IMG/VR virus record: IMGVR_UViG_3300046096_000628
Coordinates: 1-64,000 of that record
Reading direction: 5' to 3' (one strand)
Length of the DNA stretch: 64,000 nucleotides
Source: a virus
The notes beneath the pieces are model-generated. The model made no database searches. It saw only the letters and a program-made list of their open reading frames with translations, and was not told the DNA's origin. A program made the position numbers and the translations under genes. This document shows positions 1 through 64,000 of this stretch, one piece after another. Position 1 is the first letter of the stretch. Each line of letters opens with the position of its first letter.

Positions 1-79
1 TAACTGTCCAGGTGACTATGTTGCAGAGCAGATGGGTTACGGTGCAGAGGAAGGTGTCGCTGAATGGAGAACTCTGTAA
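1..79 (+). CDS. C-terminal end of a gene cut by the window edge
   Basis: A frame open from the first bases ends at TAA 77-79 and gives 25 residues ending in AEWRTL. Its start lies outside the window. It is followed at once by the first promoter of the stereotyped series, as at most gene ends here. Function unknown. Confidence 0.55.
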   Translation, partial: NCPGDYVAEQMGYGAEEGVAEWRTL

Positions 80-83
80 AGCG

Positions 84-113
84 TTGACCTTTTGAATTAA
101 TAGGGTAGATAAT
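84..113 (+). promoter_or_regulatory. Sigma70-type promoter
   Basis: TTGACC (84-89), 18 bp, GATAAT (108-113). The predicted transcription start falls at about 120, which is the A of the next start codon, so the message may be leaderless. Confidence 0.75.
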
Positions 114-119
114 ATCCAT

Positions 120-302
120 ATGAACACACAAACAACAGCTCCCCGCAAGGTATTCACCCTTGGTAAGGACGTATATGTCCTTCCATTGATTGCAAGTGGT
201 TTCTACGACAGTGACCGCAACGGACGCACAGTACTAGAAGCACAATCATTCGAAAGTGCAAAAGCACTTGCAGCAATGCTCGACAAACAAGCGCAGGAGT
301 GA
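120..302 (+). CDS. Small hypothetical protein (60 aa)
   Basis: A 60-residue soluble protein with no recognised domain; the C-terminal half is a predicted helix rich in Ala, Lys and Glu. There is no Shine-Dalgarno sequence before the ATG, and the -10 box ends only 6 nt upstream, so translation is probably leaderless. Its end sits just before the next gene, whose ribosome site (AGGAG) lies inside this gene's last codons, so the two are probably coupled. Confidence 0.7.
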   Translation: MNTQTTAPRKVFTLGKDVYVLPLIASGFYDSDRNGRTVLEAQSFESAKALAAMLDKQAQE

Positions 303-304
303 AT

Positions 305-586
305 ATGACCACCAAAGCAGAGTCGATGGCAGAGGAGGTGCGGGAGTACTACGCTCCGTATAGCACCCAAGCAAACCAAATTGCAGCAATGCTAACTGTG
401 CAGAACACTCTGCTCAATGAATCAATGGGGATGCTGAAAGACTTCGTAACAAATACTAACCAAGCAATCGCACGGGAGCGTGCACTGATCCTGATCAGTG
501 CAATCACAGACAATAACTACCCAATGGGTGCAGTAATGGACATCCGCCCGACCCTAAAAGCGCTAAAAGAGCTAAACAATAGTTGA
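305..586 (+). CDS. Hypothetical helical protein (93 aa)
   Basis: Starts at ATG 305, 5 nt after AGGAG (295-299); an in-frame GTG at 299 is less well placed. The protein is mostly helical and acidic in its N-terminal part, with no recognised domain. Its stop codon TGA (584-586) is formed by the TTGACC -35 box of the next promoter. Confidence 0.7.
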   Translation: MTTKAESMAEEVREYYAPYSTQANQIAAMLTVQNTLLNESMGMLKDFVTNTNQAIARERALILISAITDNNYPMGAVMDIRPTLKALKELNNS

Positions 587-610
587 CCTTTTGGTTAAAT
601 GGGGTACAAT
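583..610 (+). promoter_or_regulatory. Sigma70-type promoter
   Basis: TTGACC (583-588), 16 bp, TACAAT (605-610), followed by AGACCCTAAC. The -35 box contains the stop codon of the upstream gene. GGG before and CCC after the -10 box form a short dyad. Confidence 0.85.
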
Positions 611-636
611 AGACCCTAACACATACAAGGAATAAT

Positions 637-1083
637 ATGCCAGGACCAAAACTCCCCTTGCCAATAACGAAGACAGTTGTCCACATTGTTGACGGACAGG
701 TCACTCGTGCAGAAGTTCCAATGGACTGGATCCTGTGCTCAATCTCAGGTGAGTACCGACCTCCAGAAGAGTTCCGTAATGAAGGACAAGTGCAGCAATC
801 TCGAACCAACTGCACTCGTACCTACCTGATGTCTATCGGTGAGATGGAGTTGTTGAAAGCACAGATGAAGAAGTTGCAGCCAGCATTGCAAAAGATGTCA
901 GCAGAAGTGCGACACGAGATGCAAGAGAAGACTGCAGGAATGTCTATTGCAGAATACATTGCAGTCCTGCAAGAGTTTGCAGCAAGTAATCCAAATGCAC
1001 GAATCGTCGATCAGTGGGATGATGAAGTTTGTTATCCAAGCATCAAACAGGTAGATGGGTATAAAAATCTATTCACATGTTGA
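637..1083 (+). CDS. Hypothetical protein (148 aa)
   Basis: AAGGA lies 8 nt before the ATG. The N-terminal third is beta-like and has two Cys (residues 33 and 59); the middle is a long amphipathic helix rich in Lys, Gln and Met that could form a coiled coil. I recognise no family. The stop TGA is inside the -35 box of the next promoter. Confidence 0.75.
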   Translation: MPGPKLPLPITKTVVHIVDGQVTRAEVPMDWILCSISGEYRPPEEFRNEGQVQQSRTNCTRTYLMSIGEMELLKAQMKKLQPALQKMSAEVRHEMQEKTAGMSIAEYIAVLQEFAASNPNARIVDQWDDEVCYPSIKQVDGYKNLFTC

Positions 1084-1108
1084 CCTAGAATGAATTAGGG
1101 TAGATAAT
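1080..1108 (+). promoter_or_regulatory. Sigma70-type promoter
   Basis: TTGACC (1080-1085), 17 bp, GATAAT (1103-1108). The spacer carries the dyad CCTA...TAGG. The -35 overlaps the upstream stop codon. Confidence 0.8.
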
Positions 1109-1134
1109 AGAGTCATCTAATAGAGGAAAGCACC

Positions 1135-1431
1135 ATGAAAAAAGTCACCAAATCTACTCTGAAATCGTTTGTCCGCAAGAATGAAGGAAAGTTGTTCATC
1201 AGGGTCAAGTCGCGATTCGACGGGATGGTAGATGGTGCTATTGACTCAAGTGATCAAGCATTCTCACCCTGTGTATCATCAGACTGCCACTACGAACACA
1301 ACATGGGTATCCAGGGTGCTTGGTTGGTTCTTGGTTCACGTGACTACTTTACCGAATATACAGACAGCAAGTTCGCAGGGATTGAGGTATACAATAGCTG
1401 TGGTCACTTCGTAATTGCAATCAAGAACTAA
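1135..1431 (+). CDS. Conserved phage protein of unknown function (98 aa)
   Basis: A small protein starting MKKVTKSTLKSF, with a Lys/Arg-rich N-terminus and a beta-rich remainder that includes SSDCHYEHNMGIQG and a Trp-containing strand. The N-terminal KSTLKSFVRKNEGKLFI..KSRFDGM pattern resembles a protein I have seen in many large phages, with no known function. AGAGGAAAG precedes the start. It is the first gene of a two-gene unit with the HNH protein just downstream. Confidence 0.75.
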   Translation: MKKVTKSTLKSFVRKNEGKLFIRVKSRFDGMVDGAIDSSDQAFSPCVSSDCHYEHNMGIQGAWLVLGSRDYFTEYTDSKFAGIEVYNSCGHFVIAIKN

Positions 1432-1432
1432 T

Positions 1433-1789
1433 ATGAGCACGCTCTCTCAACTAGTAGCTAAGCAGGAATGCCGGTGCTACTATTGCGGTACGTCAATGTT
1501 GACTGCCTGTGTTCGTGCGCACCCACAGCAAGCAACTGTTGAACACTTGATCGACAAATGGAGCAGCCCCAAGCACATCAAGATTGAGGATGAAGGTAAC
1601 CTCGTCGCAGCGTGCTATCAATACAATAACACTCGTGGGAACGCTCGCAACAAAATCGCCAGGAACTACTACAAGCAAATGAACGGTGCGAGACATAAAA
1701 AGATTCAGGTAGCGAGTACAAGCAGTAAGCAGCTATACAAAATGTTTGGACCTGTCCCACAAGAGCTATTCAGTCCGTTGACCTTTTGA
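1433..1789 (+). CDS. HNH-type endonuclease
   Basis: A 118-residue protein with the layout of a small HNH nuclease: a zinc-type CRCYYCG near residues 13-19, then VEHLID around residue 37 (E-H in place of the usual D-H), then GNLVAACYQYNNTRGNARN at about 57-75, which gives the central Asn and the C..N..RG signature. HNH nucleases cut DNA using a metal held by these residues. It is freestanding between unrelated small genes, so a homing-type or packaging-type role cannot be told apart. The ATG at 1433 follows the upstream stop by 1 nt. The stop overlaps the next promoter. Confidence 0.85.
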   Translation: MSTLSQLVAKQECRCYYCGTSMLTACVRAHPQQATVEHLIDKWSSPKHIKIEDEGNLVAACYQYNNTRGNARNKIARNYYKQMNGARHKKIQVASTSSKQLYKMFGPVPQELFSPLTF

Positions 1790-1805
1790 ATAAAAGGGTT
1801 ATAAT
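1778..1805 (+). promoter_or_regulatory. Sigma70-type promoter
   Basis: TTGACC (1778-1783), 16 bp, TATAAT (1800-1805), then AGACTCTAACGCA. It lies over the last codons of the HNH gene. Confidence 0.88.
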
Positions 1806-1830
1806 AGACTCTAACGCACAAAGGACAGAT

Positions 1831-2088
1831 ATGACCAATCAACAAGTACAGATCGAATATAAGCACATCGAAGGTTCACGCCACGACGGTCAGACTCGGT
1901 GGCGAGTAACTGTCTACACTGCAGCTACAGAATTCAGCAATGGACAACACCGGACATACAAGAAGGTTGTTCGCGCCTGGGAACACCCCTTAAAGTCAGT
2001 CCTCACGAATCACATCAAGCAGATGTACAGCAATGATGAAATTGTTGAAGCACTTGACCTGACTCCAACTCAACCAGCTTTGTTCTAA
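1831..2088 (+). CDS. Hypothetical protein (85 aa)
   Basis: The ATG at 1831 follows AAGGA by 6 nt. An upstream in-frame TTG (1786) lies within the promoter and is rejected. A basic, beta-rich protein with several aromatic residues and no recognised domain. It is a single-gene unit bounded by promoters on both sides. Confidence 0.75.
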   Translation: MTNQQVQIEYKHIEGSRHDGQTRWRVTVYTAATEFSNGQHRTYKKVVRAWEHPLKSVLTNHIKQMYSNDEIVEALDLTPTQPALF

Positions 2089-2092
2089 CCTG

Positions 2093-2122
2093 TTGACCTA
2101 GAATGAACTAGGGTAGGATAAT
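2093..2122 (+). promoter_or_regulatory. Sigma70-type promoter
   Basis: TTGACC (2093-2098), 18 bp, GATAAT (2117-2122). The spacer contains CTAG...CTAG, and AGG/CCT flank the -10 box. Confidence 0.8.
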
Positions 2123-2146
2123 AACCTCAACAACTGGAATACTAAT

Positions 2147-2386
2147 ATGAATGTACGTGAGCTCCGGGAAGTACTAGAATCGCTTGAAGCAGAAGGTAAG
2201 GGAGAACTATCAATCAAGTTCTCCTACAACTACGGTGACCACTGGAGTACCAGAGTCGCAGCAGATGTTGATACAGTAGAGGCAGCAATTGTCAAGTATA
2301 GTGACTACCACCAGATGCAGGTCATTGACAATGCGGAAGAAGATTTCACACCAGAAGATGCTCGTTGCGTCGTTATACTAAGGTAA
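2147..2386 (+). CDS. Hypothetical acidic protein (79 aa)
   Basis: Begins MNVRELREVLESLEAEGKGELSI, a helix followed by a strand pattern common in small phage proteins. It is acidic, with pI clearly below 5 by inspection. No catalytic motif is visible. First of a two-gene unit; the next gene starts 7 nt after its stop. Confidence 0.72.
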   Translation: MNVRELREVLESLEAEGKGELSIKFSYNYGDHWSTRVAADVDTVEAAIVKYSDYHQMQVIDNAEEDFTPEDARCVVILR

Positions 2387-2393
2387 ATCAAAA

Positions 2394-2609
2394 ATGAAAG
2401 CACACGTTGTAATCACTCACATCCAGTCCGGGAAGCAATGGACAGGTGAGCAGCAGGAATTGACAGAAGACGAATTCCTTGACCTAAAGAACACAATCAT
2501 AGACAACATCAGTTACATGCGCTATGTCGAATCAGCAGAAGGACACATCCTACCAGGTGACTTCATTCGCAACCACTGTGTAATCACCTTTAATAAGCAG
2601 AGCAATTAA
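2394..2609 (+). CDS. Hypothetical protein (71 aa)
   Basis: A compact alpha/beta protein of unknown function (begins MKAHVVITHIQSGKQWTG). It starts 7 nt after the previous stop, with AAGG upstream, so it is probably co-transcribed from the promoter at 2093. No recognised domain. Confidence 0.7.
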   Translation: MKAHVVITHIQSGKQWTGEQQELTEDEFLDLKNTIIDNISYMRYVESAEGHILPGDFIRNHCVITFNKQSN

Positions 2610-2612
2610 ATG

Positions 2613-2640
2613 TTGACCTTAGCCCTAATTAGGGTACAAT
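2613..2640 (+). promoter_or_regulatory. Sigma70-type promoter with perfect dyads
   Basis: TTGACC (2613-2618), 16 bp, TACAAT (2635-2640). Perfect 6-bp arms TTAGGG and CCCTAA flank the -10 box, and CCCTAATTAGGG forms a second dyad in the spacer. Confidence 0.85.
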
Positions 2641-2668
2641 AGACCCTAACACGGATAAGGGAAAACAC

Positions 2669-2995
2669 ATGAACTCAATTGAAACTGGTATCACTAAGCT
2701 GATTGATCATATGATTGTAGACTACGAGCGCTGGTTAATGAACTGCGCTAATCAGGACTATGCAAAGGTACAGCTACAACGATACAAAGACAGCTTCAGG
2801 GTGGATGGTGGTAAGAGCTACTTTAAAATTGTTGCATCAGATGCCGTGCGTGCCTTCATCGTAAAAGAAACAGGACAGAAGTTTAAAGCGGGAGATGTAC
2901 TCAAGCCAGCAGGTTGGTCTACACCAGCCAAGAACTTTGCACGCGGTAATGTCTTGACAGAAGACTTCACAGCAATTGAATGGACAGGTGCATAA
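2669..2995 (+). CDS. Hypothetical protein (108 aa)
   Basis: AAGGG lies 8 nt before the ATG. The N-terminal half is helical (ITKLIDHMIVDYERWL). The C-terminal half (VKETGQKFKAGDVLKPAGWSTPAKNFARGNVL) has the look of a small beta-barrel or substrate-binding segment found in phage proteins of unknown role. Single-gene unit. Confidence 0.75.
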   Translation: MNSIETGITKLIDHMIVDYERWLMNCANQDYAKVQLQRYKDSFRVDGGKSYFKIVASDAVRAFIVKETGQKFKAGDVLKPAGWSTPAKNFARGNVLTEDFTAIEWTGA

Positions 2996-3002
2996 CTCGA
3001 TG

Positions 3003-3031
3003 TTGACCTAAGCCCTAAATGGGTATATAAT
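3003..3031 (+). promoter_or_regulatory. Sigma70-type promoter
   Basis: TTGACC (3003-3008), 17 bp, TATAAT (3026-3031). The 30 nt after the -10 box are almost identical to those of the promoter at 4076. Confidence 0.87.
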
Positions 3032-3058
3032 AATCTCATATTACAAAGGACCTCTTAA

Positions 3059-3298
3059 ATGCTAACAAAAGATCAAATCATCTCTGCAATGTCACTTGAT
3101 GCGGACGGAGTAACAGCAGCACTGCGCAATAACGACTATCAAGATGAAAGCGTTCTCACAGCTGTGTTCAAGGGAATGAATGACAATGGATCATTCGTCT
3201 ACGAGTGCACTTACAATGATACGTACGATGCTACAGAACAAGCGTGCATGGTCTATATCCACTTCAATGAGCGCATGCAGATGGTAGCAGAGTATTGA
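3059..3298 (+). CDS. Hypothetical acidic protein (79 aa)
   Basis: AAAGGA precedes the ATG by 8 nt. An acidic alpha/beta protein rich in Asp and Asn, with strand-like FVYECTYNDTYD. No domain recognised. It heads a four-gene run (3059-4079) served by the promoter at 3003. Confidence 0.72.
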   Translation: MLTKDQIISAMSLDADGVTAALRNNDYQDESVLTAVFKGMNDNGSFVYECTYNDTYDATEQACMVYIHFNERMQMVAEY

Positions 3299-3313
3299 TA
3301 CGAAAAAGTTAAT

Positions 3314-3532
3314 ATGACCAAACTACCAGAGCCAATGGAGTTATCAAGTCCAGCAGACGAACGATCAGTCTACGGTTACACCGAAGCCCAGATGCTCCAG
3401 TTCCGGAGTGATGCTTTAGATGAAGCGATTGATAGAATCAAAATGCTTCGTGAAGACTGGGGCGACCCAGCAGAAGAATCGGGGATGTCTAGTGCAATCT
3501 ATGTAATCCGCAAACTAAAGGAAACTAAATGA
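3314..3532 (+). CDS. KLPxP / YTEAQMLQFR family protein (72 aa)
   Basis: Begins MTKLPEPMEL and carries YTEAQMLQFRSDALDEAI near residue 22. The same two blocks recur in the genes at 7064 and, broken, at 10551, so this is a local paralogous family. Function unknown; the C-terminal part is a helix. It ends with ATGA overlap into the next gene. Together with the next two genes it forms a three-gene cassette that is repeated at 10551-12067. Confidence 0.75.
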   Translation: MTKLPEPMELSSPADERSVYGYTEAQMLQFRSDALDEAIDRIKMLREDWGDPAEESGMSSAIYVIRKLKETK

Positions 3533-3843
3533 CTAATACAATAGATTCACTTATGACCCTTGTAGATGAGCTAGAGTACGCAGCTAGAGAAGAAGCGCAT
3601 GAATGTGCAGGAGCATACGAGGTTAACGCACTCATTGCAGCGCGTAAAGCTCTAGATGCGGCGCTGGCAGAAACGCAGCGTGACGCTAAACGGTATCGTT
3701 GGTTGCGTAGTAGCGATAACTGGCCTGAACTTATGGATGGTGTAGATGCAGCAATTATTTGCGGCTATGCCGGACATGAAGACCTGCTATCGGATAGCCA
3801 ACTTGATAATGCAATTGACGCAGCTATGGAAGGTGCAGCATGA
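3529..3843 (+). CDS. RYRWLR / AIDAAM family protein (104 aa)
   Basis: Begins MTNTIDSLMTLVDEL and ends with LDNAIDAAMEGAA; the middle has ETQRDAKRYRWLR. The gene at 10825 shares all three blocks. Proteins with RDA.RYRWLR followed by a terminal LD.AIDAAM are, from memory, common in phages of Burkholderiales and have no known function. Overlaps both neighbours by 4 nt (ATGA), so translation is coupled. Confidence 0.78.
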   Translation: MTNTIDSLMTLVDELEYAAREEAHECAGAYEVNALIAARKALDAALAETQRDAKRYRWLRSSDNWPELMDGVDAAIICGYAGHEDLLSDSQLDNAIDAAMEGAA

Positions 3844-4079
3844 CCCAACTATCGATCGTATTAGAGGCGCTGGAAATTGCAGAGAAGCATCTTGCGTATG
3901 TCGAGATCAATGAAGCCATCGCCAATGTGAAGCAGATGATGCGGACAGAGCCAATAGCGCGCGGTTTGCACGACAAGACCTATAATCAAGCAAAGAAAAT
4001 TGCGAAAGGGTTCGGGTATGTGGAACCACGTTGGTTCAAGCCGTGGACGTGGTATAACGGTGTGGTAACAGTTGGTTGA
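3840..4079 (+). CDS. QL..VLEAL family protein (79 aa)
   Basis: Begins MTQLSIVLEALEIAEKHL and has EAIANVKQMMRTEPIA; the gene at 11573 shares these features in a longer protein (164 aa), so this one may be a shortened paralogue. The C-terminal part is basic and Trp-rich. Unknown function. The stop TGA is part of the next promoter's -35 box. Confidence 0.72.
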   Translation: MTQLSIVLEALEIAEKHLAYVEINEAIANVKQMMRTEPIARGLHDKTYNQAKKIAKGFGYVEPRWFKPWTWYNGVVTVG

Positions 4080-4104
4080 CCTTTTGTGAATATGGGTATA
4101 TAAT
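4076..4104 (+). promoter_or_regulatory. Sigma70-type promoter
   Basis: TTGACC (4076-4081), 17 bp, TATAAT (4099-4104). ATGGG and CCCAT form a 5-bp dyad around the -10 box. Overlaps the upstream stop codon. Confidence 0.88.
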
Positions 4105-4131
4105 AATCCCATATTACAAAGGACCTCCTAA

Positions 4132-4359
4132 ATGCAATACCAGTGCTTCTACCTGTCGGAGAACTACAAGCTCGCTCACGAAGATGGTGCAGAGGTTTTA
4201 TTCGAGACAGACAATCTTGGTGAAGCGTGCGGGTTCATCCACAACAAGTACCGCGAAGAAGGTCGAGACATTGCTGTATATCAGCCTCGCTTGCAAGGGT
4301 ATCGTGACTACTACCGCAAGCCAGCACGTGATGCAAAAGGTCGTTACACCAAACGCTAA
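4132..4359 (+). CDS. Hypothetical protein (75 aa)
   Basis: AAAGGA precedes the start. An N-terminal acidic alpha/beta part is followed by a strongly basic, Arg/Lys-rich C-terminal tail (KPARDAKGRYTKR), suggesting nucleic-acid contact, but no family is recognised. Next gene starts 16 nt after its stop. Confidence 0.7.
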   Translation: MQYQCFYLSENYKLAHEDGAEVLFETDNLGEACGFIHNKYREEGRDIAVYQPRLQGYRDYYRKPARDAKGRYTKR

Positions 4360-4375
4360 TATAATAGGAAATCAC

Positions 4376-4816
4376 ATGGGAATAACGATCCGACAACCAA
4401 ATCAGCGAATCAAACAAGATCGATTAGCAGGTGCGACAAACCCGTTATGCTCCTACTGTGGGAATCGGTTTAACCTTGTCACCGGTGCAGTCATATACCC
4501 GCACAGACCAGATTTATTCAGCAAGTGGTTCTATCAGTGTGCACCGTGCAATGCCTATGTTGGATGCCACTCAACAGGAGATGGTAAGTCTCCACTTGGT
4601 AGGCTGGCGGATGCAGAGTTGCGCAGAGCGAAGTCTATCGCTCACGCAGCGTTTGATCCCCTGTGGAAAAACGGAAATATGAATCGACACCAAGCATACA
4701 AATACCTAGCGAAAGAGATGGGGATACCACCGAAGTCAGCTCATATAGGAATGTTTGATGTTGCGCAATGCAAGCGCGTTGTGAATATTGTGAAAGCACC
4801 ACCCCATGACCACTAA
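4376..4816 (+). CDS. Zinc-binding phage protein, DUF3268-like
   Basis: A 146-residue protein with a four-Cys zinc site: CSYCG near residue 24 and CAPCNAYVGCH near residue 54. It continues with PLGRLADAELRRAKSIAHAAFDPLW and ends with a short segment holding CKRVVNIV. This order matches the zinc-finger-containing phage family DUF3268 as I remember it; the molecular role is unknown. AGGA lies 6 nt before the ATG; longer in-frame extensions upstream run through the previous gene and are rejected. The last 11 bases overlap the next gene. Confidence 0.85.
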   Translation: MGITIRQPNQRIKQDRLAGATNPLCSYCGNRFNLVTGAVIYPHRPDLFSKWFYQCAPCNAYVGCHSTGDGKSPLGRLADAELRRAKSIAHAAFDPLWKNGNMNRHQAYKYLAKEMGIPPKSAHIGMFDVAQCKRVVNIVKAPPHDH

Positions 4817-5093
4817 TACAATTGATACCTTAATGGTGTTGGCTGATGAATACGCCATACAGTGCACATTTATGCAGGATGGTGCTGGCTTGGCATTAGC
4901 GAACAAAGCTAGAGCAAAACTCCGCGCAGCACTTGCAAATGAAATGGAATCCATGCATAATCACGTTGGTGACAGCAGCTTCGAAGGTTGGTACCAGACT
5001 TACGACCAGCAACAAGGAAATATGAAACAAATAGCGCGAGATGCCTACGCAGCGGGTATGGGCGATCCACTAATATCTAAAGGGAATGTATGA
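4806..5093 (+). CDS. TIDTLM-family hypothetical protein (95 aa)
   Basis: Starts MTTNTIDTLMVLADEYA, the same opening as the genes at 3529, 8018 and 10825, then diverges. Helical, with a Tyr/Gln/Trp-rich middle. Unknown function. Overlaps both the upstream zinc protein and the downstream small gene. Confidence 0.7.
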   Translation: MTTNTIDTLMVLADEYAIQCTFMQDGAGLALANKARAKLRAALANEMESMHNHVGDSSFEGWYQTYDQQQGNMKQIARDAYAAGMGDPLISKGNV

Positions 5094-5242
5094 GTAGTAA
5101 ATTTTGGTTGTTGATTGATGGGTGCATTACAGCCCCATTCTGGATGCTTGGTTATGTGCTCAGTGCAGGGAATCGCGCAATCCGAACGGGGTGGCTAGCT
5201 TATGAATATAACTACCAGCGCGCAAAAGAAGGAAAGTTGTAG
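5090..5242 (+). CDS. Small protein with one hydrophobic segment (50 aa)
   Basis: Starts at the ATGA overlap with the previous stop. Residues 5-25 (FWLLIDGCITAPFWMLGYVL) are hydrophobic enough for one membrane segment, followed by a basic tail. No family recognised. The 50 nt after it hold no gene. Confidence 0.6.
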   Translation: MSSKFWLLIDGCITAPFWMLGYVLSAGNRAIRTGWLAYEYNYQRAKEGKL

Positions 5243-5292
5243 CCTACAGGGATGTTGTATCTATACAATCGAATCAACTATTACACTACAGT

Positions 5293-5571
5293 ATGATAAC
5301 AGCAAGTGAAGCAAGAACTCTAATCAAATCCTTCGATGGTGAAGTTGATCAATATCTAAAACACAATGTTGAACCAATGGTCATGGATAAAGCAGCTTCG
5401 GGTGAATGCACTGCGTTCATTCAAATTGGGAATGTAAATGAATATGAACACATGAGCCAGAAGATAACTCCAACAGAACGAGCAGTCATGCATAGGTTGC
5501 ACCAAAAGGGCTACACGGTGACTCTAGCAATGCGAGGCACATCAGACTTTGGCTTTAGCATTAGATGGTAA
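5293..5571 (+). CDS. Hypothetical protein (92 aa)
   Basis: Begins [14 protein letters not shown]; an N-terminal helix is followed by alternating strands and ends with [16 protein letters not shown], a beta-hairpin-like end. This opening is common in small phage proteins of unknown role. No clear ribosome site. It ends 19 nt before the epimerase start. Confidence 0.68.
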
Positions 5572-5590
5572 TCGAGAAGAATGTGCTACT

Positions 5591-6526
5591 ATGAAACAGA
5601 TTCTGGTAACAGGTGGTGCAGGATTTCTGGGTAGCCATCTGTGTGATAGGTTAGTGGAGCAAGGGCACGTTGTCACATGCATTGATAACTATTCAACAGG
5701 TAGTCAAGCCAACATTGCACACTTAATGAATAGATCCAACTTCACTGCAATTGAACACAATGTGTGCACTCCAATTAATCTAGAAGTTGATGAGATCTAT
5801 AACCTTGCTTGCCCGGCAAGTCCACGATACTATCAACTCGATCCAATCAACACAATGAAAACTAATGTTATTGGTGCATACAATGTGTTGGGACTAGCAA
5901 TGCGAACGGGTGCCAAGATTCTGCAAGCATCCACGAGCGAAGTATACGGCGATCCATTGCAGCACCCTAAGGTTGAATCTTATTGGGGTAATGTAAATCC
6001 AAATGGACTGCGTAGTTGCTACGATGAAGGTAAGCGCGCAGCAGAGACGATATTCACAGACTACAATCGAGTGTACGGTGTCCCGATAAAGATTGTACGG
6101 ATCTTTAACACATATGGTCCTGGAATGGCAATAGATGATGGACGGGTTGTGAGCAACCTTATCGTGCAATCACTAAGAGGACAACCAATAACGATATACG
6201 GAAGTGGACACCAGACTCGCAGCTTTTGCTACGTCGATGATCTAATAGACGCGATGATGCAGATGATGGGAACCAGTGATGATGTCTACGGACCAATCAA
6301 TATTGGGAATCCAATGGAGTACTCCATAACTGAATTGGCACACATGATTACGCAAATTGCAAACAAATCAACATTAATAAGACAATTCCCACTACCACAA
6401 GATGACCCAGTGCGACGAAGACCAGATATAGCGAAGGCAATAGATGTACTTGGATGGTACCCAAAAATTTCGCTAGAGGATGGGCTGCAGAAGACAATTG
6501 AATATTTTAGAAAGAAACTAATATGA
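5591..6526 (+). CDS. UDP-glucuronate decarboxylase-like NAD-dependent epimerase
   Basis: A 311-residue extended short-chain dehydrogenase of full family length. TGGAGFLG (7-14) is the NAD-binding loop, STSE at 114-117 supplies the catalytic Ser/Thr, and Y144..K148 (YDEGK) is the catalytic pair. Long stretches ([49 protein letters not shown]) match UDP-xylose synthase/UXS closely. That enzyme makes UDP-xylose from UDP-glucuronate, or may act on a related sugar nucleotide here. The ATG at 5591 is preferred to an upstream TTG because the nucleotide-binding strand must start at residue 1-6. It overlaps the diiron protein by ATGA, so the two are co-expressed. Confidence 0.92.
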
Positions 6527-7053
6527 CAAAGACTACTCAATCATGGTTGACAGAAATTAAATCAAGCCCAGCAAAACTAGAGCACTGGCTGCAACGACAA
6601 TATGTAGGTGAGGCACTTGCAGCAGACCGAATTCAAAAACTTGCAATTGCAATGAGCGGACAAGGTCGGAGAGAACTACTGCTAAAGAAGATTGCGAATG
6701 ATGAATCGAAACACTGCGAATGGATCAAACAACTTCTCATCAATAGAAGTATCCCACTGCCAGAAGTGACAATACACAATACGCGGTATTGGGAACCTAT
6801 TCTAAATCATCTAACTTCGTTTGAGGAAATTGCAGGTGCAGGACATCACGCAGAGGGAATGCGGTTGGTAAGAATTAAAGCACTGGGAGCAGATCCAGAA
6901 ATTGATGCAGACATCCGAGAAGTATTTTTAAAAATTCTACCAGACGAAGAAATGCACACGAAGGCATTCGCAGCAATGAGTACGGCTGAAGCAATTGAAT
7001 CGACCCGGACATACCATAAAAATGGATTAGAGGCTCTGGGGTTGGAAATCTAA
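6523..7053 (+). CDS. Ferritin-like diiron protein (176 aa)
   Basis: A four-helix-bundle pattern with a complete set of diiron ligands: E30, E61..H64 (NDESKH), E111 (HHAEGMRL) and E142..H145 (DEEMH). Such proteins (rubrerythrin, MiaE and amine- or acyl-oxidase relatives) use two irons to activate oxygen or store iron. The substrate cannot be read from the sequence. It overlaps the sugar-nucleotide decarboxylase by 4 nt, so oxidation or amination of a sugar-linked product is one guess; iron or oxidative-stress defence is another. Confidence 0.8.
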
Positions 7054-7063
7054 ATCAATTAAA

Positions 7064-7300
7064 ATGATACACAAATTACCCAAACCGTTCCGGGAGCAAG
7101 GACAGCAGATAGGACCAGATGGATATACAAAAGCGATCTGTGACTACTACACAGCAGAGCAAATGCTCCAATTCAGATGTGATGCAATGGAAGAAGCAGC
7201 TCAGCTGTGTAGGTCACTCGCTGTAACAGCCTGCAATGATTCAAACATTACCAGGCACGAATGTGCAGATGCTATCTGTGTCCTGGCAGGGAAGATGTAA
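7064..7300 (+). CDS. KLPxP / YTAEQMLQFR family protein (78 aa)
   Basis: Carries HKLPKPF at the N-terminus and YTAEQMLQFRCDAMEEA near residue 30, making it a paralogue of the gene at 3314 and the broken gene at 10551. The C-terminal helix has three Cys. Unknown function. Last gene of the 4132-7300 run; a terminator follows. Confidence 0.72.
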   Translation: MIHKLPKPFREQGQQIGPDGYTKAICDYYTAEQMLQFRCDAMEEAAQLCRSLAVTACNDSNITRHECADAICVLAGKM

Positions 7301-7320
7301 TACGTAAATGCCTGGTGATA

Positions 7321-7350
7321 AGAAAATGGGACTAGATGACCCATTTTTTG
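7321..7350 (+). terminator. Rho-independent terminator
   Basis: AAAATGGG, a 9-nt loop and CCCATTTT followed by more T. It ends the 4132-7300 unit, directly before the next promoter. Confidence 0.75.
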
Positions 7351-7378
7351 TTGACCTTTTAATTAAATGGGTTATAAT
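7351..7378 (+). promoter_or_regulatory. Sigma70-type promoter
   Basis: TTGACC (7351-7356), 16 bp, TATAAT (7373-7378), right after the terminator T-tract. Confidence 0.87.
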
Positions 7379-7395
7379 TTACTCATCTAAACGCA

Positions 7396-7761
7396 ATGGG
7401 TAAAATTATGAAACACGAAATCAAAGCTAATGATCGCGTATTAACTCCTGTGATGACGATTGGTCGTGTAATTTATATTAGTACAATCGATGCAATGGTA
7501 GAAACAGACACATATAACTACCCAATTGGATATAAACTAGACACGCTTGTATACATCCCGCAACTGCAATTTGCGAATGTAAAATTAGGTGTTGACCAAA
7601 TTAAGCAAGGTGCAATGGTTATGGATAGGAACAACCGATTTCACTACATCACGCGACTTATTGACGTGCCGAAAGCTGGATGGGAAATCAACACAATGAT
7701 TTGCACAACAAACACTGCAATATCTTTTTATGCCCCAGACGACTTGACTTACATTGGGTAA
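7396..7761 (+). CDS. Hypothetical protein (121 aa)
   Basis: A beta-rich protein with two similar halves, each holding a strand-turn segment (NDRVLTPVMTIGRVIYI and VDQIKQGAMVMDRNNRFHYI), suggestive of an SH3-like or KOW-like barrel; this is inference from pattern only. The start is uncertain between 7396 and ATG 7408. Single-gene unit. Confidence 0.72.
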   Translation: MGKIMKHEIKANDRVLTPVMTIGRVIYISTIDAMVETDTYNYPIGYKLDTLVYIPQLQFANVKLGVDQIKQGAMVMDRNNRFHYITRLIDVPKAGWEINTMICTTNTAISFYAPDDLTYIG

Positions 7762-7777
7762 TCATCAACGTACAGTG

Positions 7778-7805
7778 TTGACCTTTCCCCTAAATGGGGG
7801 ATAAT
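7778..7805 (+). promoter_or_regulatory. Sigma70-type promoter
   Basis: TTGACC (7778-7783), 16 bp, GATAAT (7800-7805). CCCC/GGGG pair in the spacer and ATGGG/CCCAT pair around the -10 box. Confidence 0.85.
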
Positions 7806-7844
7806 AGACCCATCGTGCGCACATAATACTAGAGTACACAAAAA

Positions 7845-8015
7845 ATGATTGAATCACCAGACCAAGCATACGAGTTAGTAAAGACAGGTCAATGGACACT
7901 TGCAGAGTTTAGCCAATGGGTGACCCACTCTCGTACAGTTGTTGACCGTGCCTACAATGAAGGTTACAATGATGGGCGAAAAGATGAAGCAGAAATGGTC
8001 TACATCGGGGATTGA
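7845..8015 (+). CDS. Small acidic protein (56 aa)
   Basis: Begins MIESPDQAYELVKTGQWTL and ends with a helix (YNEGYNDGRKDEAEMVYIGD). YNEGYNDGR is similar to the C-terminal KGYAEGLDDGRQEA of the gene at 14400. Function unknown. Ends just before the next gene. Confidence 0.65.
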   Translation: MIESPDQAYELVKTGQWTLAEFSQWVTHSRTVVDRAYNEGYNDGRKDEAEMVYIGD

Positions 8016-8017
8016 AG

Positions 8018-8260
8018 ATGACAAAAACAATTGATAGTCTTATCTCAGAAGCTGAAGTAGAAGTTATGGGTAATAACCCGTATAACGGCTCTCCAGAATT
8101 TCAAGGCTATGAAATTGACTCCAAAGAGTTGATCAAGCTAACCGTCCAGACAGTTTTGTTTCTAATCTCGGCTGAACAAGACAAGGCTGACCAGAACTGG
8201 CAATGTAAGGATGGAATTCATATTTCTTGGAAGATTATGAAAGAATTTGGTTTGAAATAG
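8018..8260 (+). CDS. TIDSLI-family hypothetical protein (80 aa)
   Basis: ATG 8018 opens MTKTIDSLISEAEV, recalling the TIDSLM openings at 3529 and 10825, then becomes different: a helix with a hydrophobic face (KLTVQTVLFLI). Unknown role. From here to about 9.7 kb the genes are AT-richer and lack the TTGACC promoters. Confidence 0.68.
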   Translation: MTKTIDSLISEAEVEVMGNNPYNGSPEFQGYEIDSKELIKLTVQTVLFLISAEQDKADQNWQCKDGIHISWKIMKEFGLK

Positions 8261-8294
8261 GATTACTGTGCTATCTTAAAACAGGAGTTTATAA

Positions 8295-8510
8295 ATGACA
8301 CAATACATCAAATTTATCCGTACTCATAAACCAAGTGGCTCAAATTTTACTAGCACATTTGATGAGTCTCATGGATATTGTTTTTCAGATGACCAGAAAG
8401 ATTATGGCTACGACACGATGATGAAAGTCGCCGAATCACTTATTGAGCAATGGAACAGACGACAACCAGAAACTTGGTCTTACAAAATTAAAACGGAAGA
8501 AGCCGAATGA
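8295..8510 (+). CDS. Hypothetical protein (71 aa)
   Basis: AGGAG lies 9 nt before the ATG. A small acidic alpha/beta protein; no domain recognised. It overlaps the next gene by ATGA (8507-8510). Confidence 0.68.
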   Translation: MTQYIKFIRTHKPSGSNFTSTFDESHGYCFSDDQKDYGYDTMMKVAESLIEQWNRRQPETWSYKIKTEEAE

Positions 8511-8833
8511 TAATTTATTACCACACTCGACTTGACGGAACCGACACTAAATTGGTCGGTGGTGCTCGAGAAGGAACTCTTCAGAACATTCTAGAAGATT
8601 TTACCGTAGAATTTACACCAACCGGGCGAGCAATTTTTATTGATAGTAAGAACCGACGGGTAAACGTCTATACAAAAGTAGACCCTAGTGATCACCCTGG
8701 TTACGCAAAGGCTCGAACCGATTATCAAAAGAAGCAACGAGACCTTGAAGAAGAGATTTCAGAACGTCAGAAAAAGATTGAAAAGTTATTGAATGCTCTG
8801 AGTGATGAGGAAATTATCAAGCGACTGAGCTAA
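8507..8833 (+). CDS. Hypothetical protein with C-terminal coiled coil (108 aa)
   Basis: The first 65 residues are beta-rich. Residues 68-105 form a charged coiled coil (QKKQRDLEEEISERQKKIEKLL). No known family. Overlaps the previous gene by 4 nt. Its last codons belong to a block repeated at 9421. Confidence 0.7.
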   Translation: MIIYYHTRLDGTDTKLVGGAREGTLQNILEDFTVEFTPTGRAIFIDSKNRRVNVYTKVDPSDHPGYAKARTDYQKKQRDLEEEISERQKKIEKLLNALSDEEIIKRLS

Positions 8834-8884
8834 AATTGTGTTATAATAGATACATCTAAACGCAAAGGATTCAAAATGAAAACT
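8825..8884 (+). repeat. Repeated promoter-leader block, copy 1
   Basis: CTGAGC, stop, extended -10 and AAAGGATTCAAAATGAAAA recur at 9423-9479 with 3 differences. An extended -10 (TGTTATAAT, 8839-8847) lacks a good -35 box. Confidence 0.75.
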
Positions 8885-9430
8885 ACCCTAAACAAAATCC
8901 GTTCTAACTCACCTTGCACTTCTGGCTGGACTAAGCTGTTGAAGCACTTAGATAAAACTTGTGCAGATGACGTTGAACTCTCACTCCTAACAATCCTAGA
9001 GTCCAACGGTTTGGATGATGCTTTGTGGTGCTTGCGAGCCGTAGATGGCTTTGAAAAAGAAAAGCGTCTTTTAGCCGTAGCTTTCGCTCGTGAAGTCCAG
9101 CACCTTATGGAAGACCATAGGAGTATTGCTGCGCTCGATGTGGCTGAGAAGTTCGCTAACGGGGAGGCTACGCAGGGGGAGTTGGAGCTTGCTGCTCATG
9201 CTGCTGCTGCTGCTTCTGCTGCTGCTCGTGTTGCTGCTCGTGTTGCTGCTCGTGTTGCTGCTGCTTATGCTGCTCATGCTGCTGCTCGTGTTGCTGCTGC
9301 TGATGCTGCTGATGCTGCTTATGATGCTTATGATGCTGCTGCTGCTGCTGCTGATTATGATGCTTATGATGATGCTTATGATGATATGAGAAACAAACAA
9401 GTACAAATACTAAAGAAATTCCTGAGCTAA
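8876..9430 (+). CDS. Alanine-repeat protein, Imm-like (184 aa)
   Basis: The first 100 residues form a globular helical part with SGWTKLLKHL and SNGLDDALWCLRA. Residues 105-170 are an Ala-rich helix built from short repeats (AAARVAARVAARVAA, then DAADAAYDAYD). This order (a domain around GW..LL and DDALWCLR followed by Ala-rich helix) resembles the family annotated as putative immunity protein in phages and bacteria; true function is unknown. The repeat is encoded almost only by GCT with CGT, GTT, GAT and TAT, giving a triplet tract prone to slippage. AAAGGA precedes the ATG. Confidence 0.8.
   Translation: MKTTLNKIRSNSPCTSGWTKLLKHLDKTCADDVELSLLTILESNGLDDALWCLRAVDGFEKEKRLLAVAFAREVQHLMEDHRSIAALDVAEKFANGEATQGELELAAHAAAAASAAARVAARVAARVAAAYAAHAAARVAAADAADAAYDAYDAAAAAADYDAYDDAYDDMRNKQVQILKKFLS
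9186..9389 (+). repeat. GCT-type triplet microsatellite inside a gene
   Basis: A 200-bp run of GCT/CGT/GTT/GAT/TAT triplets encoding the Ala-rich helix. Low complexity in every frame, which explains the long spurious frames on both strands. Confidence 0.9.
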
Positions 9431-9479
9431 ATTGTGTTATAATAGAAACATCTAAACACAAAGGATTCAAAATGAAAAA
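9423..9479 (+). repeat. Repeated promoter-leader block, copy 2
   Basis: Second copy of the 8825 block: stop codon, extended -10 TGTTATAAT (9435-9443), ACATCTAAAC and AAAGGATTCAAAATG. Confidence 0.75.
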
Positions 9480-9720
9480 TCGTAAAATCATCAAAATTGA
9501 CAAGTCTAGGGCCGAATTTACGAAGTTGAAAGATGGTCGAACCAAAGTGACTGTCACAAAAGGTTACTTCAACGAGGATGATAACTGGACTATCTGGTTT
9601 CCAGAAGGAACACAAGACCAGTTCGGTTTTATTCCTAGCGCACTCGTTAAGAAGCGTATGATGCACGACTATGCGATTGAACTTGGGCACTATTCTTCGA
9701 CCTTGAGCAGTGAGAAGTAA
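9472..9720 (+). CDS. Hypothetical basic protein (82 aa)
   Basis: AAAGGA 8 nt before the ATG. A basic N-terminus (MKNRKIIKIDKSRA) is followed by strands TKVTVTKGYFNEDDNWTIWF, which looks like a small beta-sheet protein. No recognised family. Shares its promoter block with the Ala-repeat gene. Confidence 0.7.
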   Translation: MKNRKIIKIDKSRAEFTKLKDGRTKVTVTKGYFNEDDNWTIWFPEGTQDQFGFIPSALVKKRMMHDYAIELGHYSSTLSSEK

Positions 9721-9722
9721 TC

Positions 9723-10034
9723 GTGGTAACGGTTCAAAAAGACTTTCGAGGTTCGTGGCGAGCTCGAACTGAATACGAGCTTGTGGATAATAAGCTCCTG
9801 CAGATTCAAACAAGCAAAACTAGGAATGGAACAATCGCAACCTATGCCACAGTACAGGTCGTAGAAGGTGAATTTGTTACCTACAGAGCCTTCACAGACT
9901 TCTCGCAGTGCATTGCTACCACAACTAATAGATGCACCTCTCGCAATGTCGCAGAGCAGCACACTCGCGCACTAGGTAAACTGGATGAGATTAAACAAGC
10001 GGTGACTGCCTGGTATCAAAAACTAGTTCCATAG
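9723..10034 (+). CDS. Hypothetical protein (103 aa)
   Basis: GTG start at 9723, 2 nt after the previous stop, with GAGAAG upstream. A beta-rich N-terminal half (FRGSWRARTEYELVDNKLLQIQT) and a C-terminal helix. Two Cys. No family recognised. Confidence 0.7.
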   Translation: MVTVQKDFRGSWRARTEYELVDNKLLQIQTSKTRNGTIATYATVQVVEGEFVTYRAFTDFSQCIATTTNRCTSRNVAEQHTRALGKLDEIKQAVTAWYQKLVP

Positions 10035-10037
10035 TAG

Positions 10038-10066
10038 TTGACATTACCCTAAATTCGTATTATAAT
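10038..10066 (+). promoter_or_regulatory. Perfect consensus sigma70 promoter
   Basis: TTGACA (10038-10043), 17 bp, TATAAT (10061-10066). The start site should fall at about 10073, one base before the ATG, so a leaderless message is predicted. Confidence 0.9.
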
Positions 10067-10073
10067 ACAAATT

Positions 10074-10547
10074 ATGAAAATAGAACCAATTAAGTCCTTG
10101 TTCACTAAAGGTAAGATGAGCAAGGATTGCTTCGAGAACTACCCAGTCAAAGCAACTGATTATCCTAACTTGGTGAAAGCTATGGATGCAGCGCTGTTGC
10201 TAAATCAAACCACCGCACCTCTACAGCCCATTACGTCACCTCCAAGTGGTTCAGAAGTAGGTAAGGGTATGATTGAGTTCCAGTGGCACAGAGCCTCTAT
10301 TGACGAGCATACAGACGATGTTGAGGAAGGTGTGTTCTTCCAGATGTACGTTGTGGATTTATTTTACAAAATTGATACACTTTCCGATAAACGCCCTCAT
10401 TTTTCATGTTATAATAGCTATAAGGAAAAGATGACCTCTAGACTAGAGAAGTATTCATCGGTTATCTTTATGCCTAGGTACGAGCACTCAATGGTTTATT
10501 ATGGTGCTGAGTACCTTGTTGCGATTCGCTCTGTTTGTAAAGGATAA
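10074..10547 (+). CDS. Hypothetical protein, possibly leaderless (157 aa)
   Basis: The ATG lies 8 nt after a perfect -10 box with no ribosome site. An internal ATG at 10116 (residue 15) has AAAGG nearby and is the alternative start. The C-terminal two thirds contain aromatic-rich strands (MIEFQWHRASID, FFQMYVVDLFYKI, FMPRYEHSMVYYGAEYLVAI). No domain recognised. Confidence 0.72.
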   Translation: MKIEPIKSLFTKGKMSKDCFENYPVKATDYPNLVKAMDAALLLNQTTAPLQPITSPPSGSEVGKGMIEFQWHRASIDEHTDDVEEGVFFQMYVVDLFYKIDTLSDKRPHFSCYNSYKEKMTSRLEKYSSVIFMPRYEHSMVYYGAEYLVAIRSVCKG

Positions 10548-10550
10548 AAT

Positions 10551-10828
10551 ATGATCAAACTACCAAAACCAATTTCAGAATTGTAGAAGAAACAGATGAG
10601 CGAGAAGGTTTTACCTATAAAACAGCACACTTTTCATGGGATTCTGCGTCTACAAGAACAAAACTGTTCACAGAAGCTCAACTAAAGCAATATGGGGATG
10701 ACCGAGTACGGGAAGCGTTTGATATAGCGGAAGCAGTGTGCTTCGAAGCTGAAGAGTTAGAGGACTATGTATCAACCCGAAACATTATTGCAAGTGCTAT
10801 CCGCACAATTGCAAAGGAAACAATATGA
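10551..10828 (+). pseudogene. Frameshifted KLPxP-family gene
   Basis: ATG 10551 opens MIKLPKPISEL and hits TAG (10581-10583). Another frame then continues without stop to TGA 10826-10828 (EETDEREGFTYKTAHF, LFTEAQLKQYGDDRVREAF). The start matches the MTKLPEPMEL opening and the later part the YTEAQMLQFR block of the intact paralogue at 3314, so one gene has been broken by a small indel near 10581. The end overlaps the next gene's ATG (ATGA), as expected of the intact form. Confidence 0.7.
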
Positions 10829-11124
10829 CCCACACATTAGATTCACTAATGGCGTTGCACCGCGCAGCAACGTCAGCCGCAGTTCAATACGCAGACTGCG
10901 CAAGAGTAAGCCTGCGAAGTGAGCGCACGATTCAAGCTGCTGACGATAGGGATGAAGCGAATTATGCACTACGCACAGCACTGACGGAAGCGCAGCGTGA
11001 TGCACAGCGGTATCGGTGGGTGCGTAGACCGGACAACACGTCATTAGATACGTGGCTACTAACTTTTTCTAACGAGGAACTTGACGCTGCAATCGACGCA
11101 GCTATGGGAGGCGCACATGAGTAA
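10825..11124 (+). CDS. RYRWVR / AIDAAM family protein (99 aa)
   Basis: Paralogue of the gene at 3529: MTHTLDSLMAL opening, EAQRDAQRYRWVR in the middle and ELDAAIDAAMGGA at the end. Unknown function. Overlaps the next gene by 8 nt. Confidence 0.78.
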   Translation: MTHTLDSLMALHRAATSAAVQYADCARVSLRSERTIQAADDRDEANYALRTALTEAQRDAQRYRWVRRPDNTSLDTWLLTFSNEELDAAIDAAMGGAHE

Positions 11125-11320
11125 GCAATCAAAATTCGCAACCCTTGCGGTAATCGCAGGGCTACCTGCTTTATTAATGGTGGCAAACCTCACCATGTTT
11201 GCTTTTGTTGGGTATGGCTTTTTGCCAGAAGGTAACGGCGACATGAATGCAGCGCGTGGTGTTATTACTTGGCTTTCAGCTTCGGTATCAGTATTTCTTA
11301 CTATTGGGGCAGTTACATGA
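11117..11320 (+). CDS. Small membrane protein, paralogue of 19366 (67 aa)
   Basis: MSKQSKFATL opening, then two hydrophobic segments (about residues 8-32 and 47-66) joined by GYGFLPEGNGDMNAARG. The gene at 19366 has the same opening and the same GYGFLPEG loop, so the two are paralogues. Probably inner membrane. It sits inserted within the repeated three-gene cassette. Unknown function. Confidence 0.75.
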   Translation: MSKQSKFATLAVIAGLPALLMVANLTMFAFVGYGFLPEGNGDMNAARGVITWLSASVSVFLTIGAVT

Positions 11321-11562
11321 CTGAACCAAGGAAATCGACAATGGACCGCTATCGTCCAGGAGTTGCAAAGGAGCAAATTGCTCGCGAGGTTGTGCGCCAA
11401 CGCTACCCACTTGCGACATCGAGCTACACGCCGGAAGGGGCAGAGGTGTACGACCCTGCAACTGATCAAAGTTTAGGACGTGAATCCGCTGGCGATTGGG
11501 TCGTCGAATTGGCCTGGCAGGCTGCGGCCCGCAATGTCATTCAAACATCATCTGCAAACTGA
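11317..11562 (+). CDS. Hypothetical protein (81 aa)
   Basis: Starts at the ATGA overlap with the membrane protein. A basic N-terminal part with VAKEQIAREVVRQRYP, an acidic middle and a C-terminal helix with Trp. No family recognised. Confidence 0.7.
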   Translation: MTEPRKSTMDRYRPGVAKEQIAREVVRQRYPLATSSYTPEGAEVYDPATDQSLGRESAGDWVVELAWQAAARNVIQTSSAN

Positions 11563-11572
11563 AGGAAAACAA

Positions 11573-12067
11573 ATGAACCAATTACAAACAGTGCTTGATG
11601 CGCTGATATCTCTAGCCAACGCTCACTTTCCAGATGAACGATCAATTCTTACTGATGATGATGTAAAGGCAGCGAATGAAGCCATCGCCATCGTCCAGCA
11701 GATGATGCATGCAGAGCCTGTGGCGATGGAGCTGGAAATAAAAGAACTCGACAAATCTTTTCTAAAAATTACTCCGTTACCGTACTTTGTATCTGCTGCA
11801 AGAAACGAAATTGGATTACTTGAGGGGCGATGGACTCGCTCTGGCGCATTTTCTGGAGTTTCAAAAGATTCAGTAGGCAGGCATGGAGGAAGTGCGCGCG
11901 AGAATGTCAAATTCCTGTGTCTACTCGCAAATAGCTGGCCTAAAATTCGGAACGCACTTGCAGCACCGCAAGCAGTGCCAGCACACCTTGAAGAACAGCC
12001 AGATGGCTCAGTGGTTGATACGCGCAATGAGCCGCAAGCAGGGCCAGCAGAAACCCAAACACTCTAA
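11573..12067 (+). CDS. QL..VLDAL family protein (164 aa), possibly truncated
   Basis: The N-terminal part (MNQLQTVLDAL, NEAIAIVQQMMHAEPVA) is paralogous to the gene at 3840. The middle (YFVSAARNEIGLLEGRWTRSG, VKFLCLLANSWPKIRNALAAP) is extra. AAGGAAAAC precedes the ATG. The TAA stop at 12065 is followed in the same frame by 35 open codons with Cys pairs, so the original protein may have been longer (see next entry). Confidence 0.75.
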   Translation: MNQLQTVLDALISLANAHFPDERSILTDDDVKAANEAIAIVQQMMHAEPVAMELEIKELDKSFLKITPLPYFVSAARNEIGLLEGRWTRSGAFSGVSKDSVGRHGGSARENVKFLCLLANSWPKIRNALAAPQAVPAHLEEQPDGSVVDTRNEPQAGPAETQTL

Positions 12068-12175
12068 GAGTGCCGTGGTTGTGGTCATCTTTACAACGAA
12101 AAAGTATCAAGCTGCGACTGCATGGAAAACAAAGCAAACGAGTATAACGAATGGACAGCAGCACCAAATGATTAA
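12068..12175 (+). pseudogene. In-frame zinc-ribbon-like remnant after a stop
   Basis: Directly after TAA 12065-12067 the same frame stays open for 35 codons: ECRGCGHLYNEKVSSCDC and then an acidic tail to TAA 12173. C..C and C.C spacing suits a zinc knuckle. There is no good start codon of its own, so it is either the cut-off C-terminal domain of the upstream gene or chance. Confidence 0.45.
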
Positions 12176-12177
12176 AT

Positions 12178-12408
12178 ATGACAAAAATTTACCTTGTTTG
12201 TGAAAATGTTGACTTGGGTTATCATGTAGTCAAAGCATTTAAAGAAGAATCTGCTGCTATCAACCATGCGAAGTACCTAGATGATCAGCATCGGAAGGAT
12301 AAACTTGCAAATATGCTAAAATATGGCTGGACTAAAGAAGCCGTAGAAAACCATATGAGATGGATGAAAGAAGAATTCTTTGTTGACGAAATTGATTTGA
12401 CTGAATAA
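12178..12408 (+). CDS. Hypothetical protein (76 aa)
   Basis: Opens MTKIYLVCENVDLGYHVVKAF, a strand-helix pattern as in small phage proteins that report on fields such as sequence feeds; then a long charged helix. No domain recognised. First of an AT-rich run (12.2-13.6 kb) without TTGACC promoters. Confidence 0.7.
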   Translation: MTKIYLVCENVDLGYHVVKAFKEESAAINHAKYLDDQHRKDKLANMLKYGWTKEAVENHMRWMKEEFFVDEIDLTE

Positions 12409-12409
12409 T

Positions 12410-12586
12410 ATGACAAATGAAATTGATTTTGCTAAAATTGAAGCTGAATATAAGCTACAATTACTGGCTTATGAGCGCAGGTTTCAGACTCAGAAAGCGA
12501 TAGTAGATAGTCTACTTACTGATCTTGAAGCGGCTAACATTAAGATTCGAGAACTAAAGAATGAACCGTATCAATTGGAGGTTTAA
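12410..12586 (+). CDS. Small coiled-coil protein (58 aa)
   Basis: Starts 1 nt after the previous stop. Almost the whole protein is a heptad-like helix (KIEAEYKLQLLAYERRF, DSLLTDLEAANIKIRELK). No other feature. Ends within the ribosome-site region of the next gene. Confidence 0.65.
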   Translation: MTNEIDFAKIEAEYKLQLLAYERRFQTQKAIVDSLLTDLEAANIKIRELKNEPYQLEV

Positions 12587-12590
12587 AACG

Positions 12591-12821
12591 ATGGACGACA
12601 AAATTAAAGAACTCGCTGCCGTAGCTAAGTTGTACAAGGCCAGTAGTTTACCAAGCAATTGGGATGATGGTGACTACATTGTTAGTCCAGAAGAACTAAA
12701 AAAGTTTGCTGAGTTAATTGTGAAAGAATGTTCCGGCATTGTTCAGAACTATATGAGCCACTGGCCCGAAGATCATGAATTGACTAAACGCATTAAAGAA
12801 CACTTCGGAGTTAAAGAATGA
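12591..12821 (+). CDS. FAELIVKEC family protein, copy 1 (76 aa)
   Basis: GGAGG lies 9 nt before ATG 12591. It carries the block KKFAELIVKECSGI and the end IKEHFGVKE, shared with the next two genes; related genes lie at 24955, 29395 and 30971. Small helical proteins of this type are widespread in large phages; their function is unknown. Overlaps the next copy by ATGA. Confidence 0.8.
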   Translation: MDDKIKELAAVAKLYKASSLPSNWDDGDYIVSPEELKKFAELIVKECSGIVQNYMSHWPEDHELTKRIKEHFGVKE

Positions 12822-13027
12822 ACAAACGAATTGATGAACTTATGGTTCAGGCGGGTGCAAGGTTCGAATTTCTACACGGAGTTCACTACGATAATTTCCA
12901 ATATAAGAAGTTCGCCGAGTTGATTATTAAGGAATGTGCTACTATTGCTAATAAAGCAGAAAATGATGAATACTGGATAGCACCAGTTGGGGATTTGATT
13001 AACCAACACTTTAGGTTTAAAGAATGA
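12818..13027 (+). CDS. FAELIVKEC family protein, copy 2 (69 aa)
   Basis: MNKRIDELMVQAG opening, KKFAELIIKECATI in the middle and INQHFRFKE at the end. Middle copy of three tandem paralogues that overlap one another by 4 nt. Confidence 0.8.
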   Translation: MNKRIDELMVQAGARFEFLHGVHYDNFQYKKFAELIIKECATIANKAENDEYWIAPVGDLINQHFRFKE

Positions 13028-13263
13028 ATGATCGTATCTGGGAATTGTTTAAACAATCTGGGATTGATATTGGCGAAGATCAAGAAAGCAACATCGAAAA
13101 GTTCGCGAAGTTGATTGTGCAGGAATGTGACAGCATCATTCAAAAAGATGTTAGTCTAAGATATAAAAACGGTGGTGAAACCGAGGAATTTATGGGCGGG
13201 CACTACGCAGGTTCTTTGTTGGCTCGTGTTAAGATTAAAGAACACTTCGGAGTTAAAGAATGA
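13024..13263 (+). CDS. FAELIVKEC family protein, copy 3 (79 aa)
   Basis: MNDRIWELFKQSG opening, EKFAKLIVQECDSI in the middle and IKEHFGVKE at the end, the last identical to copy 1. The tandem arrangement and shared ends suggest local duplication. Confidence 0.8.
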   Translation: MNDRIWELFKQSGIDIGEDQESNIEKFAKLIVQECDSIIQKDVSLRYKNGGETEEFMGGHYAGSLLARVKIKEHFGVKE

Positions 13264-13574
13264 TTCGCTACTACATAGACCCAAACCAACAAACAAGCTA
13301 CTGGTTGGACTTTGAGTTAACAAAGAAATATCCACTGATACCAAACCAACAAACAAGCTACTGGTTGGACTTTGAGTTAACAAAGAAATATCCACTGATA
13401 ACAAAACAAAAAAGGGTATATCTTGAGATTCTAGACCGTAATAGCCTTTATACCAAGGTTAAGTTATACCTCGATGATGGAATGATTGTTAATTGCTTCT
13501 TACCTAGGGTCTGGTACAATCCTATACAGATTTCTAATTTTGATGACCTATTAGATGGTCGGTTTAACGATTAG
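13260..13574 (+). CDS. Hypothetical protein with a 20-residue internal duplication (104 aa)
   Basis: Begins at ATGA overlap. Residues 8-27 and 28-47 are identical because the DNA holds two exact 60-bp copies (13281-13400). The remainder (KRVYLEILDRNSLYTKVKLYL...) is a beta-rich segment. The duplication preserves the frame. Function unknown. Confidence 0.75.
   Translation: MIRYYIDPNQQTSYWLDFELTKKYPLIPNQQTSYWLDFELTKKYPLITKQKRVYLEILDRNSLYTKVKLYLDDGMIVNCFLPRVWYNPIQISNFDDLLDGRFND
13281..13400 (+). repeat. Perfect 60-bp tandem duplication
   Basis: 13281-13340 and 13341-13400 are identical base for base, within a gene and in frame. Identity at silent positions indicates a very recent event or an assembly artefact. 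Confidence 0.95.
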
Positions 13575-13596
13575 ACGTGGTCTCGCCCAAACTCGC

Positions 13597-13611
13597 GTCT
13601 GATGCTCAGAC
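13597..13611. other. Short inverted repeat in a gene gap
   Basis: GTCTGA and TCAGAC separated by TGC, in the 66-nt gap after the duplicated gene. Not followed by a T-run, so more operator-like than terminator-like. Confidence 0.35.
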
Positions 13612-13640
13612 ATAACTAAACACAATGTGTGTAAATCATT

Positions 13641-14336
13641 ATGAAGATCCAATCCTCGTTTCGTGATTACTATGACCATCAAGCATACGTCTATGGTGGC
13701 GGTGATCCCAAAATTACATACAATCGAAATAGAATTGGTAAAGCGCATCGAACAAATACGGACCTAATTGTAAAGGGGCAGGACGTAACGCTCGAAGGGC
13801 TGCCAAGTCACTCGTCAGACTTTGCGTACATCAAGCTACGCCACGATACAAAGTGGCTAGCAATATGCGGAAAGCTGTACCTAATCGTATCATACATCGG
13901 TGAACCTGTAGATTGGTATACACCAGGTGAAGGAACGTGGTCAATGATTAGTCGACAAAGGCACCCTCTCGTATGGGAGCACTTCCACACTTCGCGCCAG
14001 CAATTTTGGCGCGCGCGAAGGCCTGTGAAGCTTGATGGTAATGACGAATACTTAGAAAAAGTAGTTCAGTTGTCTCGTATTGTCAATTCACCTGTGTTCA
14101 CATTTACTGTCTCCAGAGCGGATGTAGTCCACGTAGATGGGAACATTCCTATTCTTGGTAATATGGGAGTCCCAGCACTACTCTCGGCAGAGCAACTGTA
14201 CCAGGATATTTCATACTTCATTGGAAATACTATGAAAGATACTCCAGACGGGATGACTGTCTCCCCCATGTCGAATACTGAAAAGATCAGTGCAGCAGGG
14301 TTCGACTTGATCAAATCGTTCCGGCACCGAAAATAG
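13641..14336 (+). CDS. Conserved phage protein of unknown function (231 aa)
   Basis: MKIQSSFRDYYDHQAYVYGG..PKITYNRNR opening and QLYQDISYFIGN near residue 187, ending in GFDLIKSFRHRK. This combination (SFRDYYD start, EISYF.GN late, KSFR end) is typical of a protein I have seen in many large phages; no function is known. Four Cys/His positions are scattered without a clear zinc motif. No ribosome site or promoter is obvious upstream. Followed by a promoter. Confidence 0.8.
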   Translation: MKIQSSFRDYYDHQAYVYGGGDPKITYNRNRIGKAHRTNTDLIVKGQDVTLEGLPSHSSDFAYIKLRHDTKWLAICGKLYLIVSYIGEPVDWYTPGEGTWSMISRQRHPLVWEHFHTSRQQFWRARRPVKLDGNDEYLEKVVQLSRIVNSPVFTFTVSRADVVHVDGNIPILGNMGVPALLSAEQLYQDISYFIGNTMKDTPDGMTVSPMSNTEKISAAGFDLIKSFRHRK

Positions 14337-14344
14337 ATCAGCTG

Positions 14345-14372
14345 TTGACCTTTTGATTAAATGGGCTATAAT
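14345..14372 (+). promoter_or_regulatory. Sigma70-type promoter
   Basis: TTGACC (14345-14350), 16 bp, TATAAT (14367-14372), then AGACCCTAATGCA. GGG/CCC flank the -10. Confidence 0.88.
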
Positions 14373-14399
14373 AGACCCTAATGCAAACAAAGGACTAAT

Positions 14400-14582
14400 A
14401 TGTTAGTGCAAGACCGCAAGACTGGACGTTGGTACGATCCAAAAGAAAAGATGGAAGAACTGATGCGCGCTCCCTGGTTCATCGAGCAGATGAAGCGGAT
14501 GAAAGACGAATCTTTCAGCAAAGGTTACGCAGAAGGTCTTGACGATGGTCGCCAAGAAGCTAATAACGGACAAGGAGTTTAA
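14400..14582 (+). CDS. Small charged protein (60 aa)
   Basis: AAAGGA precedes the ATG. A charged helix ends with FSKGYAEGLDDGRQEA, similar to the YNEGYNDGRKDEAE end of the gene at 7845. Unknown function. Next gene starts immediately after its stop. Confidence 0.7.
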   Translation: MLVQDRKTGRWYDPKEKMEELMRAPWFIEQMKRMKDESFSKGYAEGLDDGRQEANNGQGV

Positions 14583-14774
14583 ATGCGAATCGCAAAGATG
14601 GAAGACGGAACAATCGTTGAGATCACTCGCACTGCCCACCGTGTTGCATTCAGTGATGCGACTGGGTGGATCTGCATTGATCCAGATTACACGAAGCACC
14701 CGCAGCACCACCACAACGTAAGGTGGGTACCAACTTCGACTAAGTTTGAATGGGTACGGGAATACATCGGGTGA
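14583..14774 (+). CDS. Hypothetical protein (63 aa)
   Basis: AAGGAG 6 nt before the ATG, inside the previous gene's end. A small beta-type protein with a His-rich stretch ([11 protein letters not shown]) that could bind metal. GTGA overlap with the next gene. Confidence 0.7.
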
Positions 14775-14992
14775 AATTTCTACGAGAGACAACAAACTGG
14801 GGATCGGATAAGATCCAAAACCATCTGTACGTGATGGATGATTCAAAAACACGGATGATAGCGTTCAGACAACACGGCGCGCCTGAATTCAAAATATTTA
14901 AGTCACCCATTCAGATTAGTCGTTCTGGGCGCACATTCACAGAAGTGAAGAATACGTTCGGATTTGATAGTAGTCGCAACACAATAGATTAA
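14771..14992 (+). CDS. Hypothetical protein (73 aa)
   Basis: GTG start at 14771 overlapping the previous stop is preferred to ATG 14750, which would overlap by 25 nt. Basic, with strands; no family recognised. It precedes the UV endonuclease by 16 nt. Confidence 0.65.
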
Positions 14993-15008
14993 CCGATACA
15001 ACACACGA

Positions 15009-16013
15009 ATGAATAAATTAGGATTTGCTTGCAAGTGGATTGATAACCCGACACAGGTCAACGGTATCAATCCAGATGATGCCTGTCGGAAGTACAACAC
15101 AGGCACGACAACTGTTGCCTGGCTCAAACGACAGACTCGTGCTGTAGCAGAAGAACGACTATGGGACCTGATGCGAGCTAATATCGAATCGATCAGGATG
15201 TTGGTGGAGCGGGTTGCGCAGCTTGATCAACGGTTCCACATGGTCAGACTCGGAAGCGACATCCTTCCTGTATACACTCAAGAAGACTACAAATATTTCT
15301 GGCAGCTTCCAGATGTAGTTCTATATGCAGAACGAGCATTTGGGAGGGTAGGTGAGATTGCTCGCGCAAGCAATGTACGACTAAGCTTCCACCCAGGACA
15401 GTTCACTGTGCTTGCTAGTGAGAATCCAGGTATTGTCGAACGTAGTATTGCTGAATTTGAGTATCATGCGGACATGGCTCGCATGATGGGGTACGGGAAG
15501 ACATTTCAAGACTTTAAAATCAATGTGCACATTAGTGGGAAGCGAGGTCCAGAGGGGATCCGTGATGCATACCAACAATTGAGTCAGGAAGCTCGTAACT
15601 GTATTACAATCGAGAATGAAGAGAACTCGTGGGGATTAGACGACGCAATGTCGCTGCAAGATTTGCTTCCAATCGTCCTAGATATTCATCACAATTGGAT
15701 TCGTGAAGGTGAATACATTCAAGCAACAGATCCAAGGATTGAAGTGATCCAAAATAGTTGGCGTGGTATCCGACCAGTAGTGCACTACAGTATAAGTCGA
15801 GAGGATGTCTTGGTAGGACACTCACCTACAGTTCTTCCGGATCGAACTGCGCTGCTTGCAGCAGGGTATAAGAAACAACACATGCGCGCCCACTCGGACT
15901 TTTATTGGAATACTGCAGTTAATACGTGGGCACTGACGCACAATGCGTGGGCAGACGTTATGTGTGAAGCAAAAGGAAAGAACCTCGCAAGTACAGCACT
16001 GGGGTTGCAGTAA
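15009..16013 (+). CDS. uvsE: UV damage endonuclease (UvdE/UvsE family)
   Basis: A 334-residue TIM-barrel nuclease of normal family length. It starts with LGFACKW, continues with RLGSDI, RLSFHPGQF (about residues 129-137), FKINVHISGK, ITIENEE, VLDIHHNW and RAHSDFYWN. These supply the His, Glu and Asp metal ligands in the family order. UvdE nicks DNA 5' to UV photoproducts, starting repair without photolyase or UvrABC. In a phage it would protect or repair its own DNA. It follows a run of small genes and has no promoter of its own in sight. Confidence 0.95.
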   Translation: MNKLGFACKWIDNPTQVNGINPDDACRKYNTGTTTVAWLKRQTRAVAEERLWDLMRANIESIRMLVERVAQLDQRFHMVRLGSDILPVYTQEDYKYFWQLPDVVLYAERAFGRVGEIARASNVRLSFHPGQFTVLASENPGIVERSIAEFEYHADMARMMGYGKTFQDFKINVHISGKRGPEGIRDAYQQLSQEARNCITIENEENSWGLDDAMSLQDLLPIVLDIHHNWIREGEYIQATDPRIEVIQNSWRGIRPVVHYSISREDVLVGHSPTVLPDRTALLAAGYKKQHMRAHSDFYWNTAVNTWALTHNAWADVMCEAKGKNLASTALGLQ

Positions 16014-16041
16014 ATTCAACTTAAACTAGAAAGTATGTAAC

Positions 16042-16158
16042 ATGACAGCAATAGAATATCTAAAATCTTTGATTGCGGGACAAGAGATCGGTAGTTCCAT
16101 CCCCGTACATCTATTAGAGTTGCGCATGCTCCTGGCAATGTTGGAAGCAGCAAAGTGA
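16042..16158 (+). CDS. Very small protein (38 aa)
   Basis: MTAIEYLKSLIAGQEIG followed by a Leu-rich helix. Its TGA overlaps the GTG of the next gene (GTGA), the coupling style used throughout. Too short for family assignment. Confidence 0.55.
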   Translation: MTAIEYLKSLIAGQEIGSSIPVHLLELRMLLAMLEAAK

Positions 16159-16712
16159 AACCATGTACTCACGCAGAGTGGGTGTACCCTCCACCACGCC
16201 AGGATGAGTTTTCTGGCGAGTGGATAAGCACGATGGAGCAGGCACACGAGCGAAACACTTACGAAGACATCGACATCGGCCGCTTCCGTTGCACCCAGTG
16301 TAATGAAGTTGGCTACTATACTGGGCACTGGCGGGAGTTTTTCGAAAAAGGGACTCCGTGCTTTGGTTCTGACAGAGTGCAATATTGGAAAGATCAAAAA
16401 GTGAAAACTCAACCACCACCAACCGTTGTCGATACTGAAACAAGTGCTGTGCAAGTACTGCTGACAACTCTACATGCGACCGTTGACACCCTTTGCAAGA
16501 GCAACACTAGTGGGGTATATAGCATGACTACAACGTCAACGCAGCCCAAGGTATACCGCGTACACAAAATGTCCGTCATCCCTCGCATTGTGGAGTCTGC
16601 AACGATAAGCGCTACGATTCAAACGGTCGTGGACAATCTGAATAACACGGATGAGTACCGCGATGCATTCGAGTGGGACGCTTCCTCGCTGTGGCTAACG
16701 ATTACAAAATAA
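16155..16712 (+). CDS. Hypothetical protein with a Cys pair (185 aa)
   Basis: GTG start at 16155. The first 90 residues hold CTHAEWVYPPPRQDEFSGEW, RCTQCNEVGYYTG and a third Cys, a possible zinc ribbon. A linker with PPPTVVD follows, then a Thr/Ser-rich part and a C-terminal alpha/beta segment (VVDNLNNTDEYRDAFEWD). May be a fusion of two small domains. Function unknown. Confidence 0.7.
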   Translation: MKPCTHAEWVYPPPRQDEFSGEWISTMEQAHERNTYEDIDIGRFRCTQCNEVGYYTGHWREFFEKGTPCFGSDRVQYWKDQKVKTQPPPTVVDTETSAVQVLLTTLHATVDTLCKSNTSGVYSMTTTSTQPKVYRVHKMSVIPRIVESATISATIQTVVDNLNNTDEYRDAFEWDASSLWLTITK

Positions 16713-16716
16713 AGTG

Positions 16717-16745
16717 TTGACCTTTCATTTAAATGGGTATATAAT
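16717..16745 (+). promoter_or_regulatory. Sigma70-type promoter
   Basis: TTGACC (16717-16722), 17 bp, TATAAT (16740-16745). TGGG/CCCA flank the -10 box. Confidence 0.88.
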
Positions 16746-16776
16746 AAACCCAAGTTAAATGAAACAGGGTAATAAA

Positions 16777-17025
16777 ATGGTTGCACAGATTCAGGTTGGT
16801 GATGTGATCAAGTCTCTCGACTTTCCCGGTACCGACACCTGCTATATGATTGGTAAAGTCGTCGCGATTTTTGACAATGGTCAAGTTCTCAACTGCAAAG
16901 CCATTGTAAAAGTTTGGGAAGGTAAAGCAGAAATTGTGACCAACGCACATGATTTTGCAGTACCTATCGAAGGACTCCAATTTATGGACGAACGCTTCCC
17001 AGGTCGTATTACACTGGTTGCATAG
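16777..17025 (+). CDS. Conserved phage protein, MVAQIQVGDVIKSLDF type (82 aa)
   Basis: Start is ambiguous: ATG 16777 (MVAQIQVGDVIKSLDF) has GGGTAA upstream and matches the usual opening of this small beta-barrel-like phage family; ATG 16759 adds six residues. The body (DTCYMIGKVVAIFDNGQ.LNCKAI, FMDERFPGRITL) matches proteins seen in T4-type and other large phages. Function unknown. Confidence 0.8.
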   Translation: MVAQIQVGDVIKSLDFPGTDTCYMIGKVVAIFDNGQVLNCKAIVKVWEGKAEIVTNAHDFAVPIEGLQFMDERFPGRITLVA

Positions 17026-17026
17026 C

Positions 17027-17194
17027 ATGAACACTTACAAAATTTACATCGAAGACACTGACGGTTCTGAGCGACTGGGTTGCATTATTACAACAAGCAC
17101 AAAGTTTGTAGCGCGGAAGTTAGCTGTAGCCCAACTCGGAAAAAAGATCAAGATCACCAGCATCGAAAAACAAGTTACGGAAAGCACGAAATGA
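17027..17194 (+). CDS. Small basic protein (55 aa)
   Basis: ATG 17027 lies just after the previous stop. A short alpha/beta protein (MNTYKIYIEDTDGSERLG...). No recognised family. Overlaps the next gene by ATGA. Confidence 0.65.
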   Translation: MNTYKIYIEDTDGSERLGCIITTSTKFVARKLAVAQLGKKIKITSIEKQVTESTK

Positions 17195-17424
17195 AGGTAC
17201 TACCCAATCTGACAATCACTCGACAAAATCAGTTTAAGGTTCGTGTTGTGTACAAAAGTGGTTACTTCCACGATTTCTGGTGCTCTTCATTCTCAATCAA
17301 TGGTGATCAGTACGTTTGGAATGCTGTTGACGACAACAATCGCCCTGTATACATTGGTGTAGATGATATTGCAGCAGTGTACCAAGTCAGCACTCGACGC
17401 GCATTTAAGGTAACTTGGGGGTGA
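17191..17424 (+). CDS. Hypothetical protein (77 aa)
   Basis: Beta-rich, basic (MKVLPNLTITRQNQFKVRVV), with FHDFWCSSFSINGDQYVW and a C-terminal segment on a possible substrate or nucleic-acid-binding face. No family recognised. The following 152 nt hold no convincing gene. Confidence 0.7.
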   Translation: MKVLPNLTITRQNQFKVRVVYKSGYFHDFWCSSFSINGDQYVWNAVDDNNRPVYIGVDDIAAVYQVSTRRAFKVTWG

Positions 17425-17576
17425 CGTGACGACAAACGTAAGACTGACGTGTGCTCGCACTACACTGCACTCCACTTTCTCAACCAAGTAATTGTGGCTA
17501 TGGAATCTGGAGAAGATTGAGTGATACGAGGTTGATAAAAAGTAATCTTTCCAACATCCCAACTAAAGGAAACACC
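17425..17576. other. 152-nt gap without a convincing gene
   Basis: An in-frame extension of 28 codons after the 17422 stop is within chance length. AAAGGA at the end serves the next gene. No -35/-10 pair found. Confidence 0.5.
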
Positions 17577-18038
17577 ATGTCACTAAATTATTGGATTACA
17601 CACGAAGTACGGACACCAGACGGAACTGTGCTTCGTTGTTATAGTGGACACGACTATAAAGTGCACACTGACAAAAACGGCGAACACTATATGATCGACG
17701 GCCTTGGTTATTCCGTTAGGAGTAGTTTAAACAATGTCGAGGCTACAGACCTTAGCATTACTTCTAATTCTCCATTCCTACAGAAGCGTGAAGCAACTTT
17801 CTGGGGAACTTACGGAATCAATCAAGATTTTGCAGAACCAGCATATATTTCTCCCAGTCAGATGACGAGTGACCATATTCGGGCCACCATCAAGACGCAG
17901 AGACTTGCCGATCCAATTAAAAAACTATTTGAGGAAGAACTGCAATATCGTTCAGATCTATCCATAATGGGCGATTGGGTCGAGCCGGCGGGATTGGACG
18001 AAAGTCTAATTAAGAAAAGGTTTGCAACTAAATCTTAA
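17577..18038 (+). CDS. Hypothetical protein (153 aa)
   Basis: AAAGGA 7 nt before ATG 17577; longer frames upstream are rejected. Opens MSLNYWITHEVRTPDGT with strands, then FWGTYGINQDFAEPAYISPSQM and a C-terminal helix. No known domain. Single gene followed by 44 nt. Confidence 0.72.
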   Translation: MSLNYWITHEVRTPDGTVLRCYSGHDYKVHTDKNGEHYMIDGLGYSVRSSLNNVEATDLSITSNSPFLQKREATFWGTYGINQDFAEPAYISPSQMTSDHIRATIKTQRLADPIKKLFEEELQYRSDLSIMGDWVEPAGLDESLIKKRFATKS

Positions 18039-18082
18039 TGTAGTAATGTTTACTGATAGTAAATGGTACCAGAAGGATAACT

Positions 18083-18673
18083 ATGCAAGAATCCCTAGAT
18101 CGAAAACTTTGTGAAAAGTATCCAAAAATCTTCCGCGACCGCCACGCCTCGATGCAACAAACAGCGATGTGTTGGGGAGTGGCCGTGGGGGATGGTTGGT
18201 ATAATATTATTGATTCAGTCTGTGGCCTAATACAACACCACATCAACCACACTCGCAACGCACGAGCAGATACAATCAAGTTTAATCGTGCACTTAAACG
18301 AGCGCGCTCTGGTGACAAGAATGGATTAATGCACTACTACACTTATGAAGGTGCATCACCAGATTGGGTTCACGAAAGAGTTGATGAGCAGATTGCAACC
18401 GCGACACTTCGTGAGGTGCCAGATCGATGCCCTCAAGTAGTTGCAGTTCAAGTAAAGGAAAAGCTTGGTGGGTTACGTTTTTACTATGATGGTGGCGATA
18501 ACACTATTGATGGGATGATTCAGATGGCTGAAGCTATGTCATACGTAACTTGCGAAGAATGTGGCTCTCCAGGTAAAAGTTCAAGAGGCGGATGGATTCG
18601 AGTGCTGTGTGACACCCACCGAGCAAAGTTTGAAGAAGACAGACGAGCACAGTTCGAAGTTGAACCCAAATAA
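18083..18673 (+). CDS. Conserved phage protein with C-terminal zinc finger (196 aa)
   Basis: The order GDGWYNIIDSVCGLIQ, VVAVQVKEKLGGLRFYYDGG, AEAMSYVTCEECGSPGKS and VLCDTHRAKF is a common phage and bacterial arrangement: a helical part, the VKEK.GGLRFY block and a C..C...C..H zinc site. I know of no assigned function. Nothing is unusual in length. Starts at ATG 18083 with AAGGA upstream. Confidence 0.82.
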   Translation: MQESLDRKLCEKYPKIFRDRHASMQQTAMCWGVAVGDGWYNIIDSVCGLIQHHINHTRNARADTIKFNRALKRARSGDKNGLMHYYTYEGASPDWVHERVDEQIATATLREVPDRCPQVVAVQVKEKLGGLRFYYDGGDNTIDGMIQMAEAMSYVTCEECGSPGKSSRGGWIRVLCDTHRAKFEEDRRAQFEVEPK

Positions 18674-18685
18674 ACAAGCACCAAT

Positions 18686-18880
18686 ATGAATACACTAATT
18701 TTTGTAATGATGGCATACACACATGCTAATAACTTTGTACCCTCGCTAGTATTCACATCTCGAGATCAATGTGAAGCGGCAGCGCAAGTTATATACAAGC
18801 AAAGCAAGCAAAGGCTTGGATACACTGCCAGCCCATGGTGCGTTGAGTTACCCCGTGATGGTATGGTACTTCCCAAATAA
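18686..18880 (+). CDS. Small exported or membrane-anchored protein (64 aa)
   Basis: A short hydrophobic N-terminus (MNTLIFVMMAYTHANNF), then FTSRDQCEAAAQVIY and a later Cys. The gene at 30762 has the same plan (hydrophobic start, FTTKQQCEIAA, late Cys), so the two are paralogues; a disulfide in the periplasm is possible. Function unknown. Confidence 0.68.
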   Translation: MNTLIFVMMAYTHANNFVPSLVFTSRDQCEAAAQVIYKQSKQRLGYTASPWCVELPRDGMVLPK

Positions 18881-18901
18881 TTATACGAATCGTAAAAATA
18901 T

Positions 18902-19207
18902 ATGAAATTTCGTAAGAAACCCGTAGTAATTGATGCGATCCAGTGGGATGGCCGAAACACTTTTCAAGTGCTAGAATTTATGGGCAAGAAACCAGACCTA
19001 TCTACTAGCATTGCACAGGATAAGTTTTATCTATTTGAAATAGATGCAGCATCTAAAGGACTTGATGTGACAACACTAGAAGATGGTGCTGACCTGAGAG
19101 CGAAGCACGTTGCCTCTGTTGGCGACTATATCATCAAGGGGGTGTTTGGTGAATTTTACCCATGCAAACCCGCTATCTTCTTATTGACATATGAGGAAGT
19201 AAAATGA
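18902..19207 (+). CDS. Conserved phage protein, GDYIIKG..GEFYPCKP type (101 aa)
   Basis: MKFRKKPVVIDAIQW opening and VGDYIIKGVFGEFYPCKPAIFLLTYE ending are the marks of a very common small phage protein of unknown function. Full length. Overlaps the next gene by ATGA. Confidence 0.85.
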   Translation: MKFRKKPVVIDAIQWDGRNTFQVLEFMGKKPDLSTSIAQDKFYLFEIDAASKGLDVTTLEDGADLRAKHVASVGDYIIKGVFGEFYPCKPAIFLLTYEEVK

Positions 19208-19290
19208 TCAATGACGTGCTGTTCTTTTGCACATTCGTGTATGTGCTTGGAGTTGTTGCGGCGCTCATTGCATACAAGGGAATGAGTTAA
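19204..19290 (+). CDS. Very small membrane protein (28 aa)
   Basis: A single hydrophobic helix (VLFFCTFVYVLGVVAALIAY) and short ends, starting at ATGA overlap with the upstream stop. Such mini-proteins are common beside phage early genes; role unknown. Confidence 0.55.
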   Translation: MINDVLFFCTFVYVLGVVAALIAYKGMS

Positions 19291-19306
19291 GTTGATCACT
19301 TAACAG

Positions 19307-19335
19307 TTGACACTACCTGTATTTGGGGGTACAAT
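19307..19335 (+). promoter_or_regulatory. Sigma70 promoter, TTGACA type
   Basis: TTGACA (19307-19312), 17 bp, TACAAT (19330-19335); ATGTACAT palindrome-like sequence follows. Confidence 0.8.
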
Positions 19336-19365
19336 ATGTACATAAACAACGACAGGTAACATCAA

Positions 19366-19587
19366 ATGTCTAAACAATCAATTTTCATAACACTCGTAAT
19401 TGTTGCAATGATTCCTTTTGCACTAGCACTGACGAACTTTGCTGTAGTTGCTTTTCTGGGATACGGATTTTTGCCAGAGGGTAGTACAACCACGAATGCA
19501 GTGTGTGGTTTCGTATGTTGGTTATCGTTTGCAATAACAACTTGGGTTGTATATAAAACAATCGAAAGTTTGACGGAGAGTTACTAA
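19366..19587 (+). CDS. Small membrane protein, paralogue of 11117 (73 aa)
   Basis: MSKQSIFITL opening, two membrane segments and the loop GYGFLPEGSTTTNAV, matching the gene at 11117. Slightly longer at the C-terminus (VYKTIESLTESY). Unlike its paralogue it has its own promoter. Unknown function. Confidence 0.78.
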   Translation: MSKQSIFITLVIVAMIPFALALTNFAVVAFLGYGFLPEGSTTTNAVCGFVCWLSFAITTWVVYKTIESLTESY

Positions 19588-19669
19588 AGCAGGTGGGTTC
19601 ACCTCAGTCTCTGCTAAATTAAAGTTTGCAACAGCAATACGCTCCTACACACAATTGAAGGATTAACAC

Positions 19670-19984
19670 ATGGCACGCCAAGTAGATCGCTCTCGCAAAA
19701 TGCGCAACACTCCAATGGAGAATGCGGAGTTTGAAGGATATACATTGCAGCAAGTTGCGGACCGCATCGCTGCGTTGATTGCAACTTACGGACCAACTGC
19801 AACGATTGAAGAACACACATATCCATATGATGATGAAAAGTATAAGTATGTGTTTAAAAACATTCCTGAAACTGACGAGCAGATGAACGAGCGGATCGCC
19901 AATGAAGAACGATGGTTTGCCGGAGATGAAGAACGTGAACGCCGCGAGTTTGAACGCTTGCAAGCAAAGTTTGGAGCAAAATAA
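19670..19984 (+). CDS. Hypothetical acidic protein (104 aa)
   Basis: A basic start (MARQVDRSRKMR), then an alpha/beta part and a long charged C-terminal helix (NERIANEERWFAGDEERERREFERL) likely to be a coiled coil. No family recognised. The 82 nt before it hold a weak hairpin. Confidence 0.7.
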   Translation: MARQVDRSRKMRNTPMENAEFEGYTLQQVADRIAALIATYGPTATIEEHTYPYDDEKYKYVFKNIPETDEQMNERIANEERWFAGDEERERREFERLQAKFGAK

Positions 19985-20020
19985 CCGGGCTGCAGTGTAA
20001 TGGGAGATTGGGTTAAAGCG

Positions 20021-20048
20021 TTGACCTTTTGTGAAAATGTAGGATAAT
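20021..20048 (+). promoter_or_regulatory. Sigma70-type promoter
   Basis: TTGACC (20021-20026), 16 bp, GATAAT (20043-20048). TAGG and CCTA form a dyad around the -10, covarying with the GGG/CCC arms elsewhere. Confidence 0.82.
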
Positions 20049-20081
20049 AGACCTAACGCAAATGCATAAGGATCTAGCAGC

Positions 20082-20276
20082 ATGAACTTACCGACACACA
20101 GCCAAATCAAACGAATTGATCAAGCTATCGTGGAGACTAACCGCTTGATTGCAAACGAGGAGCGGTACAGCAAAGATTTGCAAAAAGCAGACTATCTGCA
20201 AAAATTGTACGACCACAAAGCATACCTGATCACAATGAAGGAAACTGGTAAAGGTTTACCTGTGAGTGTCGCATGA
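20082..20276 (+). CDS. Small helical protein (64 aa)
   Basis: AAGGA 9 nt upstream. Nearly all helix with charged heptads (RIDQAIVETNRLIANEERY). Overlaps the next gene by ATGA. Unknown function. Confidence 0.68.
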   Translation: MNLPTHSQIKRIDQAIVETNRLIANEERYSKDLQKADYLQKLYDHKAYLITMKETGKGLPVSVA

Positions 20277-20641
20277 AAACAAATGAGTTAATGTTCTGTA
20301 TCGCATCGGACGCATACGAGGCTGGCCACACAGAAGATGGCCGGTCATACACAGCCGAGATGTATTACATTATCGCAGAAGACCGAGATGGAAATCGCTG
20401 GAGGCACGACGTTAATTTTCGTGGCTGTCGTGTTAGTCGTGACTGTGAGGGGATCGACAGATTTGAGGACACTAGAGCTGTAGCAAGTACTCGTGCTACA
20501 ATTCTCCTGTGTAAGATTAACGAGAGTGTTACTGATTTGAACATGTCTCACTGGCAGGAAGTACGACCAGCATACGGTTCGGTAGCGTACCAACATTATG
20601 GTGCACACGAAGACTGGATGCAAGAACAAAGCGAAGGATAA
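20273..20641 (+). CDS. Hypothetical protein (122 aa)
   Basis: Contains AEMYYIIAEDRDGNRWRHDVNFRGCRVS and an acidic C-terminus. The pattern of strands with DRDGNRW is seen in phage proteins, but I cannot name a family. Four Cys. The next start lies 1 nt after its stop. Confidence 0.7.
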   Translation: MKTNELMFCIASDAYEAGHTEDGRSYTAEMYYIIAEDRDGNRWRHDVNFRGCRVSRDCEGIDRFEDTRAVASTRATILLCKINESVTDLNMSHWQEVRPAYGSVAYQHYGAHEDWMQEQSEG

Positions 20642-20642
20642 T

Positions 20643-21038
20643 ATGTACGATACAATCTCTCTCACTCGTGAAGAACTCCAATGTGTAATCGATGCATTGC
20701 AGAACTGGCACGAACTTGATTCGAGTCACATCGACCGAAAGCTGGCAATGCTAGACTCGAAGAAGGTGCTTAAAATGTTGCAGACGGCTCTACGCTCCTC
20801 AACATCACTCCCCGATGTCATGCAACCTAATGACTACATGATGCTAGATGTTGATGGTAAGGAGCTTACCGTCTGCGCTCATTTTAGTGGCATGGGCATG
20901 AAGTGGCCACCTGTTATCACCTACATCAACGGCAAGACATATAAGTTTCAGTCCAACAAGGCGATGCGCCCATGGATGGCTGGCGAGTTCTCCGGTTGCG
21001 CGTCGTATAAGGAATGTGGTGTTGACGACAAACTTTGA
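20643..21038 (+). CDS. Hypothetical protein (131 aa)
   Basis: ATG 20643 follows the previous stop and AAGGATAAT. An N-terminal helical part (TREELQCVIDALQNWHEL) resembles the small helical segment of many phage proteins; the second half has strands and three Cys. No function. Confidence 0.7.
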   Translation: MYDTISLTREELQCVIDALQNWHELDSSHIDRKLAMLDSKKVLKMLQTALRSSTSLPDVMQPNDYMMLDVDGKELTVCAHFSGMGMKWPPVITYINGKTYKFQSNKAMRPWMAGEFSGCASYKECGVDDKL

Positions 21039-21055
21039 TTTAGATATCGTATCCA

Positions 21056-21112
21056 TGTAAACCACTACCGAACTAAAGATTCGGCAGTTTCACGCCGCTC
21101 AAACTAAATGAA
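21056..21112. repeat. 57-bp dispersed hairpin repeat, copy 1
   Basis: Holds CTACCGAA, a 7-nt loop CTAAAGA and TTCGGCAG, then CGCCGCTCAAACTAAATGAA. The same 57 bp lies in opposite orientation at 30899-30955 with about 2 differences. Confidence 0.88.
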
Positions 21113-21266
21113 AACATCAATCATTCGTGGATACTTTGGTTCGTACAGTGCAGCATATGAATCAATTGGGAAGCGTTTTTTACGAAGCGGGCGGTGGTCA
21201 ATTCAACGCTCGAGTGAAAGTGCTCAGCATCCATGGGCGCTGATTTACTATGGAAACTTTTTGTGA
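21108..21266 (+). CDS. Small basic protein (52 aa)
   Basis: The ATG lies at the end of the 57-bp repeat, with no clear ribosome site. Basic, Ser/Arg-rich. It overlaps the next gene by GTGA, which supports it. Unknown function. Confidence 0.55.
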   Translation: MKTSIIRGYFGSYSAAYESIGKRFLRSGRWSIQRSSESAQHPWALIYYGNFL

Positions 21267-21427
21267 ACATACGTCATCAGGCCTACCGTGAACAGCGTAA
21301 TATGTTACTAGATGCGCTAGATGATGCTATTGCTTGGGGCCTACGTGATGCTGAGTGTGAACTCAATGAGCAGATTAGTGATTTAGACGACCAGTACTAC
21401 CAGGAAAACGATAATGTCCAAGATTGA
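21263..21427 (+). CDS. Small acidic protein (54 aa)
   Basis: GTG at 21263 overlapping the previous stop is preferred to ATG 21233. An amphipathic helix rich in Asp, Glu and Leu (LLDALDDAIAWGLRDAEC). Overlaps the next gene by 14 nt. Confidence 0.6.
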   Translation: MNIRHQAYREQRNMLLDALDDAIAWGLRDAECELNEQISDLDDQYYQENDNVQD

Positions 21428-21650
21428 TGAAGCATTCGCCCGCGCGCTTGATACAGCAGTTCCAGAAACCTGGACTACGCTGGGTCCAGAGCAGTTGGAC
21501 CAGCTAAAACAAGCATTCACCAAAGAGTTGTTGCAACTGGCTGTGGACGAATGTAATAAAGTGGTCAAAGCAGTGCCAACGGACAAAGAAGCAATCGCAG
21601 CGGCGTTCTGTGCCACCCGCATCCAAACATTGATGGAATCAACCAAATAA
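21414..21650 (+). CDS. Helical protein (78 aa)
   Basis: AGGAAAAC before the ATG. An all-helical Ala-rich protein with one Cys pair far apart. May be distantly related to the FAELIVKEC set (LLQLAVDECNKVV), but the match is weak. A promoter follows. Confidence 0.68.
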   Translation: MSKIDEAFARALDTAVPETWTTLGPEQLDQLKQAFTKELLQLAVDECNKVVKAVPTDKEAIAAAFCATRIQTLMESTK

Positions 21651-21655
21651 AAGGG

Positions 21656-21683
21656 TTGACTTTTTCTAAAGTGGTGTTATAAT
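21656..21683 (+). promoter_or_regulatory. Sigma70-type promoter with extended -10
   Basis: TTGACT (21656-21661), 16 bp, TGTTATAAT with hexamer at 21678-21683. Confidence 0.83.
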
Positions 21684-21709
21684 AGAGTCATCTATTAAGG
21701 AACATCAAA

Positions 21710-22012
21710 ATGCGTGGAAAATATAGCCCAACAGTTAAAGCAGCATATCGAGCAGCCCAAGAATGGTGGATGAAGTATGCATACACCGAAAAACACCCCC
21801 GCGAACGTGAATACGTGCAGTATGATCCAGAAGGATATGATCGGTATGGGTACAATGCTGACGACACCGACCGTGCTGGAAATCAAGAGCATATTTACTA
21901 TGCGAACGATCTTGCAGACGATGGTCTTGATGGTGACTGTAACTACGCCTACGAAGATGCGGAAGGTGAGTGGGGATTTGACGGTACTAAACCAGTGAAA
22001 GAATCAAAATGA
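21710..22012 (+). CDS. Acidic Tyr-rich protein (100 aa)
   Basis: AAGGA before the ATG. A basic N-terminal helix with WWMKYAYTEKHP, then a strongly acidic, Tyr/Asp-rich C-terminal two thirds (YDPEGYDRYGYNADDTDRAG). This acidic, aromatic surface would suit a DNA mimic or protein-binding inhibitor; inference only. Overlaps the next gene by ATGA. Confidence 0.7.
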   Translation: MRGKYSPTVKAAYRAAQEWWMKYAYTEKHPREREYVQYDPEGYDRYGYNADDTDRAGNQEHIYYANDLADDGLDGDCNYAYEDAEGEWGFDGTKPVKESK

Positions 22013-22221
22013 TCGAACTAAACAAACACCCCAGCGGACGCATCTCTAACATGCCTAACATGCTATTCGGGGTGTGCTCTGTTGGAGACGGCCTGATGCG
22101 TATTTTCTCGCTAGGTTTCCTCCACTCGCGTTTCACATTGGAATATTCCCGCCGACAAGCGCAAAAACGCTTCCAGGCCGGTGCTGCACGGGAAGCTGTT
22201 GTAATACGAGGTGCGAAGTGA
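22009..22221 (+). CDS. Hypothetical basic protein (70 aa)
   Basis: A basic C-terminal half with YSRRQAQKRFQAGAAREAVV and a hydrophobic centre. Unknown. GTGA overlap with the broken gene that follows. Confidence 0.65.
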   Translation: MIELNKHPSGRISNMPNMLFGVCSVGDGLMRIFSLGFLHSRFTLEYSRRQAQKRFQAGAAREAVVIRGAK

Positions 22222-22415
22222 CTGATGTTTACGCAATCGCCTTGGTGCGATACTAGGCTGGTGGAAAATCAACGTATAGTACCGGAATCTGTGGGAAACC
22301 GACATGCGGCTACGGCGAGTTAGATTGCAGTGGTTACTGGGAGTTCCCACTGAATGTTGATCTGTTGACTGAAACTAAAAATCAGGGTACAATATCCTCT
22401 AATAACAAAGGTTGA
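22218..22415 (+). pseudogene. Gene interrupted by an in-frame TAG
   Basis: GTG 22218 gives MTDVYAIALVRY, then TAG at 22254-22256, then the same frame runs on (AGGKSTYSTGICGKPTCGYG and LDCSGYWEFPL) to TGA 22413. The GICGKPTCGYGE..CSGYWEFPL segment matches a small conserved phage protein I recognise by motif, so the region was coding. A TGG to TAG change after VRY would explain the break. The next promoter lies inside its end. Confidence 0.7.
22365..22393 (+). promoter_or_regulatory. Sigma70-type promoter
   Basis: TTGACT (22365-22370), 17 bp, TACAAT (22388-22393); AGGG/CCTC near the -10. Confidence 0.78.
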
Positions 22416-22418
22416 CTA

Positions 22419-22676
22419 ATGACTGCTCTCACACTACTTGCTCAAATTGAACACGCTACCAAAACTCTATCAACACTGCGAGCTCAGGTGAAAGAGCAGG
22501 AGCTTCTTGTCAAGGAGTTGCAAGACATGCGTGCAGATTGTGAGCACGATTGGGATGTTCCCTTCCCCGTTGGCGAGCACGAGGGTAGGTTGTGTAAGAA
22601 CTGTGGTATCAACGATTATTTCGCACCAACTCATAAAAAATGGGTACAAGAAACACTAGCACAGGTGAGAAAATAA
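22419..22676 (+). CDS. Coiled coil plus zinc-ribbon protein (85 aa)
   Basis: Residues 5-42 form a coiled coil (IEHATKTLSTLRAQVKEQEL). Then CEHDWD, EGRLCKNCGINDYF supplies Cys/His for a zinc site. A common phage layout; partner unknown. TTGACT of the next promoter starts just after its stop. Confidence 0.78.
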   Translation: MTALTLLAQIEHATKTLSTLRAQVKEQELLVKELQDMRADCEHDWDVPFPVGEHEGRLCKNCGINDYFAPTHKKWVQETLAQVRK

Positions 22677-22679
22677 TTG

Positions 22680-22707
22680 TTGACTTTAGGTTTAAATGGG
22701 TGATAAT
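22680..22707 (+). promoter_or_regulatory. Sigma70-type promoter
   Basis: TTGACT (22680-22685), 16 bp, GATAAT (22702-22707), then AGACCCTAACGCA. GGG/CCC flank the -10. Confidence 0.83.
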
Positions 22708-22742
22708 AGACCCTAACGCAAACAAATACAAGGATACACAAA

Positions 22743-22835
22743 ATGAGCTTCCGTGATGTAATCAGTGCTCTCGCAATCGGTTTGGTAATGTCTGCACCAT
22801 TCGTTGTTGAGATAATTAAGTCTCTCGCTAAATAA
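22743..22835 (+). CDS. Very small membrane protein (30 aa)
   Basis: AAGGA upstream. One hydrophobic helix (VISALAIGLVMSAPFVVEII). Placed in a run of small membrane genes with the next gene. Function unknown. Confidence 0.6.
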   Translation: MSFRDVISALAIGLVMSAPFVVEIIKSLAK

Positions 22836-22857
22836 TTCTCGGGTTATCCTTTTTTAA

Positions 22858-23031
22858 ATGAATCTTCTTCAAATTTTTCTAATTGCATCCTTGGGTACAT
22901 TTACTTGGATGAGCATGCTATGGAGCACGGTTGGTGTTGTAAACATTCTTGTCAAGTTCACACTCATTGCACTCGCAATTGCGGCTGGTGTATTACTTGG
23001 TGCAGAGTTTGGGTTTATTGTAAAGGTCTAG
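22858..23031 (+). CDS. Small membrane protein (57 aa)
   Basis: Two hydrophobic segments (about residues 3-25 and 29-55) with almost no charged residues. No ribosome site seen. The next ATG is 1 nt after its stop. Function unknown. Confidence 0.6.
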   Translation: MNLLQIFLIASLGTFTWMSMLWSTVGVVNILVKFTLIALAIAAGVLLGAEFGFIVKV

Positions 23032-23032
23032 C

Positions 23033-23242
23033 ATGCTACAAATCAGCAATGTTGTGTTTAGTTCAATCAACGGTTCTACACTGGAACTAAGTCCAATGGA
23101 CGACGTTACACCATTAGAATCGGTACGCATTGCCTCTCTACTGACGTTCACATCCGATGCAGGTGCAAGTAGTTGCCTATATGACGTGCAGGCGTACATC
23201 AACCAACATAACTTACAGCGCCACTTTAAGGAGGTTGCATGA
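23033..23242 (+). CDS. Hypothetical protein (69 aa)
   Basis: Beta-type N-terminal half (MLQISNVVFSSINGSTLEL) and a C-terminal helix. Overlaps the next gene by ATGA. No family recognised. Confidence 0.66.
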   Translation: MLQISNVVFSSINGSTLELSPMDDVTPLESVRIASLLTFTSDAGASSCLYDVQAYINQHNLQRHFKEVA

Positions 23243-23463
23243 TTAATAGTGTGGCAGGGGGTGACAACAGCACGTATGCTCGCATTAGTGAAAAGCTATT
23301 GTCCAGCGGAGTGCAGATCACGCCAGGACGATTTTTATACATTGACGACAACAATCGAGTGCACATTGGGACAAAGTCACTGCACCGTACAGCATCGGCA
23401 CGTGTGTGGCGGTTGTTCTGGCGACTGAAACGTAACAGGGTACCACATGCTGACCAACTCTAA
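23239..23463 (+). CDS. Hypothetical basic protein (74 aa)
   Basis: GGAGG before the ATG. An acidic-to-basic gradient, ending in RVWRLFWRLKRNRVP, a strongly basic amphipathic end that may touch membrane or nucleic acid. Overlaps the next gene by 17 nt. Confidence 0.66.
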   Translation: MINSVAGGDNSTYARISEKLLSSGVQITPGRFLYIDDNNRVHIGTKSLHRTASARVWRLFWRLKRNRVPHADQL

Positions 23464-23707
23464 CCCACCCGAAGACATGCTACTCAACCCACTTGCAGTT
23501 GGAGATTATGTTGTGTTTTACAGTGGAATCTATCAGGTTGTTGGTATTGGAAAAGGTAGACTTTCGCCCCCTGGAGTCGAAGGTCCTGTGCGACTGAAAT
23601 TGCTTAATGGTGGGGATACAAATCGCCCCATTACAAAATCTAGCAAAGACGTGGTGAAAGTACCAGCAGCTGATGTCGAGCGACTGGTAGCAGCAATGTC
23701 TGTTTAG
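23447..23707 (+). CDS. Hypothetical protein (86 aa)
   Basis: VGDYVVFYSGIYQVVGIGKGRL looks like a small barrel of KOW or SH3 type; the rest has charged turns. Converges with the minus-strand gene 23704, the stops overlapping by 4 nt. Confidence 0.67.
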   Translation: MLTNSNPPEDMLLNPLAVGDYVVFYSGIYQVVGIGKGRLSPPGVEGPVRLKLLNGGDTNRPITKSSKDVVKVPAADVERLVAAMSV

Positions 23708-24243
23708 TTACCCTTGCGGCCAAATGCGTAGAAGCGGATTGGATCGGTTTGCAACATTCCTGTATTGATACTTTCATACCCCTTTGCGAGTGGAATCAGA
23801 TACCAACCCATCTCGCCACGCACGCAACTACCAGTGTGCAAATCAATTACGTAGCTGAAATTAAAATAGCCATCCTCATTCTGTAAAAAGAATGCACCAG
23901 CAACTCCCTGCTCACCGTCGGCGATGTGGATGTTGCCTTTCTGCACAGTGATTGGTTTAACATTCTGCAACCCAGCAGTCTTTCTGAAACCCCACGCAGC
24001 ATTCCGAGCAATCCAAGTGGTAGCGATTTTATACTTTGACCAAGTTGGGTGCTCTTCCACCCACTGTACGTCATAGCACGATGCGTCAGCAGTCTGGAAC
24101 CAGTTTAACCACGTCGGTAGGTAGCCTGTTTCCTTGTTCACAAATAGTGCAATCAGCCAGCAGAATAGCATAGCGAATAGTGCAAGCACATACGAAGCAA
24201 ACTGCAGGCAGATATATTGAGCGATACGAAATATGGTTTTCAT
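23704..24243 (-). CDS. Membrane protein, DUF7338-like (179 aa)
   Basis: The only minus-strand gene in the first 37 kb. Two hydrophobic segments at residues 8-36 (CLQFASYVLALFAMLFCWLI), then LPTWLNWFQTADASCYD, a Trp-rich catalytic-looking or lipid-facing part and C-terminal GWYLIPLAKG. The LP.WL.WF.T.D pattern after a membrane anchor is typical of a widespread phage membrane-protein family (I recall DUF7338), with no known function. Its antisense position suggests a separate regulation from the early genes. Confidence 0.75.
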   Translation of the reverse strand: MKTIFRIAQYICLQFASYVLALFAMLFCWLIALFVNKETGYLPTWLNWFQTADASCYDVQWVEEHPTWSKYKIATTWIARNAAWGFRKTAGLQNVKPITVQKGNIHIADGEQGVAGAFFLQNEDGYFNFSYVIDLHTGSCVRGEMGWYLIPLAKGYESINTGMLQTDPIRFYAFGRKGN

Positions 24244-24338
24244 GGTGAACTTTCAGTGGTTGTAACTATATTTAGGAAATCCCTATCAGCCTTTTGCATT
24301 AGTGATGGATACTGTGTTCAACATAACTCGACGTGAAT

Positions 24339-24563
24339 ATGACCACACTTACTGTTTACACATTCGATCTCAATTCATTCAGCGACTTGCATAAGGATAG
24401 TTGTGGGTATCGCTCGAGCAGTGACTACTACGAGTGGCTCAGCTCAGCAACTGACGATGAAAAACAAACTGAGTGGGATCGTCTGCTTGCTGTTATGTCG
24501 CGGTGTGAAGCGGAACGACACGAGTGTGAAATTGCAGCCATTGCACGATTTGAACAGTGTTAA
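24339..24563 (+). CDS. Hypothetical protein (74 aa)
   Basis: ATG 24339 (an in-frame GTG lies 6 nt earlier). Ser/Tyr-rich N-terminal half and a C-terminal Cys/Glu-rich helix. Diverges from the minus-strand gene; the 95-nt gap between them shows no strong -35/-10 pair. Confidence 0.62.
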   Translation: MTTLTVYTFDLNSFSDLHKDSCGYRSSSDYYEWLSSATDDEKQTEWDRLLAVMSRCEAERHECEIAAIARFEQC

Positions 24564-24621
24564 ATCAACCACCGCGCGATTGAATAAATAAAATTGAAGT
24601 GATTGTAAAATTGGAAGAAAA

Positions 24622-24834
24622 ATGGTTAAAGTATCTGCGTTGTTGTATGTGTTTCTTGCTGTATTCTGTCTGATTCTCACTGCGATTGATGTGTACAAAG
24701 CAAAACGAACTTGGGGGGAGCTGGTGGTGATGACAGGTGTGTCACTCGTCCCTGTTTTGAATGTTGTCGTTGCATTCATTTTGATTGAGGATGTGATAAT
24801 GAGAACTCACGTCATGAAAAAGAAGGTATTCTAA
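24622..24834 (+). CDS. Small membrane protein (70 aa)
   Basis: GGAAGAAAA upstream. Two membrane segments (about 5-23 and 34-55) joined by DVYKAKRTW; basic tail MRTHVMKKKVF. Function unknown. TAATG overlap with the next gene. Confidence 0.7.
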   Translation: MVKVSALLYVFLAVFCLILTAIDVYKAKRTWGELVVMTGVSLVPVLNVVVAFILIEDVIMRTHVMKKKVF

Positions 24835-24968
24835 TGCGTGAACACGAAATGAAAATGATTCTTAACTGGATTGGTGCAGGTAATGGCGAGCGCCTAATTA
24901 CTGAAGCAATGCTCCGCCAAGCGATTGCTTATGCCTATCAAATGGGAGTTACTGATGGACGTCAATGA
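24834..24968 (+). CDS. Small helical protein (44 aa)
   Basis: Starts at TAATG with the previous stop. Helical (MREHEMKMILNWIGAG, EAMLRQAIAYAYQMG). Overlaps the next gene by 14 nt. Confidence 0.58.
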   Translation: MREHEMKMILNWIGAGNGERLITEAMLRQAIAYAYQMGVTDGRQ

Positions 24969-25236
24969 TATTGCAGTGCAAGCTGGTTTGATCACCAGTG
25001 AATACAACGGCTTTGATCGCACTTCGCTCACACCAGCTGAGAGAAAGTTTGCTGAACTACTCATCGGTGCATGCACGTACGAATGTAAACAAAGTGTATA
25101 TGATGCAATGAGTATCAATTTAGACTATCAGTCGTCTACGATCGAGTTTGATCGAGGATTCAAGTCAGGTCGCAAGTTTGGGGCAATGGACTGTGTCCAC
25201 AGACTCGTTAAATCTATTGATACTACCACTGGTTGA
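24955..25236 (+). CDS. FAELIVKEC-related protein (93 aa)
   Basis: GGAG 5 nt before ATG 24955. It carries VNDIAVQAGL near the start and ERKFAELLIGACTYEC, related to the KFAELIVKEC block of the 12.6-13.3 kb triplet, then a divergent C-terminus. Unknown function. Confidence 0.7.
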   Translation: MDVNDIAVQAGLITSEYNGFDRTSLTPAERKFAELLIGACTYECKQSVYDAMSINLDYQSSTIEFDRGFKSGRKFGAMDCVHRLVKSIDTTTG

Positions 25237-25278
25237 TGCTGCAGACGCGCACACTTCATAATTTTAACAAGTCAACTG

Positions 25279-25306
25279 TTGTCAAACTTTAAAACCTGTG
25301 TATAAT
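25279..25306 (+). promoter_or_regulatory. Sigma70 promoter
   Basis: TTGTCA (25279-25284), 16 bp, TATAAT (25301-25306). Differs from the TTGACC series at the -35. Confidence 0.75.
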
Positions 25307-25334
25307 AACTCCTATCGCAACCATAGGACTCAAA

Positions 25335-25544
25335 ATGCTAAAACAGTTTCAAGTTGGTAAAACATATTACACACGCAGCATTTGTGACAGTGACTGTGTT
25401 TGGGGTCACTCTATTAAAAGTCGTACTGCAAAGATGGTAACACTTGGTAATGGTAAGCGCTTCCGTGTTGCAGTGTGGGATGGTGTTGAAACAATCAAAC
25501 CACAAGGTTCTTATAGCATGTGTCCAGTTCTGCGCGCTGCCTAA
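25335..25544 (+). CDS. Hypothetical protein (69 aa)
   Basis: MLKQFQVGKTYYTRSICDSDC opening; basic barrel-like strands (KMVTLGNGKRFRVAVWDGVE). The pattern F.VGKTY..RSICDSDC..S is a common small phage protein with no function assigned. Next gene 19 nt downstream. Confidence 0.75.
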   Translation: MLKQFQVGKTYYTRSICDSDCVWGHSIKSRTAKMVTLGNGKRFRVAVWDGVETIKPQGSYSMCPVLRAA

Positions 25545-25563
25545 CTACAACAGGGGAAACAAC

Positions 25564-25749
25564 ATGAACTGCCTTAAAGCTCGAATTGGTGATTACATCC
25601 GCATTGATGACTGTGTTGCTCGTGTGGATGCGATTAATCGTTTGTCTGATACAGAGACTGAATATCTACTGGATAACGGTACCGCTATTGATGATCGTGA
25701 CATTAGCATGGACGATGTATTGCTGGAAAGTGAACTCTGCTTTGGATAA
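25564..25749 (+). CDS. Hypothetical acidic protein (61 aa)
   Basis: GGGGAAAC before the ATG. Small alpha/beta, Asp-rich. Overlaps the following frame. Confidence 0.65.
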   Translation: MNCLKARIGDYIRIDDCVARVDAINRLSDTETEYLLDNGTAIDDRDISMDDVLLESELCFG

Positions 25750-25933
25750 TGTAGAAGTCAACAAATATATTACAGCTCGTGTAAAAGTACTCACTCGCTC
25801 ACGCGAACCGTATGCTGAAACAGATCCACACTACTATGCATTGACTGCAGGTATTTTTGAACTATTGTCACTGCAGCTATATTTAGATAAACAACAAACC
25901 TATGAAAATCAAAATCTCTCACACTGTGCATGA
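25730..25933 (+). CDS. Hypothetical protein (67 aa)
   Basis: Start uncertain: GTG 25730 or TTG 25742, the latter better spaced from GGAAAG. The body (KYITARVKVLTRSREPYAET, YYALTAGIFELLSLQLYL) has coding character. Overlaps the next gene by 32 nt. Confidence 0.5.
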   Translation: MNSALDNVEVNKYITARVKVLTRSREPYAETDPHYYALTAGIFELLSLQLYLDKQQTYENQNLSHCA

Positions 25934-26189
25934 AGAAGTTGAACTATCTGATTATCAGGTGGACGATATTGTGCTCAAAAAGATTGCACGGATGTTAGGT
26001 GCGGGTGAGTACTTGCGTGAAGTACCGGTTGGTAAAGGCAAGAAGACGAAGCTGGTAGTTAAACAGGACGACCCAGACTGGCGTCACGGCTCGGTTAGTG
26101 AATACTACGTCCGTGATGCGTCCGAGTTGGACATTGCTCTGTTTAAAGTACGTGACGCTATTATTAATTCGCGCCCGGATAAGCCGTAA
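25902..26189 (+). CDS. Hypothetical basic protein (95 aa)
   Basis: ATG 25902 inside the previous frame. VHEEVELSDYQVDDIVLKKIARMLG is a helical opening, then a Lys-rich central turn and C-terminal helix. No domain recognised. Confidence 0.68.
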   Translation: MKIKISHTVHEEVELSDYQVDDIVLKKIARMLGAGEYLREVPVGKGKKTKLVVKQDDPDWRHGSVSEYYVRDASELDIALFKVRDAIINSRPDKP

Positions 26190-26223
26190 CTCCAATTAAA
26201 CCAACAATCAGGAAAATACTGCA

Positions 26224-26463
26224 ATGATTATCGCAAAACACGCGCGAGTTGTACACTCGCCACTGGAACATAGGTTCATGGTGCAATATAAGACCAGGTG
26301 GTTTTGTATGTGGCAAAATGACACGGTGTTTGAGTACTACCCCGAAGGTGGTAAATCGTCCATTCACGGACCACTGGAAAACCAAGCCGAGGCTATGACC
26401 AAAGCATCCAATAGGGTTGATATCTTGTTAGATCGAACAGTCGTATATGATGATAAACGATAA
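26224..26463 (+). CDS. Hypothetical protein (79 aa)
   Basis: AGGA 11 nt before the ATG. A beta-rich protein with Trp and His (MVQYKTRWFCMWQNDTVFEY). Function unknown. Overlaps the next gene by 17 nt. Confidence 0.67.
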   Translation: MIIAKHARVVHSPLEHRFMVQYKTRWFCMWQNDTVFEYYPEGGKSSIHGPLENQAEAMTKASNRVDILLDRTVVYDDKR

Positions 26464-26677
26464 CGCATGGGAACAGATGCGTGCCATAGAGTACGGCCGT
26501 GGTTTTGCGGCAGCGCGCGACATGTTTGCTCAAGATGCAGCCCTAGGTCAAACGGCGATGCGGTTCGTTGACAGGGCTGGTGATGTTCATCCTGGCATTG
26601 ACGATGCTGAAACAATCTGTGCTGACTTTTATAAAGCAATGACAGAAGTATTGGAAAAACAATGGCAACCAAAATAA
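26447..26677 (+). CDS. Hypothetical helical protein (76 aa)
   Basis: Starts MMINDNAWEQMRAIEYGRGFAAARDMF; helical with FYKAMTEVLEKQ at the end. Start either of two adjacent ATGs. Overlaps the next gene by 16 nt. Confidence 0.66.
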   Translation: MMINDNAWEQMRAIEYGRGFAAARDMFAQDAALGQTAMRFVDRAGDVHPGIDDAETICADFYKAMTEVLEKQWQPK

Positions 26678-27192
26678 GCAAGCCTCCAAAGCAACTCTAT
26701 GTGGTGTCAAAGAGTGCTCCAGAGTATGAATATCCTGTCGCCGGTGATTGGACGAACCGAATTGAGACGTCCCATAACTTTGGATTTCTCCACCCACACG
26801 AGCCTCACCTCAAAGGTGATGCTAGTCGCAAGGAAACACAACATACTTGGGCATACAGACAAACGCTGTATAAAATCGGTGAACAGTTTTGGGTAAAAGG
26901 TACTGAGTATGATTATAGTATTCGCCAGAATATTCAATACAACCGACCACTCGAACCAGAGTATGCACCTCGCATTTGGGACAATGTACCACTCACTGGC
27001 TTCCGTATCATTGATACGGTTAACCGCTATCGTGGCAACAAGTTGTTTAAAGTGATGGACCCACGCGGGGTGGAGTTCGAAGTTACTGTTGCAAGCCTGT
27101 TCACGCTGTTGATGGAAGGTGAAGTTAAGGAAGGTGAGATTATATCGCCGTGTGTGTGGAAAGCAAACAAGAATCTAATTGTTGTAAAGTGA
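26662..27192 (+). CDS. Hypothetical protein (176 aa)
   Basis: Contains QLYVVSKSAPEYEYPVAG, TLYKIGEQFWVKG and TGFRIIDTVNRYRGNKLFKVMDPRGVEFEVTV..LF, a pattern of strands typical of phage proteins with a C-terminal KOW-like fold. No family I can name. No promoter of its own. Confidence 0.72.
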   Translation: MATKISKPPKQLYVVSKSAPEYEYPVAGDWTNRIETSHNFGFLHPHEPHLKGDASRKETQHTWAYRQTLYKIGEQFWVKGTEYDYSIRQNIQYNRPLEPEYAPRIWDNVPLTGFRIIDTVNRYRGNKLFKVMDPRGVEFEVTVASLFTLLMEGEVKEGEIISPCVWKANKNLIVVK

Positions 27193-27196
27193 AAAG

Positions 27197-27433
27197 ATGA
27201 ACCCAAATTCAATTCTAGATCTCAATGGTTTTGACATTATAGTCACGCCAGATATACCTAAGATGCAATTAAGTGAAGACTGTCCAGTCACACCCGAGCT
27301 GCGAATTGAAGTGAATCTGTGGATGATTGAGTTCTTCGGCACTACGAATATTGTGCCAGATGGTCAGATACTATCGAGTGGCCGCTCAATTTATGTTAAT
27401 CCGCGCGCCCGCGCCATGTTGAAAGTATCGTAA
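27197..27433 (+). CDS. Conserved phage protein of unknown function (78 aa)
   Basis: NSILDLNGFDIIVTPDIPKMQLS and VNLWMIEFFGTTNIVPDGQIL, ending in MLKVS. The arrangement is familiar from large phages (short alpha/beta protein ending near a Met-Leu). Function unknown. Overlaps the next gene by 1 base (TAATG). Confidence 0.72.
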   Translation: MNPNSILDLNGFDIIVTPDIPKMQLSEDCPVTPELRIEVNLWMIEFFGTTNIVPDGQILSSGRSIYVNPRARAMLKVS

Positions 27434-27879
27434 TGCAATATCGTCTATACTCTTTTGTCGCTCATCACTACTTGAGCCCTCTCCAATGCGGCTTGCAAAC
27501 TGCACACGTTGTTAGTGAAATGTCGCGATACGCTAACCCAATTTACTCTGATTGGGCCGAAAACGACAAGACAATCATTATCTGTGGAGCTGGCAATCAC
27601 GCTGGTGTTATGACTGCGTTTAAACAGCTGCGGGCACATAATAACGTACTATCCTATGTGGGTGTATATGAACAACTGCCGCTAGCACTCTTCCTGGAGG
27701 ACGAGCAATCAATGAACCGAATGGCAACTGCGTGTGGCATCGTTGTTCCTGATCGATTTTTCGACGCTGTGTGGAATAGTGAACAGCAGTGTTACACGCC
27801 CGCTGATGCAGATGCTGATGTGTATACACAAATTGAGCACGACTTTGTCACTTACTTGAAATCGTTTCGGCTAGTATAA
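27433..27879 (+). CDS. Phage protein, possible PTH2-like fold (148 aa)
   Basis: HHYLSPLQCGLQTAHVVSEMSR..NPIYSDWAENDKTIIICGAGNHAGV resembles the segment of peptidyl-tRNA hydrolase II-like phage proteins (helix with GLQ.AH, then strand DKT.II). The match is by pattern only and no catalytic residues can be confirmed. Full-length homologues in large phages are of unknown function. Confidence 0.6.
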   Translation: MQYRLYSFVAHHYLSPLQCGLQTAHVVSEMSRYANPIYSDWAENDKTIIICGAGNHAGVMTAFKQLRAHNNVLSYVGVYEQLPLALFLEDEQSMNRMATACGIVVPDRFFDAVWNSEQQCYTPADADADVYTQIEHDFVTYLKSFRLV

Positions 27880-27880
27880 G

Positions 27881-28084
27881 ATGGCACCAACATTTAACTA
27901 CGGCGTAGGTTCGTACTGGGAAGGTGATTCTGGTAGTGTGGGACTGTATGCATACGGTAGTGAGATTCACCACGGCACTATGGCAGAAGCCAACGACTTT
28001 CTGGAATACGTACGAAGCCAGAAAAAGACCAAGGCTGAACAAGACAAGTACAAAATCTTCATGTTAGTTGAGGTTCCGCAGTGA
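27881..28084 (+). CDS. Hypothetical protein (67 aa)
   Basis: MAPTFNYGVGSYWEGDSGSVGLYAYGSEIHHGTM..ANDFLEYVRSQ; strand-rich start, helical centre. No family recognised. GTGA overlap with the next mini-gene. Confidence 0.68.
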   Translation: MAPTFNYGVGSYWEGDSGSVGLYAYGSEIHHGTMAEANDFLEYVRSQKKTKAEQDKYKIFMLVEVPQ

Positions 28085-28179
28085 TTGATATGTTATTAAT
28101 TGTTGGTGAGATTGTACTGACATTCTTCGGAATTGTTGTAGTGGCGATCATTCTCGGAAAATTCGTTGACCTTTTGTAA
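28081..28179 (+). CDS. Very small membrane protein (32 aa)
   Basis: GTG start overlapping the previous stop. One hydrophobic helix (LLIVGEIVLTFFGIVVVAII) and end KFVDLL. The final codons are shared with the -35 box of the next promoter. Confidence 0.58.
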   Translation: MIDMLLIVGEIVLTFFGIVVVAIILGKFVDLL

Positions 28180-28193
28180 TTAGAGGGTATAAT
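28166..28193 (+). promoter_or_regulatory. Sigma70-type promoter
   Basis: TTGACC (28166-28171), 16 bp, TATAAT (28188-28193). GAG/CTC flank the -10. Confidence 0.87.
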
Positions 28194-28225
28194 AAACTCC
28201 ATCACAAGCAAAGATGGAGAGTTAT

Positions 28226-28504
28226 ATGAGCTACGTAATCGTGATGAATGCTACCAACCATATTGTGTCAACTCGCACATACGGTAAGGATCGCTATGCC
28301 ACCGAAGCTGCTGCAAAAGCAGGTGCTACTCGCCTTATCAAAAAAGGTAAGTTAGTCTCTGGTGCTTTCACCATCTACGAATACAGCAATATGCCTCGCG
28401 TTACTCACATGGTCACCAACCTGATGACCGGTAAAGAGGTCGAAGAAGACGTTAACACGCCGTACTCTTGCAGCGTTGCAAGTGAATCATACTGGAGCGC
28501 GTAA
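28226..28504 (+). CDS. Conserved phage protein, MSYVIVMNATN type (92 aa)
   Basis: GGAGAG 6 nt before ATG 28226 decides the start against ATG 28214. YATEAAAKAGATRLIKKGKLV, TNLMTGKEV and the end ..SESYWSA match a widespread small T4-type and large-phage protein of unknown function (several end in ..E.YWSM). Full length. Confidence 0.82.
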   Translation: MSYVIVMNATNHIVSTRTYGKDRYATEAAAKAGATRLIKKGKLVSGAFTIYEYSNMPRVTHMVTNLMTGKEVEEDVNTPYSCSVASESYWSA

Positions 28505-28648
28505 ATGAGATTTGCTGCTCAGCGCACGTACAATGGGATCGCATTCTACGGATATGTGTATGGTACAGATACTACTCCATATTGGAGTATGCAATTCTAT
28601 CGTCAAACTTGGCACCCTCCAATGAGTGCAAAGCTGCTAGAACTTTAA
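28505..28648 (+). CDS. Small basic protein (47 aa)
   Basis: Starts at the base after the previous stop. Aromatic-rich (MRFAAQRTYNGIAFYGYVYG, WSMQFYRQTWHPP). No family recognised. Confidence 0.6.
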   Translation: MRFAAQRTYNGIAFYGYVYGTDTTPYWSMQFYRQTWHPPMSAKLLEL

Positions 28649-28706
28649 TTAGCTTAATCACAACTTCTTTTTGACATATAATTACGTTTTACTCAAAGGA
28701 TTTCCC

Positions 28707-29090
28707 ATGAAAACTATTCGCACTCTCTGTATCCTCATTGCTGCCGCTACACTGGCCACCGCTTCCGTCCACGCTGAATGTTACAGCGATGGTGTCCGCG
28801 TCGGTGTAGTGCAGAAGCTATCGTCCAAAGGGATGGTCAACAAATCCTGGGAGGGAGAGTTGGTCATGGAAGGTGAAAAAATCAAAGGTAATTCAAGCGG
28901 TATCAAAGGTGGTAACGTGTGGAATTTTAGCGTGCTGGACCCTGCTGTTGCAAAAGTGATTGACGAGTCTACGATGTCTGGCGCACCCGTTGCGCTGCGC
29001 TACTGCCAGGCTTCCCCACTAGATGTCACCGTGAAGATGTCCACAGATACGCCTTACCGCATCACACAGGCAGTCATTCGCGCAAAATAA
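28707..29090 (+). CDS. Exported conserved protein with signal peptide (127 aa)
   Basis: AAAGGA before ATG 28707. A signal peptide (residues 1-23, ending ..ASVHA) precedes ECYSDGVRVGVVQKLS..G...KSWEGELVMEG, WNFSVLDPAVAKVID and SGAPVALRYCQ. This protein recurs in phages and plasmids of Proteobacteria as an unnamed exported protein; the two Cys may bond in the periplasm. Function unknown. Its own promoter is not clear. Confidence 0.82.
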   Translation: MKTIRTLCILIAAATLATASVHAECYSDGVRVGVVQKLSSKGMVNKSWEGELVMEGEKIKGNSSGIKGGNVWNFSVLDPAVAKVIDESTMSGAPVALRYCQASPLDVTVKMSTDTPYRITQAVIRAK

Positions 29091-29094
29091 ATCG

Positions 29095-29122
29095 TTGACT
29101 TTTTGTAAAAACACAGTATAAT
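29095..29122 (+). promoter_or_regulatory. Sigma70-type promoter with palindrome
   Basis: TTGACT (29095-29100), 16 bp, TATAAT (29117-29122), overlapped by the dyad at 29120-29149. Confidence 0.85.
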
Positions 29123-29149
29123 CTCCGTATTGTAGTAGATACGGAGATT
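29120..29149. promoter_or_regulatory. Operator-like palindrome over a -10 box
   Basis: Perfect 11-bp arms AATCTCCGTAT (29120-29130) and ATACGGAGATT (29139-29149). The right arm also holds GGAG, the ribosome site of the next gene. Confidence 0.75.
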
Positions 29150-29155
29150 ATTTTT

Positions 29156-29395
29156 ATGACATCGTTTGATACGCCAGAACAAGCAGTTGCCGCCGCAGAT
29201 CTCGATGCAGCGGAAAGTTGGGAATATCTCAAATTTCGTGGAATGAACTGCAACGACTACTTGAGCGATAGTGATGTCGAATGTGCTGGATGGGACGGTG
29301 CAAGTCGTCGCTGTGATTGTGGTAATCGCCGTGTCAGCTGGTCAACATCCCAAAACGCAGACGGTAAATGGTTAGCATACGCTGAAGCATTCTAA
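29156..29395 (+). CDS. Conserved phage protein, GWDGASRRCDCGNRRV type (79 aa)
   Basis: The C..C.C block in CAGWDGASRRCDCGNRRVSW is a familiar small-phage-protein signature with a likely metal or structural role. The N-terminal helix (TPEQAVAAADLDAAESWEYL) is acidic. Function unknown. Next gene starts at TAATG. Confidence 0.8.
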   Translation: MTSFDTPEQAVAAADLDAAESWEYLKFRGMNCNDYLSDSDVECAGWDGASRRCDCGNRRVSWSTSQNADGKWLAYAEAF

Positions 29396-29628
29396 TGAAT
29401 AAAAAATTTGGTGCTCTTTGGGCACAAGCTCAGGTAGAGTGCAGTCTACGTACACACCAATTTGCTGATTTTGATTTTGCAGAAGACTATGCAGCAGAAG
29501 TGCAGCAACGGTTTGGTGAACTAATTGTAGAAACGTGCCTCGTGCATGTTGACACTTGGACTGGAACGAAGTATACTCCTGCAACAGACAGAATACTAGC
29601 AGGGATAAAGCAGGAGTTTGGTGCATGA
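29395..29628 (+). CDS. FAELIVKEC-related protein (77 aa)
   Basis: FGELIVETCLVHV and IKQEFGA correspond to the FAELIVKEC and IKEHFGVKE blocks of the 12.6-13.3 kb triplet. Diverged paralogue. Overlaps the CCA-adding enzyme by ATGA. Confidence 0.72.
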   Translation: MNKKFGALWAQAQVECSLRTHQFADFDFAEDYAAEVQQRFGELIVETCLVHVDTWTGTKYTPATDRILAGIKQEFGA

Positions 29629-30728
29629 AAATTTACTCAGTTGGTGGACAAGTACGAGACAGGTTGATGCAACGCGAGTCAGTCGACAAAGACTATCTCG
29701 TGGTTGGTGCTACGCCTGAACAAATGCTCGAACAGTCGTTTGAAGCTGTTGGGGCAGCCTTTCCGGTTTTTTTACATCCAGTCACACGCGACGAGTATGC
29801 GCTTGCTCGCACTGAGACCAAAGTTGGTGAAGGTTACCAAGGATTTGCGTGCAGGTTTGGTCCTGACGTGACATTGGAAGAGGATTTATTTCGCCGCGAC
29901 GTTACAATCAATAGTATTGCGTATGATGATGAGACTGGTGAATATTTTGACCCGTGCAATGGTCGTGCAGATATTGAGAATAAAGTTCTCCGACACACAT
30001 CTGCTGCATTCAGTGAAGATCCACTGCGTGTGATTCGGTTAGCACGGTTTTTTGCTCGCTTTGACGACTTTACAATCCACCAAGATACAGTCAAACTAGC
30101 TTGCGCTATCGTTGAGAGTGGGGAAATGGACACGCTGTCGTTTGAACGGTACTGGGCAGAATTGATGAAGGTGATGAGTGATGCTCGCCCAAATGTTGTC
30201 CAATTCTTGTCTGCACTGTGCAACTTCGGGGCGCTGGCCAAGTGTGCATTTTTTAAAGATGTGTTTGGCACAACACGGTGGGATGTAGTACTAACAGCGA
30301 AGGTTGGGCTCGACTATGAGCAGTATCTGGCAAAAGTTGCAACACATGACCCAGAACTAGCGATTGCAATGTTGGTTGCATTATTTGAGAACAATGCTCC
30401 ACTCACACACCAAGCAGTCCCAACGCGCGTATCAAGATTGGTAAAGAATGTGCGAGGGTTTGAATATGATGGTGATGCATACGCAGTGTATAATGCACTG
30501 GCTGCCACTCGCTCACTGAATGAGAAGACAGAAGCACTGACAGATTTGATCTCGTACCTGCGTTTGGTGCCTGGCGCAGAAGCGGCAGACGAATTGGAGT
30601 TAGGGTTCAAAGTAGTGTCAAAAATCAGCGCAGAACCTTTCATGCACTTGGCTGGACCCGAAATCGGTAAGGCGCTAAAACAAGCACGGTTGGCTGCACT
30701 GAAAGTCGCACTACCTTATAACTGTTGA
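29625..30728 (+). CDS. cca: CCA tRNA nucleotidyltransferase (class II)
   Basis: A 367-residue enzyme of the multifunctional class II type. GGQVRD (7-12) and DKD (21-23, the metal-binding pair) form the nucleotidyltransferase site, RRDVTIN (90-96) and EDPLRVIRLARF (131-142) are the other conserved blocks. It adds or repairs CCA on tRNA ends. The window also holds a tRNA-Arg gene that encodes its own CCA, so this enzyme more likely keeps host and phage tRNAs intact. The stop TGA lies in the TTGACT -35 box of the next promoter. Confidence 0.93.
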   Translation: MKIYSVGGQVRDRLMQRESVDKDYLVVGATPEQMLEQSFEAVGAAFPVFLHPVTRDEYALARTETKVGEGYQGFACRFGPDVTLEEDLFRRDVTINSIAYDDETGEYFDPCNGRADIENKVLRHTSAAFSEDPLRVIRLARFFARFDDFTIHQDTVKLACAIVESGEMDTLSFERYWAELMKVMSDARPNVVQFLSALCNFGALAKCAFFKDVFGTTRWDVVLTAKVGLDYEQYLAKVATHDPELAIAMLVALFENNAPLTHQAVPTRVSRLVKNVRGFEYDGDAYAVYNALAATRSLNEKTEALTDLISYLRLVPGAEAADELELGFKVVSKISAEPFMHLAGPEIGKALKQARLAALKVALPYNC

Positions 30729-30752
30729 CTTTTTGCAAAAGAGCGGGACAAT
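30725..30752 (+). promoter_or_regulatory. Sigma70-type promoter
   Basis: TTGACT (30725-30730), 16 bp, GACAAT (30747-30752). Predicted start about 30759, 3 nt before the ATG, so the message is near-leaderless. Confidence 0.75.
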
Positions 30753-30761
30753 ATACACATC

Positions 30762-30938
30762 ATGTGGATATTAACATTGGTTATTTTGGTAAATGGTGGG
30801 ACGTCTCCTACAAAGTTCGAGACGTCTACATTCACTACGAAACAACAGTGTGAAATAGCCGCAGATAAGCGTGAAACTGATTCGACATACGGATATTGTT
30901 CATTTAGTTTGAGCGGCGGGAAACTGCCGAATCTTTAG
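30762..30938 (+). CDS. Small exported or membrane protein, paralogue of 18686 (58 aa)
   Basis: Hydrophobic start (MWILTLVILVNGG), FTTKQQCEIAADKRET and a late Cys, the same plan as the gene at 18686. No ribosome site. Its last codons and stop lie inside the dispersed 57-bp repeat. Confidence 0.65.
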   Translation: MWILTLVILVNGGTSPTKFETSTFTTKQQCEIAADKRETDSTYGYCSFSLSGGKLPNL

Positions 30939-30955
30939 TTCGGCAGTGGTTTACA
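30899..30955. repeat. 57-bp dispersed hairpin repeat, copy 2 (inverted)
   Basis: Reverse complement of 21056-21112 with about 2 differences. Hairpin ACTGCCGAA / TTCGGCAGT with a 7-nt loop containing the stop codon TAG. Confidence 0.88.
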
Positions 30956-30970
30956 CAAGGAACCTAAACC

Positions 30971-31207
30971 ATGATAACAAAATTCGAAGAACTCACTGAA
31001 CTGGCTGTTGAGATTCGTCCAAATAACATTATCGACTCGCGTGGCGAGATCATTCACGAAGACTGGGAAGAAGGCGTCAGCCTGTCCAAGTTCGGCACGC
31101 TGATTGTGAATGAAGCATTGGAAAAACTCCGCCCGTACTTGTTCGACCAGTTCTACGAGGACACGTGCGCGGAGTTGCGCGCTCACTTTGGGATCAAAAA
31201 TGACTGA
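30971..31207 (+). CDS. FAELIVKEC-related acidic protein (78 aa)
   Basis: KFGTLIVNEALEKL and LRAHFGIKND match the FAELIVKEC family plan. Acidic. Overlaps the next gene by 8 nt. Confidence 0.72.
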   Translation: MITKFEELTELAVEIRPNNIIDSRGEIIHEDWEEGVSLSKFGTLIVNEALEKLRPYLFDQFYEDTCAELRAHFGIKND

Positions 31208-31397
31208 TCTACCATACGAGCAACAAGACCTGGTGTTCCGCTTGCACGAGAGAGCACGCATTCGCCGCCAGATTCCGTCCAGGAAATCTGTCCAAGAGGG
31301 TAAACCAGATCGAATGGCTGACTTACTTGATGAAGCTGCTGCAGAGATTTTGTTCTTACGTAGTGTAATTGAAGCGCGAGCATCAGAACAGTTCTGA
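31200..31397 (+). CDS. Hypothetical protein (65 aa)
   Basis: MTDLPYEQQDLVFRLHERARIRRQ, RMADLLDEAAAEILFLRSVI. Basic start, then an acidic helix. Common small-phage-protein look; unknown function. Its stop lies within a perfect palindrome. Confidence 0.7.
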   Translation: MTDLPYEQQDLVFRLHERARIRRQIPSRKSVQEGKPDRMADLLDEAAAEILFLRSVIEARASEQF

Positions 31398-31404
31398 TGC
31401 TCGC
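31376..31404. other. Perfect palindrome over a gene end
   Basis: 14-bp arms GCGAGCATCAGAAC and GTTCTGATGCTCGC around one A. A stable hairpin without a T-run, just upstream of the next promoter: either a terminator-like structure or a protein site. Confidence 0.75.
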
Positions 31405-31406
31405 CG

Positions 31407-31435
31407 TTGACCTTTTTGTGAAATAGTAGGATAAT
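31407..31435 (+). promoter_or_regulatory. Sigma70-type promoter
   Basis: TTGACC (31407-31412), 17 bp, GATAAT (31430-31435). Directly after the palindrome. Confidence 0.83.
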
Positions 31436-31466
31436 AATCTCACTGACGCAAATAAAGGTTTTCAAA

Positions 31467-31646
31467 ATGAGTTATCAAGTAATGCCAATACAAGATGAAT
31501 ACGAACCTCGTAATGGAATGGAAGGTCCATTTCGATACAAAAGTGGTGCTGTATTGTATTACGATCCACGAGAAGGTGCGTACTATAATCCACGCACCGA
31601 CTTCTATCTGACGTATGAAGAATTTCGATTGATTGCAGGAGAATGA
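31467..31646 (+). CDS. Small acidic protein (59 aa)
   Basis: AAAGG upstream. Tyr/Pro-rich (VLYYDPREGAYYNPRTDFYL), then TYEEFRLIAGE. Unknown. Its last codons hold the ribosome site of the next gene. Confidence 0.65.
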   Translation: MSYQVMPIQDEYEPRNGMEGPFRYKSGAVLYYDPREGAYYNPRTDFYLTYEEFRLIAGE

Positions 31647-31647
31647 A

Positions 31648-31914
31648 ATGAAAATATTTGAAATGGATTGCTACGAAGTGCGTGAAACTGATGGTGGTGG
31701 AATGCGCACTGACCATATTATGTATTGTTCTACCCGTACCCTCGCAGAGGAAGTTGCAAACCATGTCAAAGGTTGGCGCAGTGTTAATGCGTATAAAAAA
31801 ACTATCAAAGTGTTTGATACAATCGAGGAAGTCGACGAGAACAGTGTTGCAAATCTGCGCAAGAGTGCAATTGCGAAGCTCACTGCCGCTGAACGCGAAG
31901 CACTTGGATTGTGA
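31648..31914 (+). CDS. Hypothetical protein (88 aa)
   Basis: GGAGAA before ATG 31648. MKIFEMDCYEVRETDGG..RTDHIMYC, ANHVKGWRSVNAYKKTIKVFDTIEEVD, then an Ala/Leu helix. Alternating strand-helix character; no family named. Confidence 0.7.
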   Translation: MKIFEMDCYEVRETDGGGMRTDHIMYCSTRTLAEEVANHVKGWRSVNAYKKTIKVFDTIEEVDENSVANLRKSAIAKLTAAEREALGL

Positions 31915-31921
31915 TGCTGTA

Positions 31922-32146
31922 GTGAATGATTCAACTGAACCGGTTTCGCTAATCCAAACACTGCTTAACGCAGAAGCTACGATTGCAAACAGCAACCCAG
32001 ATGAGTATGCGAAGAAAGTACGTAAGCAAATTCACATCCAGATTGAAGCGCTCCGTAATCCCATGGTACCAAGTTGTTACGGGTACGATGATTGTTCGAC
32101 TCACATCTTATCGCTGTGCCCCTGGAGAATGACTTGTGGAGACTAG
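31922..32146 (+). CDS. Conserved phage protein, YGYDDCSTHILSLCPWR type (74 aa)
   Basis: GTG 31922 is the likely start. The C-terminal CYGYDDCSTHILSLCPWRMTCGD, with four Cys, is a signature I recognise from small phage proteins of unknown function and may bind metal. Last gene before the strong terminator. Confidence 0.65.
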   Translation: MNDSTEPVSLIQTLLNAEATIANSNPDEYAKKVRKQIHIQIEALRNPMVPSCYGYDDCSTHILSLCPWRMTCGD

Positions 32147-32264
32147 TATATTCACAGTAAGCATCATGTAGACTCGTGTTTGGAGACATCTCTGCATCGC
32201 AACCATGGTTACCCACCACTTTGCGATTCAGATGTTGACTTTAACTCACTCAATGAGAATAGTT

Positions 32265-32290
32265 AAAAGGGCCCTCAGAGGGCCCTTTTT
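32265..32290 (+). terminator. Strong Rho-independent terminator
   Basis: AAAAGGGCCC, loop TCAGA, GGGCCCTTTT and more T. Ends the early-gene region before the fibre block. Confidence 0.95.
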
Positions 32291-32298
32291 GTTTGAGG

Positions 32299-32306
32299 GA
32301 TAAATA
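32299..32306 (+). promoter_or_regulatory. Candidate T4-late-like promoter
   Basis: GATAAATA (then CTAG), close to the T4 late -10 TATAAATA, 22 nt before the first fibre gene and after the terminator. A similar CATAAATA precedes 33963. Confidence 0.5.
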
Positions 32307-32327
32307 CTAGTTTACTGACCATTTCTA

Positions 32328-33860
32328 ATGCCAACCATCGTTACTCACGAGTACGAGTTCCCCTCAGCAAATCCCATTGCAACGTTTGGTGCTGGTTGGA
32401 CGCTCGTCGGGTCAGTTACTCGCCCGCTATTCTTTAAGGTTGGATCCAGTCTTGATGATATCATTGCACAATTTAATAGTTGGCAGGATGTTGGTACAGA
32501 AGCTCCGTTGACGAAGCGAATTGTCCTGCATCAAATTGAGTACACACGGTTGTACGGAACAGATGTTGTCACAATAACATATCCGATGATTTCAAGTGAT
32601 GCGGGTCCTGTAATAGTGGTTACAGGAAGCGCCACAACTATCGAACGCGCAGCATTTGCATCTGGAACAATCGGAACAAGGTGGGTGGTGACAAATAGAG
32701 TGCATCACGCTGTAGTAACACTCACTGCTACTACATCACGGAAACGTCATACATCAACTAACCCAAGATTTTTATGTGGATTGGAAGCAATTGACTATGT
32801 GAGAACACCTGGATCAATTGATATCCCACCTCCACCAGTGACTGTGCCTGGTGCACCAGTTAACATATTTGCCGAATTGGTGTTAGAGATACCGGGTGTA
32901 CCAGATAACGTGGTTGTAACACCGCTTACTGCCACATCAGCATCAGTCTCATTCACTGCACCACTTAGTAACGGTGGTAGTGCAATTACGAGCTATACCG
33001 TAACCAGTACGCCCGATAATATTACAGCAACTGGTGCCGTATCACCTATCGTTGTTACTGGGTTGACGACAGGTGCTTCGTACACATTTACTGTGCACGC
33101 AACTAATGTAGTAGGAGACGGTCCGGAATCGGCTACTGTAGGCCCGATCGTGCTAATAGCAGGCGAAAGCGATCCAGATTTTGCAAATGTTAGTCTATTG
33201 CTTCACGGTCATGGTACTAATGGAAGTACGCTTATTATCGATAGCGGCCCAGGTCATCGCGCCATGAATGTTTCTGGCAATGTTGCAATTAGCACGACAC
33301 AAAGCAAATTCGGTGGTTCTTCACTGTATTTTAATAATCAAGGAAATCCAGGTCGTATCGAAGTCCATGGTGTTAGCGATCCTAATTACTTCTATCTGGA
33401 ATATGGGATTGCCTTAGCGGCCTTTACTATTGAGTTTTTCTATAAACCAATTGATGAAAACAACGATTACTTTGTTATAACCAACAGAGACTATACGTTA
33501 CCAGTGGATGTAGCGGTAGAGGGTGCATTTGCGATGACAGCAACGCACAACTCGCTAACTATTCACGATAGTGTTCAGCTAGGTGGTGTAGATATAAGCA
33601 CATCTGGAGTCCCTGCTAATGCAGGTTGGAGACACTACGCCGTATCTAGAGGCGCAGAGATGAAACTGTTTATAGATGGTATAGAGTATTACTCAGGCGC
33701 CCCTGATGTAAATTACAACAACTCATTCCCGTTGGTTATAGGTAGCTGGGATTATGCTAATGGTGCTAGAGGGTATGTTGATGAATTGAGAATAACGCGT
33801 GGCGTGTGTCGCTACAACACTAACTTCAATCCACCTACAGCGCCGTTCCCAGATCAGTGA
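32328..33860 (+). CDS. Tail fibre/adhesin with Fn3 and LamG-like domains (510 aa)
   Basis: Residues 1-165 form a beta-rich N-terminal region of no known family; 195-285 a fibronectin type III domain (ASVSFTAPLSNGGSAITSYTV, TSTPDNITATG, YTFTVHATN); 285-508 a concanavalin/LamG-like domain (LLLHGHGTNGS..IDSGPGHRAM, FTIEFFYKPIDE, AGWRHYAVSRGAEMKLFIDG, GYVDELRITRGVCRY). LamG-like domains in phage tails bind sugars. No ribosome site; a late-type box stands 22 nt upstream. Fn3 DNA is repeated in the next two genes. Confidence 0.85.
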   Translation: MPTIVTHEYEFPSANPIATFGAGWTLVGSVTRPLFFKVGSSLDDIIAQFNSWQDVGTEAPLTKRIVLHQIEYTRLYGTDVVTITYPMISSDAGPVIVVTGSATTIERAAFASGTIGTRWVVTNRVHHAVVTLTATTSRKRHTSTNPRFLCGLEAIDYVRTPGSIDIPPPPVTVPGAPVNIFAELVLEIPGVPDNVVVTPLTATSASVSFTAPLSNGGSAITSYTVTSTPDNITATGAVSPIVVTGLTTGASYTFTVHATNVVGDGPESATVGPIVLIAGESDPDFANVSLLLHGHGTNGSTLIIDSGPGHRAMNVSGNVAISTTQSKFGGSSLYFNNQGNPGRIEVHGVSDPNYFYLEYGIALAAFTIEFFYKPIDENNDYFVITNRDYTLPVDVAVEGAFAMTATHNSLTIHDSVQLGGVDISTSGVPANAGWRHYAVSRGAEMKLFIDGIEYYSGAPDVNYNNSFPLVIGSWDYANGARGYVDELRITRGVCRYNTNFNPPTAPFPDQ

Positions 33861-33911
33861 TCGACTGTCTGTGTGAGTAAGCTATTTTACACTCCTGTTA
33901 CAACCCGTCAG

Positions 33912-33919
33912 CATAAATA
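33912..33919 (+). promoter_or_regulatory. Candidate T4-late-like promoter
   Basis: CATAAATA followed by CTTACGG, in the 102-nt gap between fibre genes. Confidence 0.45.
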
Positions 33920-33962
33920 CTTACGGAACTAAATGGTTCTCTTTTAACACTAAGGAAATAAT

Positions 33963-34235
33963 ATGGCATCAACATCAGCATCAGTATCGTTTACGGCACC
34001 AGTAAACGACGGCGGCAGTGCAATTACTGGCTATACAGTAACTAGTACGCCCGATAATATTACAGCAACTGGCACCGCGTCCCCTATTGTGGTGACTGGA
34101 CTAACCAATGGAACTTCGTATACATTTACGGTGCATGCGACCAATGCAGCAGGAGATGGACCAGAATCCGTCGCTTCCAATGCTGTAACACCATCTGACG
34201 TACCAGGAGCGCCAACTGACATTGTTGCAGTTTAA
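33963..34235 (+). CDS. Stand-alone fibronectin type III protein (90 aa)
   Basis: AAGGAA upstream. Almost wholly one Fn3 domain (ASVSFTAPVNDGGSAITGYTV..TGLTNGTSYTFTVHATNAAGDGPES), missing the first strand. Very similar in DNA to the Fn3 segment of 32328. Could be a small decoration protein or a duplicated fibre piece. Confidence 0.8.
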   Translation: MASTSASVSFTAPVNDGGSAITGYTVTSTPDNITATGTASPIVVTGLTNGTSYTFTVHATNAAGDGPESVASNAVTPSDVPGAPTDIVAV

Positions 34236-34253
34236 TCTGTAATTAGGTAAGTT

Positions 34254-34571
34254 ATGGCGACGGCATCGGTATCGTTCACAGCCCCTGCAAGCAATGGTGG
34301 GAGTCCGATACTAAGTTATACAGTAACCAGTACGCCCGGTAATATTACGGCTACTGGTACTGTATCCCCTATTGTAGTGACTGGACTAACAGGTGGCAAT
34401 TCATACAACTTTACCGTACATGCAACTAACGCGAACGGGAACGGACTCGAGTCCGTTCCCTCAAATTCTGTAATTACATCCAGTTCACAGTCATACTCGA
34501 GTGTTGAATTAATTCTAAATTCAGTGCAACTAGCAGTTGATATCAATAACATCTCATTAACATTAGGATAA
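34254..34571 (+). CDS. Fn3 protein with extra C-terminal strand region (105 aa)
   Basis: Fn3 over residues 1-77, then SYSSVELILNSVQLAVDINNISLTLG, which looks like a fibre strand and could be the end of an older fibre gene. Third copy of the Fn3 module. AGGTAAG precedes it. Confidence 0.78.
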   Translation: MATASVSFTAPASNGGSPILSYTVTSTPGNITATGTVSPIVVTGLTGGNSYNFTVHATNANGNGLESVPSNSVITSSSQSYSSVELILNSVQLAVDINNISLTLG

Positions 34572-34574
34572 GCT

Positions 34575-37500
34575 ATGGCATTAGTTCCAACAACATTTAG
34601 TACCGTCGATAAAAGTAATACAACTTTAAGTAACGGTAATTTAACAGCCGCGCTCCTCGGAAGCTCGTCTGGTGTTAGGACAGAATTTGGAGTTAATAGC
34701 GGGAAGTGGTATTGGGAAATTACCTATACGTCTGGAACTGGCCCACTGTGCGCAGGTGTTGGATCCGACATCTCTAGTATAACACAGTACCTTGGCGGGG
34801 AAGCATCGAGTTGGGCATTCCAAAACCTTGACGCAAGTTTTCTAATTCACGAAGGCGCGACATCAGATATTCCTGGGATGTCTGCACTTGCAATTGGGCA
34901 GAAAATAGGCATTGCTTTAAACATGGACGCCGGTACATTATCGTTTGTTAGAAATAATGTAGTTTACCCTATTGCGAGTGGATTGACTGGTTATATGTAT
35001 GCTATGGTAAGCTCATCGCCAACCCAATCATCAGTTACGGTGACTGCTAACTTCGGCGCAACCGCGTTCACAAATACTGTACCTAGCGGATATACGTCGG
35101 GTTTTGGGTACGATACGGCTCAAGATATTTCTGGATTGCAAGTCGACTATAGCCCTCTAAACAATACTGAAATCGTTCAATCGCTAACTCCCGTCGGCTT
35201 TCCGACATTACCACCATACACAGACTATCTTGGTGGTGATGGGCGATATTGCTTCAACGATAGAAGCGTAAAATTTGATAGTTTAAATCTTAGGAATTTT
35301 ATCCCCGGAGCTTCTGATTTCTATGTTGATTTTGTTTACCTCCCGTATCTAACTGACGCTATAAATGTTGGTAATGGAATTGTACCATTGTTAATCGGCG
35401 CACTTAATGATACTGACATTTATACAAGAAATTCCATCTATCTTAAATTATATTCGACAGACCCTGCTAGCACATCACTAGCGCTTACTTTAGTATATTC
35501 CGACTCGACTAATACGGAAACAAATCTCGTAACTTACAATACAACAAAAAGTGTAATTTTAAATAAAGAGACTCATTTTAGAATAGCTCGTATCAGCAAT
35601 GTTATGCGACTATTTGTTAATGGTGTTTCTGTTGGAACTAGCACAACTAAAATTATTATCAGACCTTATTCAAAAACGCTGATTGGCGGATACACTTCTC
35701 CATACTTCAGCCCATTCGGGTTGTATGGGTGCAACGGGATTCTAACACAGTTTAGTTTTTATAAAGCGACCAGCGGGACAACAACATTCACTCCTGTTTA
35801 TAAAACTCCTAGATACTCGGCAGTTGCAAAGTTCAGTAACTACTTGAGCAACACCAACGTAACCTGCAGCCCTGATGGTAAGAAAATTAAATTAAATTAC
35901 CCGAATGAAACTATATCCGCTAACAGTATAGCCATCAATACTGGTAGATACTATTTTGAGTTGACCACAAGTAATGCAAATAAAATTGTTATAGGTTTTG
36001 TTAACAATAGCTACACTGGAAATTATACATCGCCGCTATTAACCCCAGCTACAACAAATAGATGGATTTCAACTGTAATAAATGGATCTTTGCTCCCAAC
36101 TGGCTACAACCCTGCTTCAGTTACATTAGGTACTGTGAGTGATACAATTGGGGTTTACTTAGATACGGCAACGAAATCTTGGGGTTATATTGTTAACGGC
36201 GTTGACTACGGATACAAGCACGTTGGGATGACTGGGACTTCATTTAGAATGGTAATAGGAACAGTTTCAGGTGTTCAATCTCAATCTATTGATACGATGC
36301 CGGAAGTAGTTGTGAATTTTGGAGATTCTGCTTTTGTAAATTCACCACCTTACAAATACGCGGCAGGATTTTATTCTTCAGTTACACAACCAACATTAAC
36401 GACACCTGCTCTGGATTCTTCGTTAAAATCCCCAGGTTCCGTGATTACTAGCAACGGGTTGGGTATTAGCCCGTCCGGTACGGGTCAATATTCAGTTGTG
36501 CCAACAATCGTAAAATCAAATTTCTTTAAAAATACGGGCAAATATTATTTTGAAGTTACCCCAATTTTAAATTCACCTCTTTATGTTGGTATCAGTAGCC
36601 ACACAATGCTTAATACCGATTTATCGAGGGCTTGGTCTGGGTCCGGTAGACAGAGTTTAGAAGTTTCTCACGTTTATAATGCTGGAACTGCTTGGCTCAA
36701 AAAGAACGGAACTGCTCTTACAAATTTGGCGACACAAACAACCGCAATAAACGGCGCAGATACTTCAGCTTCAGCACTTATAGATCAACCTTTTAATACA
36801 ACAGATTCTTCAAAACCAACTACGATAGGATTTGCGGTAGATTATGATTTGGGAACTATTTCGGTATATTTTAAAGAAATAACACCCCCGTATTTAATAA
36901 AGGGTTACAAAGTTCCTGGGTTTACGCCAAACTTGAATTATTTTGTTTATGCTGAAATTGATACGTCAACTCAGAATTCAGCTATATTTAATTTTGGAGC
37001 ATCCTCGTTTCAACTCGCGGTTCCCCCTGGATATGCGCCAGGTTTTGATTTGACCGGGTATTTTGGCTATAAAGGGTATGTGTACGATGCTCAGGGTGCA
37101 GGGGTTTCTAGAAAAGTTATGGCTCTTGACATAGCAACCGGGGAAAAATTAGCAGAGGTTCAATCCGCAACCGATGGGTCTTTTGTAATATCTCAATTAC
37201 CTACGAATAACCCTAACTGCATTTTATTAGCGCTCCCTAATGTAGGTGAAACTGTAAATGCCGCAAGATTGTTCAATTTAGCACCAGGCGTGTTGACTGT
37301 TCCAGGGGTAGTTCTAGACCCATATTACTCTAATGTAGTTTTACTATTACATGGGGACGGTACTAATGGAACAAACCAGTTCACCGATCACAGCTTATTT
37401 CCTGGAACACTAACAACTACAGGTAATATAACCCACACAACAACCGCTAAGAGAATGGGAACTAGCTCTATTAACGTGCCTGATAAAAATTCAAAAATTG

Positions 37501-37985
37501 AAGTTGTGAAAAGTTCAGCAGTTGATTTGACTGGTACATACACAATCGAATTTTGGGCAAGAACATCTACCTCTGTAGTCGGTGATGCTAATGCAGTTAT
37601 TTCTACCAATGATACTGTTTATCCTAGTAGATTCGTGGTTGATTTCTATGCACCGAATTCGACTACTATTTTGGGTCGAATTGCAACTTCATCTAATGCG
37701 ATAATATACACGTCACCTACCCGACCTTATGTGCTAGGTGATTGGGTTCATTTTGCTTTTGTAAACAACTCTACTGCTAATACTCACACAGTGTTTATAA
37801 ACGGAGTAGTAGCAGGTAGTCGAGCAGCAGTCCCATTATTCAACGCAACTACATTTCAGGTTGGTAAAAATAGTACAGCTTGGGCTGAAGGGCCGTACCA
37901 GATTGATGATTTGAGAATAACAAAGGGTATTGCTCGATATACATCTAACTTCGCCGTTCCTACTGCACCATTTCCGGATGCTTAA
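34575..37985 (+). CDS. Large tail fibre with SPRY and LamG-like repeats (1136 aa)
   Basis: AGGATAAG before the ATG. Residues 1-175 SPRY-like (SGKWYWEITY, GQKIGIALNMDAGTLSFVRNN, YMYAMVSSS, NFGATAF); 210-410 LamG-like (HFRIARISNVMRLFVNG, LIGGYTSPYFSPFG); 415-600 SPRY-like (GRYYFELTTSNANKIVIGF, WGYIVNGVDYG); 605-815 SPRY-like (GKYYFEVTPILNSPLYVG, AVDYDLGTISVYFKE); about 830-890 carboxypeptidase-regulatory-like beta sandwich (GYKGYVYDAQGAG, DGSFVISQLP); 900-1136 LamG-like, ending DDLRITKGIARYTSN. A multi-domain receptor-binding or side-fibre protein; cleavage or chaperone not seen. Confidence 0.85.
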   Translation: MALVPTTFSTVDKSNTTLSNGNLTAALLGSSSGVRTEFGVNSGKWYWEITYTSGTGPLCAGVGSDISSITQYLGGEASSWAFQNLDASFLIHEGATSDIPGMSALAIGQKIGIALNMDAGTLSFVRNNVVYPIASGLTGYMYAMVSSSPTQSSVTVTANFGATAFTNTVPSGYTSGFGYDTAQDISGLQVDYSPLNNTEIVQSLTPVGFPTLPPYTDYLGGDGRYCFNDRSVKFDSLNLRNFIPGASDFYVDFVYLPYLTDAINVGNGIVPLLIGALNDTDIYTRNSIYLKLYSTDPASTSLALTLVYSDSTNTETNLVTYNTTKSVILNKETHFRIARISNVMRLFVNGVSVGTSTTKIIIRPYSKTLIGGYTSPYFSPFGLYGCNGILTQFSFYKATSGTTTFTPVYKTPRYSAVAKFSNYLSNTNVTCSPDGKKIKLNYPNETISANSIAINTGRYYFELTTSNANKIVIGFVNNSYTGNYTSPLLTPATTNRWISTVINGSLLPTGYNPASVTLGTVSDTIGVYLDTATKSWGYIVNGVDYGYKHVGMTGTSFRMVIGTVSGVQSQSIDTMPEVVVNFGDSAFVNSPPYKYAAGFYSSVTQPTLTTPALDSSLKSPGSVITSNGLGISPSGTGQYSVVPTIVKSNFFKNTGKYYFEVTPILNSPLYVGISSHTMLNTDLSRAWSGSGRQSLEVSHVYNAGTAWLKKNGTALTNLATQTTAINGADTSASALIDQPFNTTDSSKPTTIGFAVDYDLGTISVYFKEITPPYLIKGYKVPGFTPNLNYFVYAEIDTSTQNSAIFNFGASSFQLAVPPGYAPGFDLTGYFGYKGYVYDAQGAGVSRKVMALDIATGEKLAEVQSATDGSFVISQLPTNNPNCILLALPNVGETVNAARLFNLAPGVLTVPGVVLDPYYSNVVLLLHGDGTNGTNQFTDHSLFPGTLTTTGNITHTTTAKRMGTSSINVPDKNSKIEVVKSSAVDLTGTYTIEFWARTSTSVVGDANAVISTNDTVYPSRFVVDFYAPNSTTILGRIATSSNAIIYTSPTRPYVLGDWVHFAFVNNSTANTHTVFINGVVAGSRAAVPLFNATTFQVGKNSTAWAEGPYQIDDLRITKGIARYTSNFAVPTAPFPDA

Positions 37986-37986
37986 A

Positions 37987-38265
37987 TTACCGTCGGTTGA
38001 ATATTTCTTCGACATCACCTTTAGATAATTGAGCAAAGGTGATTTCCGAACGGCGGCGCTGGCACTGCTTGATTTCCTCAACAGACATCCGTTTAAAATC
38101 AATCGACGGATGGGACTTACCACAAGAAAATTCACCATCATCTGTGTACAGTCTATCGGAATATGCAAGTGCAAGCATAATGCGCAGTTGCTTATTTTCA
38201 GCACGCAACTCATCAACTGACACTAGTGTATCTCCGTACCACTCATTTTCACGTAAGTCAACCAT
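37987..38265 (-). CDS. Hypothetical helical protein (92 aa)
   Basis: VSVDELRAENKQLRIMLALAYS is a leucine-zipper-like helix seen in small phage proteins, then DGEFSCGKSHPSIDFKRMSVEEIKQC. Function unknown. It converges with the large fibre gene and lies just downstream of the HAD gene. Confidence 0.75.
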   Translation of the reverse strand: MVDLRENEWYGDTLVSVDELRAENKQLRIMLALAYSDRLYTDDGEFSCGKSHPSIDFKRMSVEEIKQCQRRRSEITFAQLSKGDVEEIFNRR

Positions 38266-38266
38266 T

Positions 38267-38782
38267 TTAATCGAAACCTTTCACGTGATCTTTCAGGAAC
38301 GCAATACAATCATCAGGATTGCGGTACATATGAGCAATACCACCCGCTGCCTCCCACTCCTCGCAATTGGACTGGCGGTCGTCGATTAGAATATCACCAA
38401 TCTCACAGTGCTTGTGTTTATCGTACGCATACGGTCCGAAAAATACTGGAATATTAGCTTTGCCACTCAATTCCCGTAGAATGTAATTATCCACCCAACG
38501 CATTTTGAGTAACGGAGCATACGGCCAGGTAGACTTATCGTCACACGGTAGTGCAGTGAGGAATGCAATTTCCCCACGCGGTACAACATCAACCAATTTT
38601 CTAAGAATCGGAGTAAATGCAGCATTGGGCTCAAGATCGATAAACATCTGCTGATGGTCTTGTCGCAAATCTGCCCAGTCACTATCAGTCATCAGTTCAC
38701 CGACACTGTAGTTGGTGCCGAGAGCGTGATTAACATATCCAGTAAAATCTGCAGTTACATCATCGAGGTCAATATAAATCAT
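38267..38782 (-). CDS. HAD-family 5'(3')-nucleotidase-like protein (171 aa)
   Basis: ATG at 38782 starts MIYIDLDDVTADF; the DLDD (5-8) gives the HAD motif D.D. FLTALP (motif II) and KHCEIGDILIDDRQSNCEEWEAAGG (motif III/IV) follow in order. Such phage enzymes remove phosphate from deoxynucleotides. A longer frame upstream adds residues that would break the motif spacing and is rejected. Fits the nucleotide-metabolism cluster. Confidence 0.85.
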   Translation of the reverse strand: MIYIDLDDVTADFTGYVNHALGTNYSVGELMTDSDWADLRQDHQQMFIDLEPNAAFTPILRKLVDVVPRGEIAFLTALPCDDKSTWPYAPLLKMRWVDNYILRELSGKANIPVFFGPYAYDKHKHCEIGDILIDDRQSNCEEWEAAGGIAHMYRNPDDCIAFLKDHVKGFD

Positions 38783-38835
38783 AAAAGTCCAAATGTTTGG
38801 TATACAGTATCTGAAATGTGAGAAGTGGTGCCAAC

Positions 38836-38863
38836 AAAAAAGGGTCTGTAATGGACCCTTTTT
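38836..38863. terminator. Bidirectional Rho-independent terminator
   Basis: AAAAAGGGTC and GACCCTTTTT around a 7-nt loop; A and T tracts on both sides. Ends the outer-membrane gene on the minus strand. Confidence 0.88.
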
Positions 38864-38879
38864 ACCGCAAGGTGTGTGA

Positions 38880-39434
38880 TTAGAATGAATACTTAACGGT
38901 TGCAGCGGCACCGTTTTGAAACTCAACATTGCTTACGTTAGCATGCTTCAGTGCAACGCGAACTGATACAGCTTTGGTAACAGGGAAGTCTGCACCAACT
39001 TGGTAAGTCTTCTGGTTAATTGCTGCATTAGCTGCATTCAATCGATATTCAGCGACTGCAAATGTGTTCAAACCAAACATTGGGTACTTGACTTCAGCAC
39101 CAACGCCAGTAAAGTGACCGTCAGCAGCTAGTGTACCAACATCGCCAATCACAACTCGAGGAGTCACTGATAGTCCTGCCACAGAGACTGGGTACGAATA
39201 GCCGATTTCGTAGCCATTTTGATTACCTTGAGTACCGTTGGTTCGATCGTATGTGAACGCACCGTCAATAGTACCATAATTGGTAACTTGAGATAGACCT
39301 ACGGTTTGTTTTTCTTGTTGCGTCTTACCGACTTGGCTGGCAACGCCCATGTATTCGTAGCCCACACCAACTGTGGTAGCAAAAGCAGAAGCAGCAGAGA
39401 TAGCCAAAACGAAAGTAGCGAGAAGTTTCTTCAT
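38880..39434 (-). CDS. Exported outer-membrane beta-barrel protein (184 aa)
   Basis: MKKLLATFVLAISAASAFA is a signal peptide (cleaved before TTVGVGYEY). The remainder alternates polar and hydrophobic residues as in beta-strands and ends VKYSF, the aromatic C-terminus that BamA recognises in outer-membrane proteins. Too small for a trimeric porin; about 8 strands are likely. A phage-made barrel could block its own receptor or alter the surface. AAGGAA precedes the ATG. It has its own promoter with an operator-like dyad. Confidence 0.82.
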   Translation of the reverse strand: MKKLLATFVLAISAASAFATTVGVGYEYMGVASQVGKTQQEKQTVGLSQVTNYGTIDGAFTYDRTNGTQGNQNGYEIGYSYPVSVAGLSVTPRVVIGDVGTLAADGHFTGVGAEVKYPMFGLNTFAVAEYRLNAANAAINQKTYQVGADFPVTKAVSVRVALKHANVSNVEFQNGAAATVKYSF

Positions 39435-39463
39435 TGTGTGTTTTCCTTAAAAGTAATGAAAAT

Positions 39464-39483
39464 GGTGGGCAGTTACACCCACC
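39464..39483 (-). terminator. Likely terminator hairpin
   Basis: GGTGGG, 8-nt loop, CCCACC then ATTTTC on the minus strand, between the metallophosphatase and the barrel gene. Confidence 0.55.
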
Positions 39484-39490
39484 TGTTTAA

Positions 39491-39519
39491 ATATCACAGG
39501 ATGTGATAAATGTGGTCAA
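39491..39519 (-). promoter_or_regulatory. Promoter with operator-like dyad
   Basis: Minus strand: TTGACC (39519-39514), 17 bp, TGATAT (39496-39491). The spacer and -10 hold the perfect dyad TATCACA.GGA.TGTGATA (39492-39508). TTGACC again contains the upstream stop codon. Confidence 0.65.
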
Positions 39520-40148
39520 CCGATAGCGTCGCCGTGGTGGTCGTATACTGGTTTTGGAATCAGTTTTAGTGACTCAATAACTTCTTCGAAATCATAAGGG
39601 TACAAATCGTTAGTATCAATTCCAACATCCTTGATACGGCCTTTAACTATGCATGGAGCACCATGCAGGTGCCCGTGCGCAAAACACGTTCCGTGCCCAA
39701 TTCCATCCCAACTTGCAAATGGGTAGTGGCTCATCGCCACACCAACGCCACGAGCACTAACGAAAGCGTAATCCTTAACGTCAATGAATAAGTCAGCGAA
39801 TTGCGGTAACTTGACTAATGAGTGATCGTGATTACCACGAATCAAAGTTTTATCGCCGTTCAGACGAGCAATCAACGCAGGAGCCTTGTCGATTCGACCC
39901 ATTGCTACATCACCCAGGATGAATACGTGATCGCCAGGTTGAACTCTACTGTTCCACTTTGCGATTATCTCTTCGTTCATCTCATCGATGTAGTGCTCGT
40001 AGACAGGTTTACCAGCAGCGTCAACGTCAATCTGGTTGACAAACTTCCCACGAGATTCAGGGCAATACAGTGCAATCATCTTGTGGTTGAAATGTATATC
40101 CGAACAGATGTGGTGCTTTCTATACGAATTGTATTTTTCTTTTTTCAT
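39516..40148 (-). CDS. Metallophosphoesterase (210 aa)
   Basis: The five calcineurin-type blocks appear in order: SDIHFNH (D.H), LGDVAMG (GD), RGNHDH (GNHD), MSHYP (H) and GHLHG (GH.H). It should bind two metals and hydrolyse a phosphate ester; the substrate could be nucleotide or RNA. Length and motif spacing are normal. Stop codon inside the next promoter's -35 box. Confidence 0.9.
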   Translation of the reverse strand: MKKEKYNSYRKHHICSDIHFNHKMIALYCPESRGKFVNQIDVDAAGKPVYEHYIDEMNEEIIAKWNSRVQPGDHVFILGDVAMGRIDKAPALIARLNGDKTLIRGNHDHSLVKLPQFADLFIDVKDYAFVSARGVGVAMSHYPFASWDGIGHGTCFAHGHLHGAPCIVKGRIKDVGIDTNDLYPYDFEEVIESLKLIPKPVYDHHGDAIG

Positions 40149-40345
40149 GTTTCTTCTAGTAGTTTAATCGCTTTGTTTGCCATGTCCGTGTACGACTTGC
40201 GAGCGGACAGAAAGTAATTCTGCCACCACTCGTCTGTCTCTGCCGCCACGTTATTGTCAATGTGTATGCGACGTGTTGGCGTTGGGTCATGCGTACCGCG
40301 ACTAATTTGAGTCAAAAGCTCAAGCAATTGTTGTTTATTACTCAC
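40145..40345 (-). CDS. Small helical protein (66 aa)
   Basis: GTG at 40345 follows the stop of the membrane protein; a much longer frame upstream overlaps that gene and is rejected. SNKQQLLELLTQISRGTHDPTPTRRIHIDNNVA, then a helix. Unknown function. Overlaps the phosphatase start. Confidence 0.6.
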   Translation of the reverse strand: MSNKQQLLELLTQISRGTHDPTPTRRIHIDNNVAAETDEWWQNYFLSARKSYTDMANKAIKLLEET

Positions 40346-40346
40346 A

Positions 40347-40934
40347 TTAAAAGTACCAGTATTTTTCTGTGCGAGGACGGGTTCCATCAGCCCACATCCA
40401 CGTCGGTCCACTGAACTTCGTTGGATCGTTTGATGAAATTTGGCCAAGCAATACTGAGCTAGAACGATATCGGATACCCTGCTTGGATAGTATATCTCGT
40501 GCATCAACTTGTCGATTATACATCATCCAACCCTGCATATTCGTAGGCAGATCTGGCGCATCAATCGCTACACAATGTGCCCATGCAAACTCATTTGGTG
40601 AGATTGGTTGGCCCGGCATAATTGCATTGAATGTTTGCAGTATGCATTTTCGTTGCATCATTGCACGCTGTTCAGCTGGAGGAGCATTTACAATCGAGTG
40701 ATAATTTGGCATCCAAAACACTGCATTGAGCACCATTAGTGTAGAAACTAACAATCCAAGCGCTACAACAATCAGTGCTACACCATTTGGTTGTCCGTTT
40801 TCATCCTTCGGGAGGAAGCATGCCGCAAGCATTACAAATCCCTTTAGAATAATCAAGAAGATTGCGCCAATGATCGCAGCCTCAGCAATGCTTCGCAGCC
40901 ACTCGCCAAATGTTTGATTAGAATTTTGTGTCAT
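40347..40934 (-). CDS. Membrane protein with two segments (195 aa)
   Basis: Two hydrophobic segments at about 16-37 and 50-72 follow an N-terminal polar stretch; a soluble domain of about 120 residues with three Cys follows (QRKCILQTFNAI, WAHCVAIDAPDLP). Topology suggests a periplasmic or cytoplasmic globular part. No family recognised. Confidence 0.75.
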   Translation of the reverse strand: MTQNSNQTFGEWLRSIAEAAIIGAIFLIILKGFVMLAACFLPKDENGQPNGVALIVVALGLLVSTLMVLNAVFWMPNYHSIVNAPPAEQRAMMQRKCILQTFNAIMPGQPISPNEFAWAHCVAIDAPDLPTNMQGWMMYNRQVDARDILSKQGIRYRSSSVLLGQISSNDPTKFSGPTWMWADGTRPRTEKYWYF

Positions 40935-40943
40935 GATGATACT

Positions 40944-41546
40944 TTACATAAAAAGATTTTTGTCGACAATCGAATGCTTCACTTTGTCAACTTGTTTGAT
41001 TGAAATAGGATATTGGATGTTCACAGACCCCTCTGATTCTGCCCCGCGTGTCATCACAGCGAGCCCGAATTTACGTGCAATATGACGTATTGCTTTGTTT
41101 TGCGTGAGACAGCAAAGATAGATTCGATTGATTGAGTATTCTGTAACCAGTTGATACCCACGCGCGAATAGGAGTTGACCAAGTTTGCGACCACGATGGG
41201 CTTCTGCCGTAGAAAAAGCAAACTCTGCAGTATCATCGAGGATAGCAACGTGGAGTGTTGCAACGAGCTCGCTTCCTCGGTTTATGCCAAACCAGAAGTC
41301 AGCACGAGTTCGTGTATTCACAGTAGCTAAAGTAGTCTCAATGTACGACTTCAACAGGGGTGGTGTGATCAGGTACCCAAACCTGAGATATAAATCTTCA
41401 TCGCTCAGTGATGAGATGTGTTGTACAACAGCGTCAGACGAATCGTCGAATAGCCGCACTAGTGAGTAATCATCAATATTTACCATAGATCTCATTCTTA
41501 CATTGCTGCTGCTTGGTGTTGTTACCGCTTCAATAGTCCATGTCAT
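40944..41546 (-). CDS. GNAT-family N-acetyltransferase (200 aa)
   Basis: AEFAFSTAEAHRGRKLGQLLFARGYQL is motif A, with R-G-R-x-L-G-Q holding acetyl-CoA, followed by the helix and strand INRIYLCCLTQNKAIRHIARKFGL. DLYLRFGYLITP earlier resembles the acceptor side of these phage and bacterial enzymes. Substrate unknown. The start could instead be ATG 41495 or 41486. Confidence 0.82.
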   Translation of the reverse strand: MTWTIEAVTTPSSSNVRMRSMVNIDDYSLVRLFDDSSDAVVQHISSLSDEDLYLRFGYLITPPLLKSYIETTLATVNTRTRADFWFGINRGSELVATLHVAILDDTAEFAFSTAEAHRGRKLGQLLFARGYQLVTEYSINRIYLCCLTQNKAIRHIARKFGLAVMTRGAESEGSVNIQYPISIKQVDKVKHSIVDKNLFM

Positions 41547-41769
41547 CCATTGTGGTCAGACTCAAGTGATTAGTTGCCACCCATGATGCGAGGTCAAATC
41601 CATCTGGAAACACCAGTTCCTGTGATTGCAAACCATCGCCAGATGCATAGCTCTCATCACCATCGTCTGCAAGTTCTTCCATTTTGGCTAGTACAGCTTC
41701 ATCAGTTACCCACCTAATACTGTTTGAGCCGTCGCCACTATTTGTAATGATCATGTAAAGTTTATTCAT
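41530..41769 (-). CDS. Hypothetical acidic protein (79 aa)
   Basis: MNKLYMIITNSGDGSNSIRWV, then an acidic helix and a loop rich in Asp and Ser (DDGDESYASGDGLQSQELVF). Acidic surface could mimic DNA; no family known. Overlaps the acetyltransferase start by 17 nt. Confidence 0.7.
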   Translation of the reverse strand: MNKLYMIITNSGDGSNSIRWVTDEAVLAKMEELADDGDESYASGDGLQSQELVFPDGFDLASWVATNHLSLTTMDDMDY

Positions 41770-41804
41770 TTAGTTTCCTTGAAAATATCAATTTATTGTA
41801 TGTT

Positions 41805-42212
41805 TTAACGCCCACCACGAGTAAACCACTTAACTGCAGCATCGTACGTACTGAACGGTCCTGTACCACCAGTGCTGGTAACAGTCGCGTCATTCTCATC
41901 ACCGTACACTAGCAGAAATCGCTTTTCACCAGTCGGCGACTCAACTACTCGAACTGTTGAATAATATTCTCGCTCGCGCTCGATCCAGTTGTCAACCATG
42001 GTAGTAACACTTTGTGCATCTTGCGGTTTACGGTGCCAATCTTTATATGCAGTGCCATTGGCAACTGACTGTTCGTATTTGGCAAGGAGAGCAATCGATT
42101 CGCCAATTAGTCGGACACGAATGTCTTCATAGTGCGCAATTTTACTCGCGACAGCAGTTTGAACCAATATTAGGTCGATATCATGTCGAATGTTAGTAAC
42201 GAGGGTTGTCAT
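41805..42212 (-). CDS. Hypothetical protein (135 aa)
   Basis: ATG 42212. Helical N-terminal half (LVTNIRHDIDLILVQTAVA) and beta-rich end (KRFLLVYGDENDATVT, FSTYDAAVKWFTRGGR). Common phage layout; function unknown. Overlaps the 59-residue frame upstream. Confidence 0.72.
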   Translation of the reverse strand: MTTLVTNIRHDIDLILVQTAVASKIAHYEDIRVRLIGESIALLAKYEQSVANGTAYKDWHRKPQDAQSVTTMVDNWIEREREYYSTVRVVESPTGEKRFLLVYGDENDATVTSTGGTGPFSTYDAAVKWFTRGGR

Positions 42213-42372
42213 TTTGTAACTGTAGTATAAATTGTTGTTTTTCCAACTCCCGTTCAGGAGTGATTCTGCGCTCGTGAGTATCAAGTCGGCGAAGATGCTG
42301 TAAACGATCCTCCAACGAGGAGAACCTGGTTGGAGAAATCGTACTGGAGTTAGATGGTAGCAGTGGAATCAC
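42193..42372 (-). CDS. Small coiled-coil protein (59 aa)
   Basis: GTG 42372, 10 nt after the NadV stop. The last 40 residues (LEDRLQHLRRLDTHERRIT, ERELEKQQFILQLQ) look strongly like a coiled coil. No good ribosome site, so the start is uncertain. Unknown function. Confidence 0.5.
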   Translation of the reverse strand: MIPLLPSNSSTISPTRFSSLEDRLQHLRRLDTHERRITPERELEKQQFILQLQNDNPRY

Positions 42373-42381
42373 GACTTGATA

Positions 42382-43845
42382 TTAAGCAACCCGAGCTCGA
42401 ATCTCAGCAAGCGTTGTTTCGTTGAATAATTTCCCAGTGTGGTACACCAATTGCATAACATCCTCGAATTCTTCATTCAATGGACCTCGATCCAATCGAG
42501 CAGTCATTAGTTCATTATTCATTGTGCTACGAACAAGAGTAAGTACACCCTCGAGTGATTTTTTACCCTGATCAGTGATTGGATCTTTTGCAATTCCCTT
42601 CCAGGTACCGTCTTCCATCAGGATCGCACAAGCCTTTTGCGCAAACTTAAATGTATCTCGATTTACTTTTTGCAACAATGCACCACCACTTCCAAAAATA
42701 ACATTGTCGGCGCTGAATCCCAAAGTTGCTGTGATCTTGCCCAACAGTGATCGAATCGCAGAGTGATCAACGCCATCCCCTTGGATAATTCCAACGTTAT
42801 TGATTTTTCGATATCCTTTATCATTTTTTACTGACCCAAACGCCAGTTCTTGCAAGTGTAAAATGCGAGGGACAACTTCCTGCATGTCGCCACTGTCAGG
42901 ACGAAACACAACTTTTGCTTTTGTAGCAATAATTTCATCTTTCAAAACAGTACACAACAATTCGGTCTCGCGATATACATCATATCCATCGATAACAATC
43001 GAGATGATACCACCCTCCACTGCGTTGGAGAGTTGTTTACGAAGGTACTGGATAGCATCATCTCTACCACCACCAAACGAGCACTCGATGCTATGTTCTG
43101 TGGCATATACAGAATATGCTGACATCGGCTCATTGTAATAAAAATTAGCAGTTAGAATACCTTCTACTGTGTCAGATCCCATAAAGTTGACCAAGTGAGC
43201 GAATCCACCAATCTCTGCTGTTTCTGCAGACGACACGCCACGACCACCAAAGTCATGCAACGAAAAGGGCAATAATCCCATGTCACCACCAGTGATCTCA
43301 TAGTAGTGCTTGATTTCTCGCTTGATATTGTAATCATTAGTCGCAATTGTGGTTGGGTACCACACACCACGTTGGATCATCGTCTCAAAACCAGCTGACA
43401 TCCAAAACAAATCTGCATCCAACACAGTAACAGTGTAAATTGGTTGACCACCTTTAATTGGCAACCCTTCTGGTACCGAACGGATGATAAGTGGTAAAGC
43501 TCCACCATATTCTGTTACCACTTTTTCCCAAGCTGCTCGTGCAAACAATTTACGGCCGAAGTGAGCTTCGGCAAACTGCTCTGCTGCATCGACATCTTTC
43601 ATCGAAATTCGTTGAGTAAGATATCGCTTAAGCAATAACTGCATTCCAACTGGAATGACAGTCGTTTTTGGATCAACACGAGCAGTTCCGTATGAAGTCA
43701 TGCCCTGGATACCATCAGGATAAGCAAATGGGTGTGAGAATTTATATGAATCAATTCGACAGATCAAGCTAATTTTTAATTGATCTGGTTGAACGTACTG
43801 CACATCTGTGGAAGATGGTGCAAACAATTGTTGAAATTTTGACAT
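42382..43845 (-). CDS. nadV: Nicotinamide phosphoribosyltransferase
   Basis: A 487-residue NAMPT/NadV of full length. HDFGGRG (197-203), FMGSDT (221-226), ATEHS (248-252), RPDSGD, GDGVD and FGSGGALLQK are the conserved blocks that bind phosphoribosyl pyrophosphate and nicotinamide. It makes nicotinamide mononucleotide from nicotinamide. With the NadM-Nudix gene at 45928 it forms a complete two-step NAD+ salvage route, known as NARP2 in phages and shown to counter NAD-depleting defences. AAGGAAC precedes the ATG. Confidence 0.96.
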   Translation of the reverse strand: MSKFQQLFAPSSTDVQYVQPDQLKISLICRIDSYKFSHPFAYPDGIQGMTSYGTARVDPKTTVIPVGMQLLLKRYLTQRISMKDVDAAEQFAEAHFGRKLFARAAWEKVVTEYGGALPLIIRSVPEGLPIKGGQPIYTVTVLDADLFWMSAGFETMIQRGVWYPTTIATNDYNIKREIKHYYEITGGDMGLLPFSLHDFGGRGVSSAETAEIGGFAHLVNFMGSDTVEGILTANFYYNEPMSAYSVYATEHSIECSFGGGRDDAIQYLRKQLSNAVEGGIISIVIDGYDVYRETELLCTVLKDEIIATKAKVVFRPDSGDMQEVVPRILHLQELAFGSVKNDKGYRKINNVGIIQGDGVDHSAIRSLLGKITATLGFSADNVIFGSGGALLQKVNRDTFKFAQKACAILMEDGTWKGIAKDPITDQGKKSLEGVLTLVRSTMNNELMTARLDRGPLNEEFEDVMQLVYHTGKLFNETTLAEIRARVA

Positions 43846-43903
43846 TTTAAAGTTCCTTTAAAGTTTTGATGCCTAGAGTCTATCTCCAGGACTTGCCTCT
43901 ATA

Positions 43904-43928
43904 TTAACACAAAACCATTTTGTGTTAA
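43904..43928. other. AT-rich perfect hairpin at a gene end
   Basis: TTAACACAAAA and TTTTGTGTTAA around CCA, covering the stop codon of the 43925 gene. Could be a terminator or stop-proximal protein site. Confidence 0.55.
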
Positions 43929-44386
43929 ACCAAACGCTCGATAACAGTTGCAATCAACTTATCGAGCGTATCTACCTGTGTGAGACCGTACTTCTTGCAT
44001 ACGATGTCGACATTTCCTTTACGCCAGTACCCATCGGGGCAACAGACGATCGTTTCAACTCCACTTGCTGCACACAACCCAAGTTCCAGTAGTGTAATCG
44101 GAGACTTCGTGGCAGGGTCAAAATAGAACACAACAAAATCCACCAGATCGATTGCATCCAATTCCCAGTTCACTTGCTCGACAAACTTTCGATTAGATGT
44201 TGATTGCTCCCAAGTTGGATCCCAGTTATTACGCCGTGGATTGAGTACCGCAACATCACTATCATCAAGTGCGTCAACGACCTTTTGTTGCCAGTCGTCT
44301 GCTTTACCCATTTCAATCGAGCCAGCTAAAAATACCGATGCGGGGTTGTCCCAAAATAGGGGTGCAGGCGATTTAATTTCAATCAT
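43925..44386 (-). CDS. Nucleoside 2-deoxyribosyltransferase-like protein (153 aa)
   Basis: VFLAGSIEMGKADDWQQKVV, VLNPRRNNWDPTWEQ, FVEQVNWELDAID, FYFDPATKSPITLLELGLCA and CPDGYWRKGNVDI match the Nuc_deoxyri_tr2 family. This may process deoxynucleosides or nicotinamide-ribosyl bonds; its place beside NAD salvage makes a link to ribosyl chemistry plausible but unproven. ATGA overlap with the small gene upstream. Confidence 0.88.
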   Translation of the reverse strand: MIEIKSPAPLFWDNPASVFLAGSIEMGKADDWQQKVVDALDDSDVAVLNPRRNNWDPTWEQSTSNRKFVEQVNWELDAIDLVDFVVFYFDPATKSPITLLELGLCAASGVETIVCCPDGYWRKGNVDIVCKKYGLTQVDTLDKLIATVIERLV

Positions 44387-44535
44387 AATATGTACTTTAA
44401 AATAATGGTAAGATTTACCGAACTACCAATTAGGTTGAGCCACCCACGCAGCATCGCTTTTTGTTTGAACGCTTGTACAGCATCGTACCCACATAACAAC
44501 ATTACAATAACAGTAATTGCATGCCACAGTGTCAT
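44383..44535 (-). CDS. Small membrane protein (50 aa)
   Basis: MTLWHAITVIVMLLCGYDAV and SSVNLTIILKYIL: two short hydrophobic segments. Overlaps both neighbours by 4 nt (ATGA), which supports it. Unknown. Confidence 0.6.
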   Translation of the reverse strand: MTLWHAITVIVMLLCGYDAVQAFKQKAMLRGWLNLIGSSVNLTIILKYIL

Positions 44536-44798
44536 GTTGCCACTCCAATAACTTCATGTACTGATTTAGGAACTGCTTTCAGTGACCCCAAATACTCCAT
44601 TGTGTACTTCCGGCGTTCACCTTTGTGACTAACTGGATAACCAGGTTGGATGGTAACATGACCAAAGCTACCGCCGCGATTGAACCTAATGGGTTTCAAC
44701 TCACCAGTCACCTTGATTGAGTACAACTTCTTTTCTACAACATTCCAGAAGTATCCTGGATATCGGGTTGCGACAAACTCCGTTGGAAGAACTACCAT
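44532..44798 (-). CDS. Conserved phage protein, YPGYFWNV..K.LYSIKV type (88 aa)
   Basis: RYPGYFWNVVEKKLYSIKVTGELKPIRF then YPVSHKGERRKYTMEYLGSL. This is a strand-rich region that I recognise from other phages and from HNH-nuclease N-terminal domains, where it may contact DNA. No nuclease motif is present here. Confidence 0.72.
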   Translation of the reverse strand: MVVLPTEFVATRYPGYFWNVVEKKLYSIKVTGELKPIRFNRGGSFGHVTIQPGYPVSHKGERRKYTMEYLGSLKAVPKSVHEVIGVAT

Positions 44799-44799
44799 G

Positions 44800-44964
44800 T
44801 CACTCCTCTGCTTCCCATGTTATTACCACAGTGAATTTTCCTTTGTGGAACCCACATTCATCAATTGGAATTTCTTCGAATTGACGACTATCGTACATCT
44901 CAACCACATCTTGCTCCAAGTCGAGCAGTGTGTCAGCCCAGTATTCTTTTTTCAAGACTATCAT
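44800..44964 (-). CDS. Small acidic protein (54 aa)
   Basis: MIVLKKEYWADTLLDLEQDV, then a short beta end (GKFTVVITWEAEE). Starts at ATGA overlap with the upstream zinc-ribbon gene; the next ATG is 1 nt after its stop. Confidence 0.6.
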   Translation of the reverse strand: MIVLKKEYWADTLLDLEQDVVEMYDSRQFEEIPIDECGFHKGKFTVVITWEAEE

Positions 44965-45152
44965 TTTACATGCACTCTTTTACCACAAGGTGGGCACTTG
45001 ATGAACTTGTAGTAGTCCTTGCCGCCAGTGTAGTCAGTCGAATAGTCTTCTTTAATGTCACTTGGCGTATACTGCAGGGTTGCACCACAATTGCGACAGA
45101 TTGTTTCCTTGACTACACTTGCGTGTGGAGTAGTTGAAATTACTGTTACCAT
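44961..45152 (-). CDS. Zinc-ribbon protein (63 aa)
   Basis: GGAG 6 nt before ATG 45152 decides the start (an upstream frame would overlap). ICRNCGATLQYTPSDI and IKCPPCGKRVHVK give two C..C pairs of a zinc ribbon, a small phage protein plan with an unknown partner. Confidence 0.78.
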   Translation of the reverse strand: MVTVISTTPHASVVKETICRNCGATLQYTPSDIKEDYSTDYTGGKDYYKFIKCPPCGKRVHVK

Positions 45153-45153
45153 C

Positions 45154-45435
45154 TTATGCTCCAAATGATACCGTGACATCAGTTTTTACGGTAAGCGCTT
45201 CGATTGCAAACACTTTGAATGGTTTGGGACGGCTGAATTTATTTTCATTCTCTTGCTTGATCCATGTAGCAACTTCTTCTTTGGTCTTAAACCCGTGAAT
45301 ACCAATATAGGTAGAAGTTTCCATCGATGGAGGGGGATCTGGTGGACCGTAGTCAGCCCCCATATGACTTTCGGAGTACTCGTATACCACGATAAAGTTA
45401 GGCGAATGCTTGGTAAAAGCAGCCAAGCTGCTCAT
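45154..45435 (-). CDS. Hypothetical protein (93 aa)
   Basis: AGGA 6 nt before ATG 45435 makes this start better than earlier ATGs. FIVVYEYSESHMGADYGPPDPPPSME, then a KEEVATWIKQ helix and a beta end. Unknown. Stop is 1 nt before the next ATG. Confidence 0.7.
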   Translation of the reverse strand: MSSLAAFTKHSPNFIVVYEYSESHMGADYGPPDPPPSMETSTYIGIHGFKTKEEVATWIKQENENKFSRPKPFKVFAIEALTVKTDVTVSFGA

Positions 45436-45512
45436 GCTATTTCCTGGGGTTCCAATATACATAAAACACTTTCGAATGTTGTGGGAGTATTGTAGCAAAA
45501 GGGGGTAACTGG

Positions 45513-45926
45513 TTACAACCCATTGCGGTTATTCATCACTGTTACCCACTTTTTTGATTTCTTATCAATTTGTGCGGACAACATTTCCGACAATTCGCCA
45601 GCACTCAACTCAGGGTAGGCAGCAGCTAACGTATCAATGATGGTTAAAATAACATCAGCTGCTTCACCCTCAATCGGCTCTTTCGGGGTTTTGTGCGGCA
45701 GGTATCCAAATTTGTGGAGTAGTGCTTCACTGAACTCACCCACCTCTTCCATCACTTTAGAGTTGCGTGCAAATACAGGGAACGCGTTATTTTGAGGGCG
45801 TTGGCTGATGGTGAAAAGTCTATTGAACATATTTGTGTTAGTAATATTAGTGGTAAGTTGAGGTATTGCAGCAGAATTGACGGATGAGACGTACGCTGCG
45901 TATTTTTCGTAATCTGGATGGATCAT
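45513..45926 (-). CDS. MazG-like nucleotide pyrophosphohydrolase (137 aa)
   Basis: KVMEEVGEFSEALLHKFG and GEAADVILTIIDTLAAAYP give the E..E..(about 20)..E..D metal set of the MazG fold; a Lys-rich end (KKSKKW). Hydrolyses (d)NTPs or ppGpp-like signals in relatives. Lies 1 nt after the NadM-Nudix stop, so the two are co-expressed. Confidence 0.85.
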   Translation of the reverse strand: MIHPDYEKYAAYVSSVNSAAIPQLTTNITNTNMFNRLFTISQRPQNNAFPVFARNSKVMEEVGEFSEALLHKFGYLPHKTPKEPIEGEAADVILTIIDTLAAAYPELSAGELSEMLSAQIDKKSKKWVTVMNNRNGL

Positions 45927-45927
45927 A

Positions 45928-46974
45928 TTACGCTCCTATTGCCCACTGCACCATTTCGTAATGATCATCGAAGCATTGTTCACTCCGAACATCATTAATT
46001 GGAACCCACATTGCTTTTTCAGCATCGTCGCTACCTTTTATTTTCGGTAACTCACCATCAGGTAATACAAATTTAAATGCGTGCGTAATCGTACGGCCAC
46101 GCGCACTGCGATCAATTGCATCGAATACCCGTCGATCCTGGATACTACCAATTAGTACTGGTACCGGCACCTTAATCTTCGTTTCTTCACGCAGTTCGCG
46201 AATTGCAGCATCTTGCACACTTTTATCAGTGGTAGCATTCACGAATCCCCCTGGAACCGCGAACAACCCCCGCCCTGGTTCGGCGCGGCGTTTGATCATC
46301 AATACATGACCGGAACAAATTACAACTGCATCAGCTGTCACAAAAATAGGAGGGTACGGCAGACTTGCAAATTGACTCTTATACTTGTCAATGAATTCAC
46401 GCTCACGAATAATTTGTTGATAGTCTGGACTACCCTTCCAACCTTCCAACCAACGTACAGTAGGTTGTGGCAGCACAGAGCGAATGAAATTCATATTTGC
46501 ATCTTCTCGGAAATACAAATCGCGAATATCAGTTGCGTGTAGTGATTCGATCAACTCAACTTCTTCAACTTCCCACTGAGGGAACATTTTGAGGTAGAAT
46601 GAGCTGCCATCTTTATCGTGACCAATAATGCCTGTCTTGCCACCAAGCACACGATACTTAGACACAATTCCTTGCACACGCTGCATCCATGCAGTATCGT
46701 TGTATATTGTGTCAATATTAGATTCAATGTGAACACGGGTAGTGTTATCAAAGTCCCCACTGTCATACAGCTGATCCAGTACGTTGTTAAGCATCATTTT
46801 GCGCTCAGCATATGTAAAAGGATTCTTGTAGGTGCGAGGTTGGTCTGCTGAACCGATGATGATGATCAGTTCTTTTGTAAGAGTTAGTGCGCGCCGCAAA
46901 ATCTCAACGTGAGCATTGTGGGTAGGTTGGAACCGGCCAATAAATACTAACGTGTCGTATTTTTTTGTAGTCAT
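45928..46974 (-). CDS. nadM: Bifunctional NMN adenylyltransferase/Nudix hydrolase
   Basis: A 348-residue fusion. Residues 1-190: nucleotidyltransferase with GRFQPTHNAHVE (13-24) and the late ISSTDIR-like HATDIRD (146-152). Residues 205-348: Nudix domain with GGFVN (242-246) leading to AAIRELREETKI (256-267). The first part makes NAD+ from nicotinamide mononucleotide and ATP; the second cleans ADP-ribose or related nucleotides. With NadV it forms the complete NARP2 route. TTTTTTGTAG precedes. Confidence 0.95.
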   Translation of the reverse strand: MTTKKYDTLVFIGRFQPTHNAHVEILRRALTLTKELIIIIGSADQPRTYKNPFTYAERKMMLNNVLDQLYDSGDFDNTTRVHIESNIDTIYNDTAWMQRVQGIVSKYRVLGGKTGIIGHDKDGSSFYLKMFPQWEVEEVELIESLHATDIRDLYFREDANMNFIRSVLPQPTVRWLEGWKGSPDYQQIIREREFIDKYKSQFASLPYPPIFVTADAVVICSGHVLMIKRRAEPGRGLFAVPGGFVNATTDKSVQDAAIRELREETKIKVPVPVLIGSIQDRRVFDAIDRSARGRTITHAFKFVLPDGELPKIKGSDDAEKAMWVPINDVRSEQCFDDHYEMVQWAIGA

Positions 46975-47065
46975 TTCAAAATCCTTGAAAAGTAAAAGTG
47001 TGAAAGTCTATCTCTCACATCTGTATATATGATAACTCAACTCAGCGGTTGGGGTCAATTGAATA

Positions 47066-47926
47066 TCAGTATGCAGCGATGCATTCCAAAATGGTGTTGC
47101 GGTGCAGTGTGAGGACTGGTTCAATCCCACCAGTTTTATCACGCTGGTATCCACCTGCGAGATTCCACACGATTGGAGTACCAACACCTGCACACGATTG
47201 GAAGATACCACGATCGCGTTCAATCATCTGTTCAGTAGTCATCAATCCACCGTACGGATCATTGCGGTGAATGTCAGCGCCAGCCTGATAGATTACCAAG
47301 TCGTAACGCTGGGTATCTAACATCTCCATCAAATTACGAGGATCGCAGATTGCCATTGCTTGGTCAACAGTGCGATAGCCGTTCCCATTCGTGATGTGAT
47401 GCACACGTGCAGTGAGGCCAAGGCGCTTGATAATATCATCAGTACCGTTGCCGTAGTGCATGTCAAAGTCGAGGATCAGGATACGCGAATCATTTGGTAG
47501 ACGTTTGAGTACTTCCACCGCTGTAATCATTAGTCCATTGAACGTACAGAACCCCATCGCGCGATTGTACTCAGCGTGGTGGAAACCAGACGTTGGAGAG
47601 ACGGCAACACCACCACGCTGCAGTACTTCATGAGCAGCAGCTAATAGTGAGCCGGATGTGTACGGAAGACTAGTGGCCACGTCAGGATTGAAATTTTCAA
47701 ATCCATTTGCAATAGTACAGCTGAGCACACCGTCTACGAACGCTGGATCGTGCACTGCCTTGATCATGTCGGTAGTGACTGGCTCGAATGAGCGGATTGT
47801 TAAGCGCTGGGCAATGGATCGATTCGACATCCAGTCCTCCACAACTTGTTGAGGTTTACCTGCAGATGGGCTAGCACTCACATTACTGGCTGCGACCATC
47901 TCGGGGCGGTAGAAAACTGGAATCAT
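47066..47926 (-). CDS. Histone-deacetylase-like zinc hydrolase (286 aa)
   Basis: A complete arginase/HDAC-fold set: PTSGFHHAEYNRAMGFCTFNG (H116, H117), DFDMHYGNGT (D153, D155, H157), QAGADIHRNDPYGG (D218) and LAGGYQ (Y260). These are the residues that hold Zn2+ and act on N-acyl groups in acetoin-utilization and polyamine deacetylases. The family is common in bacteria but unusual in a phage NAD cluster. It could deacylate polyamines, proteins or an acyl-ADP-ribose-type compound; the substrate is open. Not in the same operon for sure, as a 90-nt gap separates it from NadM. Confidence 0.88.
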   Translation of the reverse strand: MIPVFYRPEMVAASNVSASPSAGKPQQVVEDWMSNRSIAQRLTIRSFEPVTTDMIKAVHDPAFVDGVLSCTIANGFENFNPDVATSLPYTSGSLLAAAHEVLQRGGVAVSPTSGFHHAEYNRAMGFCTFNGLMITAVEVLKRLPNDSRILILDFDMHYGNGTDDIIKRLGLTARVHHITNGNGYRTVDQAMAICDPRNLMEMLDTQRYDLVIYQAGADIHRNDPYGGLMTTEQMIERDRGIFQSCAGVGTPIVWNLAGGYQRDKTGGIEPVLTLHRNTILECIAAY

Positions 47927-47928
47927 TT

Positions 47929-48186
47929 TTAGTCCTTACTTTTTAATTTTGGCGAATCGCTAGCGATCGTGCGGGGATACGTTTCTGGATTATCCCAGAA
48001 GTCTTTGAATGATAAAATAAAGTCTGCCATCTTCTGAGTCTTCTCGATAAATGCCCACCACGGTTCACGAGCTCTGTATCGGAAATCAACCTCTTGTTCA
48101 AATGTCAGTGCTTCAAGGTTGCGACACACTGCGCGACCAGCTGCGAGAAACTCTTTATAGGTTTCTGGTGTACCATCATTGGTCAT
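47929..48186 (-). CDS. Hypothetical protein (85 aa)
   Basis: Lies 2 nt upstream of the HDAC gene on the same strand. Trp/Arg-rich helical centre (YRAREPWWAFIEKTQKM) and acidic ends. Unknown function; possible partner of the deacylase by position. Confidence 0.68.
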   Translation of the reverse strand: MTNDGTPETYKEFLAAGRAVCRNLEALTFEQEVDFRYRAREPWWAFIEKTQKMADFILSFKDFWDNPETYPRTIASDSPKLKSKD

Positions 48187-48271
48187 TATTTACTCCTCCT
48201 GTATTGTGCAGTTGCAGTGCAATCCACTTGTAGTCGTTCAAATCCACTGAAGTACTTGGTAGCCACGATGA

Positions 48272-48541
48272 TTACCAGGAGACATCGAGGTACTGTGGAT
48301 CACGTTGATCACCTGGCACGTGGACCACTTTGAAACCAAGTGTGATAAGACGTTGACGAATCACTTGGTCTGTATGACGCGTGCAGATCGTTGACTTGCC
48401 AGTAGCAGATGCTGTTTTGATTGCTGCAATTACTTCATCCGTTTCTTTTCGGAGATACCGGCCATCAATGCTTTGCGCAAACTGAGTTTGCTTACGAGCA
48501 GCTGCCGCGTCGAATGAGGTAGTGTTGACAAAATTAGGCAT
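48272..48541 (-). CDS. Conserved phage protein (89 aa)
   Basis: DGRYLRKETDEVIAAIKTASATGKSTICTRHTDQVIRQRLITLGFKVVHVPGDQRD: a helix-strand pattern I recognise from other large phages. Unknown function. Confidence 0.72.
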   Translation of the reverse strand: MPNFVNTTSFDAAAARKQTQFAQSIDGRYLRKETDEVIAAIKTASATGKSTICTRHTDQVIRQRLITLGFKVVHVPGDQRDPQYLDVSW

Positions 48542-48550
48542 AGTGTTAGT

Positions 48551-48775
48551 TTAGAGACGGAATTTGGACAGGTAAGTAGCAGCTAGTGACTGATCTTCTT
48601 CAGCCTCACTATCAATAAAATCAATCGACATCATCTCAACTTCAGTTTGAGCACGAGTCAACAGCTCTGTTGCATAAGTGATGTCATCGGATTCAGCTTG
48701 TTTAAACCAATCGGCTAATGTAGCAGGGGAAACGGACAATAGAAAATCTAGATTGCTTGCATCGTTTGGGTTCAT
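48551..48775 (-). CDS. Conserved phage protein, MNPNDASNLDFLLS type (74 aa)
   Basis: ATG 48775 matches the usual family start (an upstream ATG at 48790 is the alternative). NPNDASNLDFLLSVSPATLADWFKQAESDDITYATEL is typical of a small helical phage protein of unknown role. Confidence 0.75.
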   Translation of the reverse strand: MNPNDASNLDFLLSVSPATLADWFKQAESDDITYATELLTRAQTEVEMMSIDFIDSEAEEDQSLAATYLSKFRL

Positions 48776-48798
48776 GGGATTACACTCCATTAGGTCGG

Positions 48799-49011
48799 TT
48801 AGTCAGTTGGATCGGGGTTAGCAACAGTGGTTAGTCGAGCAGATTCAAACGCTGCACGTAGCCATACTTCAACATTGACCAGTTTACCAGCATCGCTAAA
48901 CTGAGTTATGCTTTCGTGGAAACGCTCACTGCGCAAACTGAAGCTTTCTACTTCATTCCACCAATCTTCGAATGTTGGGTATTGGTTACTGGAGTGCAAT
49001 TTGACGAACAA
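48799..49011 (-). CDS. Hypothetical protein, start uncertain (about 66-70 aa)
   Basis: No ATG is in frame; TTG 49011 or 48999 would be the start. TFEDWWNEVESFSLRSERFHESI is coding-like, with FEDWWNEV recalling small phage proteins. Overlaps the end of the next gene upstream. Confidence 0.5.
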   Translation of the reverse strand: MFVKLHSSNQYPTFEDWWNEVESFSLRSERFHESITQFSDAGKLVNVEVWLRAAFESARLTTVANPDPTD

Positions 49012-49198
49012 TCAAGGTATTCAGAACTTGCAGAATTTCTTTCTGTTTGTTCCGAGGCATATCAACCATCGCATTTGTCAGAAGTGTTGTCAACACTCCA
49101 CACGCAAAATCATTCGTTTTATGTTCACGTGCTGCTTCACGTACAAACAATGTTCGGGATTGATCGATAGCTTCTTTAGCGTATTTCGCTTGTGGCAT
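48986..49198 (-). CDS. Hypothetical helical protein (70 aa)
   Basis: Basic-to-neutral helical protein (RTLFVREAAREHKTNDFACG, KQKEILQVLNTLIVRQIALQ). First gene after the minus-strand promoter at 49232. Unknown. Confidence 0.7.
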   Translation of the reverse strand: MPQAKYAKEAIDQSRTLFVREAAREHKTNDFACGVLTTLLTNAMVDMPRNKQKEILQVLNTLIVRQIALQ

Positions 49199-49231
49199 GT
49201 TGCGTATCCTTAATTACTTGCGATGCAGTTT

Positions 49232-49259
49232 ATTATACCCTATTTTAACAAACGGTCAA
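49232..49259 (-). promoter_or_regulatory. Sigma70-type promoter (minus strand)
   Basis: TTGACC (49259-49254), 16 bp, TATAAT (49237-49232), with GGG before the -10 as in the plus-strand series. Confidence 0.85.
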
Positions 49260-49519
49260 CGTCGTTTTGTCGCACCAATACGACTATTTTTGTTCCAATC
49301 GTACGAAGTACCATCTGGTAGTTTGCCATCTGCAACAGTGTCTACCCCACTTTTGCCGACGCTGTTGACATTCTCACTAACCATGGTGACAAATAACATC
49401 CCTAGCTGTCGAAACGATTCTGTGTACCGCAGAGCTTCTTTTAACTCCGCCACTTGATGTGAGTGGGGGAATCTTGTAATAGGATCGGTGTAATACACTA
49501 CATATTCTGTTTTTGTCAT
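49256..49519 (-). CDS. Conserved phage protein (87 aa)
   Basis: ALRYTESFRQLGMLFVTMVSENVNSVGKSGVDTVADG.LPDG..YDWNK..RIG: this order is the signature of a well-spread small phage protein with no assigned function. The -35 box of the 49232 promoter overlaps its end. Confidence 0.82.
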   Translation of the reverse strand: MTKTEYVVYYTDPITRFPHSHQVAELKEALRYTESFRQLGMLFVTMVSENVNSVGKSGVDTVADGKLPDGTSYDWNKNSRIGATKRR

Positions 49520-49546
49520 AGTTTTTTCAACACCAGCGAACCGTCT

Positions 49547-49882
49547 TTATACAAAGCGTTCCCCATTCTCTCTCATTACTGCTTGATAGTGAGGGTCCAA
49601 GTCGCCCACTTTGTACACACCATACCAATCACCTGGTGCGTCGAATAGTTTATCCATCAGCGAATCATTGACTTGGACGAACTTTGCAAACGTATAACGC
49701 TTACCACCGTACCGGCTGGGACGAGCACGACGGGGGAACCAAGTTTCAACTGTTTCGTTATCCAGCCAAGTATTGAACCGCACACGAATGTGAGTATTTT
49801 GCTTGGTGCCAGTCACCACACCTTCCACCGCGCGGCTTACTTTTCCATCGTAGCACACTGCTACACGATCACCGAGTTTCAT
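49547..49882 (-). CDS. Hypothetical beta-type protein (111 aa)
   Basis: DRVAVCYDGKVSRAVEGVVTGTKQNTHIRVRFN..DNETVETWFPRR: SH3/KOW-like strands, basic centre, helical end. Possibly nucleic-acid-binding; inference. No close family. Confidence 0.72.
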   Translation of the reverse strand: MKLGDRVAVCYDGKVSRAVEGVVTGTKQNTHIRVRFNTWLDNETVETWFPRRARPSRYGGKRYTFAKFVQVNDSLMDKLFDAPGDWYGVYKVGDLDPHYQAVMRENGERFV

Positions 49883-49930
49883 ATCGCGTTCTCATTTTGT
49901 TTGATATATGGGTAGCATCCGTAAACGAAG

Positions 49931-49956
49931 AAAAGGGGTCAACTGACCCCTTTTTG
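49931..49956. terminator. Bidirectional Rho-independent terminator
   Basis: AAAAGGGGTCA and TGACCCCTTTTT around a short loop; ends the SBP-LysM gene on the minus strand. Confidence 0.9.
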
Positions 49957-49970
49957 ATTATCTCGATTGC

Positions 49971-51041
49971 TTACTTCACAGGAATGATCAACTTTTGACC
50001 GACTGCAATGAAGTTGGGGTTAGCCAAGTTGTTGCGAGATTGGATATCACCGTACTTCATCTTGTCGCCCAGTTGAGTTTGAGCGATTGTCGACAGTGTA
50101 TCACCTTTGGTCACAACGTAACTAACTTCACCAGAACTTGCGCGGCGCACAGCAGCAGTTTTGTCGGACATGAAGTACTTTTTCAACATTTCAGTGTATT
50201 CAGGCGTATCAGTAACTTTGCGGATGGCGCTGTTCAATGCGTTGAGCAAGTCTTTGTCTCCCTTACGTACACCAATACGGTACTGAATGTCCGAGCCTTT
50301 GATCTTAGTCATTGCGAACTGCAAGTCTGTACCGTTTACTTCCGCCACAGCGAATGGGTAGTCATACATCACAGCATCGACTTTTTTGGATTTCAGGTGA
50401 CCAACGATCCACCTACCGTCAGCATCAGCTTTGTCGGACAATTCAACGATTGTTGCACTAGGGAATGCAAATTCAGCGAATGCGCGTGCATCGGGGTCAC
50501 CTTGTAGTACGCCAAGTTTGGTCACATCAGCGGCATTAGCAATCGAGGTACCTTTTGTAACGATCAGGCTGTAACCGAAATCTTTCACGTATGGGGTGGT
50601 ATACACAACACCAGGCAAGTCTTCATCATTGAATGTCAAGCCGTCGATAGCGATGTCGACCTTATTACGTTCCAATAACTGTTTCGGTACGTCAGCGTAT
50701 GTTTCAACAGCGTGGTTGGTATCGAGTTTCACCTTACCACCGAACTCACTTTGAGCAAGCACAGCATTCAGAAAGTCAACGTTGAAACCTTTTGCACGAC
50801 CGCTTTCGGAAAAGTAGAACGGCTTGGATGGGTCTTGCACGCTAACGCGAATCACGCCTTTGCCGATGACACTTTGCAAAGCGCCGCTGGTTACAGTGGG
50901 CGCACCTGCTTTGATTGCTTCAACGGTTGCAGCAGGAGCGATTGTGTTGACTTTGTTGCGGAAATCCTTGTCGTAAAACACACCAACTACAGCCAACACA
51001 ATAAGAAACAGGATAGATACGATAGTTTTTGAATTCAACAT
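49971..51041 (-). CDS. Membrane-anchored solute-binding protein with LysM domain (356 aa)
   Basis: Residues 6-23 are a membrane anchor with the rest outside (LFLIVLAVVGVF). About 60-305 is an amino-acid-type periplasmic binding fold (GVIRVSVQDPSKPFYF, FNVDFLNAVL, GLTFNDEDLPGVVYTTPYVKDFGYSLIV, YRIGVRKGDKDLLNALNSAIRKV). Residues 310-356 are a LysM domain (YVVTKGDTLSTIAQTQLG, NLANPNFIAVGQKLIIPVK) that should bind peptidoglycan. Binding protein plus LysM on one chain is unusual in a phage; it may tether a small-molecule sensor to the cell wall. Followed by two membrane genes in the same direction. Confidence 0.85.
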   Translation of the reverse strand: MLNSKTIVSILFLIVLAVVGVFYDKDFRNKVNTIAPAATVEAIKAGAPTVTSGALQSVIGKGVIRVSVQDPSKPFYFSESGRAKGFNVDFLNAVLAQSEFGGKVKLDTNHAVETYADVPKQLLERNKVDIAIDGLTFNDEDLPGVVYTTPYVKDFGYSLIVTKGTSIANAADVTKLGVLQGDPDARAFAEFAFPSATIVELSDKADADGRWIVGHLKSKKVDAVMYDYPFAVAEVNGTDLQFAMTKIKGSDIQYRIGVRKGDKDLLNALNSAIRKVTDTPEYTEMLKKYFMSDKTAAVRRASSGEVSYVVTKGDTLSTIAQTQLGDKMKYGDIQSRNNLANPNFIAVGQKLIIPVK

Positions 51042-51043
51042 TT

Positions 51044-51277
51044 TTACTTCTCCTGAGATTTAGACTGGGTCTGTGCTGCCGCTGTTTGGCACACACTTTG
51101 GTTATTTGTAGAAACACCATTCGTTGCACAGTGTGCAGCAATAGGATTGGCACCTTTAGCGACCATTTCTACAATGGCTTGGCGAGTTGTAGCACGGTCG
51201 TATGTAACACACATAATTACTGCAATGAATACGAGTGAAATACAAGCGATTATAGATACGTCAAATCGGGTCATCAT
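51044..51277 (-). CDS. Small membrane protein (76-77 aa)
   Basis: MMTRFDVSIIACISLVFIAVIMCVTY is one membrane segment; a soluble part with three Cys follows. Lies 2 nt upstream of the SBP-LysM gene on the same strand and overlaps the coiled-coil gene by 4 nt, so all three are one operon. Confidence 0.72.
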   Translation of the reverse strand: MMTRFDVSIIACISLVFIAVIMCVTYDRATTRQAIVEMVAKGANPIAAHCATNGVSTNNQSVCQTAAAQTQSKSQEK

Positions 51278-52095
51278 GCAGTTACCTTTGCTGAAGTTGG
51301 GATAGATGTGAAGGCTACCACTTGCGAAGGGCTGTTTTCCAACTGTAGTCCTGGAGTATCGTTGACCATTGTGGCACGGCTTGTGATAGGGCCTTTGCCT
51401 GCACTTGCAGCATCAGCTAGTACAGCAGAATCCATTTCCGCAAAAGCCCGATTTATCGAGTTGACCACTGAGTCAATAGCTGCATCTGTCTTCAATTGTG
51501 CCATTGGATCTTCACTACCCATACCAGCTAGCGCATTTGCTTTTTGTAGCGCTTGGCTCATCTTCCAGTTAGCGCGAAGGAATTCAATTTGTTCATCCAT
51601 TAGTTTGATATTACTCTGCAATTCAGAGTACTTGTCTTGCTTGAATTTCAGTGCTTGCTTCATAACATCAAGCTGTGCTTTGTATCGAGGAGCTGCATCT
51701 GGATATTTTTTAGCGAACCCTTGCGTCATAGTTTCGAAATTATTCACTTCCGTACCATATGCAGTTATTGCTTCTAGTTGCTGCTTGCCACGGTTCTTAA
51801 ATGCTTCTGATTGTGTCACAGCAGTTTCGATGGGATTATCTGCTGCTGCTTGTTGGACCTTTTCGAGGTGTTGAACTTTCTCGGCATCAATTGCACGATA
51901 CTTCATGTTTGAAGCTTTTAATGCAAGCACTGGTGCTACATTAATACCGATGATACCGATGATGCCCGCAATTGCGATACCGACCATGCCCGATACTGCA
52001 AGCCATGCGACTGGAGCAGCCACTGCAACTGCAAAAATTGTGATGCCCCATTTGATCAGATTGATCTTACGTTGCTTTTGAATACTATCTTCCAT
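51274..52095 (-). CDS. Membrane protein with coiled coil (273 aa)
   Basis: AGGA 7 nt before ATG 52095. Two membrane segments at about 18-70 (GITIFAVAVAAPVAWLAV and GIAIAGIIGIIGINV), then a long coiled coil over about 75-200 (EKVQHLEKVQQ, QALKFKQDKYSELQSNIKLMDEQ), and a C-terminal part. This plan recalls the PspA/TelA-type membrane-stress modules that pair a coiled-coil membrane protein with other membrane factors, but I cannot assign it to either. Confidence 0.75.
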   Translation of the reverse strand: MEDSIQKQRKINLIKWGITIFAVAVAAPVAWLAVSGMVGIAIAGIIGIIGINVAPVLALKASNMKYRAIDAEKVQHLEKVQQAAADNPIETAVTQSEAFKNRGKQQLEAITAYGTEVNNFETMTQGFAKKYPDAAPRYKAQLDVMKQALKFKQDKYSELQSNIKLMDEQIEFLRANWKMSQALQKANALAGMGSEDPMAQLKTDAAIDSVVNSINRAFAEMDSAVLADAASAGKGPITSRATMVNDTPGLQLENSPSQVVAFTSIPTSAKVTA

Positions 52096-52157
52096 TTTAT
52101 ATCCTATAAGTTGAGAAAGGGACTGAAACAATCCCATAAAAGAAACATGGGGGCTAC

Positions 52158-52355
52158 TTAGCAACCAAAATACTTGATAATGACTTCTAGTGCTGGGAGA
52201 AGTGTTGTTTGGTTGAAGGCTAAATCTTCCGGATGCATGTACTCGCCTTTTTTCAAGTGTGCTTTTATTTCTTTTTTGATCAGCGAGCGCTGATCTTTCA
52301 GTACGAGCACGGTGATCGCATCTGCTGCTTTGTGATCGAGTTCGATTTTACTCAC
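52158..52355 (-). CDS. Small helical protein (65 aa)
   Basis: GTG start with GGAGG just upstream. KAADAITVLVLKDQRSLIKKEIKAHLKKGEYMHPEDL: helical, Lys-rich; a common small-phage-protein type with unknown role. Overlaps the upstream gene by GTGA-type spacing. Confidence 0.7.
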   Translation of the reverse strand: MSKIELDHKAADAITVLVLKDQRSLIKKEIKAHLKKGEYMHPEDLAFNQTTLLPALEVIIKYFGC

Positions 52356-52525
52356 ATCACCTCCACTTCGTTCATGAATTCCTGGAACAAAAATTGATCA
52401 CTCATTGCTTCAGTCAGACCGTGTTTGGTGGCTACGTTATACCCCATTAATTTAGCATACGCGGCGTTTTCACGAATGAAATCGGCATACTCTTGAGAAG
52501 TCAACAACATGGAATATTGGTTCAT
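52352..52525 (-). CDS. Small acidic protein (57 aa)
   Basis: ATG 52525. MNQYSMLLTSQEYADFIRENAAYAKLMGYNVA: helical, acidic, unknown. First gene of the minus-strand unit begun by the promoter at 52551. Confidence 0.65.
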   Translation of the reverse strand: MNQYSMLLTSQEYADFIRENAAYAKLMGYNVATKHGLTEAMSDQFLFQEFMNEVEVM

Positions 52526-52550
52526 TTTAGTCTTTCGTGTGGAAAAAGAT

Positions 52551-52579
52551 AGTATACCCTGAAGTGGTGGCATTGGCAA
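52551..52579 (-). promoter_or_regulatory. Sigma70 promoter (minus strand)
   Basis: TTGCCA (52579-52574), 17 bp, TATACT (52556-52551). Starts the leftward membrane/periplasm unit. Confidence 0.8.
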
Positions 52580-52896
52580 CGGGTATTCTTATAAAGTTAA
52601 TTTATTTTAACAATCGGTTGGTGTCTATCGATCGACGAGTTGATGCAACGTCTTTGGGTTTTCACCAAGGTTGAGTCAATATAAAGTTATGCAGTCGCAA
52701 ACCAACATACAACATTTAGACTTTGGCATCTATGTGCGAACAGATGCTTAACTATTAATAACAACTGTATAACAGAATTAGGTATTGGCGACTGTACACC
52801 AATGTCGACTAGCGCATTGTAGCTACTGTCGACTTTCGATGATAAGAGATAAGGATAGGTAGCGGTAAGTATTTTTACCACCGGGAGGAAACAAGA
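52580..52896. other. Divergent gap of about 320 nt without a gene
   Basis: Separates the leftward membrane unit from the rightward regulator gene. GGGAGG at 52883-52888 serves the regulator. No strong plus-strand -35/-10 pair or late box found. Confidence 0.5.
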
Positions 52897-53613
52897 ATGA
52901 TTATTAACAACAACGCAAAACACCACGTACTGTACGTGTGTCAAGAATCTATAATCCCACCAGGAATTGACTCGCTTATGGAGCAGTTGAGTGAACAACT
53001 TGATATCCAATTTGAACGGGTATCGTCCGTTCGTGCAGTGTTGGAAGCAGCTGGGAATTTTGCGGTTAGCATCGATGCTATTGTGCTAGACATCGATTCG
53101 CTAAACGATGGTGAGGGGGCTACGATATTTGATATTGTTAATACCATCACAACGCTACTACGCTATCACAAATTGGCTTCAAATCCTCAATGCACAACCG
53201 AAAACTTACCTGCCATCGTTGTAGGAGTAAATGCTACAACAGATCCGAAGCGTATCCGCGAGTTGCTGGCGATTGCAAATATTTCTGGAGTATACCCAGG
53301 TGGATACGATTTCTCACTCAATGAAAAAATCACAGCAATGCGTGAATTCATCAACAGACGGTACCACGTCCCGAAGTCGATAAAGCAACTGCTATCTACC
53401 AAAAGCAAGGTGATAGGTCAAGAGGTTCCCAATGCGCTCACCACTAGACAATCCCAGATTTTGGATTTGGTCATTACAAGAGGAGCAAGCAACAAAGCGA
53501 TTGCAAATATCCTCCACATTACAGATAGTACAGTGAAGTTGCACATGACATCAATCCTGAAAAAGTGTGGTGTACGGTCACGGACACAACTGGTCGCATT
53601 TCACACAAAGTAG
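52897..53613 (+). CDS. LuxR/NarL-type response regulator (238 aa)
   Basis: GGGAGG before the ATG. Residues 8-150 look like a receiver-type domain (VLYVCQESII, AIVLDIDSLND, AIVVGVNATTDPKRIREL, GVYPGGYDFSLNEKI), with D97 a possible phosphate or pocket residue. Residues 175-235 are a clear HTH of the LuxR type (LTTRQSQILDLVITRGASNK.IA, STVKLHMTSILKKCGV, SRTQLVAF). It should bind DNA and switch genes of the host or the phage; its own neighbours (the surface cluster just downstream) are the first suspects. Confidence 0.9.
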   Translation: MIINNNAKHHVLYVCQESIIPPGIDSLMEQLSEQLDIQFERVSSVRAVLEAAGNFAVSIDAIVLDIDSLNDGEGATIFDIVNTITTLLRYHKLASNPQCTTENLPAIVVGVNATTDPKRIRELLAIANISGVYPGGYDFSLNEKITAMREFINRRYHVPKSIKQLLSTKSKVIGQEVPNALTTRQSQILDLVITRGASNKAIANILHITDSTVKLHMTSILKKCGVRSRTQLVAFHTK

Positions 53614-53728
53614 TACGTAGCACTTTATAGACTGGTAGCAGAAATGCTTAGATCATCCACAAAATCTGCGGTTAAATAATTATGAGAGATGACTGATTTA
53701 AGCGTCTCTATTCTTAGGAGAAATAATT

Positions 53729-54283
53729 ATGGCAGATATGACAATGGATCCATTCTACGCACTTGCACGTGAGATTGAAGCGACTAAAACTAAAGTATCG
53801 GATGGTATTTTCGAGAACTACAAACTTCAAGTTGCTCAAACAAACGACATTAACAACCGTGCGATGCAAGTTGCACTACACGACGCGACTGCACTAGCAG
53901 ATCTAAAACAGGCTGTAGCTGACGGCACACTACAGACGATGCTTGCAGCTTCTCGTACAGACGCTGCTATCGGTGCTACCAGCGCTGCTGCACAACGGTT
54001 GACAATGGAGCAAGCAGAAGCAACTCGTCGCCTAATGGTCGACTTGAACACCCAAAACTTGAATACAGCATTGATCAACACCAATACCGCGCTAAATGGA
54101 CTAAACGGACAGTATGCTGGTCTAGGTCTCGCTTACGGTGGTGCAGTTTCTGCTTACCAAAGCGCAAACCAAGCCAGTGCATTAAACGCTCTAAACAGCG
54201 CTATTGCTAGCCAAAGTTCTAACGTCATCGGCGCAGGCGCTGTTGGTGGTACTCAAACAGCAACACCAACTACAGTTGTTTAA
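53729..54283 (+). CDS. Helical protein with shared C-terminal motif (184 aa)
   Basis: AGGAG before the ATG. Residues 1-120 are helical and Ala-rich (DAAIGATSAAAQRLTMEQAEA), then Gln/Asn-rich, ending with SNVIGAGAVGGTQTATPT. The same ending recurs at 54551, which suggests both proteins carry a common address or join the same structure. Likely virion or surface assembly; not recognised otherwise. Confidence 0.72.
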   Translation: MADMTMDPFYALAREIEATKTKVSDGIFENYKLQVAQTNDINNRAMQVALHDATALADLKQAVADGTLQTMLAASRTDAAIGATSAAAQRLTMEQAEATRRLMVDLNTQNLNTALINTNTALNGLNGQYAGLGLAYGGAVSAYQSANQASALNALNSAIASQSSNVIGAGAVGGTQTATPTTVV

Positions 54284-54303
54284 TCAACTAAAGGAGGTTC
54301 ATT

Positions 54304-54489
54304 ATGTATGGGTCACGATGGGGTTGGGGTAGTTACCCTCGCGGATATCTCGGAGCTGGCATTGGTTATCCATATAGCCCTCTGATATATCCTGGGTACT
54401 ACCCTGGATATGGCTACCCTGGATATGGATACGGCGGATACGGCGGATACAGTGGATACGGTTACTCATATCCATACGGACCGTACTGA
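54304..54489 (+). CDS. Gly/Tyr/Pro-rich protein (61 aa)
   Basis: GGAGG before the ATG. Mostly Gly, Tyr and Pro repeats (YPGYYPGYGYPGYGYGGYGG). Low complexity and no charge; it may be disordered or form a sticky scaffold. Precedes a hairpin terminator. Confidence 0.68.
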   Translation: MYGSRWGWGSYPRGYLGAGIGYPYSPLIYPGYYPGYGYPGYGYGGYGGYSGYGYSYPYGPY

Positions 54490-54503
54490 AGTAGGCAGCA
54501 CAG

Positions 54504-54533
54504 TGAACCAGCTCACAAGGTTGGTTCATTTTT
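54504..54533 (+). terminator. Likely terminator hairpin
   Basis: TGAACCA and TGGTTCA around an 11-nt loop, then TTTTT. Confidence 0.6.
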
Positions 54534-54550
54534 AGTTTAAGGAGAAAGAT

Positions 54551-54766
54551 ATGTTTGGTAATTATATGTACCCAGTTTATAGAAGTCCATACTACGCACA
54601 AGCGTGGGGGTTCCCTGTGTGGAATATGGGTGGTTATTCTGGTGGTTATGGTGGATCGTATGGAACTAATATTTTTGGTAGCGCAATTGCTAACCAAAAC
54701 ATGAATGTGATTGGTGCTGGTGCGATTGGTGGATCGCAAGTAGCTACTCCAACAGCGATTTGGTAA
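54551..54766 (+). CDS. Gly/Tyr-rich protein with NVIGAGAIGG end (71 aa)
   Basis: AAGGAGAAA before the ATG. An aromatic and Gly-rich start (YMYPVYRSPYYAQAWG, GGYSGGYGGSYG), then SAIANQNMNVIGAGAIGGSQVATPTAIW. Its ending matches that of 53729, tying the two genes. Unknown function. Confidence 0.72.
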   Translation: MFGNYMYPVYRSPYYAQAWGFPVWNMGGYSGGYGGSYGTNIFGSAIANQNMNVIGAGAIGGSQVATPTAIW

Positions 54767-54775
54767 GGAGTTAAT

Positions 54776-55459
54776 ATGTACAAAAAAATCACACACAATG
54801 TAGTGGAGGAACACTTCGCTCACCCACTCGCAGCGCAATTGAAAAAGCAAATTGATAAGACGAAACCAGCCCCACCAAAAAACAAAGAAACGCTCACAGG
54901 ACCGTTGGACCTCGATGCACACAAATTGTTTAATAAACTGCACTGGGGTGTGCGGAACTACGTAGTTAGTGCGCTCGGTCCAAACGATGATAGCACGATA
55001 CTAATCAAAACGACACTACTAAAAGATGTTTTAGAATTTGCACCATTTTTTAATGCATATTATCCAACTACAATTGGATCATCGGTTGTAACCCACCTAA
55101 CTGGATTTGTCAATTCAGTTACGGACGTGGTGCAAGCAGCTCGATCCGGAAAAGATTTTACATCACCACTTACTGCTACACGAGGACATCTCGATGCACT
55201 AGCGGGAGTTATCAGTGCTGCTAATCAAACGAGCTGGCCCGCACCAACAGTTAAGGCATACCTTCATGAATATTTAATGAAGGTGGTCGATCAGATAATT
55301 GCGCGCACTAAAAAGGATTGGAAAGCTGATCTAGAAGCTGCGACACTAGCACACAATGTTTTAACTACAGGACCAATTTCCTTCGGAACACTCAAAAGCA
55401 GTCCTGATTTTGCGTGCGTAGTAGTTAACGGAATTCGTAATCAATTCCCGATAAAGTAA
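54776..55459 (+). CDS. ITHNVVEEH-type helical protein, copy 1 (227 aa)
   Basis: AAGGAG before the ATG. Starts MYKKITHNVVEEHF; the rest is helical (WGVRNYVVSAL, LLKDVLEFAPFFNAYYP, SWPAPTVKAYLHEYLMKVVDQIIA). The next gene has the same start and plan. From pattern, both resemble a helical family whose members are annotated misleadingly as acetylglutamate kinase in Bacillus and large viruses (with PYYG and FLS..NP.W blocks). True function unknown. Confidence 0.75.
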   Translation: MYKKITHNVVEEHFAHPLAAQLKKQIDKTKPAPPKNKETLTGPLDLDAHKLFNKLHWGVRNYVVSALGPNDDSTILIKTTLLKDVLEFAPFFNAYYPTTIGSSVVTHLTGFVNSVTDVVQAARSGKDFTSPLTATRGHLDALAGVISAANQTSWPAPTVKAYLHEYLMKVVDQIIARTKKDWKADLEAATLAHNVLTTGPISFGTLKSSPDFACVVVNGIRNQFPIK

Positions 55460-55468
55460 GGAACCAAT

Positions 55469-56167
55469 ATGTACAAAACCATCACACACAACATCGTTGA
55501 AGAGCATTACGGTCAAGATCAAGGAGAACGGCTGAAATATGTCAATCCTCAAACGGGATTAACAGACTATCTCCCTCAATTTGTAATGAACGAAAACACA
55601 ATGACTTTTAGAATGGACTCGAGGTCAATTTGGGCCAAATATGCTTGGGGATTGTTAAATTACGGCATCAGTATGAATGCTGGCCTACCAGTGATGGAGC
55701 AAGTAGAGGCAAGGGTGTTTAAAAATGCACGCGCTTTAGGAGATTTCATTACTCCATACTACGGTATTACTGCTGGATTGCGATTTGGTGATTTGCTGTC
55801 TAGTATTGGCCAAGTAGGCATTGATGTAGTCAAAGCTACAAAAGAAAAAGAGTCGCTCGACAAGTATAAAGTAATGTGGGCTGACCACATTGCAACACTT
55901 GCCGAATTTCTAAACGAGCTCAACCCCAACAATTGGCCTGAAGTTACTACAACTGAGTATCTTACAAATATGGTAAGTTTTTGGGTCGATGAGATTCAAG
56001 CGCGGGCGGCAAACAATCAGAGTGCAGATGAAGCAGCAATCGAAAGCTTAAACAAGTTGATAGTGATGGGTATACCAAATAGTGTGCCGAGTCACAAAGC
56101 CTCGAGTTTGAGTGATTTGTTCAGTCGCGGAATAATTGCACAGTACCCAGCGCTGTTTGCTGCATAA
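55469..56167 (+). CDS. ITHNIVEEH-type helical protein, copy 2 (232 aa)
   Basis: AAGGA before the ATG. MYKTITHNIVEEHYGQ start, then IWAKYAWGLLNYGISM, LGDFITPYYGITAGLRFGDLLSS, LNELNPNNWPEV and LFSRGIIAQYPALF. The helical plan and blocks (ITPYYG..., NPNNWPE) match the family named above more clearly than copy 1 does. Same operon as copy 1. Confidence 0.8.
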   Translation: MYKTITHNIVEEHYGQDQGERLKYVNPQTGLTDYLPQFVMNENTMTFRMDSRSIWAKYAWGLLNYGISMNAGLPVMEQVEARVFKNARALGDFITPYYGITAGLRFGDLLSSIGQVGIDVVKATKEKESLDKYKVMWADHIATLAEFLNELNPNNWPEVTTTEYLTNMVSFWVDEIQARAANNQSADEAAIESLNKLIVMGIPNSVPSHKASSLSDLFSRGIIAQYPALFAA

Positions 56168-56187
56168 TCATAGTTAAGGGGGTAATT

Positions 56188-56769
56188 GTGAACGATACAG
56201 AACACAAAAAACGGATGCAAGTGCTTCGAATGGCTGAAATTATTCTGAAGGAAGAAAATACCAAGCAATTCAACGCAGAGTACAGAGGTTGGATTGCATC
56301 CAACGATGTATCATGGCGGACGCGGGGAATCAAATTAGCAGTTCCAGTTGCACCTTCTCCTCCAACGGAGGAGGCGATTGTAGCAAGAGCACTTGAGTTC
56401 TACAAAGCTGCTGTAGTTGATACAGCATCTCCATTAGCAACTGCGGCGCCTGCAGCAATCATATCTAGCGATAATGAGGGAAGTACTGATACTGTACCAA
56501 CAATTACTGAGCAGCACTCAGTAACTACTGAATCGACCGAGGTCGGTGACGAGGCACCTCTTCCCGTTGTAGACTTGGTATTGGACCCAGTGCGAAAAAT
56601 ATTCGAAGCGCCTGCTTCTGTTGATATCGAACTTAATAGTCCTACTGAACAAGCGTCTGTTACTGATGTGCCTACTCTCACTGTACCCACATCTGGGGTG
56701 CGAGATATGTTAGCAAGTTTGTTTCAGCAAAAAAGCCAATCCAATAAGACGAGGTCACTAAATGTTTAA
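56188..56769 (+). CDS. Hypothetical protein with Thr/Val-rich linker (193 aa)
   Basis: GTG start with GGGGG upstream. A helical N-terminal 50 residues, a Pro/Thr/Val-rich middle (VAPSPPTEEAIVARALEF, TVPTITEQHSVTTES) and a short helical end. Looks like a linker or anchored adaptor of the surface cluster. Overlaps the next gene by 8 nt. Confidence 0.7.
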   Translation: MNDTEHKKRMQVLRMAEIILKEENTKQFNAEYRGWIASNDVSWRTRGIKLAVPVAPSPPTEEAIVARALEFYKAAVVDTASPLATAAPAAIISSDNEGSTDTVPTITEQHSVTTESTEVGDEAPLPVVDLVLDPVRKIFEAPASVDIELNSPTEQASVTDVPTLTVPTSGVRDMLASLFQQKSQSNKTRSLNV

Positions 56770-57256
56770 TGCACTGGGGATATATTCGAGTCACAGCACT
56801 CTGTTGCCAATCATGGGGCGGCGAGTGACATACACCCAGTTGCGTTCACCAAATCGACTACTAGCAACACCTGGAATACAACTAGGTGGTAATGGAAACG
56901 ATGTTATCAACATTGGTGGAGGAGAGGTTGGTCCACCAGGACCTCTTGGTCCACCAGGACCTCCCGGTACTCCCAGTTTGGTGCCTGTAACTATAGTTAC
57001 TGATACACCTTTCACTGTGACATTGACTGATTATCTACTGGATATTAATGTAGCAGCACCAAGCTCTGTTATATTACCAATCAGTCCAACAGGAACAGTA
57101 TTTGTCGTTAAAGATATATCAGGTAGCGCATCGACTAATGTAATTATTGTTACGGGATTGGGCGCAGCAGTTGACGGTAACGCAACTGCTACTATCAACA
57201 CAGATTACGGCAGCATAACGCTGATATTTAACGGCACTGAATGGAACATCATATAA
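56762..57256 (+). CDS. Collagen-like protein with beta end domain (164 aa)
   Basis: Residues 54-70 are a Gly-X-Y run (GPPGPLGPPGPPGTP). Residues 75-164 form a beta domain (VTLTDYLLDINVAAPSSVILP, FVVKDISGSASTNVIIVTG, DGNATATINTDYGSITLIFNGTEW). The same end domain occurs in 57807, 58140 and, more distantly, 59296. Phage collagen-like chains usually trimerise into fibres. Confidence 0.82.
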   Translation: MFNALGIYSSHSTLLPIMGRRVTYTQLRSPNRLLATPGIQLGGNGNDVINIGGGEVGPPGPLGPPGPPGTPSLVPVTIVTDTPFTVTLTDYLLDINVAAPSSVILPISPTGTVFVVKDISGSASTNVIIVTGLGAAVDGNATATINTDYGSITLIFNGTEWNII

Positions 57257-57807
57257 TGTCACACAACACACCACTAGCATCTACAACCAATTTTGGTCTT
57301 ATAAAGGTAGGTACCGGCTTGAGCGTTACTGATGGTTTAGTAACAGCCACACCAGGGTTACTAAATTACGGGTTCTTTACAGACGGTACGCAAACTAACC
57401 CAGTGGCTAGCGCCGTAAACATCACAAGTTTTACCAACTCGGGGCCTGCAAACGGAATTAGCGTTGTAGGAGGAACTAACATTACCGTGGTAAATGCGGG
57501 TGTTTACACTAAAATGTTTACAGTGATGGTATCAAAAACATCAGGTGGCACAAGCTCTGTAAGTTTTTGGTTGAGATATAACGGCATAGACGTAGCTGGC
57601 TCTAGACAGGATTTGGAGTTGATTAACACACTAGTGCTCGTTTTCGCGTCAGGTAATTACACTATTGCAATGACTGCTGGAAGCTACATTCAATTATGTT
57701 GGAGCAGCGCAGATACAACTGTAGCATTAACTGCTTTGCCAACGGCAATAGCACCAACTAGACCAGCTGGCGACAGTGTTAAAGTCACACTTACGAGGAT
57801 TTCATAA
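57256..57807 (+). CDS. Fibre-type protein with jelly-roll-like end (183 aa)
   Basis: ATG 57256 overlaps the previous stop (TAATG). N-terminal LASTTNFGLIKVGTGLSVTDG is a phage-fibre repeat. The remainder (GVYTKMFTVMVSK, SSVSFWLRYNGIDVAGSRQDLEL, NYTIAMTAGSYIQLCWSSADTTVAL) resembles a C1q/TNF-like jelly roll. Likely part of a trimeric fibre or tip. Confidence 0.8.
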   Translation: MSHNTPLASTTNFGLIKVGTGLSVTDGLVTATPGLLNYGFFTDGTQTNPVASAVNITSFTNSGPANGISVVGGTNITVVNAGVYTKMFTVMVSKTSGGTSSVSFWLRYNGIDVAGSRQDLELINTLVLVFASGNYTIAMTAGSYIQLCWSSADTTVALTALPTAIAPTRPAGDSVKVTLTRIS

Positions 57808-58106
57808 TGGCTATCAACCTAGACATAACTGTAGTAACAACTACTCCGTACACAATATCTGTTGATGATTCTGTATTGCTAGTAAACGTCCCCGGCCCTG
57901 CGATTGTCAAATTACCTAGCGGCAGCGGCGGCAATGAAAAGCGTTCGTATATTATCAAAGATACGTCTGGAAACTCAACTACAAATCCTATCACCATTAC
58001 AGCCAACGGCGGGAGACTAATTGACGGAGTCGCATTTGCCATGCTTAATGGTGGATACAGCCACATACAAGTCGTATCCAATGGTTCAACCTGGTTTACT
58101 ATTTAA
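57807..58106 (+). CDS. Beta-domain structural protein (99 aa)
   Basis: ATG overlaps the previous stop. YTISVDDSVLLVNVPGPAIVKLP, SYIIKDTSGNSTTNPITIT and LIDGVAFAMLNGGYSHIQVV match the end domain of the collagen-like protein. A stand-alone copy of that module. GAGGATTTCATA precedes. Confidence 0.8.
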   Translation: MAINLDITVVTTTPYTISVDDSVLLVNVPGPAIVKLPSGSGGNEKRSYIIKDTSGNSTTNPITITANGGRLIDGVAFAMLNGGYSHIQVVSNGSTWFTI

Positions 58107-58139
58107 GTAACCAACTCTTTTTAAATAAGGAAAATAAAA

Positions 58140-58541
58140 ATGTCATATACAAACAACTCGCTGTCAATAGTTGGTGGCGCTGGTATCACAGTAACACCAA
58201 CAACCAACACTGGTGCTACAACAATCACACTAGATGCGATAGCGGGTCCAGATATTCTAACAGTGCGAATTGCGACCACCACACCAGACGCCGTGTTAAT
58301 AACGGACGAGATGGTAAGTTATGAAGTATCTGGCCCAGTTGCCGTAGCAGTAACACTACCTACTGGCGTAACAGGTCAGGTATTCTATCTCAAAGATGGT
58401 CTAGGTCTCGCAACGACTGCTAATCCCATCACGATCACACCAACAGCCAGTACAATTGATGGTGCAGCAACTGCTACTATCAATGTTCCGTATGGTGCAC
58501 TGACGTTAGTGTACAGCGGCACGGAGTGGAAAATTCTATAA
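58140..58541 (+). CDS. Beta-domain structural protein (133 aa)
   Basis: AAGGAAAAT before the ATG. A short fibre-type N-terminus (LSIVGGAGITVTPTTNTGATTI), then the same end domain (YEVSGPVAVAVTLP, FYLKDGLGLATTANPITITPT, IDGAATATINVPYGALTLVYSGTEW). Third copy of the module. Confidence 0.8.
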   Translation: MSYTNNSLSIVGGAGITVTPTTNTGATTITLDAIAGPDILTVRIATTTPDAVLITDEMVSYEVSGPVAVAVTLPTGVTGQVFYLKDGLGLATTANPITITPTASTIDGAATATINVPYGALTLVYSGTEWKIL

Positions 58542-58550
58542 CATTGTAAC

Positions 58551-59285
58551 ATGCACGAACTCAGAGCAGACCCCGTTGATTTCAGAGACTTTGCGTATCA
58601 AGTAATTGGCACTCCACTCAAACGTGTCATAGATTTGCGTCCGTGGGCAAGTCGAGTTGAGAATCAAGCAGATCTAGGTAGTTGTACTAGTGCCGCTGTA
58701 ATTGGTGCGTATGAATTGTTACTAAAAAAGACAACTCCCGGTAAATTCGACGAACTTAGTAGCCTATTTGTGTACTACAACGCTCGTGTTTTAGAGGGGT
58801 TTCCGAACGATGATGTTGGTGCATATCTCCGAACAGCAATAAAAGCGGTTCACAAATATGGGGTATGTATGGAAGAATTGTGGCCATATCACATACAAAC
58901 TTTTACACTACTTCCACCAGTAGAATGCTACGAAGATGGCAGCAAGCGAAAGATTAAAAACTACAATCGACTATCAGGCATTGTAGATATTCTGGATGCT
59001 ATTAACCAAGAGCGGCCAGTGGTAATTGGAGTGGATCTATATGATGAGTTCGAACAACTGGATGCGTGCAATGCTACACTACAAAGTCCAGCGAAAGATC
59101 AATCGCCAAGTGGTGCCCATGCGCTTTGTTTAATTGGGTACGATTTGGATCGTCGGGTATTGTTGTGTAGAAATAGCTTTGGAGAGGAGTGGGGTCTAGG
59201 TGGATATTTCTGGATGACGTTCGAATATGCCGAGCGAGAAATGATTGACGCTTGGGTATTTGACATTGATTTATTTGAGCACTAA
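58551..59285 (+). CDS. Papain-like cysteine protease (C1 family, 244 aa)
   Basis: Begins MHELRADPVDFRDFAY. Q39 and C45 (NQADLGSCTSAA), H190 (SGAHALCLIGYD) and N208 (LCRNSFGEEWGLGGYFW) form the full catalytic set in C1 order. It should cut peptides; it lacks a visible inhibitory prodomain. In this cluster it may mature a surface or virion protein, or act on the host surface. The following gene starts 11 nt after its stop. Confidence 0.9.
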   Translation: MHELRADPVDFRDFAYQVIGTPLKRVIDLRPWASRVENQADLGSCTSAAVIGAYELLLKKTTPGKFDELSSLFVYYNARVLEGFPNDDVGAYLRTAIKAVHKYGVCMEELWPYHIQTFTLLPPVECYEDGSKRKIKNYNRLSGIVDILDAINQERPVVIGVDLYDEFEQLDACNATLQSPAKDQSPSGAHALCLIGYDLDRRVLLCRNSFGEEWGLGGYFWMTFEYAEREMIDAWVFDIDLFEH

Positions 59286-59295
59286 GGAGAATCCT

Positions 59296-59811
59296 GTGGC
59301 ATATTCAGGGCAATCATCTATCAATTTAGGAAAACAACATGACACAAATCGACAAAATACAAATTCGGACGTGCTCTACTTACCGAGAGATTGCATCGAG
59401 CGAGATGTACAAGACGCACTTAGAATTGGTAATACTGAGGGCGCAAGTGGAGTGTCTATCATCACGGGTCCGCCGGGGCCAAAAGGAGATCGAGGGCCTC
59501 CAGGATTGCCAGGCTTTCACAGCTGTGAGTGTAAAACAACAACGATTGATAGTGATTACGTCACTTCTATTGACGATTATTACATTGGGTGTATCAATAA
59601 TACCCCGATTACTGTAATTCTCCCGATGCAACCAGATAGAGCTGTTGAGTTGGTGATTAAACGGCAGACTGGAGTAGCTACTGCAGATGGAACAGTCTCG
59701 GTCAAGACTGCAGATGGTGCATTAATCGATGGGCAACAAAGCCACACGATTCGTAACCCGTTTGGTGTTTTACGAATCGTGTGGAACTCAAATAACTGGT
59801 TTAAAACTTGA
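59296..59811 (+). CDS. Collagen-like protein, second copy (171 aa)
   Basis: AAGGAGA 7 nt before GTG 59296. Residues 59-74 are Gly-X-Y (GPPGPKGDRGPPGLPG). A Cys pair (SCEC) follows, then a beta end domain related to those above (YYIGCINNTPITVILP, LIDGQQSHTIRNPFGVLRIVWN). Overlaps the 3' end of the minus-strand kinase gene. Confidence 0.8.
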   Translation: MAYSGQSSINLGKQHDTNRQNTNSDVLYLPRDCIERDVQDALRIGNTEGASGVSIITGPPGPKGDRGPPGLPGFHSCECKTTTIDSDYVTSIDDYYIGCINNTPITVILPMQPDRAVELVIKRQTGVATADGTVSVKTADGALIDGQQSHTIRNPFGVLRIVWNSNNWFKT

Positions 59812-60244
59812 TAAACATATCATCAATATTGAACAGAAAGCGGCGGCGCATGTTTTCCAACACACTATCAGGCACCCCGTGAATTGAACCGAAGTTAGAC
59901 TGAGCCAAGTAGACAGTAGGGTTTTGTCCATACTGCTGGATCATATCGAAATAGACTTGCAGTTCTTTCTTCGTCGTGAAAGTGTTGGACACAATTACAG
60001 TTGCGCCTTGTGCAAGACCATTAGCGCACTGCTCTTGGCACCAAGCATGAGCTTCGCCGATTCGCATTCCATCCCAGTTGTAGTTCCCATCAGCATCAGT
60101 AAAGAACTGGTCTGCTTCGTAGTGGTACGCAGGCACATCATTCAACACGTATGAATGTAACAATCGACGTGCAAGGGTACTTTTACCACTCCCAGGCAGG
60201 CCGCGAATCAGTGCAAGAGTTGGAGTTGAGTGTTTAGCTTGCAT
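59801..60244 (-). CDS. P-loop kinase, PNK/N4BP2-like (147 aa)
   Basis: GLPGSGKST (15-23) is the Walker A loop. YEADQFFTDADGNYNWDG and VIVSNTFTTKKELQVYF are typical of the AAA_33 (zeta-toxin-like/polynucleotide kinase) proteins that phosphorylate small molecules or RNA ends. The substrate is open; next to tRNA genes and a nucleotidyltransferase an RNA-repair role is plausible. Confidence 0.82.
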   Translation of the reverse strand: MQAKHSTPTLALIRGLPGSGKSTLARRLLHSYVLNDVPAYHYEADQFFTDADGNYNWDGMRIGEAHAWCQEQCANGLAQGATVIVSNTFTTKKELQVYFDMIQQYGQNPTVYLAQSNFGSIHGVPDSVLENMRRRFLFNIDDMFIKF

Positions 60245-61208
60245 TTTGTGTCTCCAATCGATTGTGGTGCTCTAAGATAACTTTACTGATGTCAGCATCT
60301 GTCATTGCATTGACGACAGCTGGAGTCAAAACAACTTTCAATACTTTCATCAGCTCCCCAAGGCGAGCGTTCTCGCGGCTAGTGAGTTCTTTAACAATAT
60401 CTCCATTGAATTTTAATGCTGCAGCTTCAATTTCAAACTTGCGTCTCCACAATTCGTCAAATTCTGCTTTTGCATGAGGAAATGCTTTGAAGATTTTGTG
60501 GTGGTACACAGTCTTGTCAGCATCAAACTGATAGAACTCTGTCTTCACAGTCTGTGTCTTGCACCATTCTAGGAATGCGGTGTAAGTAGCGCGCTTGCGA
60601 TCGCGAACACGTGCTGTATGGTTACGGTTCTCCAACAAGAAGATATCAGGATTGAAGTATTTGCTTGCTGCTACAGCTTCGAAGATTTCCTCGAGAGTAT
60701 CCAGTTCACCGTATGTAAAGTCTCCAAATTTATCAATCTCTGCTGGGTCAGTGGATAACAAGATTTCACCAAGCGTATGATCCTTGCTACGAACAGGAAA
60801 CCACAAACCGTCGTGACCAAATTTTAATCCCAACTTATGGTGAATTCTCCCTCTCAAATTACCGAAATCATTCGACCCAAAATAATTAGATGCTACTGCA
60901 AATTCAGTGATTGTTGTAGTAATCAAATCAATCTGTAATTCACGAAATACCAATGACCACACCCCACCATTGTGACTAACTTCATCGCTTGTGCACCCGA
61001 AAGCGTTTTGTAGCAACTTTGTGGACAGTTCTCGAGCTGGGATGAACAGTACATCCATATCACCAAAAGAAGGTTTGGTGCTAAAGGCTTTGATGGCTTC
61101 AGCTTTGGCAGCGAATGTATTGACAATATTCAATACAGTTGGCACCAACGTATGGTACTCGTCAGCATTGTATCGTCGAGTTTTACCTGGAAACACATTA
61201 CCACCCAT
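60234..61208 (-). CDS. Nucleotidyltransferase-like phage protein (324 aa)
   Basis: GGNVFPGKTRRYNADEY start, then KPSFGDMDVLF (D-x-D with an acidic third residue downstream) and LITTTITEFAVASNYFGSNDFGNLRGRI. The G-S/F-G-D-M-D pattern matches the nucleotidyltransferase superfamily in large phages; the rest is helical. Target (tRNA, RNA or protein) unknown. Overlaps the kinase start by 11 nt. Perfect promoter upstream at 61241. Confidence 0.75.
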   Translation of the reverse strand: MGGNVFPGKTRRYNADEYHTLVPTVLNIVNTFAAKAEAIKAFSTKPSFGDMDVLFIPARELSTKLLQNAFGCTSDEVSHNGGVWSLVFRELQIDLITTTITEFAVASNYFGSNDFGNLRGRIHHKLGLKFGHDGLWFPVRSKDHTLGEILLSTDPAEIDKFGDFTYGELDTLEEIFEAVAASKYFNPDIFLLENRNHTARVRDRKRATYTAFLEWCKTQTVKTEFYQFDADKTVYHHKIFKAFPHAKAEFDELWRRKFEIEAAALKFNGDIVKELTSRENARLGELMKVLKVVLTPAVVNAMTDADISKVILEHHNRLETQNAS

Positions 61209-61240
61209 TGAGAACCTCAGCTTTCTGTTGCATTAAGTGT

Positions 61241-61269
61241 ATTATACATTATACGGACGCGTATGTCAA
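61241..61269 (-). promoter_or_regulatory. Perfect sigma70 promoter (minus strand)
   Basis: TTGACA (61269-61264), 17 bp, TATAAT (61246-61241). Drives the nucleotidyltransferase and kinase. Confidence 0.9.
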
Positions 61270-61365
61270 CTGATAATCAAGGGAGCTACTAACGAGCCAT
61301 ACAACTATCACGCGACAAGCGGAGGGCGTACATCCTCGCCGAAGTCGTCAACAAACTAATTATTG

Positions 61366-61443
61366 TGGAGCGCCTGACAGGATTTGAACCTGCACTATCT
61401 ACGGAGTAGAAATCCGCTGCTTGTCCAGTTAAGCTTCAGGCGC
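61366..61443 (-). tRNA. tRNA-Arg (TCT)
   Basis: Acceptor GCGCCTG/CAGGCGC, D-stem GCTT/AAGC, anticodon stem GCGGA/TCCGT with loop TTTCTAC (anticodon TCT, reads AGA), T-stem GCAGG/CCTGT with loop TTCAAAT, CCA encoded. The discriminator base reads T, which is odd for arginine. A -10 box (TATAAT, 61468-61463) stands just upstream. Confidence 0.9.
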
Positions 61444-61462
61444 AAAATTAATTGATATAGCG

Positions 61463-61468
61463 ATTATA
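61463..61468 (-). promoter_or_regulatory. -10 box upstream of the tRNA
   Basis: TATAAT on the minus strand, about 20 nt before the tRNA, without a good -35. Confidence 0.45.
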
Positions 61469-61487
61469 CACTATAACAAAAAGGGAG

Positions 61488-61595
61488 CTACCGTTTTGTT
61501 ATCACACCGCCAAGTAAACTCTGATACAATTCAGCACACGCTTGAACTTTGAATTCCATTTTACGACCCGACTTTGTGGTAAGAGTGTAGCTCAT
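61488..61595 (-). CDS. Very small phage protein (35 aa)
   Basis: MSYTLTTKSGRKMEFKVQACAELYQSLLGG; the TTKSGR...FKV.ACAELY plan is familiar from small phage proteins. No ribosome site, so confidence is moderate. Lies between the tRNA and the frameshifted gene. Confidence 0.5.
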   Translation of the reverse strand: MSYTLTTKSGRKMEFKVQACAELYQSLLGGVITKR

Positions 61596-61640
61596 AGTGG
61601 TATAGTGGTAAGTGAGGAACCGTATTTAGTACAATAGTGG

Positions 61641-62166
61641 TTATATTTTTATGAGTTCCAATTTGGTGCATATTAGATCACGCATGTCTCGAGTGATCGT
61701 GTTTTTCACGAGTAGTGTCAACAAGTCACCTTTTTGGGTCTTCACCATCTCCATAGTCGTGCCACCAAATCCTGGAACAACTTGCCGGATTTCTGAGGCA
61801 GCTATCGAGTATATTGGCGATCTCCGTAATGAATGTTCATCAGTCGCAGCCAGACATATCACATCAGCTGTTTTTATCAACGCGTTCGCGATACAAGCGG
61901 CGCCGACAGTTGAGAGTACATATCTTGGTTTACCAGCACCACTTAGTGTTAGATCCAACTCATCCGGACCACTGAACTGGTTGCTACTTATTCTACCAAA
62001 CGATATATTTATTACGTTGCGAGATGGATTAGTATCAAGAATCAACTCCTCGACATAGATGCCGTACCACTGACCCTCAACTAAAAAAAACACAACGAGT
62101 GTCGTCTAACCACTCAAACGGCGAAGGCGGTATTCCGAGGATTTCTTTTATAAATTTAAAACTCAT
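61641..62166 (-). pseudogene. Gene split by a frameshift in a T8 tract
   Basis: ATG 62166 (ATGA overlap with the nuclease stop) gives MSFKFIKEILGIPPSPFEWLDDTRCVFF and ends early at TGA just after a run of 8 T (62090-62083). Removing one T restores the frame into VFFLVEGQWYGIYVEELILDTNPSRN and on to KLELIKI at 61641, a full 174-residue protein. So the gene is broken, or needs slippage at the T-run. Family not recognised. Confidence 0.75.
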
Positions 62167-62831
62167 CGCAAAATATTGCTTTGATTTTTGATAAGCGTGC
62201 GCCAATCTGGTTTTGAATATGGCACGACAGTTGCAGTAGATTTGTTATCCGCGAAGTAAAACGCATCTGTCGTACCATTGATAGACATCTTCCACATTCC
62301 GGCAGGGATGGGAATTCGATCTGCCAGTAAAGTTGGGTTAACATTATACACCGGCACAGTAACGATCCAAGTAATAGTCGGTGATTTGATTGCTGCTGCA
62401 CGAACGCGAGCTTCTATTTGCTTCCACTTTCCTCGGTTGAGAATTGGAACTTGTGGAACAACATTCGTCAGATAAAACGTGTCGTACATCTGTTGATCTG
62501 TTGCTGCATCCTCAGCAGCAACCATATGGCCACGATCGAACCCTGTCGTTTCGTATAGAGCTGTGCGTGGACTGTTTTTTACGCGGCTGTCGGGACGGAA
62601 TCCACTAATTCGCGTAGGTGCACCAATTGCTGTACCTGGCTCAAGGCGAGCGCTAGTAAAAACAACACGGGAGTGAGCTTGGTCGTAATGAGCCACATAA
62701 AAACTATTACACAACTCAATCACATCACGGTTCGCAGGAGCAATAGCTACACCATTCGGATATAGTTGTGGACACGTAGCAACTGCTGCAGTTGCTACGA
62801 ATGCAATTAGTAGACTAACAATTGTCTTCAT
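62163..62831 (-). CDS. Exported DNA/RNA non-specific endonuclease (222 aa)
   Basis: Signal peptide (residues 1-18, ..AAVA). DRGHM at 99-103 (GFDRGHMVAAED) is the catalytic His motif of the NUC1/EndoG family, and LTNVVPQVPILNRGKWKQIE holds the metal Asn and the Glu. It degrades DNA and RNA and should act outside the cytoplasm, or at entry and lysis. ATGA overlap with the next gene. Confidence 0.9.
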   Translation of the reverse strand: MKTIVSLLIAFVATAAVATCPQLYPNGVAIAPANRDVIELCNSFYVAHYDQAHSRVVFTSARLEPGTAIGAPTRISGFRPDSRVKNSPRTALYETTGFDRGHMVAAEDAATDQQMYDTFYLTNVVPQVPILNRGKWKQIEARVRAAAIKSPTITWIVTVPVYNVNPTLLADRIPIPAGMWKMSINGTTDAFYFADNKSTATVVPYSKPDWRTLIKNQSNILR

Positions 62832-62992
62832 TGTGAATCTTTACGTAGGTCAATGTTTGGAGACTCGCCCCACTGTGGTGCTTGTGGTGGTAATGTATCC
62901 TCTTTCACATCTTTCTGAAAGATTGCTTCCCAACGAGAATCCCACTCATCCTGACTTACGCTACGAGGACGTACTGCGCTTCCTTTACTCAT
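62828..62992 (-). CDS. Small conserved phage protein, MSKGSAVRPRSVSQDEW type (54 aa)
   Basis: MSKGSAVRPRSV..DEWDSRWEAIF is the opening of a small protein I have seen in many large phages; unknown function. Pro-rich middle. ATGA overlap with the nuclease. Confidence 0.72.
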   Translation of the reverse strand: MSKGSAVRPRSVSQDEWDSRWEAIFQKDVKEDTLPPQAPQWGESPNIDLRKDSQ

Positions 62993-63254
62993 GCTCCAAC
63001 TCCTTATTTTTTTCAGTTGTTTTATTTAGTTCATCAGGACGAATTTTACGAAGCCACTTTGCAGGAGAGTGAACTACTGTACCAATTCCACCATACTCAG
63101 TAACCAGATCCTTTTTAGATCGAATCTCCCAAATTGTGCCATATAGCGAGTGCTCACCAACCGTTTTGATACACTGCACGACGACACCAACTTGCGCTCC
63201 AGTTACTGTCTCTATTACAACTGCCAAGCAACCTGGCTCGAGATCACTACTCAT
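62985..63254 (-). CDS. Small beta-type protein (89 aa)
   Basis: GGAGG 8 nt before ATG 63254. CLAVVIETVTGAQVGVVVQCIK, IWEIRSKKDLVTEYGG.G and a basic end: an SH3-like barrel is possible. Common small phage protein; unknown role. Overlaps the upstream antitoxin-like gene. Confidence 0.72.
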   Translation of the reverse strand: MSSDLEPGCLAVVIETVTGAQVGVVVQCIKTVGEHSLYGTIWEIRSKKDLVTEYGGIGTVVHSPAKWLRKIRPDELNKTTEKNKELEHE

Positions 63255-63438
63255 GGTCAACACCTCCATTTGGTTTACTTTGAACGGCAGGCTCTACCTT
63301 AGTTAGCGAGAAAGTGCCGTCGTTATTGTCCGTCCACATAACCGTATCTCCATCTTTCCAATTGAGATCTTCACACATCGAATCTGGTAGTGGTAAGACT
63401 AGGTCATCACCATCAGCAATGAGAGATACAGTTGTCAT
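63247..63438 (-). CDS. AbrB/MazE-like DNA-binding protein (63 aa)
   Basis: LVLPLPDSMCEDLNWKDGDTVMWTDNNDGTFSLTKVEP matches the swapped-hairpin fold of SpoVT/AbrB domains used by MazE-type antitoxins and regulators. No toxin lies beside it; it may regulate its own operon. Confidence 0.72.
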   Translation of the reverse strand: MTTVSLIADGDDLVLPLPDSMCEDLNWKDGDTVMWTDNNDGTFSLTKVEPAVQSKPNGGVDHE

Positions 63439-63885
63439 TTAGTACAAACCTTCTAAGTCTGGCTTTGCGTATGACGAGCCCTTCGTAATTTTACCGTTTG
63501 CATCAAATACGGGCTTACCATCAACAAACTTCGACCAGTTACTATCGTTCACCCGTGCAAGAGCGGTAGTAATATCCATACCAAGCATGTGTGCAACGCC
63601 TGTTGCCGTGACGATCTGATCGCACAGAGCATCCAGCATCTCCTTACGGTCAATCGTTAGATCCTCAAATACAACTCGTTCACCAGGTTGGATGAACCCA
63701 GTTTTAAAGGCAGTTGCCAAATTGCTCAATGCTGTTGCTACAGGCTCAGCACCTAATGCTGTAAACATTTCGCTTATCTCTTCAAAATGTACTCCCAGCG
63801 CTACCAATCGACCCTTATCATCAGGCACAGGTCGAGCAAGTTGTTGCCACTCTAACACGGAACTTAATATATCTGTTGTCTTCAT
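63439..63885 (-). CDS. MazG/PRA-PH-like pyrophosphohydrolase (148 aa)
   Basis: VHFEEISEMFTALG and DRKEMLDALCDQIVTATGVAHMLGMDITTALARVNDSNWSKFVDGKPVFDANGKI..GSSYAKPDL: the first acidic pair and the later D..D helix fit the all-alpha pyrophosphatase fold, and the C-terminal NDSNWSKF..GKP..D.NGK.. is typical of the phage branch. Acts on nucleotide triphosphates or phosphoribosyl compounds. AGGAG before the ATG. Confidence 0.78.
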   Translation of the reverse strand: MKTTDILSSVLEWQQLARPVPDDKGRLVALGVHFEEISEMFTALGAEPVATALSNLATAFKTGFIQPGERVVFEDLTIDRKEMLDALCDQIVTATGVAHMLGMDITTALARVNDSNWSKFVDGKPVFDANGKITKGSSYAKPDLEGLY

Positions 63886-64000
63886 AATACTCCTGTTAAT
63901 GATTTAATAAATATCTAACTTAATTCGTAAGCCGCGATGTTATCAGCATCCGCTTACTCTAACCAACCTGGTAGGCATTATATGGTCAGCACAACTACAC
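63886..64000. other. Window end, no complete gene
   Basis: No supported gene. A TATAAT on the minus strand near 63975 may belong to a promoter cut by the window edge. Confidence 0.4.

Follow-up and report, generated by a model that had tools for sequence, protein, structure and literature searches.

The window, a stretch of 64,000 nucleotides, opens a linear virus contig of 139,057 bases (IMG/VR record IMGVR_UViG_3300046096_000628), the remainder of which was analysed as well. The contig is a fragment of a jumbo myophage. The baseplate hub protein is closest to that of Xanthomonas phage XacN1 (37.5%), then to that of Stenotrophomonas phages RAS14/CM1 (34.8%), the next-nearest being PA5oct-like, Agrobacterium, Klebsiella and 121Q-like phages. 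An iterated matrix scan, followed by selection by eye for context, gave 32 promoters of the TTGACC/TTGACT type in the 139-kb fragment, 23 of which form an array on the plus strand of the first 31.4 kb (Table 1). All promoters are consensus predictions, and so are their start sites, placed about 7 nt downstream of the -10 hexamer; for most promoters the predicted +1 lies 18-33 nt from the start codon (ATG). Searches with the baseplate gene found fragments carrying a 100% or about 70% identical gene, and those scanned lacked such promoters. Two other window genes gave no relative, and two pattern scans of viral contigs for the same promoter family gave no contig with several such promoters. These gene searches and pattern scans thus found no close relative with the early region.

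Table 1. Promoter cassettes of the window and their dyads, with computed energies (kcal/mol) for opening the ribosome site in read-through RNA and in the promoter's own RNA
Feature	Position (strand)	Dyad	Left arm	Right arm	Length	Read-through	Own RNA	Other elements
Array of 23 promoter cassettes	84..31435 (+)							Consensus gTTGACC-TTTTGtnAAAATGGG-(0-3 nt)-TATAAT-ARACYCWA
Promoter	2613..2671 (+)	Flanks -10	TTAGGG 2629-2634	CCCTAA 2644-2649				Spacer palindrome CCCTAATTAGGG 2623-2634
Promoter	4076..4134 (+)	Frames -10	AATATGGG 4089-4096	CCCATATT 4108-4115	8 bp			-10 4099-4104
Promoter	7778..7847 (+)	Flanks -10	ATGGG 7794-7798	CCCAT 7809-7813				CCCC..GGGG in spacer
Promoter	16717..16779 (+)	Spacer to leader	TTTCATTTAA 16723-16732	TTAAATGAAA 16755-16764	10 bp	10.9	2.7	Dyad lies outside the TGGGT/ACCCA pair framing -10 (16740-16745)
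Promoter	19307..19368 (+)	Spacer to ribosome site	TACCTGT 19314-19320	ACAGGTA 19352-19358	7 bp	13.9	3.0	
Promoter	21656..21712 (+)	-10 to leader	TAATAGA 21680-21686	TCTATTA 21691-21697		10.5	1.3	
Promoter	25279..25337 (+)	Discriminator to Shine-Dalgarno	TCCTAT 25310-25315	ATAGGA 25323-25328				
Promoter	28166..28228 (+)	Discriminator to Shine-Dalgarno	CTCCATC 28197-28203	GATGGAG 28213-28219				
Promoter	29095..29158 (+)	Hairpin 29118-29151, split by predicted start site	ATAATCTCCGTAT	ATACGGAGATTAT	13-14 bp	15.3	4.1	TTGACT 29095-29100; TATAAT 29117-29122; start codon 29156; discriminator-to-Shine-Dalgarno pairing CTCCGTAT/ATACGGAG

The preliminary description of this DNA reported short inverted arms on both sides of the -10 box in most of these promoters and read them as changing together. 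Every pair that it named is literally in the sequence, including the spacer dyads at 2613 and 7778. The TGGG/CCCA arms lie around 16740, AGG/CCT at 2117 and GAG/CTC at 28188, while in TAGG/CCTA around 20043 the left arm borrows the first base of the -10 box. At 4076, the named pair (ATGGG 4092-4096 and CCCAT 4108-4112) is part of the longer 8-bp dyad, the only long dyad framing a -10 box in the window. The statement that most promoters carry arms holds only for 3-bp stems, a length that is uninformative, since stems of at least 3 bp occur in 25 of the 32 promoters and in 27 with swapped right arms.

The swap test gives each promoter the right arm of another, upon which covarying arms should yield shorter stems. 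It was applied to within-phage sets of 24-74 promoters. Several thresholds were inspected and borderline p-values need caution; the control-window result for the ribosome site and the fresh genomes (Kaldavass, RB49), both described below, depend less on the choice of threshold. Among the 32 promoters of this phage, the mean best framing stem is 3.44 against 3.39 after swapping under the wider definition (p=0.39) and 2.91 against 2.89 under another (p=0.48). There are 13 stems of at least 4 bp (11.9 swapped), 4 of at least 5 bp (3.6) and 2 of at least 6 bp (1.3). Tests of covariation per pair and per axis were negative as well (family-wise p=0.34). The arms therefore do not change together in this phage, where right-arm swaps give the same stems. 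The preliminary description had itself held that a lack of covariation above shuffled controls would count against it, and none above controls was found here. Although 2613 and 7778 do have their spacer dyads, neither the class of spacer dyads (p=0.064) nor the framing class to which these two promoters also belong is above swapped controls in the window. Among the framing dyads, only the 8-bp one at 4076 is conspicuous (one observed, 0.12 expected; p=0.11), and its near-duplicate cassette at 3003 keeps the left ATGGG and has CTCAT for CCCAT on the right, which breaks the dyad. More generally, ATGGG is the commonest left arm and faces CCCTAA, CTCAT, CCCAT or CCCAA, and GGG stands opposite CCC in 6 promoters but opposite CTC in as many.

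The position of these blocks suggests what they are. Of the 22 promoters with a GGG, 15 have it starting 12 nt past the -35 hexamer. This distance is the same with 16- and 17-nt spacers, so GGG belongs with the -35 box rather than the -10 box. By our own reading of the promoter list, it accompanies TTGACC (15/17) more than other -35 boxes (6/15). The C-Y-C motif is anchored to the -10 box, at about -3 to -1 (C at -3 in 27 of 32 promoters, at -1 in 24), and is best read as a discriminator/initiator. The early promoters of RB69, RB49 and 44RR likewise favour C at -3 to -1 (PMC1524935), and no GGG block tied to the -35 box is noted for them in that work. GGG and CCC/CTC thus appear to be separate elements of ordinary sigma70-type phage promoters, each conserved on its own, whose G-C complementarity gives them the look of a dyad.

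The window might hold this promoter consensus and nothing else, the longer dyads being due to chance. Every set-level framing test in the window is null and the spacer dyads reach only p=0.064, as this explanation predicts. However, dyads between promoter and leader do exceed swaps. The stretch just past the -10 box pairs with the Shine-Dalgarno sequence in a minority of promoters (at least 7 bp in 3 vs 0.59 swapped, p=0.013), and beyond the window the same pairing occurs as TCCTATT/AATAGGA at -70574 and GACCCT/AGGGTC at -73145. When the left arm is widened to the whole promoter, the window's promoter-leader dyads are in excess both on the mean (p=0.015) and at 8 bp or more (3 vs 0.38, p=0.0075), with 16717 and 19307 added; one of the three at this length, 29549, sits within a gene and is probably not a true promoter. 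Chance would also have to account for the 13-14 bp hairpin at 29095, and for the enrichment of promoter-leader dyads in relatives, which is confined to the same place. We consider the consensus-only explanation rather improbable.

At 29095, the hairpin includes the Shine-Dalgarno GGAG and is followed by TTTTT. It was recovered independently by a scan for terminator-like sites, as the only stem with a T-run in the window region scanned. The Shine-Dalgarno sequence or the start codon lies within a predicted helix of the long transcript at 29095, 28166, 25279 and 19307 by sequence, and at 16717 and 21656 by opening energy. About 6 of the 32 promoters in this phage would be composite promoter-hairpin elements.

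The excess is specific to one place. In an analysis with control windows that included the relatives, dyads of at least 8 bp between the promoter and the ribosome site or start codon number 17 against 4.0 expected, whereas pairing of the promoter with codons 3-10 (6 vs 3.2, p=0.10) and of the region upstream of the -35 box with the ribosome site (3 vs 2.5) is not enriched. Right arms concentrate on the ribosome site, and the class-level excess is found there only. Promoter-leader dyads are above swaps by their mean in XacN1, PAC2, Atu_ph07 and RAS14, with no excess by this measure in 121Q. Such dyads occur at 3.5% of gene starts without a recognised promoter and at 7.6% of those with one (p=0.003).

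Symmetry around the -10 box is hardly visible in the phage where it was first noticed, but it is real in others. With arms sought in the 12 nt on either side of the -10 box, framing dyads are above swaps in XacN1 (p<0.002), RAS14 (p=0.014) and 121Q (p=0.038), and the pooled stems of six jumbo phages number 21 at 6 bp or more (6.6 expected) and 8 at 7 bp or more (1.6 expected). Examples are ATGAGCCGGT[TATAAT]ACCGGCTCAT, GATGGGCT[TATAAT]ttAGCCCATC, AGAGGGGGC[TATAAT]gGCCCCCTCT and AACGCCGCTagt[TATACT]AGCGGCGTT, two of which sit between co-directional genes according to the annotation. The genomes of Kaldavass, RB49, T4 and T5 were read only after this signal had been seen in the relatives. Kaldavass has both framing dyads (p=0.02) and dyads between promoter and ribosome site (p=0.007), with a codon control at p=0.33. 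RB49 has framing dyads (p=0.023; at least 7 bp in 3 vs 0.2) and spacer dyads (p=0.009) above swaps. In T4 the sigma70-type promoters have framing dyads above swaps (p=0.027), and the late promoters give a weak signal in a small set; T5 was negative for framing dyads. Relatives of UvdE are found in other phages and in bacterial chromosomes, and we used the phages as an outgroup; the chromosomes gave only 4 usable promoters. The 77 promoters of these phages include three framing stems of at least 7 bp (0.2 expected), two of them followed by T-runs, and show no excess of dyads between promoter and ribosome site. Thus the proposal that symmetry is kept rather than the bases fails for the window promoters and, by the swap tests, holds in related jumbo phages, T4 and RB49. 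All in all, the observation made in the preliminary description is partly confirmed and its interpretation partly supported.

A dimeric DNA-binding regulator at symmetric sites, as the preliminary description had suggested, or a DNA cruciform could select such symmetry, whose centre in the relatives often falls no more than about 2 bases from the midpoint of the -10 box. However, arm sequences are unrelated among the promoters of one phage, which argues against one dimeric regulator, and the centre, arm spacing and loop length vary. The operator of a single such regulator was rejected as a candidate: no common half-site at fixed spacing was found, and the GGG/CCC of the window does not covary. 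The dyads are moreover biased towards promoters behind co-directional genes, a setting that a DNA operator does not need. We regard a regulator or cruciform as very unlikely.

This bias is marked: promoters with dyads lie behind a co-directional gene in a ratio of 47:3, against 149:38 for other promoters (p=0.01). Opening the ribosome site also takes more energy in true read-through RNA than in RNA with a swapped promoter head (p=0.006), the computed energies in the window being 7.3 kcal/mol for read-through RNA, 5.5 with a swapped head and 3.1 in the promoter's own RNA. Together with the swap tests and the specificity of place, the co-directional bias and the computed opening energies form the observed evidence for hairpins that would exist in read-through RNA. 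The types of base pair add a slight, mildly informative argument. When one G-U is allowed, the excess of stems of at least 10 bp is 17.4, against 13.0 with one A-C; within extended stems, G-U and A-C mismatches number 4 and 1, too few to use.

We therefore lean towards an account with two parts, which we hold to be somewhat probable: independent promoter blocks in this phage, and a minority of composite promoter-hairpin elements whose hairpins would form only in read-through RNA. The left arm would lie within the promoter (in the spacer, the -10 flank or the discriminator) and the right arm in the leader, often on the Shine-Dalgarno sequence or start codon or ahead of a T-run. With the predicted +1 about 7 nt after the -10 box, the left arm would precede the start or span it, so that the hairpin is expected only in RNA running in. 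RNA entering from the upstream gene would carry both arms and fold, leading to termination of transcription or to a hidden ribosome site; RNA begun at the promoter itself would lack the left arm and escape folding. We infer where transcription starts, that RNA folds in the cell, and that transcription ends or translation is blocked as a result. By folding only in read-through RNA, the matching arms probably keep neighbouring genes apart. A small RNA at the start, also suggested in the preliminary description, does not fit the predicted start sites, which exclude the left arm from the transcript. We also rejected hairpins within the leader of the promoter itself, as leaders from the predicted +1 are unstructured (mean z +0.44).

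The stems could instead be the upstream gene's intrinsic terminators, laid over the following promoter for compactness so that its -10 box falls in the loop; hiding of the ribosome site would then be incidental. T-runs follow the stems at 121Q +191036, RAS14 +212596, RB49 -3201 and 29095 of the window, and at least 5 T come after 5 of 30 framing stems against 19 of 350 (p=0.03). Since T-runs follow some stems, termination would account for part of them. However, the majority lack a T-run, and right arms cluster at the ribosome site; in XacN1 and RAS14, many of the framing stems neither precede a T-run nor overlap the ribosome site. As an explanation for the dyads at large, overlapping terminators seem unlikely to us.

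Promoter-early stem-loops (PeSLs) join strong sigma70-like promoters to effective terminators, and were described from RB49 and phi1. A passage in PMC4503421 terms them 'composite conserved promoter-terminator motifs' of T4-like phages (Arbiol 2010, Comeau 2014, via PMC4503421), in line with the terminator explanation, and holds that they mediate gene shuffling in these phages. The dyads might then be by-products of recombination between repeated cassettes, with no role in expression; the near-duplicates 3003 and 4076 would fit. However, each cassette has arms of its own, and recombination gives no reason to expect pairing aimed at the ribosome site, so that we find this explanation hardly credible. 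Like PeSLs, the elements described here are sigma70-type promoters that lie in plastic early regions, between genes of one direction. With their conserved -35 and -10 boxes, and most of them 18-33 nt (from the predicted +1) ahead of a start codon, the 32 promoters agree with the sigma70-type promoter just before an early-region gene that characterises PeSLs. As for a combination with a stem-loop, the framing dyads of the window do not exceed swaps and its promoter-leader dyads do; the combination is clear in XacN1, RAS14, Kaldavass, T4 and RB49, the last a T4-like phage where the swap test finds both -10-framing and spacer hairpins. In contrast to PeSLs, this phage and its relatives are jumbo phages that do not belong to the T4-like group, framing dyads are weak or absent in the window, and the clear window cases pair with the ribosome site, mostly without a T-run.

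Another parallel comes from T4 genes e, soc, 49 and I-TevI, whose ribosome site is hidden in long transcripts and free in those from proximal late promoters, a mechanism that is established for gene e and I-TevI (PMC3014915, PMC2988022). As predicted for the window elements, the 5' strand of the helix there contains the proximal promoter and is therefore missing from that promoter's RNA, and the other strand holds the Shine-Dalgarno sequence or start codon. By this analogy, the window elements would work like the leaders of gene e and I-TevI, except that those promoters are late (gp55) and serve few genes, whereas the ones described here are predicted to be of the sigma70 type. The haloarchaeal virus HGTV-1 has an inverted-repeat promoter motif that its authors compared with PeSLs (PMC3950731). 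It shares with this phage a promoter box with an inverted repeat that precedes many genes in one part of a large viral genome, to one side, but its box is archaeal and TATA-like.

These results tell an illusion, created by two conserved and complementary promoter blocks, apart from a real signal, and supply a simple swap test for doing so. With them, PeSL-like architecture reaches beyond the T4-like phages into several jumbo phages. If the read-through account is right, many predicted phage promoters double as insulators, and operon predictions for large phages would need revising. Hairpins split by the start site may be used broadly by large phages whose genes form long co-directional arrays, at sigma70-type promoters, such that a gene's own transcript is translated and run-in RNA stays silent; we put this forward tentatively, as possible but doubtful. 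If true, it would be a phage counterpart of undecoded long transcript isoforms, reaching beyond a few T4 late genes.

The GGG block of the predicted sigma70-type promoters keeps a constant position, 12 nt past the -35 hexamer and independent of spacer length, among the plus-strand promoters between 84 and 31435 of the window. Its presence follows the -35 box: the block is found in 15 of the 17 promoters with TTGACC, against 6 of the 15 with TTGACA or TTGACT. The -35 box and GGG may be read by some factor as a single 21-bp unit. The last 55 residues of a 238-aa ORF (52897-53613) weakly match phage sigma factors, and its predicted product could be used at promoters of a later class. The promoter at 31407 has an inverted repeat of 14 bp, GCGAGCATCAGAAC-A-GTTCTGATGCTCGC (31376-31404), immediately next to its -35 box; the repeat spans the end of the preceding ORF, whose stop lies at 31397.

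Some early promoters of the T4-like phage RB49 hold a whole hairpin within the -35 to -10 spacer, e.g. GGGGATCggtGATCCCC, in excess of controls exchanging arms among promoters of the phage (p=0.009). They resemble the spacer dyads at 2613 and 7778 that the preliminary description had pointed out. Terminator-like hairpins occur on two other viral contigs, from phages that are unrelated according to the search made here.

Promoter-associated hairpins in other phages
Feature	Sequence	Position	Strand
Early promoter with spacer hairpin	RB49 (L434)	25338	minus
Early promoter with spacer hairpin	RB49 (L434)	33335	minus
Early promoter with spacer hairpin	RB49 (L434)	43031	minus
Terminator-like hairpin, -10 box in loop, T-run behind	viral contig L154	9059	
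Terminator-like hairpin, -10 box in loop, T-run behind	viral contig L205	9022	

The window also carries NAMPT-like (42382-43845) and cytidyltransferase/NUDIX-like (45928-46974) genes, which, judged by sequence, are a putative NAD salvage pair. In the related Stenotrophomonas jumbo phage RAS14, an NMN adenylyltransferase/ADP-ribose pyrophosphatase gene lies immediately 5' of one promoter with inverted arms. Finally, the promoter-leader cassettes at 3003-3058 and 4076-4131 of the window are nearly identical and have the leader ATATTACAAAGGACCTC in common, and this near-duplication suggests that such cassettes spread through copying.

Follow-up and report, generated by a model that had tools for sequence, protein, structure and literature searches.

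The window, a 64-kb stretch of a 139,057-base virus record, contains three closely packed leftward genes (Table 1). CC, encoding a predicted coiled-coil membrane protein, is transcribed first, a 77-aa ORF for a protein with one TM helix overlaps it by 4 bp, and SBP-LysM comes last after a gap of 2 nt. The three genes of the original prediction are real, but they had been listed in the reverse of their order of transcription. The same prediction placed them in one leftward operon driven by a promoter at 52551; the unit is indeed compact and leftward, but promoter-like sites in the region are no commoner than chance (5 found versus 6.1 expected from shuffles). The two small ORFs that precede CC probably share the trio transcript, because both are kept upstream of CC in another CC-bearing locus, L006.

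Table 1. Coordinates of the trio, its flanking signals, and other genes of the window
Feature	Position	Strand	Remarks
NAD salvage pair: NAMPT-like phosphoribosyltransferase; NMN adenylyltransferase/Nudix bifunctional protein	42382-43845, 45928-46974	-	
Histone-deacetylase/acetylpolyamine-amidohydrolase superfamily gene	47066-47926	-	PF00850, 8.2e-33; same leftward block as the trio
Intrinsic-terminator-like hairpin	49931-49954 (reads 49954-49931)	-	10-pair stem, 5 GC, then T tail; just past the SBP-LysM stop codon
SBP-LysM, 356 aa	49971-51041	-	TM anchor, SBP_bac_3 (residues 64-291), LysM (residues 308-354); Pfam
77-aa ORF, one N-terminal TM helix	51044-51277	-	No significant family match (Pfam, PHROGs)
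CC	51274-52095	-	273 aa counted from ATG at 52095; a TTG start would lengthen it
65-aa ORF	52158-52355	-	Upstream of CC; 58% identical ORF at the equivalent position in L006
57-aa ORF	52352-52525	-	Opens the leftward unit; 61% identical to an ORF at the equivalent position in L006
Sigma-70-like promoter match	52551-52579 (reads 52579-52551)	-	TTGCCA-17-TATACT, 10/12 positions; upstream of the leftward unit
LuxR-type (GerE) regulator gene	52897-53613	+	Diverges from the trio; a 42% homolog is placed likewise in L006
Adjacent ORFs with similar starts	54776-55459, 55469-56167	+	MYKxITHNxVEEHx; after small Gly/Tyr-rich ORFs
Phage papain-family cysteine protease	58551-59285	+	Peptidase_C1, 1.8e-13

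Domains and binding pocket of SBP-LysM

The last gene had been read as a small-molecule-binding fold joined to a peptidoglycan-binding LysM, and both parts score above their Pfam gathering cut-offs, SBP_bac_3 at 4.9e-18 (65.6 bits, cut-off 26.4) and LysM at 1.8e-13 (50.6 bits, cut-off 20.9). The N terminus is a hydrophobic stretch, predicted to serve as a TM anchor. To examine the pocket, CC-linked SBP_bac_3 domains were aligned with AncQR, a solved amino-acid-binding SBP. All 20 that were aligned have Asp/Asn-type residues in place of the TEER/TDKR Arg and GDPD[AV] in place of the G-S-T loop (G-[ST]-[ST]), but they retain the second-lobe Asp. From the known LAO and HisJ structures, we take the replaced positions to be those that contact the alpha-carboxylate of the ligand, and the ligand is therefore probably not a plain alpha-amino acid. 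That it is cationic would be a guess. A polyamine was considered on two grounds, the lost carboxylate Arg and the location of the module of Achromobacter phage Motura beside homospermidine and glutathionylspermidine synthase genes; it has been reduced to a lead, since the HDAC-like gene of the window is not specifically an acetylpolyamine amidohydrolase by sequence.

Pseudomonas phage Cygsa01 encodes an SBP annotated as HisJ (L011, 5836-6729) next to an N-acetyl-diaminobutyrate deacetylase-like gene. Its domain is similar, but the phage has no CC and the SBP retains the canonical Arg, and we rejected it as a member of the module. We read it as an SBP that a phage acquired independently.

The coiled-coil protein

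CC opens with a single long hydrophobic stretch with room for two helices, a putative TM hairpin, which is followed by a coiled coil. AlphaFold2 predicted helices at residues 88-130 and 135-189 with a pLDDT of about 85-90; confidence is low in the TM and C-terminal parts, and the overall pLDDT is 63. These features agree with the coiled-coil partner with two membrane helices that had been expected. From hydrophobicity and charge only, we infer that the coiled coil lies on the cytoplasmic face of the inner membrane, because basic residues flank the TM hairpin on both sides. In the CC proteins, an NPIET motif is invariant and a C-terminal segment is conserved (...LKxDxAxDSVxxSxNxAFAxME...), and the three CC subfamilies align over nearly their full length (hhalign 95.9-98%, about 197 columns, with an E value of 5e-9 in an earlier test at 95.9%). 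CC matches phrog_27316 (1.4e-28), which is of unknown function, and reaches the cut-off of no Pfam or NCBIfam model; the family has no assigned function in Pfam, NCBIfam, or PHROGs.

The C-terminal motif, together with weak fold matches to Vipp1 and Snf7, hinted at a PspA/ESCRT-III protein. The searches did not bear this assignment out. No PspA_IM30 (PF04012) match at E≤1 was listed for any of eight CC members, and comparison with a six-sequence PspA alignment gave 72% in hhalign over only 59 columns of coiled coil. Foldseek comparison of the CC model (pLDDT 60-63) with the PDB gave no match below 0.001, with Vipp1 and CdvB appearing weakly (E 0.7-1.6); among viral structures, a Snf7 protein was matched weakly at 0.039. 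The best viral fold match was a protein of Ralstonia phage RP12 (E 1e-7), perhaps ORF191 or ORF192. We do not file CC as PspA, but in view of the weak Snf7, Vipp1, and CdvB matches it may work in a PspA-like way. XpaC (PF10112), which resembles CC in having two N-terminal TM helices and then further helices, was rejected, as no Pfam match was listed and hhalign against one XpaC sequence gave 27% over 25 columns in the TM region. The coiled coil itself is weak evidence of a membrane scaffold.

Linkage of CC and SBP genes

An SBP gene lies downstream of CC in all 28 distinct CC loci recovered from phages and bacteria, a recurrence far beyond chance. Seven IMG/VR contigs, two of them 353 and 238 kb long, encode an SBP-LysM protein with 64-73% identity to that of the window, and every one also carries CC upstream in the same orientation. 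The linked SBP belongs to one of two unrelated families, either the self-anchored SBP_bac_3-LysM type or a secreted TAXI type. Searches with CC profiles added L018-L020 and Motura, in which the next genes encode a small one-TM protein and then a TAXI-type SBP; that of Motura matches NMT1_3 and also TIGR02122, the latter below its curated cut-off (76.5 versus 84.35 bits). The order of CC, one-TM, and TAXI genes is the same in Vibrio phages RYC, Va1, and K406, whose CC proteins are remote in sequence and related by profile comparison. Separate queries of a phage collection with the Motura TAXI protein and with a Vibrio CC protein returned the same eight Vibrio phages, and the RYC CC query had no matches among viral contigs. 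Prospectively, an SBP-only query with one TAXI protein yielded three further loci (contigs L071-L073), all with CC and a 53-54 aa TM protein upstream.

The small gene follows the type of SBP. A one-TM gene of 42-66 aa lies between CC and TAXI in all eight distinct TAXI modules first compared and in the three found later, whereas SBP_bac_3-LysM modules, with their self-anchored SBP, are mostly without an intervening small gene. The window is an exception among the latter, its 77-aa ORF occupying the slot of the 42-66 aa one-TM proteins between CC and SBP; the product has a predicted periplasmic tail with two Cys. In L005, L006, and L007, CC and SBP are 1-2.6 kb apart, with other genes inserted. 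Because TAXI modules carry the one-TM gene and self-anchored SBP_bac_3 modules mostly have none, we infer that the SBP needs an anchor at the inner membrane, supplied by its own helix in one case and by the small protein in the other.

Two genes, one for a one-TM protein of 108 aa and one for a lipoprotein-like protein of 168/170 aa, are found upstream of CC in L007 (3707-4543) and between CC and SBP in L006 (6962-7934). The L007 copies have no family match. L005 and L007 have in common a gene for a TPR/Ser-rich protein right after CC.

The module on bacterial chromosomes

CC and SBP-LysM also occur amid ordinary chromosomal genes in four freshwater beta-proteobacterial MAGs, with SBPs 61-63% identical to that of the window, subject to the binning caveat that attends MAGs. 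In Burkholderiales genome G292, the pair lies at 1.43 Mb of a 2.6-Mb contig, and a 92% identical SBP, with CC upstream, is encoded on a 3.5-Mb replicon of Burkholderia arboris. The SBP is present in 26 of 61 genomes of the G292 genus, which belongs to the Burkholderia group. TAXI-type modules are present in G002 and G721, and G002 has both module types; on contig C19 of G002 (L034, 251-2243), response regulator and sensor histidine kinase genes lie convergent downstream of the TAXI-type module. Wide sampling gave matches in 2 of 399 genomes at the level of order, 2 of 369 at class, and 3 of 399 at phylum (one of them weak, over 63 positions), the center genome being counted each time. With so few genomes matching, the module is sporadic in bacteria. 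Since it sits on bacterial chromosomes, it is neither phage-specific nor a lysis cassette.

Phylogenetic analysis places the window differently according to the protein used, with L007 and the freshwater bacteria in the CC tree (100/100) and with L002 in the SBP tree (96/97). Changes between phage and bacterium are forced by the starred branches at least twice in the CC tree and at least once in the SBP tree. Given the different placements, the partners seem to have been re-assorted while the pairing was retained, with long branches leaving the joins uncertain.

Neighboring genes

An SPFH/Band-7 gene is found near CC in phage L007 and adjoining CC in bacterium G721, the two proteins being 32% identical over 440 columns. 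In L007 it lies between CC and SBP (6652-7914), with relatives in a 462-kb uncultured phage (44%) and in crAss-like and Vibrio phages. We rejected SPFH as a constant member of the module, since it is not in the record of the window and is present in many phages without a detected CC (crAss-like, Vibrio T5-like); it may be a chance neighbor of CC. Nine Burkholderia-group loci, and G721 as well, have a gene for a Na_Ca_ex-family antiporter adjoining the module. These neighbors hint at membrane and ion homeostasis.

In Motura (L010, 15755-19565), the homospermidine synthase gene directly follows TAXI, and that for glutathionylspermidine synthase comes one small gene later. The hss-gss pair is noted in PMC9992855, in a passage that does not mention the adjoining module. 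Within the window, the best solved relatives of the HDAC-like product are HDAC6-like and bacterial HDACs. The adjacent rightward ORFs with similar starts (Table 1) look like a tandem duplication.

Alternative explanations

That the pair stays together in large and jumbo phages as well as on bacterial chromosomes, even where an unrelated SBP has taken over, strongly indicates a functional unit. CC-(one-TM)-SBP is apparently an undescribed mobile module common to large phages and some proteobacteria, and the cultured phages with it include Motura and Vibrio phages Va1 and RYC. Among open-access papers, we found none on the CC-SBP pair. A TAXI-like protein is described in Ralstonia jumbo phages RP12 and RP31 (PMC5468394); there, the genes are named singly as putative functional genes, and the module is not recognized.

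What such a unit does must first be considered in the light of transport. The window SBP has Pfam SBP_bac_3 and relatives among solved structures in common with the amino-acid ABC SBPs (LAO, HisJ, GlnH) but, unlike them, has a replaced Arg, an N-terminal TM anchor, a C-terminal LysM, a CC partner, and no permease in the phage records. Similarly, the SBPs of TAXI modules match TIGR02122 (below cut-off) and NMT1_3, as do TAXI-type TRAP receptors, but these modules are without DctM in phage records and have CC and a small TM protein ahead. The original prediction had counted a match to a transport family against itself, and the SBP domain is indeed transport-associated. However, our permease searches, which covered phage records, found no ABC permease (PF00528) in nine phage records, that of the window included, with the control positive in 14 of 14 genomes, and no TRAP DctM (PF06808) in nine phage records, with the control positive in 7 of 14 genomes. 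With no permease found in these phage records and the same partner, CC, accompanying SBPs of different superfamilies, we do not consider transport the natural reading.

A variant of this idea is nutrient scavenging, in which the phage SBP would capture solute for a host transporter and CC would be a membrane protein in loose association. In its favor, each SBP class is a transport family, and metabolic takeover genes are found nearby in phages, namely NAMPT and NadM-Nudix in the window, nicotinate phosphoribosyltransferase near the module of Vibrio phage RYC, and the homospermidine and glutathionylspermidine synthases near that of Motura. We nevertheless regard scavenging as unlikely, because CC is retained with SBPs from families that work with different types of permease, because the SBP_bac_3 version has predicted anchors in both membrane and wall, and because the alpha-carboxylate site is lost.

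Superinfection exclusion or anti-phage defense at the envelope, whether by blocking DNA entry or by sensing another phage at the wall, would suit the membrane and periplasmic location and the mobility of the module between phages and bacteria. In PADLOC, CC has a weak match to PD-Lambda-1 (2.7e-5), but this extends over only about 120 of 496 positions and seems to be due to the coiled coil, so that we rejected CC as a PD-Lambda-1 defense protein; the SBP domain has no defense match there. Small-molecule sensing better explains why the ligand pocket is conserved and SBP classes are exchanged, and the module is chromosomal in many Burkholderia-group genomes. A defense role is thus distinctly unlikely. 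In the original prediction, the trio might sense a metabolite at the wall and act on membrane integrity in envelope stress or exclusion; exclusion finds no support, and an envelope role is the best remaining reading.

A cassette for lysis or its timing, resembling spanins, holins, or LysM endolysins, is very improbable. LysM is common to several endolysin PHROGs and CC is a TM protein, but only the LysM part has such matches, and, as had been foreseen, no holin, endolysin, or spanin family and no hydrolase domain is present; the module is moreover a stable chromosomal resident in Burkholderia-group genomes, and Motura has a separate endolysin gene about 13 kb away. The slimmest chance of all attaches to three unrelated early genes that are merely adjacent, for which the intervening genes of L005, L006, and L007 and the disagreement of the trees over the nearest relative of the window might speak, against a linkage without exception across phages and bacteria, three prospective confirmations, and its retention with two unrelated SBP families.

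A proposed envelope function

The reading that we favor, with some reserve, is that of a periplasmic sensor or tether coupled to a cytoplasm-facing membrane scaffold, which would carry out envelope-homeostasis work of the PspA type. The SBP would reside in the periplasm, where either its own helix or the small protein would tether it to the inner membrane; the LysM version would be bound to peptidoglycan as well. There, it would bind a small molecule, probably no plain alpha-amino acid and perhaps cationic, and its occupancy, or strain in the wall, would be relayed across the membrane to CC. CC may then assemble as a scaffold that stabilizes or reorganizes the membrane in the manner of PspA/SPFH-type envelope-stress proteins. 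In phages, the module would serve host takeover by maintaining the envelope through a long infection, and in bacteria, it would be an accessory envelope-homeostasis operon.

The analogy is to the pspA-ydjGHI operon of Bacillus subtilis, in which the SPFH protein YdjI, together with two TM proteins, brings PspA to the membrane (PMC8581546). The likeness consists of a membrane coiled-coil protein, small membrane partners, SPFH in some loci, and the proposed envelope surveillance. CC differs from PspA in carrying a TM hairpin, and neither its sequence nor its fold matches PspA significantly; the module differs from the ydj operon, which is without an SBP, in having one in the place of the sensor. 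It is possible, if doubtful, that large phages and proteobacteria exchange an undescribed form of envelope surveillance, in which interchangeable permease-less SBPs, either SBP_bac_3-LysM or TAXI with its one-TM adaptor, plug as periplasmic ligand sensors into a cytoplasm-facing CC scaffold that does PspA-like work.

If the sensing model is true, it would show how large phages monitor or manage the envelope of a host that they occupy for long, and it would add a non-kinase use of permease-less SBPs.
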